Below, one piece after another: positions 1 to 33,813 of a DNA stretch of 33,813 nt. A model generated the notes under the pieces. It ran no database searches, had not been told where the DNA came from, and saw only the letters and a program-made list of their open reading frames with translations. Each line of letters begins with the position of its first letter. Position 1 is the stretch's first letter. The DNA is from a virus. The translations under genes and the position numbers were made by a program. The stretch spans positions 1 through 33,813 of the IMG/VR virus record IMGVR_UViG_3300047284_000082; one strand, 5' to 3'.

Positions 1-44
1 GCGTATATTCCTGCAATAAAAAGGTTTTCTGATAGCCTTATGGA

Positions 45-497
45 ATGGGAAGACCAGCCAAACCACTTGAGCAGAAGCGACTGCTCGGCAACCCAGGCCA
101 AAGGCCGTTGCCCAAGGAATCAGCCACAATTGCCCTAACAGGCGGTTATGTCGAACCACTGCGCCCACTAAACGACGCGGGCCAGTCTTTATGGGACGCA
201 ATCTACGCAAAGGGTGAGCTTTGGATCAGCGCTCGGACCGACACTCAGTTTTTACAAATGGTTTGCGAACAGCATGACCGCAGACTATGGTTGATGGAAA
301 GGATGCAATCGGACCCTGACAACTGGCGACTCGTTCGTCAGCTGCACGACCTAGAGGTGATGATTAGCAACAACATGGGCAAACTGGGACTAACACCCGC
401 AGACCGCACTAAGTTGGGCTACGCCGAAGTCAAAGCAAGGTCGAAGCTAGAACAACTACAGGAAAAGTGGTCGAAGAATGAGCAGCTGGCCTCCTAG
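45..497 (+). CDS. terS: Terminase small subunit (P27-like)
   Basis: A 150-residue protein opening with GRPAKPLEQKRLLGNPGQRP, the basic start typical of P27-family small terminases. It would recognise the packaging site and load the large subunit. The rest is predicted helical. It sits directly upstream of the large terminase and overlaps its start by 20 bases, the usual order. The ribosome binding site is weak (only AGG about 20 bases upstream). An out-of-frame ATG lies 5 bases earlier. The family call rests on the N-terminal signature and on position. Confidence 0.85.
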   Translation: MGRPAKPLEQKRLLGNPGQRPLPKESATIALTGGYVEPLRPLNDAGQSLWDAIYAKGELWISARTDTQFLQMVCEQHDRRLWLMERMQSDPDNWRLVRQLHDLEVMISNNMGKLGLTPADRTKLGYAEVKARSKLEQLQEKWSKNEQLAS

Positions 498-1992
498 GTG
501 GATAACGCCGGTCCCAGACTCTGCGCTTGAAAACTCTCATGGCCTAAGAGCCATTGACTTCATAAACACATTCGCAACGGTGACTAAGGATTCTGTTGGT
601 GGCGCTGCAGGTACGCCGATGATTCTCAGGGATTGGCAGAAGTCGCTACTCCTAAACGCCTTTGCCGCAGACGGCGACGGCTTCAAGCACAAAGTCATCC
701 TCACTGGCGTTCCACGCAAAAACGGTAAATCGGCCCTAGCATCCGGTGTGGCTCTTTGGTCTCTGCTCACTGGCCCGAAGGGTGGCGAGGTTTACTCCTG
801 CGCCGCTGACAAGGACCAGGCGCGCATCGTGTTCGGTGAAGCGAAGAAGATGCTGGAGAACGAACCCGAACTGGCCGAGCTTGCCAAGATCTACCGAGAC
901 GCCATAGAGATTCCGTCAACTAACTCGGTCTATCGTGTTTTGTCAGCAGAGGCATTTACAAAAGAAGGTTTGTCTCCGACCATGGTTATCTTCGACGAGC
1001 TTCACGCTCAGCCGGACCGAGAGCTGTTCGATGTAATGCAACTGGCTCAGGGTGCGCGTGGCAACAAAGCGACGATGTTCTGTATCACAACTGCCGGTCA
1101 GAAGTCAGATACCACAGGCCAAGACTCAATCGCCTACTCGTTGTACCAGTACGGCCAGCGAGTGACCCGCGGGGAGATAGAAGACCCGACATTCTTCATG
1201 GCATGGTGGGAAGCCAACGCTGAGGCAGATCACAAAATACCCCAGACCTGGATTGACGCAAACCCAGGCTTCGATGACATCTGCGCACGCTCAGACTTTG
1301 AATCTGCCGTTCTTCGCACACCAGAAGCTGAATTCCGTACTAAACGCTGCAACCAGTGGGTTTCTAGCAATTTGACCTGGCTGCCGACTGGCTCATGGGA
1401 TGAACTCGGTGCAGAGCGCGAAGTTACCCCAGATGACGAACTAATCATCGGCTTTGACGGTTCGTTCTCAGGTGACACTACAGTCTTGGTTGGCTGCACG
1501 ATTCCAAAAGAGGATGAGCTGCCACACCTGTTTCTCATCAAGGCCTGGGAGAAGGGTCCAGACGACGATGCCTCTTGGCGAGTCAACATTACAGATGTAG
1601 AAAACGAAATAGTCAGTTTCTGCCAGCAACACCCGAAGGTCCGAGAGATTGCTTGTGACCCTTACCGCTGGCAGCGCACAATGGCCTTCCTGCAGGAAGA
1701 AAGAGGCCTACCGATAGTGGAGTTTCCATCCACATCGCCTTCGCGTATGGTGAAAGCCACAGCGCGATTCTTCGACGGAGTTATGGAGAAGAAGCTCACT
1801 CACTCATCCGACCCGCTGTTAGCGCGACACCTTGACAACTGCGTACTGAAGATTGACAACATCGGTCCGCGTATCGTCAAAGAGAATCGAAACAGCAACA
1901 GACGCATTGACGCAGCAGTGGCCGCTGTTATAGCGTATGAACGGGCTACCGTGGGTAGAATGGAAGAAATAGTGCCACAAGTATTTATTTAG
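478..1992 (+). CDS. terL: Terminase large subunit
   Basis: A 504-residue packaging motor that pumps DNA into the prohead and cuts it. The ATPase Walker A-like motif is PRKNGKS (residues 79-85) and Walker B is MVIFDE (169-174). The C-terminal RNase H-like nuclease begins at IIGFDGS (Asp327), and a late acidic residue lies in RRIDAAVA near the end. Length is typical of phage T1/HK97-type TerL. It overlaps the small terminase, which implies coupled translation, and is followed at 7 bases by a tiny membrane-protein gene. Confidence 0.96.
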   Translation: MSSWPPRWITPVPDSALENSHGLRAIDFINTFATVTKDSVGGAAGTPMILRDWQKSLLLNAFAADGDGFKHKVILTGVPRKNGKSALASGVALWSLLTGPKGGEVYSCAADKDQARIVFGEAKKMLENEPELAELAKIYRDAIEIPSTNSVYRVLSAEAFTKEGLSPTMVIFDELHAQPDRELFDVMQLAQGARGNKATMFCITTAGQKSDTTGQDSIAYSLYQYGQRVTRGEIEDPTFFMAWWEANAEADHKIPQTWIDANPGFDDICARSDFESAVLRTPEAEFRTKRCNQWVSSNLTWLPTGSWDELGAEREVTPDDELIIGFDGSFSGDTTVLVGCTIPKEDELPHLFLIKAWEKGPDDDASWRVNITDVENEIVSFCQQHPKVREIACDPYRWQRTMAFLQEERGLPIVEFPSTSPSRMVKATARFFDGVMEKKLTHSSDPLLARHLDNCVLKIDNIGPRIVKENRNSNRRIDAAVAAVIAYERATVGRMEEIVPQVFI

Positions 1993-1998
1993 GCGGAC

Positions 1999-2133
1999 AT
2001 GACAGCAACAATCTTGCAAATCCTAGGAGCAGCGCTTATTTCGGTTGGCGCAGCTTTTGTTTACCTGCCGCTAGGGATAATCCTAGCTGGAGTGGCCACT
2101 CTTACTTTCGGTATTGCCCTGGAGCGTAGCTAA
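1999..2133 (+). CDS. Small two-helix membrane protein
   Basis: A 44-residue ORF (starts MTATILQILGAALIS, ends IALERS) made almost entirely of hydrophobic residues with a central YLPLG turn, so probably two short membrane helices. It fills the gap between terminase and portal exactly, and its stop overlaps the portal ATG (TAATG), which supports translation. Function unknown. Tiny hydrophobic ORFs at this spot occur in other actinophages (recollection, not checked). It could affect membrane docking of assembly or lysis timing; that is speculation. Confidence 0.7.
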   Translation: MTATILQILGAALISVGAAFVYLPLGIILAGVATLTFGIALERS

Positions 2134-3449
2134 TGCTAAATAACTTATTCGAGAAGCGCGCGATTTCATTTCAGACTGTTTGGGGGTCTGGTGACTTTGT
2201 AGATGTTCAGTCACAATCTGGCACGGTTGTAAATTCAGATACTGCATTACAACTCAATGCAGTTTTCTCAGCTGTCTCACTAATTTCAGACACAATTTCT
2301 ACTTTGCCTGTTGACGCATACATCAGATCGCAAGGCGCACGCTACGCACTGCGTCCAAGACCAGCCTGGGTGACAAAGCCAGATGTTGACACAACCAAAG
2401 AAGCTTTCTATGGTTCTGCAATTGTTTCGCTGTTGCTAGAAGGCAATGTCTTCATTCGCGTATTCCGTAACAGACGCGGCGAGATTGTTGACATGAAAGT
2501 TCTGAATCCGTTGGATGTAGAAATCAAGCGCAACGGACAAGGCCGTTTGATTTTCAATGTAACTGGCACCGAGCGCACGCTAACTCAGGATGACATTGTT
2601 TTCATTCCAGATGTTGTAAAGCCAGGTTCGATTCGTGGTATCTCACGCGTAGAAGCTCTAAAAGAAAACTTCGGTCTAGCATCAGCTCTAGAAAAGTACG
2701 CAGCACGATTCTTCGGTTCGGGAACTCAGACATCAGGTGTTCTAGAAGTTCCAGGCAACCTAACTGCAGAACAAGCTAAGTCAATGCAAGAAGCATTCGA
2801 CTCACGCCACCGCGGATGGGCAAGAGCGCACAAGACAGCAATCATCACTGGTGGCGCTCAGTACAAGCCAACCAATGTTCCAAATGACCAAGCTCAGTTC
2901 CTAGACAGCCGCAGAATGGCCGTAGAAGATGTTGCTCGCGCATTCAACATTCCACCGCACCTACTCGGACTACCTGGCACAAACACTTACGCATCAGTTG
3001 AACAAAACAACATTGCTTTCGTAACTCACACGCTTCGCCCAATCGCTCAGAAGATTGAAGGCGCTATGACAGAGCTTCTAGCTCAGGAGACTGGCAAGGA
3101 AGCAGCATTTGTCAAGTTCACACTAGACGGACTTCTACGCGCAGATGTCAACGCTCGCACCGAAGCTTACGCACGCGGTCTGCAATCCGGTTACTACAAG
3201 ATCAACGACATTCGTCGCTTTGAAGACCTAGAGCCGATTGATGACCCATCGGCAGAGACGGTTCGTGTTCCATTGGCCAATGTCAATGTGGATGCCGCTG
3301 ACCTATCTGCGATGAGCGCAAAGGTCGAAATGCTACAGCGCTTAGTTCAGTCAGGCTACGACCCAGTTGATGCAGCAGCAAAGCTCGGTCTTCCAAACTT
3401 CCAGCACACAGGAGCTGTTTCGGTTCAGCTACAACCTGAAGGACAGTAA
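2133..3449 (+). CDS. Portal protein (HK97 family)
   Basis: A 438-residue portal monomer; twelve copies form the DNA entry channel at one capsid vertex. Typical features are the N-terminal segment FSAVSLISDTISTLPVDAY, the clip/wing region with LNPLDVEIKRN and QDDIVFIP, and the conserved RRMAVEDVARAFNIPPHLLG followed by TYASVEQNN. It lies between terminase and protease as expected. Its stop overlaps the start of the next gene (TAATG). Confidence 0.95.
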   Translation: MLNNLFEKRAISFQTVWGSGDFVDVQSQSGTVVNSDTALQLNAVFSAVSLISDTISTLPVDAYIRSQGARYALRPRPAWVTKPDVDTTKEAFYGSAIVSLLLEGNVFIRVFRNRRGEIVDMKVLNPLDVEIKRNGQGRLIFNVTGTERTLTQDDIVFIPDVVKPGSIRGISRVEALKENFGLASALEKYAARFFGSGTQTSGVLEVPGNLTAEQAKSMQEAFDSRHRGWARAHKTAIITGGAQYKPTNVPNDQAQFLDSRRMAVEDVARAFNIPPHLLGLPGTNTYASVEQNNIAFVTHTLRPIAQKIEGAMTELLAQETGKEAAFVKFTLDGLLRADVNARTEAYARGLQSGYYKINDIRRFEDLEPIDDPSAETVRVPLANVNVDAADLSAMSAKVEMLQRLVQSGYDPVDAAAKLGLPNFQHTGAVSVQLQPEGQ

Positions 3450-3709
3450 TGATTAGCAATGGATGGACAAGCATAGGAACCGTAGCTACTCCTATTGACG
3501 GTCGGCACACGAACCCAAGTCGCATAACTATTCACAATAACGACAATGCAACAAATATTTATTTAGGCGGCAGTGCGGTAACTATCAATAGCGGATTGCT
3601 GCTTCTAAAAGAGGAGAGCTATCAATTTGACCTAGCGCCGCTAGAACAAATCTATGCCGTAAGCGATAAGACAGGTCATGTTATTAGCTGGATGAGACAG
3701 ATTCTATAA
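3449..3709 (+). CDS. Small beta-rich protein, paralogue of 18817-19083
   Basis: An 86-residue protein of unknown function, start-stop coupled to the portal upstream and the protease downstream. The core IYLGGSAVT followed by NSG, a leucine stretch and a YAV segment matches, position for position, a second small protein in the tail-fibre region (VYVGGTAVT, SNG, YAI). Both look like short beta-sandwich proteins. The placement suggests a head decoration or neck component. No catalytic motif is seen. Confidence 0.72.
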   Translation: MISNGWTSIGTVATPIDGRHTNPSRITIHNNDNATNIYLGGSAVTINSGLLLLKEESYQFDLAPLEQIYAVSDKTGHVISWMRQIL

Positions 3710-5256
3710 TGCCGTACTTTATCTCAGACAAAAACCCAGATTGCTCAGGATGGGCAGTTGAAAAATCAGACGGTGAAGTAATGGGTTGTCACCAAACAAA
3801 AGAGGAGGCGATTGATCAGATGGTCGCACTTTCAATTGCAGAAGACATGGAGCCAGGTGGCGAGCGCGCAATGCCTGGCACGCTCAAGGTCGGTGACTTT
3901 GTTTCTTGGAACAGCTCCGGTGGACGAGCAAGAGGCGAAATCAAAGAAATAGTCGAAGATGGTCGCATCAATGTCCCAGATAGTTCGGTCACAGTCACTG
4001 GCACGCCATCTGACCCTGCTGCCCTTATTCAGATTTATCAAGAAGTAGAAGGCGGCTGGCGTGAGACTGATGTCTATGTCGGTCACAAGTTTTCAACGCT
4101 TACTCAGATAGCACCTTTGGAAAAGGCCCCTGAGCAGGAAGACGAAGAAGACGAAAGAGACAGCGAAGTCGAATACAGACAAGTAAACCTAGAGCCGCCC
4201 TCTTACATGAGAGCAGCTGCCCGCAGGGGCCTTGAATACTACGAGCAAGGATTCGGTGGAGATGGACTGGTTGACAGAACTATTCGCGAAGCGCGAGCCA
4301 TGGCAGCGGGCAATGTCACTGCTGACAAGTGGGTTAGGATTCGGGCTTGGATTGCTCGTCACCTTCCTGATCTGGACAGTCCCGCCGCAAATCCTAATTC
4401 AGACGATTATCCTAGTCCTGGCGTAGTTGCACACTTGCTCTGGGGTTCGGGTCCATCAAAGCGTGCAGCACAACGCACACTCGCTTATGCAGAAGGTGTC
4501 GTTGCTAGAATTGAAGAAGAAAACGAAGGCCGAGCGAAAGGCGAAGCATTGTCGAAGATAGAAACACGCGTAACTCCAATTGAGTTTGAAGTACGCGAAG
4601 ACGGCGACTACATGACCTTTGAAGGTTATGCTGCTGTATTCAACAGCCCATCGGAGCCACTGCCATTTATCGAGCGAATCGCACCTGGTGCATTCAAGCG
4701 CTCAATTGAGGCACGCAACGATATCAAGCTGTTGTGGAACCACGACACCGGAACTGTTCTGGGTTCAACCCGTGCAGGCACTCTAAGACTTACAGAAGAC
4801 AGCCGTGGACTAAAGGTCATTGCTCAGCTTCCAAACACAACCGCTGGACGCGATGCCTCAGAACTCCTACGCCGCGGCGATGTAGATTCCATGAGCTTTG
4901 GATTCAGTGTTCCAGCTGGCGGAGATGACTGGTCTGCCGATGGTTCGGAGCGCACGCTTCGTTCGGTCCGTTTGCACGAAGTAAGCATTGTGGCATTTCC
5001 AGCGTACAGTTCAACCGCTGGCACAACTTCAGTGCGCGGCCTAGACAAAGTGGCCGAAAGAGCCAATGTTGACGCAGACGCTCTAGCTGACGCAATCGTC
5101 AAGCTAGAGGAAGGCAAGGAGCTTTCAGAAGACGAAGGCCGCCTGCTAAACCAAGCCATCAACTCCTACACCGTAAAGGAAGAAGCGATGGCCGAGGGCG
5201 ACTTAGACAAGCTTGCTCTAAAGAAACTAAAACTCAAACTATTGATGGGAAACTAA
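3709..5256 (+). CDS. Prohead protease (S78-like) with multidomain N-terminal extension
   Basis: At 515 residues this is more than twice a typical prohead protease. Residues 1-50 (FISDKNPDCSGWAVEK, then MGCHQTKEEAIDQM) form a small domain often seen beside phage head proteins. Residues 59-135 (KVGDFVSWNSSGGRARGEI) resemble a Tudor-like HVA1/DUF2945 domain. Residues 138-160 are an acidic linker. Residues 165-270 are helical (GLEYYEQGFGGDG; VAHLLWGSGP). The protease spans about 290-445: FEGYAAVFN, the catalytic histidine in WNHD (His345), the serine in VDSMSFGF (Ser394/396) and LHEVSIVAFPAY. The acidic/lysine-rich C-terminus may act as scaffold. It matures the capsid shell. Confidence 0.92.
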   Translation: MPYFISDKNPDCSGWAVEKSDGEVMGCHQTKEEAIDQMVALSIAEDMEPGGERAMPGTLKVGDFVSWNSSGGRARGEIKEIVEDGRINVPDSSVTVTGTPSDPAALIQIYQEVEGGWRETDVYVGHKFSTLTQIAPLEKAPEQEDEEDERDSEVEYRQVNLEPPSYMRAAARRGLEYYEQGFGGDGLVDRTIREARAMAAGNVTADKWVRIRAWIARHLPDLDSPAANPNSDDYPSPGVVAHLLWGSGPSKRAAQRTLAYAEGVVARIEEENEGRAKGEALSKIETRVTPIEFEVREDGDYMTFEGYAAVFNSPSEPLPFIERIAPGAFKRSIEARNDIKLLWNHDTGTVLGSTRAGTLRLTEDSRGLKVIAQLPNTTAGRDASELLRRGDVDSMSFGFSVPAGGDDWSADGSERTLRSVRLHEVSIVAFPAYSSTAGTTSVRGLDKVAERANVDADALADAIVKLEEGKELSEDEGRLLNQAINSYTVKEEAMAEGDLDKLALKKLKLKLLMGN

Positions 5257-5448
5257 ATGGCGACTAAAGAAGAAATCAAGAAGGCGATTCTAAAGGTCGC
5301 CGGAAACCCTGAAGCGGGTCCAGTCTTCCAGCTGGCAGATGCCATGGCTGAAGCAATTGTTGGCTTAGATGCTCCGGTTCGCTCCGCAGCCTCCTCCTAC
5401 GAGCCAACCAAAGAAACCCGCGTACTCAAGGCTGACGAAAAGCGGTAG
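5257..5448 (+). CDS. Conserved small head-region protein
   Basis: A 63-residue protein starting one base after the protease stop, with helical heptads (KEEIKKAILKVAG, QLADAMAEAIVGL) and a charged tail (KETRVLKADEKR). It ends 22 bases before a strong terminator, so it closes the packaging/protease operon. Small proteins with this KETR-type tail are common near actinophage head genes. Function unknown. Confidence 0.72.
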   Translation: MATKEEIKKAILKVAGNPEAGPVFQLADAMAEAIVGLDAPVRSAASSYEPTKETRVLKADEKR

Positions 5449-5470
5449 CCCCTGACCGCTCAAGCGGGTT

Positions 5471-5505
5471 CCCCCAGAGTGTCCTTTCCTCTGGGGGTTT
5501 CTTTT
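5471..5505 (+). terminator. Rho-independent terminator after protease operon
   Basis: A perfect 9-bp stem, CCCCCAGAG (5471-5479) with CTCTGGGGG (5489-5497), a 9-base loop, then TTTCTTTT. It separates the packaging/protease genes from the capsid gene. Confidence 0.93.
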
Positions 5506-5615
5506 ATTTGTGGAATTCAGTTGTAAAATTTATTTATCGGATGTGAGTCAGCTCTGCCGTGTTTAGTTTGCGTCAGCGCAACTATTCAAATGTAAATCAA
5601 TAAATAGGAGACTAA
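5506..5615 (+). promoter_or_regulatory. Capsid gene leader with possible promoter
   Basis: About 110 bases between the terminator and the capsid start. Two weak sigma70-like pairs are visible: TTGTGG (5508) with TATTTA (5531), spacer 17, containing an AATTCAGT motif; and TTGCGT (5568) with TGTAAA (5591). The ribosome binding site TAGGAG lies 7 bases before ATG. A capsid-specific promoter is expected after a terminator, but neither hexamer pair is strong. Confidence 0.4.
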
Positions 5616-6779
5616 ATGTCTGAGTTCGTAAAGGCTCAGCAGGAGATCCGCGCTAACCTAACTGAGCAGATCCGCGATGTAATCGAGGGTGCTGAGAAGG
5701 AAGGCCGTGGACTTGACGCTGCTGAACTACAAAAGATTGACCGCATCGAAGCCGACATCAAGCGTGCTGATGATGCAATCGCAGTTGCTAAGCGCAACGA
5801 GGAGCGCGCACTAGAGGCTTCCGTAGCTTCTAAGGGCTTTGCTCTACCAGAGAAGTCAGAGCGCAACGCTTCTGATGTTCTACGCGAGATTGCTGCTACC
5901 CGTGGCGCTCACACCTTCGGACAAGAGGAAAGAACTCTAGTTCCTTCCACCAACACCGTACCAAAGTCATTCTTTGACGAGGTATTCGATGTTGCTCGTC
6001 TAGTTGGTCCAATGCTAGATGTCGGACAGAGAATCAACACCACTTCTGGTGAAGACATCACCATCCCAACCCTGACTGCATACAGCACCGCAACTCTCAA
6101 GTCTGCTGGTTCTGCTATTGGCGAGTCAGAGCCTACCTACAGCTCCATCACTCTGGGAGCATATAAGTATGGTCTGCTAATTCCTGTGTCGAACGAACTG
6201 ATTGCTGATGCTGGATTCAATATCTCTGCACACCTAGCAGAGCAGGCAGGTAACGGCCTAGGTTACGCAGTCAACGCAGCTCTAACCACTGGAACTGGCT
6301 CAGACCAGCCAAACGGTGTAGTAACTGCTGCTGGCTCTGGTGTAACTGGTGGCACTGGTGTTACCGGTGGATTCACTGCTGACAACTTGATTGACTTGCA
6401 GTACACCCTAGATGGCGCAGCTCGCCGTCTACCAGGTGTTGCATACATGGCTACCGGTACAACTATCGGTGCAATGCGCAAGCTCAAGGACGACGCAGGT
6501 AACTACCTATACCAGGTCAATGTCGGACAGCCAGACAGCTTTGCTGGCTACTCGGTCATTGAGAACCCAGGTATGGCTGCTATCGGAACTGGCGCAAAGT
6601 CCGTTCTATTCGGTCACTTCCCAAGCTACAAGGTCCGTGTTGCTGGCGGTGTTCAGGTTGCAACTTCAACCGACTACGCATTCAACACAGACAGCACCGT
6701 ATTCCGCGTGCTAATGCGTGTTGACGGCGACCTAACCCACGCCTCACACATCAAGTACTTCAAGGGCGCTGCAAGCTAA
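5616..6779 (+). CDS. Major capsid protein (HK97 fold)
   Basis: A 387-residue shell protein. Residues 1-90 form a charged coiled coil (delta domain/internal scaffold), probably removed by the prohead protease. The rest shows the HK97-type body: VPKSFFDEVFDVARLVGPML, the glycine-rich GTGSDQPNGV, YMATGTTIGAMRKLKDD and a C-terminal FRVLMRVDGDLTHASHIKYF. It has a good ribosome binding site (AGGAG), its own leader and flanking terminators, fitting a highly expressed single-gene unit. Confidence 0.95.
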   Translation: MSEFVKAQQEIRANLTEQIRDVIEGAEKEGRGLDAAELQKIDRIEADIKRADDAIAVAKRNEERALEASVASKGFALPEKSERNASDVLREIAATRGAHTFGQEERTLVPSTNTVPKSFFDEVFDVARLVGPMLDVGQRINTTSGEDITIPTLTAYSTATLKSAGSAIGESEPTYSSITLGAYKYGLLIPVSNELIADAGFNISAHLAEQAGNGLGYAVNAALTTGTGSDQPNGVVTAAGSGVTGGTGVTGGFTADNLIDLQYTLDGAARRLPGVAYMATGTTIGAMRKLKDDAGNYLYQVNVGQPDSFAGYSVIENPGMAAIGTGAKSVLFGHFPSYKVRVAGGVQVATSTDYAFNTDSTVFRVLMRVDGDLTHASHIKYFKGAAS

Positions 6780-6793
6780 CCTTTGAAATAAGC

Positions 6794-6834
6794 GAAACCC
6801 CCGTAGTTCTAGGTTGCTGCGGGGGTTTCTTTTT
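6794..6834 (+). terminator. Terminator after capsid gene
   Basis: A 10-bp stem, GAAACCCCCG (6794-6803) with CGGGGGTTTC (6820-6829), a 16-base loop, followed by TTTTT. Genes downstream depend on read-through or an unseen promoter. Confidence 0.9.
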
Positions 6835-6848
6835 GCTATGGTGATGTT

Positions 6849-8033
6849 ATGACCCAACCTAGAATCCAGGGCGCTGTAGCCCTATCGTCAAACACCCCAG
6901 GAATGCCAACTGGGTACGGAAACCAAGGAATGCTGCTGGCTGAGCGAATTATTCAGTCTGGAATGAAGTTTGCGGCATTTTCTAACTATGGCTTAGAAGG
7001 TAGAGCCTCCACCCTAGACATTGCTGGTCAAAAAGTGCCACATTACCCTAGAGGACTGAGTAACTACTCAGATGATGTGATACCGATTTGGTACCAAGAT
7101 TTCAAAAGCAAGAATCCTGATCTAAAAACCGTCTTGATGTTGCTTTACGATGTCTGGGTTTACAACAACATGAAGTTTGATGAGCAAGTCATCGCTTGGG
7201 TGCCGTTAGACCACATAACTCCACCGCCAAATGTCATCAGATTCTTGGAAAAAGACAATGTAATGCCAGTGACAATGGCACCGCACGGCCAAGAGCAGCT
7301 TTCATCGCTAGGAATTCAGTCAACTTACATTCCGCACGGCATAGACACGAAGATTTACAAACCCACGGACAAGATTGAGGGTGTTTTAGCTAGAGAATTT
7401 ATGGGAGTGCCGGATGATGTCTTTTTAGTTGGCATGGTCGCGGCTAACAAAGCCAATGGGGTCATTCACCGTAAAGCTTTCGCTGAAAATCTGCTTGCTT
7501 TTGCAACATTTCACAAAAAATACCCAAACAGTCAGATTTACATTCACACTGAGCCGTCCAGGGCATACGGTGGCTTCGATTTGGCCGTCTTGCTAAAGAG
7601 TGTTGGCCTAGATAAGAGTGCCGTACTGCTTCCAGACCCAATCGCACTGCGTAGCGGCTATCCAGAAACGCACATGGCTGGTTTTTACAGCGCAATGGAT
7701 GTTTTGCTAAGCACAAGCTATGGCGAAGGCTTCGGAATTCCAACCGTAGAGGCCCAGGCCTGCGGAACTCGCGTAATCACAAGCAACTTTGCTGCATCTA
7801 AGGATCTGGCGTCTGAGGATAGCTGGAAGATTGATGGCCAGCCCTTCTGGGACGAAGCGCAGGCATCTTTCTTCTCAATTCCGTCAATAAACGCAACGGC
7901 CCGTGCGCTAGAACACGCTTATCACGCCGAAAGAGGCCCTAGCCAAATCGCTGTTGATTTTGCCAAGCAATTTGATGTAGATGTTGTTTGGAAAGAGAAG
8001 TGGGTGCCGTTCTTCCAATCGGTGTTTGCGTGA
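6849..8033 (+). CDS. Glycosyltransferase family 4-like (GT-B)
   Basis: A 394-residue GT-B enzyme that would transfer a sugar from an activated donor to an acceptor. The N-terminus has GMPTGYGNQGMLLAERI; the C-terminal donor domain carries the E-x7-E motif EGFGIPTVE (Glu293, Glu301) and ACGTRVITSNFAA. IPHGID (about residues 161-166) is also typical of GT4. It starts 15 bases after the capsid terminator and is followed by a GT2 and a cytidylyltransferase, an obvious cassette. Location inside the structural operon suggests modification of capsid or tail protein; host surface glycan or DNA are alternative acceptors. Confidence 0.88.
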   Translation: MTQPRIQGAVALSSNTPGMPTGYGNQGMLLAERIIQSGMKFAAFSNYGLEGRASTLDIAGQKVPHYPRGLSNYSDDVIPIWYQDFKSKNPDLKTVLMLLYDVWVYNNMKFDEQVIAWVPLDHITPPPNVIRFLEKDNVMPVTMAPHGQEQLSSLGIQSTYIPHGIDTKIYKPTDKIEGVLAREFMGVPDDVFLVGMVAANKANGVIHRKAFAENLLAFATFHKKYPNSQIYIHTEPSRAYGGFDLAVLLKSVGLDKSAVLLPDPIALRSGYPETHMAGFYSAMDVLLSTSYGEGFGIPTVEAQACGTRVITSNFAASKDLASEDSWKIDGQPFWDEAQASFFSIPSINATARALEHAYHAERGPSQIAVDFAKQFDVDVVWKEKWVPFFQSVFA

Positions 8034-8677
8034 TTCCAGTTCTAGGCTTTGCAACGCTAAGTAAATTCGATTTAGCGCAAAGACTTCTGGACTCAATTGA
8101 CTATCCGGTTCAAAAACTTGTCATCATTGACAATTCAGGCAAAAAGGCTTGGATACCAGAGCCAAATGAGTTTGTTCAAGAGACATGGACAATTCGGTTG
8201 CCGCACGGACTCGGTGCGAACGGTGCTTGGAATCTGATTATCAAATCAACGCCGTTTGCGCCTTACTGGGTTCTACCAAACGATGATTGCTGGTTTGAGC
8301 CTGGGGCCTTGAAGACGATTGCTGAACAGGTTGACATAACAAAATTCAATTTCGTCAATGTAAACCCTAAATGGTCATGCGTCATTCCTACTGAAAATTC
8401 AGTCAACATTGCTGGGCTATGGGACGAGGCATTCCACCCTGTTTATTTTGATGACAATGACTATGAGTGGAGAATGGACCTGCTAGGCGTAGGATTCCAT
8501 CACATTCCCGCTACGGTCCACCACAATAATTCTTCAACCCTACATAGTGGCTATCACGCGCAGAACAACATAAGCTACGACAACAATCACAAGCTATGGC
8601 GCAAAAAGTTCTCAGAAACAAACACCAACGAGATTGGCTGGAAACTCAGGATCAGGAGAGAAAACAGATGGGACTAA
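8030..8677 (+). CDS. Glycosyltransferase family 2-like (GT-A)
   Basis: About 215 residues with a GT-A fold: IPVLG at the start, VIIDNSG (Asp34), a nucleotide/metal motif LPNDDCWF (Asp85-Asp86) and a late acidic segment YFDDNDYEWRMD, followed by a histidine-rich HHNNSSTLHSG. The start is uncertain. GTG at 8030 overlaps the upstream stop (GTGA) and is preferred; GTG 8000 and TTG 7988 are in frame and would keep a fuller first strand (VCVIPVLG). Second enzyme of the cassette; donor and acceptor unknown. Confidence 0.83.
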   Translation: MIPVLGFATLSKFDLAQRLLDSIDYPVQKLVIIDNSGKKAWIPEPNEFVQETWTIRLPHGLGANGAWNLIIKSTPFAPYWVLPNDDCWFEPGALKTIAEQVDITKFNFVNVNPKWSCVIPTENSVNIAGLWDEAFHPVYFDDNDYEWRMDLLGVGFHHIPATVHHNNSSTLHSGYHAQNNISYDNNHKLWRKKFSETNTNEIGWKLRIRRENRWD

Positions 8678-9090
8678 CTGTCTACACCGGAGGAACATTC
8701 GACTTGCTGCACTCAGGCCATGTCAGCTTTCTAAGACGCTGCGCAGACCTAGGCGAAGTCACGGTGGCCCTAAATACCGATGAGTTTATAGCTGCCTACA
8801 AGGGCAAACCGCCGATTATGACATTTGACGAAAGAGCGGCTGTACTACTAGGGTTGAAGTATGTCAAGAATGTCATACCTAATGTTGGCGGGGCTGACTC
8901 TCGCATTTCTATTGACCTTGTTTCCCCCGATTTTCTGGTAATCGGTTCAGACTGGGCCAGGAAAGATTACTACGCCCAAATGGGCTTCGACCAGGATTGG
9001 CTTGACGCAAGAGGGATAGCATTGTGTTACATTCCCTATACCCCTGGCATAAGCACCACTAACATAAAAGGGCGCTTGAAAGTAGAATAG
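8668..9090 (+). CDS. TagD-like cytidylyltransferase
   Basis: A 140-residue nucleotidyltransferase. It has GGTFDLLHSGHVSFLRR with the HxGH motif (residues 15-18) and a C-terminal ISTTNIK (128-134), matching glycerol-3-phosphate cytidylyltransferases that make CDP-glycerol; related ethanolamine-phosphate or sugar-phosphate enzymes are alternatives. ATG 8668 is chosen because AGGAGAG lies at ideal spacing; an in-frame ATG at 8596 is deep inside the GT2 gene. It overlaps the GT2 stop by 10 bases. It probably supplies an activated donor for the transferases upstream. Confidence 0.88.
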   Translation: MGLTVYTGGTFDLLHSGHVSFLRRCADLGEVTVALNTDEFIAAYKGKPPIMTFDERAAVLLGLKYVKNVIPNVGGADSRISIDLVSPDFLVIGSDWARKDYYAQMGFDQDWLDARGIALCYIPYTPGISTTNIKGRLKVE

Positions 9091-9094
9091 ATTT

Positions 9095-9706
9095 ATGGCG
9101 ATTACTGACGGCTACACTACCCTGCAAGAAATCAAAGACATTCTTCGCATTACCGACAATGTTGAAGACACGCTAATTGAGCGCTGCGTTGAATCTGCTT
9201 CAAGGCACATCGAGCGCTACTGCGAAAGAACCTTCACATCAGGTTCAGCAACAAGAATTTACACACCAAATGACTCTTACATCTGCGAGATTGACGATCT
9301 AATCACCCTGACATCAATCAAGACATCTACAGATGCAGATGGCAGCTTTGACACGACCTGGACAGCAACTGACTACCAGCTAGAGCCGCTGAATGGCATT
9401 GCCGGAGGCGTTTACAGCCCATACACCCGCATCCGCGCAGTTGGTAACTATCTTTTCCCAACTGTCAACTTCCCAGACTCACAGGGCGAGGCCACTGTAG
9501 AGGTAAGCGGAGTATTCGGTTGGGGAACTGCAATCCCTACCGATGTCAGACAGGCCTGCAATCTTTTGTCAATCCGCGAGTTCAAGCGCTACGACTCCCC
9601 GCTGGGCGTTGCTGGATTCGGTGAGATTGGTGTTGTTCGTGTAAGCCGTACAGACCCAGACATCGAGGCTCTGCTGGCTCCGTTCCGCAAAATGAGGATG
9701 GCCTAG
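9095..9706 (+). CDS. Head-tail connector (gp6-like adaptor)
   Basis: A 203-residue neck protein that docks under the portal. The helical N-terminus (LQEIKDILRITDNVEDTLIERCVESASRHIERYCERTF) is the hallmark of the gp6-like connector family, followed by a beta insertion (YICEIDDLITLTSIKT) and a closing helix (VRQACNLLSIREFKRYDSPLG). It starts 5 bases after the cytidylyltransferase, so the sugar cassette is co-transcribed with neck genes. Confidence 0.85.
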   Translation: MAITDGYTTLQEIKDILRITDNVEDTLIERCVESASRHIERYCERTFTSGSATRIYTPNDSYICEIDDLITLTSIKTSTDADGSFDTTWTATDYQLEPLNGIAGGVYSPYTRIRAVGNYLFPTVNFPDSQGEATVEVSGVFGWGTAIPTDVRQACNLLSIREFKRYDSPLGVAGFGEIGVVRVSRTDPDIEALLAPFRKMRMA

Positions 9707-10110
9707 TGGCTTCAATTACCGCAATTCGTACAGGCATCGCTACGAATTTAGCGGGCGTGCCTGGGCTTAGAACATCTGCTGAGATACCAGACAATCCAAC
9801 TCCGCCTATTGGCGTAGTCAACCTAGAGAGCGTGGAGTTTGACGGCGCTTTCAATAGAGGCCTGACTACCTATAACTTCGTTGTTACCGTCATTGTTGGC
9901 CGCGCGGCTGAGCGACAGATGCAAAGAAAACTGGATGGCTACCTAGATGTAGAGGGAGAAAATTCAGTGAAACTTGCGATAGAATCAGATAAGACCCTTT
10001 CGGGGGAAGTGTACGACCTGCGGGTTGAACGCGGCACTTCGATTGGTTCCATAATAATAAACGATCAAACCTATCTGGCGGCTGAATTCACAGTCACCGT
10101 CTTTGCATAA
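9706..10110 (+). CDS. Tail terminator / head-tail joining protein
   Basis: A 134-residue protein starting at GTG that overlaps the connector stop (TAGTG). The pattern (MASITAIRTGIATNLAGVPGLR, then beta strands with FVVTVIVGRAAERQMQRKLDGY and EFTVTVFA) resembles siphovirus tail terminator proteins that cap the tail tube. It is followed directly by the major tail protein, consistent with that role. The family assignment is tentative. Confidence 0.65.
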   Translation: MASITAIRTGIATNLAGVPGLRTSAEIPDNPTPPIGVVNLESVEFDGAFNRGLTTYNFVVTVIVGRAAERQMQRKLDGYLDVEGENSVKLAIESDKTLSGEVYDLRVERGTSIGSIIINDQTYLAAEFTVTVFA

Positions 10111-10122
10111 GGAGAAAAACAC

Positions 10123-10536
10123 ATGGCGAAATTCGTTGTGACCGCAAACGCAGTCACCCTAAATGGCGACGACATCTCCGCTAACTGCGCTCGCGCAGAG
10201 CTGGTGATCAACGCTGCCGAGGTTGATGTAACCGACTTCGGTTCTGCTGGTTGGACAGAGGTAATCGGTGGACTAAAGTCCGGTACCGTTTCCCTTGACT
10301 TCCACTCAGACTTCGGAACTGGTGCTGTATCAGACCTGTTCCAAGACCTAGTAGGAACTATTGGCACTGTAACCCTAATTGCTGGCAATGGAACTGCTCC
10401 ATCTGCAAGCACGCCAAAGTACACCGCTACAGTTCTAATCAACAGCTTTACCCCAATCGCGGGCGCTGTTGGCGACCTAAGCACCTTCTCGGTATCATTC
10501 CCGACTACCGGTGCTGTAAGCTACGCAACTGCATAA
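10123..10536 (+). CDS. Major tail protein (tube)
   Basis: A 137-residue, beta-rich protein: VTLNGDDISANCARAELVINAAEVDVTDFGSAGWTEVIGGLKSGTVSLDFHSDF, a pattern typical of short actinophage tail tube subunits. Good ribosome binding site (AAGGAG) 8 bases upstream. It is placed immediately before the tail assembly chaperone genes, the standard order. Confidence 0.88.
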   Translation: MAKFVVTANAVTLNGDDISANCARAELVINAAEVDVTDFGSAGWTEVIGGLKSGTVSLDFHSDFGTGAVSDLFQDLVGTIGTVTLIAGNGTAPSASTPKYTATVLINSFTPIAGAVGDLSTFSVSFPTTGAVSYATA

Positions 10537-10549
10537 CAAAGGATAAATA

Positions 10550-10801
10550 ATGCGACTCAACCTAGGTATCAACTTCGCAGACGGATCTAAAAAGGAAATC
10601 ACAGCCAGCGCAGCTGACTTGGTGGCCTTTGAGGATAAGTTCAATCTATCAATTGGTTCGCTCGCTACTAGCCAGCGTCTAGGACACCTGTTGTTCCTAG
10701 CCTGGCATAGCGAGTTCCGACGCAAGGCTACGACCCTTGACTACGATAAGTGGTTAGACACCGTAGAGAGCGTTGGTGAATCGGAGACAGACCCAAAATA
10801 A
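10550..10801 (+). CDS. Tail assembly chaperone, short form (gpG-like)
   Basis: An 83-residue product that guides tape measure folding and tail tube polymerisation. It lies between the major tail protein and the tape measure region and ends at a slippery heptamer just before its TAA stop, as in lambda G/GT. Sequence around FADGSKKEITASAADLVAFEDKF is typical of the N-terminal chaperone domain in actinophages. A longer form is made by frameshifting. Confidence 0.88.
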   Translation: MRLNLGINFADGSKKEITASAADLVAFEDKFNLSIGSLATSQRLGHLLFLAWHSEFRRKATTLDYDKWLDTVESVGESETDPK

Positions 10802-10947
10802 AGGGTCTGGGCGATGACTCAGCACACTGGTTCATCGCTGCTCTTGCAGTAGAAACACACATCTCTCCCCGCGAGTTGTTACAACTTGACGACAGGATGC
10901 TGTGGACAATGTATCGCTGGATAGTGGCTAAGAACATTAGCAAATGA
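10550..10947 (+). CDS. Tail assembly chaperone, -1 frameshift form (gpGT-like)
   Basis: Predicted join of 10550-10798 with 10798-10947, giving 132 residues. After the slip at CCCAAAA the new frame reads IKGLGDDSAHWFIAALAVE and ends RWIVAKNISK before TGA. The downstream frame has no plausible independent start with a ribosome binding site and begins right at the stop of the short form. A stop-proximal slippery site between tail tube and tape measure genes is conserved in siphoviruses. Confidence 0.85.
10792..10798 (+). promoter_or_regulatory. Programmed -1 ribosomal frameshift site CCCAAAA
   Basis: A canonical X XXY YYZ heptamer in the zero frame (C CCA AAA), one codon before the TAA stop at 10799-10801. 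Slipping back one base lets ribosomes read into the 49-residue extension. Confidence 0.88.
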
Positions 10948-10978
10948 GAGCCGCCCCTTCGGGGGCGGTTTTTCTCAT
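10944..10978 (+). terminator. Terminator after tail chaperone genes
   Basis: A stem CCGCCCC (10951-10957) with GGGGCGG (10962-10968), loop TTCG, then TTTTT. The flanks extend the symmetry (ATGAGA with TCTCAT), and the chaperone stop codon lies in the outer arm. It would reduce tape measure expression relative to the tail tube. Confidence 0.93.
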
Positions 10979-11013
10979 TGCGGTAGAATTGTTTGAAAGT
11001 AAGGCGGTCATTC

Positions 11014-11853
11014 TTGTTACTTGCATCTCTCTTTGGCTCTATTCAGCGCTCCTATCTTTCAGGTGCTGCTAGAGGCTGGGCAGGAACAAGCGCCAAATCA
11101 ACAATTACTATTGGTAATTTCAATGCTCTAACAGAGCTAAATGCAAGCAATAGCAAGGCTACTGTCTCACTTGCCGACCTAAAGGCGCTAGAGCAACAGC
11201 TAAAAGAATTCGGTCCAGATGCCCTAAAGCGCTTCAAGCGCAATGCAAGGCAGCTCGGTACCCCAGCCAGAGATGCACTGAGAAGTGTTTATAGAAGCGT
11301 TGGCATTGCTGGTCCTCTTGGAAGGCCGAATCGCCCTGGTCGTAGATACGACAAGATGGCGACTAATTACAACCACGCAAGACTCAGCTATGAGCGTGGC
11401 TTTGTAGTAGCAAACAGCAGCCGTGGAATTGATGTCAATTACAAGAACCGCAGCGAGGGCAAGGCTCTGCAACAGCTGAAAACAGCTCAGGATGGAACAA
11501 TCTCCATAGTCCGTTTGCTTGTCAAGGCACCTGCTTTTATTGTTGCTGACATGGCCGGTAAGAGCAACCGTAAGCGCATGAATTCGGGAGTTGTTCGTGA
11601 ATATACAACCAACTTATTTGGTGGCCCAAGAGTGGTTGCGACTGAGAAGATGCGTGCTGTAACACCAGCCAGGGTAGAGGCTCGCACTAAGTGGCTACAG
11701 GCTTTAGATCGTCAAGCGCACAACCGCAGGCAGAACAAAGCCTCAAGGTACGCATGGCCTACTATGGAAAAGTACATGGCAAAGCACAAGATAAATGCTG
11801 CTGCGCTAATCAACCAAGTAATACTTGAAACAAATAAGAAGTTGGCTGACTAA
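11014..11853 (+). CDS. Tail/neck protein, HK97 gp10-like candidate
   Basis: About 279 residues. The segment DLKALEQQLKEFGPDALKRF followed by LGTPARDALRSVYRS resembles HK97 gp10-like tail completion proteins; the remainder is basic, with YDKMATNYNHARLSYERGF. TTG 11014 is preferred because AAGGCGG lies 6 bases upstream; an in-frame TTG at 10993 is possible. The position is unusual: between the chaperone terminator and the tape measure, not in the neck cluster. It overlaps the tape measure start by one base. Function is a guess from the helical motif. Confidence 0.6.
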   Translation: MLLASLFGSIQRSYLSGAARGWAGTSAKSTITIGNFNALTELNASNSKATVSLADLKALEQQLKEFGPDALKRFKRNARQLGTPARDALRSVYRSVGIAGPLGRPNRPGRRYDKMATNYNHARLSYERGFVVANSSRGIDVNYKNRSEGKALQQLKTAQDGTISIVRLLVKAPAFIVADMAGKSNRKRMNSGVVREYTTNLFGGPRVVATEKMRAVTPARVEARTKWLQALDRQAHNRRQNKASRYAWPTMEKYMAKHKINAAALINQVILETNKKLAD

Positions 11854-14800
11854 TGGCACTACAGAGTCTTATACTCCCAATTCTGTCTGTATTCCGTTCT
11901 GCGGGATTACAGCAGGCATCTGGCGCGCTTAGAAGCCTTACTGGTAACTTCACAAGTCTGGCCGGACAGATTGGTCTGGCTGCCGGTTCGTTTGCGTCAT
12001 TTTCAGCTTTATCTACAGCTAGAGAGTTTACAACTCAAGCAGTACAAGCTACAAGCCTTTTTGAGCGTAACCTACTTGCCCTAAATCAGGTATTTGAGGA
12101 ACTACAGCCAAGACTTATTTCTTTTACGAAAGAAGTTGAAAGCTATGGTCTTTCACAGTCACAGGCCGCGCAAGCTTCGGTCTTCCTGGGTTCGGTTCTA
12201 AAGCAGTATGGATTCAGTGTCAATGAGTCAGCAGGTCAAACCGAAAGACTTGTAACTCTCGCTCAAGACCTTGCAACTACTTATGGCTACGATGTCCAAG
12301 AAGCCCTCTTAGCTATCACCGCTTTGTTCCGTGGTGAATACGACCCGATTGAAAAGTTCGGTGTCGCCATGAAGCAGAACGAAGTAAACGCTCGTCTTGC
12401 TGCTCAGGGGCTAAATGATCTTGAAGGCGCAGAACTGGCCAATGCCCAGGCCACAGCTCGTCTTGAAATGTTGTTTGAACGCGCCGGAGATTCAGTCGGA
12501 GCGTTTGCTAGGGCCACAGACACTCTCTATGCCTCTCAGCAAAGGTTGAATGCCGTACTTGGCAACCTGCAGATTGCTGCTGGTGCGCCGCTGCAAAAAC
12601 CGCTGGCTGAAATCAACAATATCTTTGCCCAGATTTTTGAGGAAACCGGTCCTGGCATAGCTCAAATCTTTGAGTCCCTAGGTCAATTTATTGACATCCT
12701 TGCTCCAATACTTGGAGAGCTAACCGAGACGGTTCTAAACCTGATTATGCCTTTGCAGCAGGTCATCAACCTGATTGTTGGCGTGCTTGGCCCAGCTTTT
12801 GCAATTCTTCAGCCAATACTTGTCACGCTGAACTCATTGCTTGGCTCTATGAATGCCATGTTGGATGCCGGCAGTGCGGTACTGGCCACCTTTGAACACA
12901 ACTTCAGAATCATGGTTCAAAGAATGGAAGACAATGAGGTCTTCGGTTTCTACCTTGATTTCTTCGGTTGGCTGCTTGGAAACACTAACCCAATAGCCGC
13001 TGGCCTAAATATGCTCACTGATGCCTTTGAGCAGCTAACAGGCGCTGCTCGCGCTGCTATTGGTGAGTTCGATGCTTACAACGGCGGAGCCAGAGCCGCT
13101 TCTGCTGCCGCTCGTAGGGCTGGCTATGAAGCTCGTGATGCCAAAGATTTGTTCAAAGAATTAGATGCGGCCCTAAGAGCAGCTGCTACTGGTGCGCTAG
13201 ACGCAGAAGGCAAACTAGACGGACTAGCAGGCGCTTTCCAACGAGTTGATGACGCAAAGGCCTTAGCTAATGCTAAGCAAGGACTAGAAGACCTTGGCTT
13301 TAGCGCGGGCATGATTGAGGAAATCCTAACTAGGCCAAATTGGAAAGAAATATTCGGTCTAATTGAAGAATACGCTCGTTTGGCAGCAACAGAGGTCAAG
13401 AAGGTATTTGTTCCGCTAGTCGGCTTTATTGAATTCGGTAGCGAAGCTTTTGTAAAGGCTAAGCAAGCTGAACTAGCTAAGAAGATAAACGATCTATTCA
13501 AGAGCAGTGGCACTACAGGCGGCAAGAAGGCAGCTAAAGATGTAGTCAAGGATTTCTTCGACAACATGAAGGACGAAATCCAAAAGCAGACCGTAAGAGA
13601 GCAGCTAAAGCTCAAGGGTGCTTCGGATGGCCTTGTAGATGCAATCCTTGGCTCAGATGCTTGGATGAAGCTATGGCAACAAATCAAGCGCGGCACGCTT
13701 TCACTAGAAGAACTGCAAAAGCAATTCAACAACACTGCTGCCGGTATTCGCGAGCAGAACGAAGCCTATGACGAGGCTAAGCGTAAGCAGGAAGAATACG
13801 ACGAGGCAGTTCGCCGCATAAATGAGCGCCTGCAGGCAGAGCTTGAAAGAATCAGGGAAAAGGCTGACGCAGCCAAACTAGCCGTAAGTGACATGCTTGA
13901 GGGCTTTGTCATTCTGCCTACTCTTGAGCGTGAAATCGGCAGATTTGAAAGCCAGATTACACAAATGCTGTCTTCAATCGAATCGTCTCTGCGTAGCGCA
14001 TTTAGAAACGAAGACATCCTTGAAGACGGATACAAGTCACTACAAGACTTTGCGCGCAGAGAGCTTTCAACCCTGCAAGACCTTGGTCGTCAGCGTGATG
14101 AGTTTGCTAAGCGCTACGATCTAGCGGCAGGCCTAATTGATAACTACAAGAAGGCATTTACTGCTGCTGCAAACCTAACTTCATTGTTCGGCAGCCTAAA
14201 AGACGAAACAGAAAAGCGCACTGTCACAGTCGTAAGCTCCGGCATTATTCGACTCGGTGCTACCCTACGCGAGTTTGGCGTCACTGTTACTAAGTCTTAT
14301 GAAGAACCAATTGCTGCAATTCAGAACAAGACAGAGCAGCTCGTTAGCGGCTTCCGTGACATAGCAACTCGCGCTCGCAGCTTTGCAGAGAATCTGCGCA
14401 AACTTCGCGAGCTAGGCCTTGACCCGATGCTGTTTGACCAGCTAGTTCAGGCTGGTGTTGTTGCCGGTGGCGAGACCGCTCAGGCCTTGGTTGATGGTGG
14501 CTCGGAAACAATCAACGAAATCAACGGATTGTTCCAAGAAATTGACATGCTTGGCGGCGATCTGGGCGAAGAAGTCGCCGCATCTCTCTATGGCAGCGGA
14601 ATCAACATGATGGACGGCTTGCTAGAGGGAATTCGGTCAAAGCAAGAAGAACTTGAAAACACCGCTAGGTCGCTTGCAGAAGCCTTCAACAGAGAATTTC
14701 AGTCAAAGTTCAACATCCAGGTAGGTATTGCTCAAAGTGCTGCTGAAGCGGCTGCTAGGGCTTCTGCGGCACAAGAAATAGCTGACCTAGGCCCACGCCC

Positions 14801-15167
14801 AGAGCTACCACCACTGCCAATTGACACCGCAGCCCTACAAAAGCTTGACTCTTTGATTGCAGGGGCAAACCGCTACATTTCTAATGTTACAGACCCGCTA
14901 AAGGCAGTAGGTGGCGCATCTAAGCTAGACATCTACAAAGACTTGCGCGATGCCGTAGCCGCTGGAACTCAGGTTGATCTGTCTGGCATTCGGTCCGGCC
15001 TAAGCTCTGCTGAGCTTGCTACTGCCGCTAGACAAGCTGCCCCAACAGTTGTAACAAATAACTTCAACATTGCCCCTGGAAACAGAGCGCAACAAAACGA
15101 AACAGTAGAAACCCTAAAGGGCTTCGTCAATCAGAATGGTAGCCTGTTAGCGTTTGGAATTAGATAA
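11853..15167 (+). CDS. Tape measure protein
   Basis: 1104 residues, the longest gene here, setting tail length and helping DNA ejection. The N-terminus is alanine/serine-rich and helical (LTGNFTSLAGQIGLAAGSF), followed by the conserved phage-minor-tail style region (QVFEELQPRLISFTKEVESYGLSQSQAAQASVFLGS). A hydrophobic stretch lies at about residues 280-350. Long coiled coils follow (NERLQAELERIREKADAAK), with an asparagine-containing C-terminus (VVTNNFNIAPGN). At roughly 1.5 angstrom per residue a tail of about 160 nm would be expected. Confidence 0.94.
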   Translation: MALQSLILPILSVFRSAGLQQASGALRSLTGNFTSLAGQIGLAAGSFASFSALSTAREFTTQAVQATSLFERNLLALNQVFEELQPRLISFTKEVESYGLSQSQAAQASVFLGSVLKQYGFSVNESAGQTERLVTLAQDLATTYGYDVQEALLAITALFRGEYDPIEKFGVAMKQNEVNARLAAQGLNDLEGAELANAQATARLEMLFERAGDSVGAFARATDTLYASQQRLNAVLGNLQIAAGAPLQKPLAEINNIFAQIFEETGPGIAQIFESLGQFIDILAPILGELTETVLNLIMPLQQVINLIVGVLGPAFAILQPILVTLNSLLGSMNAMLDAGSAVLATFEHNFRIMVQRMEDNEVFGFYLDFFGWLLGNTNPIAAGLNMLTDAFEQLTGAARAAIGEFDAYNGGARAASAAARRAGYEARDAKDLFKELDAALRAAATGALDAEGKLDGLAGAFQRVDDAKALANAKQGLEDLGFSAGMIEEILTRPNWKEIFGLIEEYARLAATEVKKVFVPLVGFIEFGSEAFVKAKQAELAKKINDLFKSSGTTGGKKAAKDVVKDFFDNMKDEIQKQTVREQLKLKGASDGLVDAILGSDAWMKLWQQIKRGTLSLEELQKQFNNTAAGIREQNEAYDEAKRKQEEYDEAVRRINERLQAELERIREKADAAKLAVSDMLEGFVILPTLEREIGRFESQITQMLSSIESSLRSAFRNEDILEDGYKSLQDFARRELSTLQDLGRQRDEFAKRYDLAAGLIDNYKKAFTAAANLTSLFGSLKDETEKRTVTVVSSGIIRLGATLREFGVTVTKSYEEPIAAIQNKTEQLVSGFRDIATRARSFAENLRKLRELGLDPMLFDQLVQAGVVAGGETAQALVDGGSETINEINGLFQEIDMLGGDLGEEVAASLYGSGINMMDGLLEGIRSKQEELENTARSLAEAFNREFQSKFNIQVGIAQSAAEAAARASAAQEIADLGPRPELPPLPIDTAALQKLDSLIAGANRYISNVTDPLKAVGGASKLDIYKDLRDAVAAGTQVDLSGIRSGLSSAELATAARQAAPTVVTNNFNIAPGNRAQQNETVETLKGFVNQNGSLLAFGIR

Positions 15168-16387
15168 TGACAGCTATAGCCCCAAAGGTAGAACTTGGCT
15201 TTGACTTAGCTGCTGGTGTAGGTCCGTTCCTGGTCCTAGACGACCCAGTAGCAGGTCAGTTAGACAACCCTGACTGGGGTCTTGGTGGCACGATTTTCTA
15301 TGATGTGACAGAGTATGTAAAGACCATCGTTATCAACCGTGGTCGTAGCAGCCTGTTTAGCCAGTTCCCAGCTGGAAACGCAACTGTCGCCTTCAACAAT
15401 CACAACCGTTACTTTGACCCGCTTTACACGGCCAGCCCGTTTGTTGGCAACATCATTCCTAAGCGCGAGATTCGCATTTCAGCCGGAACAGAAATTCAGT
15501 TCACCGGTTGGGTAGATGACTGGAACCTGACCTATGCGCCTAACGGAGACTCGATTGCAGACGCTATTGCCTATGACGCTACAGGACTTCTAGCAAGCCG
15601 TACTCTAAGCGCAGGCACGCCAGCAGTTCAAACAACAGGTCAAAGAATAAACACAATTCTTGATGACCCTAGCGTGAACTGGGCAAGCACGCTGAGAACA
15701 GTTGACACCGGACAAGCAACTCTAAGCGACTATCCGATTGACGACAATCAGAATGTTCTTGCTTATCTGCAGACTGTTGCCTCATCAGAGCCAGGTAACT
15801 TATTCATCGGTAAGACCGGTAATGTCGTGTTCCAGGACCGAACAAAGTCGCCTACAAGCGCTGACCTATTGCAGTTCGGTGGCACGGGCATTCCGTTCCA
15901 GAACCTAGAAGTCGTCTACGGATCTGAGAACCTGTACAACGAAATCGTTATCTCGCGTCAGGGCGGCGGCACGGCTGTAGCGACAGACCCAGATTCCATC
16001 AGCGAGTACGGTATCTTCAACCTGACAATCAATAACCTGCTTCTCAGCACAGACGAGCAGAGCGTTGACCTGGCGCTTATCTACGCGCAACAGTACTCCC
16101 AGCCTGAGTACCGCTTCAACGCCCTTGAGGTGGCCATGCACAAGCTTTCGGTTGCCGAGCAGGAAGAAATAAGTCAATTAGAAATCGGTTCTATCTGTAA
16201 GGTGGTCTTTACCCCCAACGGCATAGGCGACCCTATTGAGCGCTTTGTAGAGGTCATCCGCCTGGAGCAGGCCATCACTCCAGAAACCTATTTCGTCAAT
16301 CTCGGCTTCCAGGCTATTGACTTCGCGTCCCTAGTATTGGATGATGCAGAGTTCGGTAAACTAGACACATACAGTTTGAGCTGGTAA
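15167..16387 (+). CDS. Minor tail protein (distal tail/hub)
   Basis: A 406-residue protein directly after the tape measure, overlapping its stop (TAATG). The sequence GRSSLFSQFPAGNATVAFNNHNRYFDPLY is a well-known signature of actinophage minor tail proteins at the tail tip, followed by GWVDDWNLTY and a tail-hub-like body (NLFIGKTGNVVFQDRTK). It likely forms the baseplate hub linking the tube to the fibres. Confidence 0.85.
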   Translation: MTAIAPKVELGFDLAAGVGPFLVLDDPVAGQLDNPDWGLGGTIFYDVTEYVKTIVINRGRSSLFSQFPAGNATVAFNNHNRYFDPLYTASPFVGNIIPKREIRISAGTEIQFTGWVDDWNLTYAPNGDSIADAIAYDATGLLASRTLSAGTPAVQTTGQRINTILDDPSVNWASTLRTVDTGQATLSDYPIDDNQNVLAYLQTVASSEPGNLFIGKTGNVVFQDRTKSPTSADLLQFGGTGIPFQNLEVVYGSENLYNEIVISRQGGGTAVATDPDSISEYGIFNLTINNLLLSTDEQSVDLALIYAQQYSQPEYRFNALEVAMHKLSVAEQEEISQLEIGSICKVVFTPNGIGDPIERFVEVIRLEQAITPETYFVNLGFQAIDFASLVLDDAEFGKLDTYSLSW

Positions 16388-16394
16388 GGAAATC

Positions 16395-16991
16395 ATGGCA
16401 GGTTTAGGCTACAAAGTATTCACTGCGGGCGAGGTATTGACAGCCGCCAATGTAAACGGCTACCTGATGGAACAGTCGGTTATGGTTTTTGCCGGAACTG
16501 CCGCTCGATCCTCAGCCATCGGCACACCATCCGCAGGTATGGTTTCCTACCTAACCGATACTGGCACACTTCAGGTTTACGGAACAGCTTGGGCAGATGT
16601 ATCTAGCCCAGGTGACATTACTGCGGTAACCGCTGGCTATGGCCTAACTGGTGGTGGAGTATCTGGTGCTGTAACGCTTTCAGCCGCAACCGCAATCACA
16701 TCTTCAACTGCAACCACCTACACGCTCGGTACTGCCGATGCTGGTGCTTACCTAAGATTTACCAACGCCGCCACAATTACAGTTTCAACCGCAACTGATT
16801 TTCCTATTGGACAACAGGTTCAAATTTTCAATGACGGAACAGCCTTGGCGATTACTACTAACGGCGCAACAATCGCTGGTGGTGGTACTTCGATTACTTC
16901 GGGAACCCTGACTGTCGGCTCTCGCTATGGTGCTATTTCGATTTTCTGCGTAGATACTGATAACTACCGAGTTATCGGAAACGTGAGCTAA
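16395..16991 (+). CDS. Tail fibre / minor tail protein
   Basis: A 198-residue protein rich in Thr, Ser, Ala and Gly. It opens with GYKVFTAGEVLTAANVNGYLMEQSVMVFAGTAARSSAI, a common virion tail-tip attachment segment, then ITAVTAGYGLTGGGVSGAVTL, a repeat typical of fibres and spikes. The C-terminal half is a predicted beta-structure. It probably anchors the adhesin-like proteins encoded next. Confidence 0.8.
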   Translation: MAGLGYKVFTAGEVLTAANVNGYLMEQSVMVFAGTAARSSAIGTPSAGMVSYLTDTGTLQVYGTAWADVSSPGDITAVTAGYGLTGGGVSGAVTLSAATAITSSTATTYTLGTADAGAYLRFTNAATITVSTATDFPIGQQVQIFNDGTALAITTNGATIAGGGTSITSGTLTVGSRYGAISIFCVDTDNYRVIGNVS

Positions 16992-16993
16992 GT

Positions 16994-17536
16994 ATGAGTT
17001 TTATTCTTTTAGGTGTTCTAAATACTCAACAAGCCGCAGTTGCCGCTGGTGCTTATGACCTGCTTGAAACTACTGTTTTAGGTACAACCGCAACAAGTGT
17101 TTCATTTTCTAGTCTTTCAAGTACATACTCCGCATACAAGCATCTGCAACTCAGAATGGTGGCTTCGTCTGATGTAGACCAAGTTGTAAATCTTAGAATG
17201 AATGGAATTACAACTGCGGTTTATTCTAGACACATTTTAAGAGGTGACGGCGGCTCTGTTGTTTCTAGTAATTCTATAAATCAAGGTTTTATTAGACTTT
17301 CTGAAACCAAGGCTACTGCTAACATTTTTACGCCAATGGTTGTAGACATTTTAGATTTCAATGATGCAAACAAAAATACCACTGTTAGATGTCTTTCGGG
17401 TCTTTGGGCAGATACATACATAGAATTTATTTCGGGCGTTTATCGCCAAACTACGGCAGTTGATTCTCTGACGATTTCAGTTCCAGCTAATAACTTTATT
17501 GCTGGCTCCCGTTTCAGTTTATACGGAATCAAGTAG
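16994..17536 (+). CDS. Fibre-type adhesin paralogue 1
   Basis: 180 residues. After a hydrophobic start (SFILLGVLNTQQAAVAAG) it shares a layout with the next two genes: YDLLETTVLGTTATSVSFSSL, YKHLQLRMVA, RMNGITTAVYSRHILRG, VDILDFNDANKNTT, and the ending FIAGSRFSLYGIK. Genes of this type are found at fibre loci of environmental phages, where they bind receptors. The DNA is visibly richer in A+T than neighbouring genes. Confidence 0.75.
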   Translation: MSFILLGVLNTQQAAVAAGAYDLLETTVLGTTATSVSFSSLSSTYSAYKHLQLRMVASSDVDQVVNLRMNGITTAVYSRHILRGDGGSVVSSNSINQGFIRLSETKATANIFTPMVVDILDFNDANKNTTVRCLSGLWADTYIEFISGVYRQTTAVDSLTISVPANNFIAGSRFSLYGIK

Positions 17537-17554
17537 GCAGGGAAAGGAAAAACT

Positions 17555-18052
17555 ATGCCAACCCCGACTTATGATTTGCTAGCTTCTAATGTTCTAAGCT
17601 CTAATGCTTCAAGCGTAACTTTCTCTTCTATCCCTGCGACCTATCGGGATTTGGTGTTGGTTGTAACTGCAAAAATAACGGTTGGAACAGGCGGAGCTTC
17701 TATGCGATTCAATGCCGATTCTGGGTCTAATTACAATATGGTTACTATGGAAGGAACTGGCTCCGCCACCCAATCGGGCAGTGGGTCAGGCTACAATGCG
17801 TTGTATGTCAATCTAAATAATGGCGAACTTTACACAGGCCCAACCGTGTCAATAATTCAAATAATGGATTATTCCGCAACAAACAAACACAAATCAACTT
17901 TACACAGAGCCAATGGTTTATCTTCAACATCAGTTGGAGCAACGGCTGGTAGGTGGGCTTCAACATCAGCCATCAACTCCATTGAGTATCGTGGCTCGGG
18001 TGCTACTTTTGCTACTGGCAGTTCGTTCTACCTATACGGAATAGTGAGCTAA
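17555..18052 (+). CDS. Fibre-type adhesin paralogue 2
   Basis: 165 residues and the clearest relative of gene 16994-17536. It shares YDLLASNVLSSNASSVTFSSI (compare YDLLETTVLGTTATSVSFSS), TYRDLVLVVTA, RFNADSGSNYNMV, IMDYSATNKHKST, and the ending GSSFYLYGI. Ribosome binding site GGGAAAGGAAAA upstream. The central sequence differs, as expected for a receptor-binding part under diversifying selection. Confidence 0.75.
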   Translation: MPTPTYDLLASNVLSSNASSVTFSSIPATYRDLVLVVTAKITVGTGGASMRFNADSGSNYNMVTMEGTGSATQSGSGSGYNALYVNLNNGELYTGPTVSIIQIMDYSATNKHKSTLHRANGLSSTSVGATAGRWASTSAINSIEYRGSGATFATGSSFYLYGIVS

Positions 18053-18054
18053 TT

Positions 18055-18561
18055 ATGGCTATGACACTTGTAAGCACAGTAACAGTCGGTTCGGGCGGTG
18101 CGGCTTCGATTGAATTTACGAACATTGCGCAAACGGGGAAGGACTTGCTTATTGTTCTTAGCAGTCGGGTTGCTTTGGCATCCTCTGCAAGAAGCCTCTA
18201 TTTGAAATTCAACGGCTCAAGCACCTCAGACTATTCGAGTAAATATTTAAGAGGCTCTGGTAGTACCGCTTCATCGGGCAACAATGCTAGTGCGACTGAA
18301 ATGTTTATCGCTGAAATAAACGCTGGTAACAATACAGCAAATACATTCACATCTACTCAAATTTACCTCGCAAATTATTCGGTTTCTCAAAACAATTCAG
18401 TCAGCGTAGATTCTGTGATGGAAAATAATGACACATTTGCGATGTCTTATCTAACTGCTGGTGTAAGAGCCAATACGGCGGCAATTACTAGCCTTGAGCT
18501 TTTTTCCAGCGGCACAACATTCGTTCAATACACAACCGCAAGCCTCTACATCATAAGTTAG
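18055..18561 (+). CDS. Fibre-type adhesin paralogue 3
   Basis: 168 residues, the most divergent member of the set: VSTVTVGSGGAASIEFTNI, KDLLIVLSSR, LKFNGSSTSDYSSKYLRGSG, IYLANYSVSQNNS, VRANTAAITSLELFSSGTTF, ending TASLYIIS. The layout (strand, arginine/asparagine core, LRG, late SL-x-LF block) matches the two genes before it. Only 2 bases separate it from the previous stop. Confidence 0.7.
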   Translation: MAMTLVSTVTVGSGGAASIEFTNIAQTGKDLLIVLSSRVALASSARSLYLKFNGSSTSDYSSKYLRGSGSTASSGNNASATEMFIAEINAGNNTANTFTSTQIYLANYSVSQNNSVSVDSVMENNDTFAMSYLTAGVRANTAAITSLELFSSGTTFVQYTTASLYIIS

Positions 18562-18571
18562 GATAGAAACT

Positions 18572-18817
18572 ATGTCAGATACCCCAGTAAAAATAATCGT
18601 GGATTTGAGCAAGCCAGCTGGTGAGCGTGAGTCCATCGTGCCACTTACCGCCGAAGAAATTGCCGAGCGTGAGCAGATGGCTATTCAGGCTCAGGCCGAG
18701 CAGGAAGCTAGAGAAGCCGAGGCCGCCGCTAAAGCCGCCGCTAAAGCATCAGCACTAGCCAAGCTAGAGGCACTAGGCCTAAGTGAAGCCGAAGCACTAG
18801 CGATCGTAGGTGCGTAA
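18572..18817 (+). CDS. Small coiled-coil protein of the fibre region
   Basis: 81 residues: an N-terminal strand (PVKIIVDLSKPAGERESIVPLT) followed by a long charged alanine/glutamate helix and a closing GLSEAEALAIVGA, which resembles a small helix-loop motif at the ends of tail accessory proteins. Possibly a fibre chaperone or tail-tip component. Stop overlaps the next ATG (TAATG). Confidence 0.68.
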   Translation: MSDTPVKIIVDLSKPAGERESIVPLTAEEIAEREQMAIQAQAEQEAREAEAAAKAAAKASALAKLEALGLSEAEALAIVGA

Positions 18818-19083
18818 TGCCAGTAACTAACTCAGCCGTATCGGTGGGAACAGCCGTAACTGAGGTTGCTGGCCCATCCATCGCCCCAAAGCTTGTTTAC
18901 CTGCAAGACGGTGACTATGACGGCGACACCGCTGTCTATGTTGGCGGAACTGCCGTAACAACTTCCAATGGCGTAAAGCTCAGCAAGACCAACACAACCG
19001 TATTCCAGCTAAATGCCGATGACGCTCTATACGCAATCGGTTCTGGTGCAACCAGCTCGGTCAGGGTCACAGAAGTCAAGTAA
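18817..19083 (+). CDS. Small beta-rich protein, paralogue of 3449-3709
   Basis: 88 residues. The core VYVGGTAVTTSNGVKLSKTN, then LYAIGSGATSSVRVTEV, parallels IYLGGSAVTINSG and IYAVSDKTG in the protein encoded beside the portal. Such domains may decorate virions. Here it lies between fibre and lysis genes, so a tail-associated role is likely. No enzymatic residues are seen. Confidence 0.72.
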   Translation: MPVTNSAVSVGTAVTEVAGPSIAPKLVYLQDGDYDGDTAVYVGGTAVTTSNGVKLSKTNTTVFQLNADDALYAIGSGATSSVRVTEVK

Positions 19084-19086
19084 CAA

Positions 19087-19329
19087 ATGGCTGACGAAAC
19101 AACGGGCGTTCGGATTACGCAAAGAGACATCTACGAAAAACTCATTGAGCTACAAGCAGTACAGATTGAGCTAGTCGCAGACATCAAGTCACTCAAAGAC
19201 CTACCTAACAGGGTCAATCAGCTTGAGCAAAAGCTCGCTCGATTTGAGTGGATTGAGAAGCTTGCCTTTTCTGCTTTAGGTGCAGGTCTATCAGGCTTTG
19301 TAGCTGCTCTCTGGGCGTTGATTAGATGA
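19087..19329 (+). CDS. Coiled-coil membrane protein, lysis accessory (DUF2746/XhlA-like)
   Basis: 80 residues: residues 10-55 form a heptad coiled coil (IYEKLIELQAVQIELVADIKSL) and residues 57-79 a membrane helix (LAFSALGAGLSGFVAALWAL). This layout is common for proteins beside actinophage endolysins and for XhlA-like holin partners. It overlaps the endolysin start by 4 bases. Confidence 0.72.
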   Translation: MADETTGVRITQRDIYEKLIELQAVQIELVADIKSLKDLPNRVNQLEQKLARFEWIEKLAFSALGAGLSGFVAALWALIR

Positions 19330-19748
19330 TTCTCGCTCCCGTAAACGGCAGATACCGAGTCAGCTCACCTTTCGGTTGGAGAGTTCACCCTATTACGGGC
19401 AAGAAGCGACTACACGCTGGCGTGGACATCGTTACAGGCCGAAAGAACACTCCGATTGTTGCCCCTGAAGATGGCCTAGTCCTAGAAGCTCGCAAGTCCA
19501 CCGCACCAGGTGGCGGATACGGCTACTTCGTCAAATACCGTGGCATCTCTGGGGCTACTCACATTCTTGCTCACATGGTCGAAGGCTCACTAACAGTCAA
19601 AAAAGGCGACAGAGTAAAGCAAGGTCAGAAGCTTGGCGTAATGGGAACTACCGGAGCATCCACCGGAATCCACCTGCACTGGGAGGTCAGGGGCAAGGTT
19701 CCAGTAGATCCGATCAAGTGGATGAACAAGCGTAATGGTGAATCTTAG
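19326..19748 (+). CDS. Endolysin, M23 peptidase
   Basis: 140 residues, a single LytM/M23 metallopeptidase domain that cuts peptide cross-links in peptidoglycan. Zinc ligands are visible as HAGVD (His30, Asp34) and HLHWE (His118), with His83 in THILAH and His116 completing the site. SSPFGWRVHPITGKKRLHAGVD and MGTTGASTGIHLHWEVRG are diagnostic. There is no signal peptide and no separate wall-binding domain, so export depends on the holin. Confidence 0.94.
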   Translation: MILAPVNGRYRVSSPFGWRVHPITGKKRLHAGVDIVTGRKNTPIVAPEDGLVLEARKSTAPGGGYGYFVKYRGISGATHILAHMVEGSLTVKKGDRVKQGQKLGVMGTTGASTGIHLHWEVRGKVPVDPIKWMNKRNGES

Positions 19749-20034
19749 AGCTGTAGCCAAGACAGTCGTAGATGGGCTGTTTTTCTTAGGCAAACCAACA
19801 AGCGACAAAAAAGACAACTGGAAGTTCCGTAGAAGGCTTATCTTCGGTGCTTACAGGCTCTCGGTAGCAATGATTGTCTTTGGAGCCTTGACATTCTTCT
19901 GGGATACAGGTGTCTCAAATAATCTCGTAACTGGCGGCATCGCTCTGCTAACTATCATTGTTACCGCTTATACTGCTAGTGCAACATACGAAGATGTCAA
20001 AAAACAGAAAGTTGAAGACAATGAAATTCTTTAG
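19735..20034 (+). CDS. Membrane protein of the lysis cassette (holin candidate)
   Basis: 99 residues with two predicted membrane helices (about residues 35-55, GAYRLSVAMIVFGALTFFW, and 62-82, NNLVTGGIALLTIIVTAYTA) and charged ends. It overlaps the endolysin by 14 bases and the next holin gene by 14. With the r1t-type protein downstream it may form a holin/antiholin pair. Confidence 0.72.
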   Translation: MVNLRAVAKTVVDGLFFLGKPTSDKKDNWKFRRRLIFGAYRLSVAMIVFGALTFFWDTGVSNNLVTGGIALLTIIVTAYTASATYEDVKKQKVEDNEIL

Positions 20035-20215
20035 TATTGAGTTTTGGTCCTACGCAGGTGAGCGCGCTATCAAGACAGTAGCTCAGGCTGCGCTTGCTTA
20101 TCTAGGAACCGGCACTATCGGCCTATTTCAGATTGACTGGACTTCGCTTGCGTCGGTTTCTCTAGGTGCAGGATTACTGTCAGTTCTTACTTCGATTGTC
20201 ACTCAGAAGGACTAA
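20021..20215 (+). CDS. Holin (r1t-type)
   Basis: 64 residues: FWSYAGERAIKTVAQAALAYLG, then LFQIDWTSLASVSLGAGLLSVLTSIV, matching the two-helix r1t holin family of actinophages. ATG 20021 is chosen; an in-frame ATG at 19958 lies inside the previous gene and would add an implausible N-terminus. It is the last gene of the late rightward block and meets the minus-strand WhiB genes tail to tail with a 4-base overlap. Confidence 0.85.
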   Translation: MKFFSIEFWSYAGERAIKTVAQAALAYLGTGTIGLFQIDWTSLASVSLGAGLLSVLTSIVTQKD

Positions 20216-20481
20216 GCAGCCGACTGCCGTTTCATCTTGATTCGGTCAAGCCTGCTAGTTCCACCCCAAACACCGTAAAGCTCATTTGACGCAATCGCGT
20301 ACTCTGCACAAGCTTTGCGAGCAGGGCATTTAGAACAAAGCTTCTTTGCCATTCGTGTAAAGTCATAGCCTTCGTAAATGTCGCCAAACCATAATTCAGG
20401 GTCAGTGTTCTGACAAGGCACAACAATCGGTGAATTCTCAATAGCCTCTTTCAAGGCTTCGTATGCTCTCTGTGGATTCAT
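20212..20481 (-). CDS. WhiB-family transcriptional regulator
   Basis: 89 residues. Four cluster-binding cysteines (C23, C49, C52, C58) in the pattern C...LCSKCPARKAC, then the WhiB turn YGVWGG (69-74) and a basic tail. WhiB proteins bind a 4Fe-4S cluster and the sigma factor SigA to alter transcription; phage WhiBs can block host WhiB activity. It is the second gene of a two-gene leftward unit, 36 bases after the first. Confidence 0.93.
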   Translation of the reverse strand: MNPQRAYEALKEAIENSPIVVPCQNTDPELWFGDIYEGYDFTRMAKKLCSKCPARKACAEYAIASNELYGVWGGTSRLDRIKMKRQSAA

Positions 20482-20517
20482 GCCTACATCATTAGACAGA
20501 ATTCGATTTCTGTCAAA

Positions 20518-20778
20518 TCAGCGTTCTTCAGGTGAGGTGCCGCCCCAGATTCCGTAGCGCTGATTAGTCCTAAGCGCGTACTCAAAGCATTGCTTTTTGA
20601 TTGGGCATTCGTGACATAAGCCCTTAGCAACTGCCGATGCCTGATGCCGCAGCATCGGGTCGGCTATGTCTTCTGGAAACCAAAGATCAGGATTCTTCTC
20701 GCACGGCACTCCGCCAGCCTGATGTATGGCGTATAACAATTTGGTATACGCACTTGTAAAAAGACCCATGCTTCGCAT
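20518..20778 (-). CDS. WhiB-family transcriptional regulator, short C-terminus
   Basis: 86 residues with cysteines C26, C55, C58 and C64 (GLCHECPIKKQC) and YGIWGGTSPEER at the very end, so the basic tail normally following the turn is almost absent. That suggests a form that binds sigma factor without strong DNA contact. The start is 31 bases from the divergent exonuclease gene; an alternative ATG at 20769 is possible. It contains an inverted repeat (20729-20751) near its 5' end. Confidence 0.9.
   Translation of the reverse strand: MRSMGLFTSAYTKLLYAIHQAGGVPCEKNPDLWFPEDIADPMLRHQASAVAKGLCHECPIKKQCFEYALRTNQRYGIWGGTSPEER
20729..20751. repeat. Inverted repeat inside the second WhiB gene, possible operator
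   Basis: GCGTATA and TATACGC separated by 9 bases form a perfect 7-bp inverted repeat, within 60 bases of both divergent starts. It could be an operator for WhiB autoregulation or the early operon. It is not conserved in the other WhiB gene. Confidence 0.45.
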
Positions 20779-20783
20779 AGAGT
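20754..20783 (+). promoter_or_regulatory. Candidate early promoter
   Basis: TTGTAA (20754) and TAGAGT (20778), spacer 18, each matching four of six consensus bases. It overlaps the first codons of the divergent WhiB gene and would give a leader of about 20 bases with AGGGAGA before the GTG start of the exonuclease. Confidence 0.45.
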
Positions 20784-20809
20784 AAGGCTATCCAACAAAG
20801 GGAGAAAAT

Positions 20810-21706
20810 GTGGAGATTTATGCACCAGATTTCATAAATGGGGCAAAGCTTCTAGGCAACTTCGAGCCAGGCAGCCCAGAGTGGCACGCAGAACGCTCGA
20901 ACGGTGTCGGAGGTAGCGAGGTCGGAACAATACTCGGCCTAAACCCCTATGAAAGCGCCTATGCACTATGGGCAAAGAAAACAGGCAAGATTGATTCCGA
21001 GGTCAAAGAAAACTGGGCAATTCGGTTCGGTAAGGCCTTTGAAGAACCCATCCTGAAACTATGGATGGAAGAACACCCTGAATGGGATGTCTTTACTACC
21101 GGCACCTACGCCGATGGCGACTGCGCCTACCGGCACGCCAACCCAGATGCCATAGCTATTCACAAGGAAACTAAAGAGCTGATGGTCTTGGAGGTCAAGA
21201 CAGCCCGCAGCACCTGGGAGTCACCGCCGCAGGCTTACTTAGCTCAGGTCTTGCACTACATGGGCGTACTCAAGATTCAGAAGGGTCGCATTGTGGCTGT
21301 TGCCGGAATGACCTGGAACGAATACGAGGTCAGCTGGAACCAAGAGGCGATTGATCTACAGAACGAAATGATTGACGCGTTCTGGCATTCGATTCAGGAA
21401 GACATCAAGCCCGCCTGGGACGGGTCAGAAGCGACCTACAACGCAGTTAGGGCTGAGAACCCGCAGATTGAGATTAGAGAGGTCGAACTGGGTCAGTTGG
21501 GGATTTCACTACTCCAGGCCCAGGAAAAGGCTGACAGGGCCTATTCTGAGCTTCTCAGGGCCAAATCTGAGGTGATGGACAAGATGGGAACCGCCAAGTA
21601 TGGCGTAATCGAAACTTTGAACGGTCCAGAGCGGGTCGTTACACGCCAAATGAGGGCTGGCACGCCATCATTGGTAATCAACAAAAAAGGCACGAGCTGG
21701 GTCTAG
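20810..21706 (+). CDS. YqaJ-like recombination exonuclease
   Basis: 298 residues. A lambda-exonuclease-type PD-(D/E)xK nuclease: GVGGSEVGTILGLNPYESAYALWAKKTGK, FGKAFEEPI, then Asp113 (ANPDAIA), Glu128 and Lys130 (LEVKTA) and QAYLAQVLHYM. It degrades one strand of double-stranded ends for annealing by the next gene. GTG at 20810 is used: the ATG two bases earlier is out of frame and soon stops. First gene of the rightward early block. Confidence 0.93.
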   Translation: MEIYAPDFINGAKLLGNFEPGSPEWHAERSNGVGGSEVGTILGLNPYESAYALWAKKTGKIDSEVKENWAIRFGKAFEEPILKLWMEEHPEWDVFTTGTYADGDCAYRHANPDAIAIHKETKELMVLEVKTARSTWESPPQAYLAQVLHYMGVLKIQKGRIVAVAGMTWNEYEVSWNQEAIDLQNEMIDAFWHSIQEDIKPAWDGSEATYNAVRAENPQIEIREVELGQLGISLLQAQEKADRAYSELLRAKSEVMDKMGTAKYGVIETLNGPERVVTRQMRAGTPSLVINKKGTSWV

Positions 21707-21714
21707 GAGGACAA

Positions 21715-22278
21715 ATGCCACGCTTTGATTTATCACAATACGAAACAGTTGAATCACGAATTAGGAAGTTTTATGCGGACTACCCCGACGGAAGAATCAT
21801 CACGGAAAATCTCACTACCCCTGCTGACCGTGCTGTGGGGACTTGGGTTGTTCGTACAGAAATTTACCTTACTGCTGGCGACCAAGCAAACAATCTCCCG
21901 AAGGCCTCTGGTTTGGCATTCGAGATTGATGGTGGTGTTGGTGCGAATCAGACTAGCGCTCTTGAAAACGCAGAGACCAGTAGTACGGGACGCGCACTTG
22001 CCAACGCAGGATACTCCGGATCTAAGCGCAGCAGCAGAGAAGAAATGGAAAAGGTAGAACGCGTCTCAGCGAAGCGTGACAACTGGCTAGTGGAGGCAGA
22101 CAAGATTTCTGACCTTGCTGGACTACGCTGGTTATACGCAAAGGCAAAGAGTGAAGGCGCATCGCCAGACATTCTGGAAAGGATTGAAACCCGTGCCAAA
22201 CTCCTCAGTCCTGATGTCGAAAGTCCTGGAGCTTACGGAGGCCTATCAGCTGGCCCTGCGGACGGGGCAGAAAAATGA
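21715..22278 (+). CDS. Erf-like single-strand annealing protein
   Basis: 187 residues. YETVESRIRKFYADYPDGRI and NQTSALENAETSSTGRALANAGY are typical of small Erf/annealing proteins in actinophages. It sits directly after the exonuclease, forming the classical two-component recombination pair. The C-terminal third (after about residue 115) is a helical region with a Gly/Pro-rich tail. AGGAGG lies upstream of ATG. Confidence 0.8.
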   Translation: MPRFDLSQYETVESRIRKFYADYPDGRIITENLTTPADRAVGTWVVRTEIYLTAGDQANNLPKASGLAFEIDGGVGANQTSALENAETSSTGRALANAGYSGSKRSSREEMEKVERVSAKRDNWLVEADKISDLAGLRWLYAKAKSEGASPDILERIETRAKLLSPDVESPGAYGGLSAGPADGAEK

Positions 22279-22390
22279 AGCTGACTTCTGGAAAAAAGAA
22301 CTTACCTACGAACTGTGGAGGCTAAGTGATTCCTTCTCAGATCACGGAACAGATAGCCCAGCTGACGAGGGAGAACAGTCGGGGAGCTGA
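22214..22390 (+). CDS. Small hypothetical protein
   Basis: 58 residues (MSKVLELTEAYQLALRTGQ, then FWKKELTYELWRLSDSF), overlapping the annealing gene by 65 bases and the next gene by 65. A longer in-frame version from 22115 is less likely. The helical first half looks like a genuine phage small protein; the acidic tail lies in the overlap. Function unknown. Confidence 0.5.
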   Translation: MSKVLELTEAYQLALRTGQKNEADFWKKELTYELWRLSDSFSDHGTDSPADEGEQSGS

Positions 22391-22649
22391 GGCTCTCTAC
22401 GAAGCCGAAGTCAGACTGGCAGAAGCCGAACACGAACTCGACCTTATCGAGCAAAAAGCATTTATCAAGACACAAGGCACTGTCGCTGACAGAACAGCTT
22501 TGGCAAAACTAGAATCTGCTGATGCAAGACTGCAACGCGATCTACGCCGAGCAGAGCTAAACAGAATCAAAATGAAAATCAAAATCATTGAAACTAGCCT
22601 GATGGCTATTGGCACTCAGGTCAAGCTGATTCAGGCGGAGATGAAATGA
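22326..22649 (+). CDS. Coiled-coil protein of the recombination operon
   Basis: 107 residues from a GTG start, almost entirely helical with heptads (YEAEVRLAEAEHELDLIEQK, IKIIETSLMAIGTQVKLIQAEMK). Charged coiled-coil proteins of this size often sit beside actinophage recombinases. Ends 4 bases into the next gene (ATGA). Function unknown. Confidence 0.68.
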   Translation: MIPSQITEQIAQLTRENSRGAEALYEAEVRLAEAEHELDLIEQKAFIKTQGTVADRTALAKLESADARLQRDLRRAELNRIKMKIKIIETSLMAIGTQVKLIQAEMK

Positions 22650-22990
22650 CACTTAGCCCCTACATGAGGAAGAAACTTGAAGAACGCGACCCGTACTGCT
22701 GGCACTGTGGCGACACTAATGATTTGGTCATTCATCATCGGAAAAATCGCGGGATGGGCGGCTCCAAGATTATTGATGTCTATGAAAACCTCATGCGAGT
22801 CTGCGCCGAATACAACACCCGTATCGAATCGGACTCGTGGGCTGCGGAACAGGCGAGAGAATACGGACACAAACTAAGTTCTTGGCAATGGTTCAACGAG
22901 GGCGTCTATGACTGCTGCGATGGGGAATGGTACGAGCTAAAGCCGGACGGAACGAAAGAAACGATTTGGAAACCAGTATCACTTTTCTAG
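22646..22990 (+). CDS. HNH endonuclease-like protein
   Basis: 114 residues. CWHCG (Cys18, Cys21), the catalytic histidine pair IHHRKNRGMGGS (His30-His31) and ENLMRVCAEYNTRIES fit the HNH fold, with GHKLSSWQ after. Relatives occur in actinophage replication regions and are thought to process recombination or replication intermediates. It overlaps the coiled-coil gene by 4 bases. Confidence 0.82.
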   Translation: MTLSPYMRKKLEERDPYCWHCGDTNDLVIHHRKNRGMGGSKIIDVYENLMRVCAEYNTRIESDSWAAEQAREYGHKLSSWQWFNEGVYDCCDGEWYELKPDGTKETIWKPVSLF

Positions 22991-22999
22991 GAGGGAAAA

Positions 23000-23761
23000 A
23001 TGAGCATCGAAATAATGAACGCCGTCTGGCGGGAGTCACAAGCGGACGGACGAGCAAGGTTAGTGCTACTAGCGATAGCCGATCATCAGGGCGAAATAGG
23101 GGCATGGCCGTCCATCGCCACACTCGCTCGCATGGTCAACTCAAGTGAGAGAAGCGTCCAGCGGGACATTCAGTATCTACAAAAAATAGGCGAGTTACAG
23201 GTCGAAGTTCAGTCTGCTCCTAGCGGCGGTCAGTACAAGTCCAACCTCTATTGGGTGACGCTGCCAGGGGTGACAGATAGAGCTTCAGGGGTGACAAAAA
23301 ACGCGTCAGGGGTGACAAAATCGGCTTCAGGGGTGACAGCAGGTGGCGTACTAACCCTTAATAGAAACCTTAATAGAAACATTAATGCGCAAGAGCAAGA
23401 ATTGTTCAATGAGTTCTGGAACGCCTATCCGAAAAAAGTGGACAAGGCTAAAGCGTTCAAAGCATTTCGGTCAGCCCTGCATCGGGCAGCCTTTGAAGAC
23501 ATCCTGGCCGGCGTAATCGCCTACCGCAACGATCCGAAACGAAACCCCGACTTCACGAAGTACCCTGCCTCTTGGCTAAACGCCGACAGCTGGGAAAACG
23601 CGGCTTCAACGCCTGAGACTTCGGCCTGGCGGGAAAAGGCTTTGCAGCAAACCCAGGAGTTTCTGGCTGAGCAAGAACGCCTAGCCGCCCTAGCTGCCCC
23701 ACCCCCCAAATGCGAACACGACCTGAATAGAGCGCTTTGTTCTATCTGTGTCAGAGGGTAG
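23000..23761 (+). CDS. Replication initiator-like protein with internal iterons
   Basis: 253 residues. Residues 15-70 form a winged-helix domain (LLAIADHQGEIGAWPSIATLARMVNSSERSVQRDIQYLQKIGEL). Residues 88-115 are a repeat linker (SGVT four times) that mirrors DNA iterons. Residues 135-200 are the phage replication C-terminal domain (FNEFWNAYPKKVDKAKAFKAF, WLNADSWEN). A small zinc motif, CEHDLNRALCSIC, closes the protein. It likely binds the iterons and recruits helicase, like lambda O. Ribosome binding site AGGAGGG. Confidence 0.83.
   Translation: MSIEIMNAVWRESQADGRARLVLLAIADHQGEIGAWPSIATLARMVNSSERSVQRDIQYLQKIGELQVEVQSAPSGGQYKSNLYWVTLPGVTDRASGVTKNASGVTKSASGVTAGGVLTLNRNLNRNINAQEQELFNEFWNAYPKKVDKAKAFKAFRSALHRAAFEDILAGVIAYRNDPKRNPDFTKYPASWLNADSWENAASTPETSAWREKALQQTQEFLAEQERLAALAAPPPKCEHDLNRALCSICVRG
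23265..23338 (+). repeat. Four iterons, probable replication origin
   Basis: CAGGGGTGACA occurs at 23265, 23286, 23307 and 23328, exactly 21 bp apart, two turns of the helix. The repeats lie in the coding sequence of the initiator-like gene and encode its SGVT repeats. Such phased repeats within an initiator gene are the layout of lambda-type theta origins. Confidence 0.75.
23357..23387 (+). repeat. AT-rich tandem repeat, possible DNA unwinding element
   Basis: CTTAATAGAAAC is repeated twice in tandem (23357-23368 and 23369-23380) followed by a partial ATTAATG. It starts 19 bases after the last iteron, the usual place of the unwinding region. Confidence 0.6.
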
Positions 23762-23770
23762 GCTTACGAT

Positions 23771-24034
23771 GTGGATGAGTTTGTTGATTGCTATAGGTGC
23801 GGCCATACCTTTTTGGTTAGCCGTAAACGCCGCAAGTTGCGGATGCTTTGTGAAAGCTGTAGATTCACCAAATCAAACACCGTCCAAAGCGGAGAACACA
23901 AGTGCCTCCCCTGGCACGGACACTTCGCAGAAGACATGACAACACCAATAGATGAAAATGGGAGGCCGGTCTTGCCAGGCACAAGAATTTGTGGCAAGCT
24001 AGATTGTGTGGCTCCAGGCCATGTGAAAGGATAA
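23771..24034 (+). CDS. Zinc-finger protein with HNH-like C-terminus
   Basis: 87 residues from GTG 23771. It starts with a CxxC...CxxC zinc ribbon (CYRCGHTF, LCESCRF) and ends with CLPWHGHFAEDMTTPIDENG, then RICGKLDCVAPGHV. The last part matches the zinc-binding tail of His-Me finger (HNH) nucleases, which occurs as small proteins in actinophages. A competing frame (23748-23939) lacks such features. Probably DNA binding; nuclease activity is uncertain. Confidence 0.65.
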   Translation: MDEFVDCYRCGHTFLVSRKRRKLRMLCESCRFTKSNTVQSGEHKCLPWHGHFAEDMTTPIDENGRPVLPGTRICGKLDCVAPGHVKG

Positions 24035-24038
24035 GAAA

Positions 24039-24311
24039 ATGGCTCAAGTAAAAATCAGCCAGGCGACAGTCGCCTACATCAACTCCAAAGGCTTTACTGC
24101 AAAGGCAAAGGTAAAAGTCCTAGGGGAACTCAGGGATGAGTACTACAAGGTTTGGACTGAGGAGAAGTTCAAAGAAGGCGATGTCGTTGACATTGTTGGA
24201 GATCTATCCGTCAGACTAGAAACCTACAAAGACAAGCGAACTGGGATGGACAAGCAGGGTGCTGCTATCCATGTCAACAACCCAGTAATCAAGTCGGACA
24301 GCCCATTCTAA
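24039..24311 (+). CDS. OB-fold ssDNA-binding protein candidate
   Basis: 90 residues: AKAKVKVLGEL, YYKVWTEEKFKEGDVVDIVGDLSVRLETYKDKRTG, AAIHVNNPVI. The order of beta strands and the GDVVDIVGDL turn suggest an OB fold like a minimal SSB without the acidic tail (the last residues are SDSPF). Adjacent to replication and RusA genes, which supports a role at single-stranded DNA. Good ribosome binding site AAAGGA. Confidence 0.6.
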   Translation: MAQVKISQATVAYINSKGFTAKAKVKVLGELRDEYYKVWTEEKFKEGDVVDIVGDLSVRLETYKDKRTGMDKQGAAIHVNNPVIKSDSPF

Positions 24312-24317
24312 ACTGGA

Positions 24318-24716
24318 GTGGTGATTGAACTCAATGTTGTTGGCAGACCAACCCCGCAAGGGTCTAAGAAAATAATTCATGGTCGCCTCATTGAAGCGCA
24401 ATCAGCAAACCTAAAGAAGTGGCGAGCGGCAATCGAAGAAGCTTGCCAACCGTACGCTAACGAGAACATCTACCTTGGACCAATTCGGTTAGAGGTAGAT
24501 TTCTTTTTAGAACGGCCCAAATCAGTCAAGGCCGGCATTCGGCCAAGGCCAACAGTCCCACCAGACCTAGACAAGCTCGTTCGTGGCGTAGGCGATGGCA
24601 TTGGGCAGTCAGGTTTGATTTTCGGTGATGACTCGCAGATAGTCGAAATAATCGCCCGCAAACACTATGCGGATGACCGCGAGACAGGCGCAATAATCAA
24701 AATTTCGGCTGTATAA
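24318..24716 (+). CDS. rusA: RusA-like Holliday junction resolvase
   Basis: 132 residues. VVGRPTPQGSKK at the N-terminus, PPDLDKLVRGVGDGIGQSGLIFGDDSQI with the acidic metal ligands (Asp83, Asp85, Asp93, Asp104-105), and the lysine in ARKHYAD. It resolves four-way junctions before packaging. GTG starts at 24318 or 24321 are equally possible; no ATG is available. End of the recombination/replication operon. Confidence 0.93.
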   Translation: MVIELNVVGRPTPQGSKKIIHGRLIEAQSANLKKWRAAIEEACQPYANENIYLGPIRLEVDFFLERPKSVKAGIRPRPTVPPDLDKLVRGVGDGIGQSGLIFGDDSQIVEIIARKHYADDRETGAIIKISAV

Positions 24717-24723
24717 CAAAATC

Positions 24724-24790
24724 ATAACGACACGCTAAATGTCCTTGACCCTGCCTATTCGGTGGGGTTTACTTGTATCAACAGAGGAAA
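24724..24790 (+). promoter_or_regulatory. Promoter region with upstream element ATAACGACACG
   Basis: ATAACGACACG (24724-24734), 10 bases, then TTGACC (24745-24750), a good -35. The -10 is unclear (TTTACT or TACTTG nearby). The same 11-bp element with 10-base spacing to TTGAC lies at 29791. It would drive the small-gene operon that begins at 24799. Confidence 0.55.
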
Positions 24791-24798
24791 GGACTGTT

Positions 24799-24996
24799 AT
24801 GAGAGTAAATGAAATCAAGAGTCAAATTGACTTTTACACTGATGCGCTGTTCCAGAACGGTTACGACATGGGCTGGAATTCAGTTCTAGAAGAACTAGAC
24901 CAGCTGTCAGATCGTGCATGGAACAAAGAAAACCCTGCGCTTGCAGAGGCAATCCGCTGGGCTGTAAACCAGGTCAGAGGTGAGTTCAGTGAGTGA
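24799..24996 (+). CDS. Small helical protein, paralogue family A
   Basis: 65 residues (IKSQIDFYTDALFQNGYDMG, WNSVLEELDQLSD). ATG 24799 has a strong ribosome binding site (GAGGAAAGG); an upstream ATG in frame at 24739 precedes the promoter. Layout (aromatic, hydrophobic helix, glycine, E/R-rich helix, W late) resembles the genes at 24989 and 25750. Function unknown. Confidence 0.7.
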   Translation: MRVNEIKSQIDFYTDALFQNGYDMGWNSVLEELDQLSDRAWNKENPALAEAIRWAVNQVRGEFSE

Positions 24997-25207
24997 GATG
25001 CTAACGCTAATTTACAAAAGCTCTCTTATCGCCTACAACCAAGGTGCTAAAGACGAGCGCGAGCGCATTATCAAAGTATTACAAAACGAAAAAACCGCAG
25101 AAGCCTTGACATTTGTAGCTCGCAACACTGCCGAAGAAAACCCAAGAATAATTCAAGACCAAGCATGGCTCAGAATTGAGCAGCTAATCAAAGGAGAGCA
25201 GAAGTGA
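24989..25207 (+). CDS. Small helical protein, paralogue family A
   Basis: 72 residues with the core LIYKSSLIAYNQGAKDERERI, matching LIYRQGVLTFNAGMESERNRI in gene 25750-25974, and a late IEQLIKGEQK (compare LIALIKGG). GTG 24989 has AGAGG 8 bases upstream; GTG 24980 is an alternative. It overlaps the previous stop. Function unknown. Confidence 0.68.
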   Translation: MSEMLTLIYKSSLIAYNQGAKDERERIIKVLQNEKTAEALTFVARNTAEENPRIIQDQAWLRIEQLIKGEQK

Positions 25208-25449
25208 AATTCACTAACTGGCTATACGACAGACTAGATGGCATTTTCCCGAAAGTCTTGGACAAAGCATTTGACCAGGGCTTGAGGATTGGCGCTGAAT
25301 ACGCTGCGCGAAAAATGTCAATGACTATCACGGAGTTTGGCGACAAGGCTAACCTCACGAAAGCTCAAGCTGTAGGCTATGAGTTAGCTTTGCAGGCTGT
25401 TCAAGAGGCAAAGCAAACTATAAATAAAAAGACAGGAGCCATGCTTTGA
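25204..25449 (+). CDS. Small helical protein
   Basis: 81 residues from GTG with GGAG upstream. FTNWLYDRLDGIFPKVLDKA, GLRIGAEYAARK, AVGYELALQAVQEAKQ: alternating aromatic and alanine-rich helices, loosely similar to neighbouring family A proteins. Coupled to the previous gene by a 4-base overlap and to the next by TTGA. Confidence 0.65.
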   Translation: MKFTNWLYDRLDGIFPKVLDKAFDQGLRIGAEYAARKMSMTITEFGDKANLTKAQAVGYELALQAVQEAKQTINKKTGAML

Positions 25450-25757
25450 TTTCGATTGTTGTTTGGGAACTTCCAAATTGTGTTCAGTGTATGCAGACCA
25501 AGCGTGAGTTTGACAAGCGCGGAATTCAGTACACAACCCGTCGCCTAGACAAGTCAAAGAAGGCGACTCAGAGGTTCCTAGAGCTGGGCTTCACCCAAGC
25601 TCCAATTATCGAAACCGACACAAAGCGTTGGTCTGGCTTCAGACTAGACAAAATTCAAAGCCTTGAGTATCACCTGAAGTCAGAGCGCGCTCACGGCATC
25701 AATGTACCGCTAGAGCCACTAAAGCAGATAGCGGAGGAAATAGGGGAAAATGAGTGA
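25446..25757 (+). CDS. NrdH/glutaredoxin-like redoxin
   Basis: 103 residues. The redox motif CVQC (Cys12, Cys15) follows a first strand (ISIVVWELPN); FDKRGIQYTTRRLDK and the cis-proline segment FTQAPII, then WSGFRLDKIQ match NrdH-type redoxins that feed electrons to ribonucleotide reductase. No reductase is encoded here, so it would work with a host enzyme. TTG start overlapping the previous stop. It carries a 25-residue tail beyond the usual fold. Confidence 0.85.
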   Translation: MISIVVWELPNCVQCMQTKREFDKRGIQYTTRRLDKSKKATQRFLELGFTQAPIIETDTKRWSGFRLDKIQSLEYHLKSERAHGINVPLEPLKQIAEEIGENE

Positions 25758-25974
25758 CATCCAAGAGCTGATCTATCGCCAAGGCGTATTGACATTCAAC
25801 GCCGGCATGGAGTCAGAGCGAAACAGAATCCTCAGACTGCTTGAACAGTCAGCAGTGGAGCAACAAAAGCTTTTGGAGCTTCGCCCAAATAGGGCCGACA
25901 ACAGACACCGTGAGATGGCCGTAGCAACGACCTACCAGTTGATTGCGCTAATCAAGGGCGGGACAAATGCTTGA
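25750..25974 (+). CDS. Small helical protein, paralogue family A
   Basis: 74 residues: LIYRQGVLTFNAGMESERNRI, LRLLEQSAVEQQKLLEL, TYQLIALIKGG. Clear match in layout to gene 24989-25207 (LIYKSSLIAYNQG, ERERI). Overlaps the redoxin by 8 bases. Function unknown; the family may be a rapidly evolving set of host-takeover or anti-defence proteins (inference). Confidence 0.7.
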   Translation: MSDIQELIYRQGVLTFNAGMESERNRILRLLEQSAVEQQKLLELRPNRADNRHREMAVATTYQLIALIKGGTNA

Positions 25975-26050
25975 GTACATCCTGATTTTGTCCGTTATCA
26001 ATGTTTTACTTAGTTCCATAATCCTAATGAAAGCTAAAGACAACAAATGA
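25967..26050 (+). CDS. 27-residue single-helix membrane peptide
   Basis: Sequence MLEYILILSVINVLLSSIIL followed by a short basic tail (MKAKDNK). One transmembrane helix. It overlaps the previous gene by 8 bases and the next by 4 (ATGA), so start and stop both fit translational coupling. Function unknown. Confidence 0.6.
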   Translation: MLEYILILSVINVLLSSIILMKAKDNK

Positions 26051-26385
26051 TTCCAAAGTCCGTCAAGATAGGGGCGCAGGTCTTCGACATTCAAGAGCGC
26101 ACCAAAAAGCAAGACTCCCTATTGGCGGAGGGCAACTACGGCTACACCCGCGATGAAGTAAACCTGATTGTTGTTGACTCCGAGCTACACCTGAGCAAAA
26201 AGAAAGTAACCCTGCTGCATGAGATTCTTCACGCGGCACGGATGGTCTTTGAGCTTTCGGTCAAGCCTTCGGACAAGTCAAGCTTTGACGACTGGGAGCA
26301 TTACTTCATCAGCATCTACGAACAATCATTACTTGTAGTTTTACAAGAGAATCCAGAGATAGTGAAATGGCTAACAAAAAACTAA
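26047..26385 (+). CDS. HEXXH zinc-metalloprotease-like protein
   Basis: 112 residues with LLHEILHAAR (His58, Glu59, His62), the zincin motif, after a beta hairpin region (PKSVKIGAQVFDI, NLIVVDSELHLSKKK). This small family is widespread in phages and related in layout to IrrE/ImmA and SprT-like peptidases. The third ligand could be Glu in DDWEHYF. Substrate unknown; a host repressor or restriction factor is possible. Confidence 0.75.
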   Translation: MIPKSVKIGAQVFDIQERTKKQDSLLAEGNYGYTRDEVNLIVVDSELHLSKKKVTLLHEILHAARMVFELSVKPSDKSSFDDWEHYFISIYEQSLLVVLQENPEIVKWLTKN

Positions 26386-26612
26386 AAGACGAAAGAGACG
26401 CGGACCTAAACGCGCGTATCTACGCAGACTTTCGGCAGGCCGCAGCCCTACTAAGGGATAAGAACCTAGTGTGGTCTGCCGATCTAGATTGCATCAGAGA
26501 AGACCTAGCCGACTACATAGAGTCACGCGCTCTATTCGGTCAGAGCAATGGTCAGCACCTAATCAATGTTGTTCAACGGCTGTTGGACGACGAGAACGAT
26601 TTGAGTATCTAA
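26367..26612 (+). CDS. Hypothetical helical protein
   Basis: 81 residues (ARIYADFRQAAALLRDKNLV, IREDLADYIESRALF, LINVVQRLLDDENDL). Predicted helical, acidic. Overlaps the HEXXH gene by 19 bases, next ATG by one base. No recognised family. Confidence 0.65.
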   Translation: MANKKLKDERDADLNARIYADFRQAAALLRDKNLVWSADLDCIREDLADYIESRALFGQSNGQHLINVVQRLLDDENDLSI

Positions 26613-26866
26613 TGCAAGATTTCAACTACGAAGACCTAATCAAGCAGTGGGCATACCAAGACGAATTTGAGGGTATTGCCACCAGCTTGCTTGAGGCCGG
26701 AATTCAGTTGGGGGTACAAGCGCTTGGACTGAAGATTGCGCAATACATCATTGATGGCAATGACTTTCCGCACACACCTGAAGAACTTACTGAACTCATG
26801 AATCAAGGGCATGACCACGCAATCAATGAGCTAACAAGGAGGCTAAAGAATGCTAGAGGGGCTTGA
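26612..26866 (+). CDS. Hypothetical helical protein
   Basis: 84 residues (NYEDLIKQWAYQDEFEGIAT, LLEAGIQLGVQALGLKIAQY, FPHTPEELTELMNQGHDHAI). ATG 26612 overlaps the previous TAA; a longer in-frame version from 26471 lies wholly in the previous gene and is not favoured. Composition resembles the family A proteins upstream. Function unknown. Confidence 0.65.
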   Translation: MQDFNYEDLIKQWAYQDEFEGIATSLLEAGIQLGVQALGLKIAQYIIDGNDFPHTPEELTELMNQGHDHAINELTRRLKNARGA

Positions 26867-27080
26867 GCCAAAAAAGAACAAGGGCGTCTATTGCAAGATA
26901 GAGCAGCTCATGGCGACGCTGGATGAGGCAGATCAAAAGATTCTGACCAAGGCGCTCGCAGACAAAGACAAGTGGAGCGACAAAGGCTTGTCAACAGCAC
27001 TGAGGGAAAGAAAACTCAGTGTTGCCGATACAACCATTGCCAAACACCGCAGGAAAATCTGCGCGTGCTTCAGGAAGTAG
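26850..27080 (+). CDS. Small HTH DNA-binding protein
   Basis: 76 residues. CKIEQLMATLDEADQKIL, WSDKGLSTALRERKLSVADTTIAKHRRKICACFR has the layout of a helix-turn-helix followed by a basic KHRRK recognition segment and CxC. Similar proteins occur in actinophage early regions. It precedes the metallophosphoesterase by 6 bases; its target is unknown. Confidence 0.65.
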   Translation: MLEGLEPKKNKGVYCKIEQLMATLDEADQKILTKALADKDKWSDKGLSTALRERKLSVADTTIAKHRRKICACFRK

Positions 27081-27086
27081 GGAACA

Positions 27087-28232
27087 TTGCTAGAGAATCT
27101 GGAGCCAGCTGGCAAGGTCACAGCACCTATGAATTTCAGACCAGGCATCGAGTTCGATGGTCAAGAGGGCATCGCAACTACACCTGGCTACACCGACCAA
27201 CCAAACTTTGAACAGTTCTTGCTTGAGGCAGGATTCGACCCGAACGAGATTGAGATTGTCGGTACACCACGCACCTCACGCTGGCAGAAGTACGACGGCG
27301 AGTGGCTGACTGCTTACCGGTTCAACTTTCGCAAGAAGCTAAATTCGGTTGACTTGCCTTTATTGCTACAAGAAGCAAAGAAGAAGGCCAAGCCAGCCAA
27401 GCCTGCACCTGCCGAGCCACGCTGCCTAGTGATTATGTGGTCCGATTTACAGGTGGGCAAGGTTGATTACCGCGGCAATTCTCAATCACTGATTGAGCGC
27501 GTACAACTTATGCAAACTCGGTTGATGGATTTGGTCAAGCGCGAGAAGCCAGAAAAGATTATCTTTGCTGATCTAGGCGATACCGTAGAAAACTTCAACA
27601 ATGCTGCGGCTATGCAACAGCTACAAAGTAACGACCTAAGCATTATGGAACAGGTGGACCTGGCAACTACATTCGCCTGGCAAACCTTGAAGATGCTTTA
27701 CGAGCGTGTACCAAACATTACCTACGCATCAGTCGGTTCTAATCACTGTCAGTGGCGCGTAGGCCGTGACGCCGTAGGCAAGCCAAGCGACGACTGGGGC
27801 ATCTTTATCGGACGCCAGTTAGCTCGCCTAAGTTCAGAAGCCGGACTGAAAATTCGATTCACCGAGCCTCAGCCGCACGATGAGTCGCTGGCCATAGATG
27901 TATTCGGTGATGGCTTCCACATTCTCGGAGTTGTTCACGGGCATCAGGCCAAGCGTCCGGACATGATGGCAACCTGGTGGCGCGGACAAGCATTCGGGCG
28001 ACAACCAGTCGCAGATGCCTCAGTGCTAATTCACGGACACTGGCATCACCTTAGAGTGACAGAACTCGGATCAACACCACGCGGCACATCGCGCTTCCTA
28101 ATCATGGCTCCAACTATGGACAACGGTTCTGGCTGGTGGAGAAAAGTGACGGGGGAGGACTCAGTGCCTGGACTCGGTGCGTTCTTCCTAGAGAAGGGCG
28201 TGGACTTTACGGGGACGGTTTACAAGCTCTAA
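27087..28232 (+). CDS. Metallophosphoesterase
   Basis: 381 residues from TTG 27087 with GGGAA upstream (ATG 27129 is an alternative). Calcineurin-like motifs: WSDLQVGK (Asp119-120 region), ADLGDTVEN (Asp162, Asp165), GSNHCQWR (Asn219, His220), VVHGH and IHGHWHH. Residues 1-110 are an added N-terminal part with an HTH-like segment and a basic linker (KKKAKPAKPAPAEP). SbcD/Mre11-like nucleases and phosphodiesterases share this fold. No ATPase partner is seen nearby. Confidence 0.85.
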   Translation: MLENLEPAGKVTAPMNFRPGIEFDGQEGIATTPGYTDQPNFEQFLLEAGFDPNEIEIVGTPRTSRWQKYDGEWLTAYRFNFRKKLNSVDLPLLLQEAKKKAKPAKPAPAEPRCLVIMWSDLQVGKVDYRGNSQSLIERVQLMQTRLMDLVKREKPEKIIFADLGDTVENFNNAAAMQQLQSNDLSIMEQVDLATTFAWQTLKMLYERVPNITYASVGSNHCQWRVGRDAVGKPSDDWGIFIGRQLARLSSEAGLKIRFTEPQPHDESLAIDVFGDGFHILGVVHGHQAKRPDMMATWWRGQAFGRQPVADASVLIHGHWHHLRVTELGSTPRGTSRFLIMAPTMDNGSGWWRKVTGEDSVPGLGAFFLEKGVDFTGTVYKL

Positions 28233-28717
28233 TGCCAAACCTAGGAAACGAAACAAGCGTTGCAGGTACAGAAGTCTGGCTAACACCGCCTTACATTCTG
28301 GAAGCACTCGGTGAGTTTGACCTTGACCCTTGTGCATCTGTTGACAGACCATGGGACACCGCTAAGCATCACTTCACAATTGAAGATGACGGACTGGCTC
28401 AGGATTGGTTTGGTCGTGTTTGGTGCAATCCACCTTACGGCCCAAAGCTCGGTCCGTTCTTGCGCAGACTTGCAGATCATGATGAGGGCGGCATAGCTCT
28501 TGTTTTTGCACGCACTGAAACAAAAGCGTTCTTTGACTTCGTATGGGACAGGGCAACCGCCATCTTCTTTATCAAGGGCAGAATTCGGTTCTACAAACCA
28601 AATGGCGAAATCGGTGGAACTGCCGGAAGCCCCTCCGTGCTTATCGCATACGGCGAGCGTGACGCAGAAGTTCTAAAGAACTGTAAACTACCTGGAAAGT
28701 TTGTAAGGATTAGATAA
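28232..28717 (+). CDS. Phage DNA N6-adenine methyltransferase (Dam-like)
   Basis: 161 residues. VWLTPPYILEALGEFDLDPCAS and WCNPPYG (Asn66-Tyr69, the NPPY catalytic motif) with GPKLGPFLRRL are diagnostic of the phage Dam-type family (PF05869-like). It would methylate adenines to avoid host restriction or mark DNA. ATG 28232 overlaps the previous stop. GATC sites are present in the window but the target motif is not certain. Confidence 0.92.
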   Translation: MPNLGNETSVAGTEVWLTPPYILEALGEFDLDPCASVDRPWDTAKHHFTIEDDGLAQDWFGRVWCNPPYGPKLGPFLRRLADHDEGGIALVFARTETKAFFDFVWDRATAIFFIKGRIRFYKPNGEIGGTAGSPSVLIAYGERDAEVLKNCKLPGKFVRIR

Positions 28718-28920
28718 TGCGTAACTGGGAAGAACTGGCAAAGCAGATGCGAGAGCGCGCTCTTTCATCCACTGAGCCGTTCGTCATCAGGGAAACTATC
28801 TACGAACCATCGGAAGAACAGAAGAAGCTTTACTATCACGCTGGTAGATGGGCTGGCGGCGCACGGGATTACACCGCACGCAAGGCCTATGAGCAGTTAC
28901 ATAGAGAAGGCGAAATCTAA
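28717..28920 (+). CDS. Hypothetical protein
   Basis: 67 residues (MRNWEELAKQMRERALSSTE, FVIRETIYEPSEEQKKLYYH, AGGARDYTARKAYEQLHREG). Helical and basic, start-stop coupled to both neighbours. No known domain recognised. Confidence 0.65.
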   Translation: MRNWEELAKQMRERALSSTEPFVIRETIYEPSEEQKKLYYHAGRWAGGARDYTARKAYEQLHREGEI

Positions 28921-29096
28921 TGCCTACCTACACCTACGAATGTGCCTGCGGGCAGGTCTGGGATGTTCGACATGGAATGAATGAAACTCCAGATCTTGAA
29001 TGCGATAATTGCGGGGGGACCATGGAGCGCGTCTTTACTCCGCCAGCCATAACATTCAAAGGCTCAGGCTTCTATACAACCGACAAAAAGAAATAA
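28920..29096 (+). CDS. FmdB-type zinc ribbon protein
   Basis: 58 residues. MPTYTYECACGQVWDVRHGM, LECDNCGGTMERVF, ITFKGSGFYTTD: the short putative regulatory zinc ribbon (FmdB/CxxC_CxxC_SSSS) with the typical GSGFYTTD end. In phages it often lies near DNA metabolism genes. It overlaps the preceding stop by one base (TAATG). Confidence 0.85.
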   Translation: MPTYTYECACGQVWDVRHGMNETPDLECDNCGGTMERVFTPPAITFKGSGFYTTDKKK

Positions 29097-29106
29097 ACCA
29101 ATGGAC

Positions 29107-29135
29107 TTGACAATTCGGTCAAACAGAGTCATAAT
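29107..29135 (+). promoter_or_regulatory. Strong sigma70-type promoter before the HNH gene
   Basis: TTGACA (29107-29112), spacer 17, CATAAT (29130-29135): the best promoter in the window. The -35 is followed by AATTCGGTCAA, giving an inverted repeat TTGAC-N6-GTCAA over the -35, a possible operator. Confidence 0.82.
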
Positions 29136-29254
29136 GTCTTTGGAGCTGCAGCGATACCTCTCTCTCGCTTCTTCTCCTTTCTCTCTCTTGGTGGGAGGGG
29201 ATCTGGTAAATGCCTCCATTCATTGCTCCGCCAGGTTCCCTCTCGCCTATCTCT

Positions 29255-29290
29255 CCAGAAAAAAATTCAGTCAAAATGGCCTTTAAGAAG
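29255..29290 (+). repeat. Control module repeat, copy 1
   Basis: CCAGAAAAAAATTCAGT, then CAAAATGGCCTTTAAG. It matches copy 3 (31863-31893) closely in bases and order, and contains the ATG of the HNH gene (29276). Confidence 0.6.
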
Positions 29291-29593
29291 CCCTGCCTAG
29301 ATTGCGGCAAGCTCAGCTACGAGAGCCGGTGCGAACTACACCGCCGCCGCGTAGAACAGTTGCGCGACATAAAGAGGGCAGAAAAGAAAAAGGCCTACTA
29401 CAACACCGACTACCGCAAGCGGGCAAAGCTAGTCCGAGACACCGCCATTGTCTGCCACATCTGCGGGGACGGCGCTCGCTTGAATGATCCATGGCAAGCC
29501 GACCACCTAGAGCCAGGCAACCCGCTATCACCGCTGGCCGCTGCTCACCGGTCTTGTAATGCCGCCAGAGGCAATAAGCCGCTAGACAAGTAG
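29276..29593 (+). CDS. HNH endonuclease
   Basis: 105 residues. Zinc ligands CLDCGK and CHICGDGA, then WQADHLEPGNPLSPLAAAHRSCNAARGNK, the HNH core typical of actinophage HNH proteins that assist terminase. ATG 29276 starts exactly at the family's usual MAFKKPCLDCG; an in-frame ATG at 29210 would add a proline-rich leader. No clear ribosome binding site: the region before ATG is AAAAAAATTCAGTCAAA. Own strong promoter upstream. Confidence 0.87.
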   Translation: MAFKKPCLDCGKLSYESRCELHRRRVEQLRDIKRAEKKKAYYNTDYRKRAKLVRDTAIVCHICGDGARLNDPWQADHLEPGNPLSPLAAAHRSCNAARGNKPLDK

Positions 29594-29611
29594 CACACCG
29601 GTCCGACTTTT

Positions 29612-29660
29612 ATTTTTCAGTCGGGCAAAATTCGGTCAGGCAAAAATTCAGTTAAAAAGC
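29612..29660 (+). repeat. Imperfect triple array of the AATTCRGT element
   Basis: TTTTTCAGTCGGGCA, AAATTCGGTCAGGCA and AAAATTCAGTTAAAA follow one another at 15-16 base spacing. The last unit merges into control module copy 2. Confidence 0.55.
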
Positions 29661-29682
29661 CTTTTAACGCGCGCCCGCGAGA
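29641..29682 (+). repeat. Control module repeat, copy 2
   Basis: AAAAATTCAGTTAAAAAGCC then TTTTAACGCGCGCCCGCGAGA, nearly identical to copy 3 (31869-31912). It holds a perfect inverted repeat GTTAAAA-AGCC-TTTTAAC (29651-29668) and a GC-rich alternating segment. It lies just before a LexA box. Confidence 0.72.
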
Positions 29683-29689
29683 CAGACAG

Positions 29690-29705
29690 TCGAACACTTG
29701 TTCGA
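29690..29705. promoter_or_regulatory. LexA (SOS) box, perfect actinobacterial consensus
   Basis: TCGAACACTTGTTCGA matches TCGAAC-N4-GTTCGA. GATAAC, a -10-like hexamer, overlaps its right edge (29704). The stretch to the next gene (29876) holds the ATAACGACACG promoter and no convincing gene. Confidence 0.8.
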
Positions 29706-29790
29706 TAACAGGACTGAGTGCGCTAATGCTGGTGATGATCGCGGCCTGGTTGCCGCTGAATGAGCAACAAATAACAAAAATAACAGTTCT

Positions 29791-29839
29791 ATAACGACAC
29801 GAAAAAATACCTTGACGCGCACTAGACACGGCGCAGAAT
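29791..29839 (+). promoter_or_regulatory. Promoter with upstream element ATAACGACACG
   Basis: ATAACGACACG (29791-29801), 10 bases, TTGACG (29812-29817), spacer 16, CAGAAT (29834-29839). A usable sigma70-type promoter for the first short-gene operon. Confidence 0.62.
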
Positions 29840-29875
29840 TGTTATTGCCGCAGACAACGGCAGAGAGAGATAGAA

Positions 29876-30076
29876 ATGCCACTAACACCTATGGAAGTAA
29901 CGGAATTAGAGAAAAACAGAAGCACCTATGGTTGCGGTGCTAACGACTGCCTTAGTTGCTATCCGATTATCTACGGTTGCTGGGCGTGTGATAACACCTA
30001 TCCTGAACCGATAAGAAATGGGGAGTGTTACTACTGCCCTGACTGCGAATACTGCGAAAACTGCGGCGCAGCCTAA
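29876..30076 (+). CDS. Cysteine-rich zinc-binding small protein
   Basis: 66 residues with ten cysteines (residues 20, 25, 28, 35, 38, 51, 54, 57, 60, 63) in CxxC pairs: CLSCYP, CWACDN, CYYCPDCEYCENCG. Probably binds two zinc ions. First gene of the operon under the LexA box and the ATAACGACACG promoter; AGAGAGA ribosome binding site. Function unknown. Confidence 0.7.
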   Translation: MPLTPMEVTELEKNRSTYGCGANDCLSCYPIIYGCWACDNTYPEPIRNGECYYCPDCEYCENCGAA

Positions 30077-30105
30077 CCAACAACAATACGAAAGAGAGAA
30101 AGAAA

Positions 30106-30354
30106 ATGGAAACAGTAACAATTAGCCGTAAGACCCTTGAGTTTCTAACGCTCAAAACGGCAGAAATGTATAGCTGGGACGGACTTGATCTGACTATCGA
30201 AGAAGACAGACAAGTCGCTATTCACATTGACGAGGCAGTCGAAGTGTTAGCACTACAAGTCGAAATGGACGAAATGAGAGAAAAGCGACAAGAAGAACTA
30301 AGACGGCACTACGAAGAACACCACGCCGCACAAGCAGCTAAGGAGAGCAACTAA
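30106..30354 (+). CDS. Hypothetical acidic helical protein
   Basis: 82 residues: TVTISRKTLEFLTLKTAEMY, then IHIDEAVEVLALQVEMDEMR and a charged helix to the end. Preceded by GAGAGAAAGAAA and followed by AAGGAGAGCAACTAATG, a stop-start with ribosome binding site that recurs in this operon. Function unknown. Confidence 0.68.
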   Translation: METVTISRKTLEFLTLKTAEMYSWDGLDLTIEEDRQVAIHIDEAVEVLALQVEMDEMREKRQEELRRHYEEHHAAQAAKESN

Positions 30355-30470
30355 TGGAATACACAATTACCCGCCTGCCTGAATGGACAGACGATCAATG
30401 GGAAGCACTAATTGACGCTATCGAAGAAACAGTAGTAGCCGTCGCGACAGACTGGGAGGACGCAGAATGA
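30354..30470 (+). CDS. 38-residue acidic protein
   Basis: MEYTITRLPEWTDDQWEALI then DAIEETVVAVATDWEDAE. Start overlaps the previous stop and has GGAGAG upstream; its stop overlaps the next ATG (ATGA). The first codons share 13 bases (AATACACAATTAC) with the start of gene 30685. Highly acidic, which in phages can mean DNA mimicry; that is speculation. Confidence 0.62.
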   Translation: MEYTITRLPEWTDDQWEALIDAIEETVVAVATDWEDAE

Positions 30471-30685
30471 ATAAGCAAGAAATAAAGCCAAATCTACGCC
30501 GCACCTATCGCGCAGATAGTTTCTTACACGGCGCAACGCTGGAGTTTCCGGTGGACGGACACAGCGACCTATCGGACGCAGACTGGGAAGAAATAGCGGC
30601 AGACGAGCTGAACTTTATGGTCCGCGACGACCGCAACTGGGTAATAGTCCAATACGGCGACGAGGAAGAACTGGAGGAGAACTAA
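30467..30685 (+). CDS. Hypothetical acidic protein
   Basis: 72 residues: RRTYRADSFLHGATLEFPVD, SDADWEEIAADELNFMVRDD, NWVIVQYGDEEELEEN. Beta then alpha pattern with an acidic end, no recognised domain. Coupled by ATGA to the gene before and TAATG to the gene after. Confidence 0.65.
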   Translation: MNKQEIKPNLRRTYRADSFLHGATLEFPVDGHSDLSDADWEEIAADELNFMVRDDRNWVIVQYGDEEELEEN

Positions 30686-30852
30686 TGAAATACACAATTA
30701 CGATCACCGGACAGTTTGAGATAGAAATACCCGAACTTGACGACGACGAGCGCAAATACATAAGCGACTTCTACGAAACAGCCGTATTACCTGCCGGCTA
30801 TGAGGACGCTGAATACTTAGGCGGCAGTATTACTTTTGAGGAGAGCAACTAA
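30685..30852 (+). CDS. 55-residue acidic protein
   Basis: MKYTITITGQFEIEIPELDD, ERKYISDFYETAVLPAGYED, AEYLGGSITFEESN. Probably a small beta-sheet protein. Its start (MKYTIT) resembles that of gene 30354 (MEYTIT). GGAGGAGA precedes the ATG and GAGGAGAGCAACTAATG ends it, the same junction as at 30341. Function unknown. Confidence 0.62.
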   Translation: MKYTITITGQFEIEIPELDDDERKYISDFYETAVLPAGYEDAEYLGGSITFEESN

Positions 30853-31058
30853 TGTATGCCAACGAAACTATGAATGATTACGAGTACGCACCTGGTTTCT
30901 ACTTATGCCGCTATGCGACAGAACTAGCTGCCCTGGAAACAATAGTCAATGCTGATAATGAAGAACACGCTTATTTGCTGGGACTAGATCAACTAGAGAA
31001 AGAACTAGGCGTGGAAGTAACGCCTATCTACTGGGAATGCCAATTGGAGGCGCAATAA
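30852..31058 (+). CDS. Hypothetical acidic protein
   Basis: 68 residues: MNDYEYAPGFYLCRYATELA, NADNEEHAYLLGLDQLEKEL, VEVTPIYWECQLEAQ. No known family. Overlaps neighbours by one base on each side. Confidence 0.65.
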   Translation: MYANETMNDYEYAPGFYLCRYATELAALETIVNADNEEHAYLLGLDQLEKELGVEVTPIYWECQLEAQ

Positions 31059-31240
31059 TGACAGCGCAACAAATTTTCGAGAAGTCTTTAGAACTATACG
31101 AAAATGGCGGGCAGTCTGCCGTATTGGAATGGGCAGCTACGCAACTAACTTGCGACTGGAAGTATTGCGACCCTTGCGAATACAACTCGCCGGTGCTAGG
31201 TGGATTATGCCTAGTTTGCTGGAGTGAAATAAAAAATTAG
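31058..31240 (+). CDS. Small zinc-ribbon-like protein
   Basis: 60 residues; helical start (TAQQIFEKSLELYENGGQSA) and a cysteine-rich end (CDWKYCDPCEYNSPVLGGLC, LVCW) that could bind zinc. ATG 31058 overlaps the upstream TAA and has TTGGAGG upstream; an in-frame start at 31037 is disfavoured. Immediately followed by a run of nine G. Confidence 0.65.
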   Translation: MTAQQIFEKSLELYENGGQSAVLEWAATQLTCDWKYCDPCEYNSPVLGGLCLVCWSEIKN

Positions 31241-31333
31241 GGGGGGGGTTAGATGCCCGCCTAAGCAACAAAAAAACAAATTATCAACCGACGCAACAAC
31301 AACAATAAAAAAGAGAAAGAGAGAAAGAAACAA

Positions 31334-31567
31334 ATGGATCAAGAAATGACTTACACCGTAATCGGGCCAGACGGCCAAATGGATTACATTTGGGCAGACA
31401 CAATGTACGACGCCTATCTACAGGGACTAGAACAATACGGAAACGGCACAATGGTTCGCCCTAGTTTCTATAAAGAATGGAATTGCGGAATGTATAAGGA
31501 GGGTGATAGGTGCGGCCACGACAAATACGGTAATCACATAAGAGCTGAGGAGGTAGTGCGTGGATAA
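31334..31567 (+). CDS. Hypothetical protein
   Basis: 77 residues: TYTVIGPDGQMDYIWADTMY, DAYLQGLEQYGNGTMV, FYKEWNCGMYKEGDRCGHDK. CGMYKEGDRCGH may bind a metal. The 93 bases before it (31241-31333) hold the G9 run and a purine-rich AGAAAGAGAGAAAG leader that includes the ribosome binding site. Confidence 0.65.
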   Translation: MDQEMTYTVIGPDGQMDYIWADTMYDAYLQGLEQYGNGTMVRPSFYKEWNCGMYKEGDRCGHDKYGNHIRAEEVVRG

Positions 31568-31853
31568 GCTCACCTACGCCGCCTGGGTTGCTATGACGCT
31601 ACGGGACGCAGGACTAAAAAGCGACCCGCAAGCCAGAGATAGCTACTGGAGTAAGACCGGCAGAATAAACAAATACGACGAATACCGCGCCTATTGTAAG
31701 GCCGAGAAAAGACAGCCAGACAATCCGCCAGAAGGCTATTGGGAGAGTAAAGAAAAGCCCTGGCATAAGCCCGCAGGAATAACTATGGGACTTATGGGAG
31801 TTCTAATTTGGTTTGTCTCCGGAGTGATCGGAGGGACAACAGGCCGCCGGTGA
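31560..31853 (+). CDS. Small membrane-anchored protein
   Basis: 97 residues from GTG. The soluble part is basic and aromatic (YWSKTGRINKYDEYRAYCKA) and the C-terminus is a membrane helix (GITMGLMGVLIWFVSGVIGG). Overlaps the preceding gene by 8 bases. Last gene of the first short-gene operon. Function unknown. Confidence 0.65.
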   Translation: MDKLTYAAWVAMTLRDAGLKSDPQARDSYWSKTGRINKYDEYRAYCKAEKRQPDNPPEGYWESKEKPWHKPAGITMGLMGVLIWFVSGVIGGTTGRR

Positions 31854-31868
31854 AAATTCCGGCCAGAA

Positions 31869-31912
31869 AAAAATTCAGTTAAAAAGCCTTTAACGCGCGC
31901 GCCCGCGCGAGA
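31869..31912 (+). repeat. Control module repeat, copy 3
   Basis: AAAAATTCAGTTAAAAAGCC then TTTAACGCGCGCGCCCGCGC. The inverted repeat is GTTAAA-AAGCC-TTTAAC. One T is missing relative to copy 2, but the symmetry of the inverted repeat is kept. Confidence 0.72.
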
Positions 31913-31918
31913 AGCAAC

Positions 31919-31964
31919 TGCCCTAGTCAAATTCTGGCACTTAGTCCAGAAAACGGCTAGGGCA
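31919..31964. other. Nested hairpin in the intergenic region
   Basis: TGCCCTAG (31919-31926) pairs with CTAGGGCA (31957-31964), and TTCTGG (31932-31937) with CCAGAA (31946-31951), leaving a 5x5 internal loop and an 8-base apical loop. No T-run follows, so it is not a normal terminator. It could be a structured RNA or a protein-binding site. Confidence 0.55.
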
Positions 31965-32010
31965 TTGCGCGCTTAAGGACGCAGTCCGATAAAGCGGCAG
32001 AGACAAAAAG

Positions 32011-32024
32011 CGAACACTTGTTCG
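32011..32024. promoter_or_regulatory. Second LexA (SOS) box
   Basis: CGAACACTTGTTCG: the same core and the same four central bases (ACTT) as the site at 29690, lacking only the outermost T/A pair. TATAAC (32027-32032), a -10-like hexamer, follows directly. Confidence 0.72.
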
Positions 32025-32038
32025 TTTATAACGGTTTG

Positions 32039-32095
32039 ATAACGACACGAAAATTTGCTTCCTTAAGGACGCAAGACGCGCTACCGTGTCCTTAA
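32039..32095 (+). promoter_or_regulatory. Third ATAACGACACG element with TTAAGGAC repeats
   Basis: ATAACGACACG (32039-32049), then TTAAGGACGCA (32063-32073, also at 31973-31983) and an inverted copy GTCCTTAA (32088-32095). A -35 near TTGCTT (32055) is weak and no good -10 is seen. Probably the control region of the last operon. Confidence 0.5.
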
Positions 32096-32130
32096 CCGCG
32101 CAAGGGGCGCGGGGAGAGAGAGCCGAAACA

Positions 32131-32343
32131 ATGGAAGAAAATCAGACGCTAGCGGACCTATACAACCGCGCAATTTATCGCCTAGAACACGCCAACAAGC
32201 GCGCCGACGAATTGGACCGCGGAAGCTATCGCGGCGGCTATGCCGACGGACAAGCCGAAACCTGGCTATCTGTTGCCGAATTCCTAGCAAGCCGTGACCC
32301 AAGATTGGAAGCAAGGCACGAAGCCTGGCTAGCGGGCAACTAA
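32131..32343 (+). CDS. Hypothetical helical protein
   Basis: 70 residues: ADLYNRAIYRLEHANKRADE, YRGGYADGQAETWLSVAEFL. ATG 32131 follows GGGGAGAGAGAG; an in-frame GTG at 32086 falls inside the regulatory repeats and is not favoured. The motif YxxGYxDG recurs in gene 32443 (YWRGYSDAVA). First gene of the last operon. Confidence 0.65.
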   Translation: MEENQTLADLYNRAIYRLEHANKRADELDRGSYRGGYADGQAETWLSVAEFLASRDPRLEARHEAWLAGN

Positions 32344-32453
32344 TGGACCGCCAACTACTAATCGACGCGCTTATTTTTGCCGTCGCAACCGTGGGCGCGT
32401 TTGTAATCGTCCTATGGCCAACAAAGAAAGAGAAAACAAACAATGACCGATAA
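32343..32453 (+). CDS. 36-residue single-helix membrane protein
   Basis: MDRQLLIDALIFAVATVGAF then VIVLWPTKKEKTNNDR. One membrane helix and a basic tail. Overlaps the previous stop by one base and the next gene by 11. Function unknown. Confidence 0.6.
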   Translation: MDRQLLIDALIFAVATVGAFVIVLWPTKKEKTNNDR

Positions 32454-32652
32454 ATTCCTAGCGTTTCTCCAATGGGAGGAAGCAAACTCCACGCTTTACG
32501 CCGTGGAGACACTACGCCGCGAAAACCGCCCCGCCGTGGCTATACCAATGACGGCGGATTACTGGCGCGGCTACTCTGACGCCGTAGCCAATGCGTTAGC
32601 CGCCTACGCCGGACCGACAGACATTGACGAGGTTATGGGGGCGGCAGAATGA
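32443..32652 (+). CDS. Hypothetical helical protein
   Basis: 69 residues: TDKFLAFLQWEEANSTLYAV, AIPMTADYWRGYSDAVANAL. The WRGYSDAVANAL helix is like YRGGYADGQAETWL in the gene at 32131, so the two may be distant paralogues. Overlaps both neighbours by 4 or more bases. Confidence 0.63.
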   Translation: MTDKFLAFLQWEEANSTLYAVETLRRENRPAVAIPMTADYWRGYSDAVANALAAYAGPTDIDEVMGAAE

Positions 32653-32798
32653 AACTAGACAATTATGGCCGCCGCCTAGGACTAACGCCGACGCGTGGCG
32701 GGTGGATAGAGCGCGTGTTTTTTGTTTGCTACGAATGCGGCGCGGAGATAGAAGAAAACGAACTAGAGCGACACGAACACGAAAGCGGGGAGGAATGA
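32649..32798 (+). CDS. 49-residue zinc-finger-like protein
   Basis: MKLDNYGRRLGLTPTRGGWI, then FFVCYECGAEIEENELERHE and HESGEE. The CxxC...HxH spacing suggests one zinc finger. ATGA overlaps at both ends (32649 and 32795) strongly support translation. Function unknown. Confidence 0.62.
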   Translation: MKLDNYGRRLGLTPTRGGWIERVFFVCYECGAEIEENELERHEHESGEE

Positions 32799-32992
32799 GT
32801 TACCCGACGGACCTAGCCACACGCCTAACCCGCGCGGGCCTATTGGTAACAATTAGCCGCTACCCCGCCTCCGGCTACTACGAAATTACACGCGAGACAC
32901 GCGACGCGGGCGGCCACTACTACGCCCGCGAACTATACGACACAGGCCGCGACGCCTGGCGAAACTACAGACGAAACAAAAAGGAGAACTAG
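32795..32992 (+). CDS. Hypothetical basic protein
   Basis: 65 residues: YPTDLATRLTRAGLLVTISR, SGYYEITRETRDAGGHYYAR, DAWRNYRRNKKEN. ATG 32795 (with GGGGAGGA upstream) is preferred to an in-frame start at 32624. Probably a small alpha/beta fold. GC-rich with many CGC/GCC codons. Confidence 0.63.
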   Translation: MSYPTDLATRLTRAGLLVTISRYPASGYYEITRETRDAGGHYYARELYDTGRDAWRNYRRNKKEN

Positions 32993-32996
32993 AACA

Positions 32997-33326
32997 ATGC
33001 CAAGAATTAATACACGGGAGGCCGCGGACTTTATTGCCGCCCTCCAACCCTTTACCAGTAACGGCGCAATTTCAGGAGACTATGACGAGGCCGGCGCGTT
33101 TGTCGTCCGGTCCTATTCCTCCGCCATTGCCGTAATCTATCCGGACCAGGGCCGCGCCGTCCTAAACTCTGCCAAATACAGCGTGACGACGAGCAAACAC
33201 CAGGGCAGCGCGCGCTATGGCGTTAGCCGGCTAGGGTTTGAGATCACGGACGAGCCAGATCCTGCCGCGTTTGAGATCAAGACAGGACAGCGCGCGAGAC
33301 TACGCGGGGCCGGAGGGTGGAACTGA
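32997..33326 (+). CDS. Hypothetical conserved phage protein (DUF8033-like)
   Basis: 109 residues: FTSNGAISGDYDEAGAFVVR, SYSSAIAVIYPDQGRAVLNS, KYSVTTSKHQGSARYGVSRL. The sequence S-Y-S-x-x-I-A-V with YSVTTSKHQG recurs in uncharacterised mycobacteriophage proteins. AAGGAG lies 11 bases upstream. Role unknown. Confidence 0.65.
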   Translation: MPRINTREAADFIAALQPFTSNGAISGDYDEAGAFVVRSYSSAIAVIYPDQGRAVLNSAKYSVTTSKHQGSARYGVSRLGFEITDEPDPAAFEIKTGQRARLRGAGGWN

Positions 33327-33673
33327 TGCGCGCCGCCGGTAATCTTGCGGGCGTGGAGTTTATCGCCCCGCCTACCTATGACAGAAACGCGGACCAATGG
33401 CGCGAGATAATCACGGAGAGCGGCTATTTCTTCACCAGGTCCGCAATGCGTTTCTTCTCTAGCCGTGTCTTATGGGACACGCTAACGGAGAGCGCGGGCG
33501 CGTGGCTGTTTATCACTAGCGAGCAATACGACAGCGAGCCACGCCGTTACACACTCCACATTTGGACGAAAGACAACGGGACAGACACTCTGGGCCAATT
33601 CCAGGAATACACAACGGCAACCGCCGCCCGCCGCGCCCTAATCGGCAGAATAGGAACAGCCCGCAACTACTAA
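33326..33673 (+). CDS. Hypothetical conserved phage protein
   Basis: 115 residues: SGYFFTRSAMRFFSSRVLWD, WLFITSEQYDS, YTLHIWTKDNGTDTLGQFQE, TATAARRALIGRI. The pattern FTRxxMRFFxSRV recurs in uncharacterised actinophage proteins. ATG 33326 overlaps the upstream TGA and has GGAGGGTGG before it; GTG 33317 is less likely. Last gene before the terminator. Confidence 0.65.
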   Translation: MRAAGNLAGVEFIAPPTYDRNADQWREIITESGYFFTRSAMRFFSSRVLWDTLTESAGAWLFITSEQYDSEPRRYTLHIWTKDNGTDTLGQFQEYTTATAARRALIGRIGTARNY

Positions 33674-33690
33674 TCAAAACACCGAATAGG

Positions 33691-33726
33691 AACCCGCTAG
33701 GCCCGCGCCTGGCGGGTTTCTTCTTA
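33691..33726 (+). terminator. Terminator of the last operon
   Basis: An 11-bp stem, AACCCGCTAGG (33691-33701) with CCTGGCGGGTT (33708-33718), one G-U pair, 6-base loop, then TTCTTCTT. The 87 bases after it are GC-rich with repeated GCCCGCC and hold no gene. Confidence 0.85.
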
Positions 33727-33813
33727 TCCGCGGCAGATAGCCGCCCGCCCCCCGCCAATGCCCGCCAATACTACGCCCCGCGCCGGCTATGGACTAGGCC
33801 CTACGCGATAAAC

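Follow-up and report, generated by a model that had tools for sequence, protein, structure and literature searches.

A one-strand sequence word in an actinobacterial virus genome tracks the allele of a phage HNH endonuclease gene

Results

Genes and sites at the locus

The window, by which we refer to the whole analysed stretch of 33,813 nucleotides, is a virus record with kinship to the Pontimonas phage phiPsal1, and its source is an uncultured actinobacterial virus. The features considered in this study are the copies of the octamer AATTCRGT, a short gene encoding a zinc-ribbon HNH endonuclease, the gene of the small terminase (TerS) and a pair of whiB-like genes on the minus strand (Table 1). 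The HNH protein contains an N-terminal CxxC..CxxH/C ribbon, with C7, C10 and C19 being invariant, and an HNH motif of the beta-beta-alpha-metal fold, whose DH, H and CN residues are conserved. In a comparison with PF01844 the protein of the window scores below the cutoff (E 0.038), whereas the HNH protein of L252 scores above it. Its best structural matches are HNH enzymes, with weak E-values, and a profile search of solved structures gave no match.

Table 1. Copies of the octamer and associated genes in the window.
Feature	Position	Strand	Context
AATTCAGT	5514..5521	+	intergenic, upstream of capsid gene
AATTCAGT	7313..7320	+	within glycosyltransferase gene
AATTCGGT	8191..8198	+	in gene
AATTCAGT	8396..8403	+	in gene
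AATTCAGT	9961..9968	+	in gene
AATTCGGT	11207..11214	+	in gene
AATTCGGT	13432..13439	+	tape-measure gene
AATTCGGT	14630..14637	+	tape-measure gene
AATTCAGT	15493..15500	+	in gene
AATTCAGT	18394..18401	+	in gene
AATTCGGT	21019..21026	+	RecE-like exonuclease gene
AATTCGGT	24482..24489	+	RusA gene
AATTCAGT	24877..24884	+	in gene
AATTCAGT	25523..25530	+	glutaredoxin-like gene
AATTCAGT	26701..26708	+	outside gene set of the codon null; within alternative ORF 26471-26866
AATTCGGT	27342..27349	+	SbcD-like exonuclease gene
AATTCGGT	28582..28589	+	Dam-family methyltransferase gene
AATTCGGT	29112..29119	+	in spacer of promoter-like TTGACA-17-CATAAT 5' of HNH gene; promoter read from sequence
AATTCAGT	29264..29271	+	4 bases 5' of likely HNH start codon
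Three-word cluster: TTCAGT, AATTCGGT at 29629, AATTCAGT at 29645	29616..29652	+	directly 3' of HNH stop codon
AATTCAGT	31872..31879	+	intergenic; within copy of sequence surrounding 29645
Zinc-ribbon HNH endonuclease gene, 105 aa	29276..29593	+	candidate recogniser
Small terminase (TerS) gene, 150 aa	45..497	+	rival recogniser
Two whiB-like genes	20212..20778	-	strand control; GATTCGGT at 20239 antisense in first

The word is polar and exceeds codon usage

AATTCRGT occurs 22 times on the plus strand and not once on the minus strand, with about one copy per strand expected from base composition. Both numbers agree with an initial sequence-only reading of the window, whose 22 listed start positions all proved exact; the further copies with a different first base that it had mentioned do exist, but number 16 instead of 14. 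The polarity extends to shorter versions of the word, with plus to minus ratios in the whole window of 38:1 for ATTCRGT and of 71:11 for TTCRGT, which constitutes the wider functional core, and TTCGGT is the top over-represented hexamer of the genome. At its other end, the full site shows a preference for C or T following AATTCRGT. The octamer is absent from the first 5.5 kb and the last 1.9 kb, as had been claimed, but the former limit does not apply to the core, which is evenly spread (KS p=0.34) with 13 copies in the first 5.5 kb and, like the octamer, none past position 31879.

For a codon null, the synonymous codons of the 57 called genes were shuffled 1000 times. On the plus strand of these genes we found 16 copies of AATTCRGT compared to 2.2±1.4 after shuffling (with a maximum of 8 in 1000), 31 compared to 5.6±2.2 for ATTCRGT and 62 compared to 16.4±3.7 for TTCRGT. 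On the minus strand of the same genes the core is depleted (8 compared to 18.2±3.6) and ATTCRGT is absent (0 compared to 2.8). The sequence-only reading had named a codon-preserving shuffle and the minus-strand count as the tests of its claim, and neither went against it. The synonymous shuffles thus rule out codon or dipeptide bias as the cause of the word. The remaining 6 of the 22 copies are located outside called genes, with non-coding sequence accounting for 10.6% of the window, and the copies within genes use all three reading frames, as described before. In the minus-strand whiB genes the word is found 6:0 in the orientation of the genome, which disfavours a signal in RNA and, together with the excess over the codon null, supports the first part of the earlier proposal of a signal in DNA or RNA. 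A literature search on the word itself returned no relevant match.

Presence and spelling of the word follow the HNH gene

The relationship to phage genes was analysed in 84 related loci by a rank correlation of TTCGGT enrichment, defined as excess over the codon null with the HNH region left out. This excess correlates with the identity of the HNH protein (rho 0.76) but not with that of the SbcD-like backbone gene (rho -0.03). Loci with a close backbone and a distant HNH contain 17 copies of TTCGGT where 16.7 are expected, and loci with a distant backbone and a close HNH contain 180 where 59.6 are expected. The rank correlation replaced a Mantel test on raw polarity, which was weak for HNH (partial r 0.08, p=0.07), and it is thus a statistic chosen post hoc with the first result already seen. 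Two other genes, at 28717-28920 and 24039-24311, correlate equally well, yet they cannot be the general cause since only 15 and 21 loci, respectively, possess them, and neither was detected in G384, G386 or G388, clade-C contigs that do bear the motif.

The spelling of the word also changes with the HNH allele: TTCAGT ranks third among all hexamers in G422 and G423, and TCTGGT is the eighth hexamer in G425 and shows polarity in G424 (36:4). The sites are kept in relatives more than control hexamers. The depletion on the minus strand is present in the clade of the window but not in the entire class (146 compared to 138.6 expected). Collectively, these data reveal, as a new finding, that presence and spelling of the motif track the HNH gene of the phage.

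In the relatives, the HNH gene is located 0.1-5 kb 5' of terS; should the ends of the window join, the distance there is about 4.3 kb. In at least twelve contigs, arrays of the matching word begin within about 25 bp 3' of the stop codon of HNH, irrespective of the distance to TerS, and the array of G425 has a period of 11 bp. In some HNH classes the arrays are found beside the gene only (CGGAACCAC), and the class of G434 shows no evident motif. Seven contigs of relatives begin at an identical base about 57 bp 5' of terS.

Discussion

Our results point to the word, with its core TTCRGT, as the recognition site of the zinc-ribbon HNH endonuclease of the phage, which most likely would nick the plus strand at TTCR^GT, a reading to which we assign a probability of about 55%. 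Binding of the enzyme at the word, nicking at this position and a benefit to the phage are inferred. The protein would be a nuclease of the packaging-associated kind that recognises the word in the phage's own DNA and cleaves a single strand during late replication or packaging, leaving this strand broken at many points, comparable to the mapped nicks of tf, phiKMV and T5. With sites facing one way the other strand would stay whole, whereas in case of sites facing both ways paired nicks could give a double-strand break. The nicks might serve packaging, torsional relief or recombination.

Several observations weigh against nicking by the HNH protein, including the HNH classes with gene-side arrays only or with no evident motif, the restricted occurrence of minus-strand depletion and the number of sites per genome, which far exceeds that of tf or T5. 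Firmicutes phages with a Gamma-type HNH also lack a genome-wide excess of YCGGT. The strongest competitor is TerS, whose identity tracks the motif equally well in the 41 loci compared (rho 0.79 for TerS and 0.75 for HNH, with partial correlations of 0.53 and 0.42). The word could in this case be the site at which TerS mediates binding of the terminase complex, with the arrays serving packaging recognition, the scattered co-oriented copies setting the packaging direction and HNH tracking the word as part of the same machine. The helical spacing of the G425 arrays fits this proposal, and the trees of both proteins require 4 label changes each. We nevertheless consider it unlikely. The arrays adjoin HNH at any distance from TerS, and the HNH tree pairs G005 and G424, which both carry arrays of the TTTGGT/TCTGGT/TTCGGT type beside HNH, as sisters, whereas the TerS tree does not. 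Moreover, some 4.2 kb separate the array of the window from the end of the genome adjoining TerS, which looks fixed, and the array is thus too far away for a normal cos-bound site. Since the motif tracks HNH and TerS alike, a strand-polarity signal for replication or packaging comes closest among the three explanations that the sequence-only reading had offered; its other two, a stoperator and a host Chi site, were not supported.

In cluster A mycobacteriophages, stoperators are repressor sites that lie chiefly between genes and point in the direction of transcription, and they share with the word the large number of asymmetric sites in a single orientation in an actinophage. A regulator, possibly HNH itself, would bind the word to stop transcription, and the copy at 29112 within a promoter-like spacer and the arrays flanking the HNH gene and preceding promoter-like sequences would suit such a role. 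This appears improbable because most sites of the window are located within genes in all frames, and because the copies in the minus-strand whiB genes follow the genome strand and not transcription; no repressor was recognised, either, among those proteins of the window that were covered by family searches. A recombination hotspot of the host copied by the phage has still less in its favour. Chi and other oriented octamers are similarly in excess on one strand, and the minus-strand depletion in the window's clade adds to the resemblance, but the spelling of the word shifts with the phage HNH allele, and it is linked to a phage gene rather than being a feature of the candidate host genomes. Neither 150 genomes of Microbacteriaceae nor 198 class-level Actinomycetes genomes (about 345 in total, taken as candidate hosts) contain dense AATTCRGT, which reaches at most about one copy per 8-10 kb with both strands counted together and is strand-mixed in the three genomes with positions listed at length. 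In phage T7, same-orientation sites of the type III enzyme EcoP15I remain uncut. A comparable escape from restriction would account for the orientation bias and for the minus-strand depletion in the window's clade, but we regard it as the least credible proposal, since avoidance can explain neither the four- to seven-fold plus-strand excess over the codon null nor the arrays beside HNH.

Returning to the HNH endonuclease as the recogniser of the word, we tentatively extend this proposal, at somewhat less than even odds, to a large group of actinobacterial phages, where a zinc-ribbon HNH nickase that diversifies rapidly may co-evolve with dozens of genomic sites on one strand as lock and key, with an array of sites placed beside the nuclease gene. 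If correct, this would identify an enzyme class behind phage genomes nicked on one strand, with nicks kept by selection. Such nicks have been known for about 50 years and still lack a known function, and the HNH protein provides a candidate enzyme. The covariation of a polar word, its spellings and a small HNH over dozens of phages would thus define a concrete enzyme-site pair, with TTCGGT, TTCRGT, TTCAGT and TCTGGT offering a natural specificity series for protein-DNA recognition.

Nick motifs of fixed orientation have been described in the Pseudomonas phages tf and Rembedalsseter (TACT/RTGMC and WACTRTGAC; PMC3517423, PMC11780129). Co-evolution of nickase and site was proposed for tf. The tf study does not name the nickase and for T5 cites the genes sciA and sciB (PMC3517423), and the Rembedalsseter study equally leaves the nicking enzyme of the phage unnamed (PMC11780129). 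As in these phages, the phiKMV-like phages and T5, the word investigated here is short, asymmetric and over-represented on one strand of a presumably linear genome, mostly in genes, and it is retained in relatives with low DNA similarity. In contrast to tf, phiKMV and T5, it differs in its sequence, host group and higher number of sites, its nicks are predicted from sequence, and it forms arrays beside an HNH gene with whose allele its spelling covaries. The phage Gamma HNH (gHNH), which is built from a ribbon and an HNH domain, nicks YCG^GT (AC^CGR = YCGGT; PMC8845596). Despite low sequence similarity, the protein of the window resembles gHNH and the HNHE of GVE2 in its small size, its N-terminal CxxC..CxxH ribbon and C-terminal HNH, the core TCGGT of the putative site and, probably, the position of its gene in the terminase neighbourhood.

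A polar word on the plus strand

The sequence-only reading had counted 22 copies of the octamer AATTCRGT, every one of them in plus-strand orientation, where chance would give about one per strand, and both the counts and every listed position proved exact. The excess also withstands a codon-preserving null, as 16 copies are found in 57 genes compared with 2.2±1.4 after shuffling of synonymous codons. In the same analysis, the core TTCRGT appears 62 times compared with 16.4±3.7 and is depleted on the minus strand (8 vs 18.2±3.6), a depletion that is present in the clade of the window and absent in the pooled set of loci. TTCGGT ranks first of all hexamers in the window by its codon-null score, and the core is preferentially preceded by A or AA and followed by a pyrimidine. 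Since it is evenly distributed (KS p=0.34), the described absence of sites from the first 5.5 kb holds for the octamer only. The two whiB-like genes are encoded on the minus strand, yet all six TTCRGT words that they contain across relatives read in the plus orientation of the genome. The number is small, with overlapping matches taken once, but it favours a signal in DNA over one in RNA.

The genes of this 33.8-kb virus record are arranged as in tailed phages that have a long tape measure. The large terminase shares 59% identity with its counterpart in Pontimonas phage phiPsal1, a phage of Microbacteriaceae, and 399 relatives were detected in viral contigs. Seven close relatives from different metagenomes (L004, L006, L010, L011, L013, L015, L019) share an identical first base about 57 bp upstream of terS, which suggests that the genome ends may be fixed.

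Features of the window in gene order, and the phiPsal1 HNH gene
Feature	Position	Strand	Remark
TerS	45-497	+	
TerL, portal, protease, capsid, tail, M23 peptidase			follow TerS
Two tandem WhiB-like genes	20212-20778	-	kept as pair in many relatives
RecE-like exonuclease, O-like replication protein, RusA			
Exonuclease			named SbcD-like here
Dam-family methyltransferase	28136-28717		among compared relatives, found in G383 only
Two motif copies	29112, 29264	+	upstream of HNH
Zinc-ribbon HNH endonuclease	29276-29593		105 aa
Three words	29616-29652		small array behind HNH
AAAAATTCAGTTAAAAAGCC..TTTAACGCGCGC	29641-29675, 31868-31902		near-identical pair, ~2.2 kb apart; each precedes a promoter-like region
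Zinc-ribbon HNH of phiPsal1, L081 (MG835450.1)	30533-30841		unannotated; directly precedes terS on circular map

Covariation with the HNH endonuclease

The zinc-ribbon HNH gene is common to the motif-bearing phages. Its alignment displays a CxxC..CxxH ribbon followed by the HNH motif, with C60, C63, D76, H77, H91, C94 and N95 invariant or nearly so. The window copy scores under the PF01844 cutoff and that of the related locus L252 over it, and the predicted model (mean pLDDT 88.7) finds its best structural matches, at weak E-values, in restriction enzymes of the HNH type and in the HNH domains of Cas9. The motif is absent in two sister phages with a backbone gene 80% identical, one encoding a different HNH (G390), the other with no HNH found in its contig (G389). 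Across 84 loci, and with the HNH region excluded, the excess of TTCGGT increases with the identity of HNH to the window copy (rho 0.76), compared with a rho of -0.03 for the SbcD-like gene; this rank test on codon-null enrichment was selected after a raw-polarity Mantel test, run first, had been weak, and its p-values overstate independence because the loci share descent. Where the backbone is close and the HNH distant, the loci hold 17 TTCGGT copies vs 16.7 expected; where the backbone is distant and the HNH close, they hold 180 vs 59.6. At tree level, the motif label requires 4 changes vs about 13 in shuffles.

The spelling of the word varies with the HNH allele. In the relatives G422 and G423, TTCAGT ranks third among hexamers and TTCGGT only 49th and 126th, and TCTGGT is the polar word in G425 (46:10) and G424 (36:4), in the latter with only modest excess under the codon null (z 2.7). 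In at least 12 contigs, the stop codon of HNH is directly followed by a dense array of the matching word, which in G425 has a period of 11 bp. In three loci with another HNH class (L263, L265, L267), CGGAACCAC arrays are located upstream of the HNH gene, with little or no excess elsewhere in these genomes.

Candidate recognisers and relation to known nickases

That the motif would be a Chi-like host signal is opposed by strong but not complete evidence: in 150 Microbacteriaceae and 198 class-level genomes AATTCRGT is found at no more than about one copy per 8-10 kb, both strands combined, and where positions were listed the strands are mixed. TerS tracks the motif equally well as HNH, and the recogniser could therefore be TerS or the entire packaging complex; however, the position of the arrays favours HNH, as do G005 and G424, which are sisters in the HNH tree but not in the TerS tree and both carry similar array words beside HNH.

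The best reading is that HNH would nick the plus strand at TTCR^GT. A single site orientation would leave the opposite strand intact, whereas adjacent nicks in mixed orientations would lead to double-strand breaks. Sites are kept in relatives above control hexamers (e.g. 59% vs 32% in G004) and 5-15 sites per comparison are missing from the window; selection therefore seems to act both on where the sites lie and on how many there are.

No comparable site excess was seen in Firmicute phages that encode a Gamma-type HNH, and the phenomenon is therefore not general to HNH phages. The HNH of phage Gamma itself shares the two-part architecture of the window protein, and its nicking site YCG^GT (PMC8845596) includes the core TCGGT found here. 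The one-strand word, and the nick that we infer, also agree with the one-strand nick motifs of Pseudomonas phages tf (TACT/RTGMC, 14 sites, all on one strand; PMC3517423), Rembedalsseter (13 one-strand sites; PMC11780129) and relatives, where co-evolution of nickase and sites was already put forward by the tf authors.
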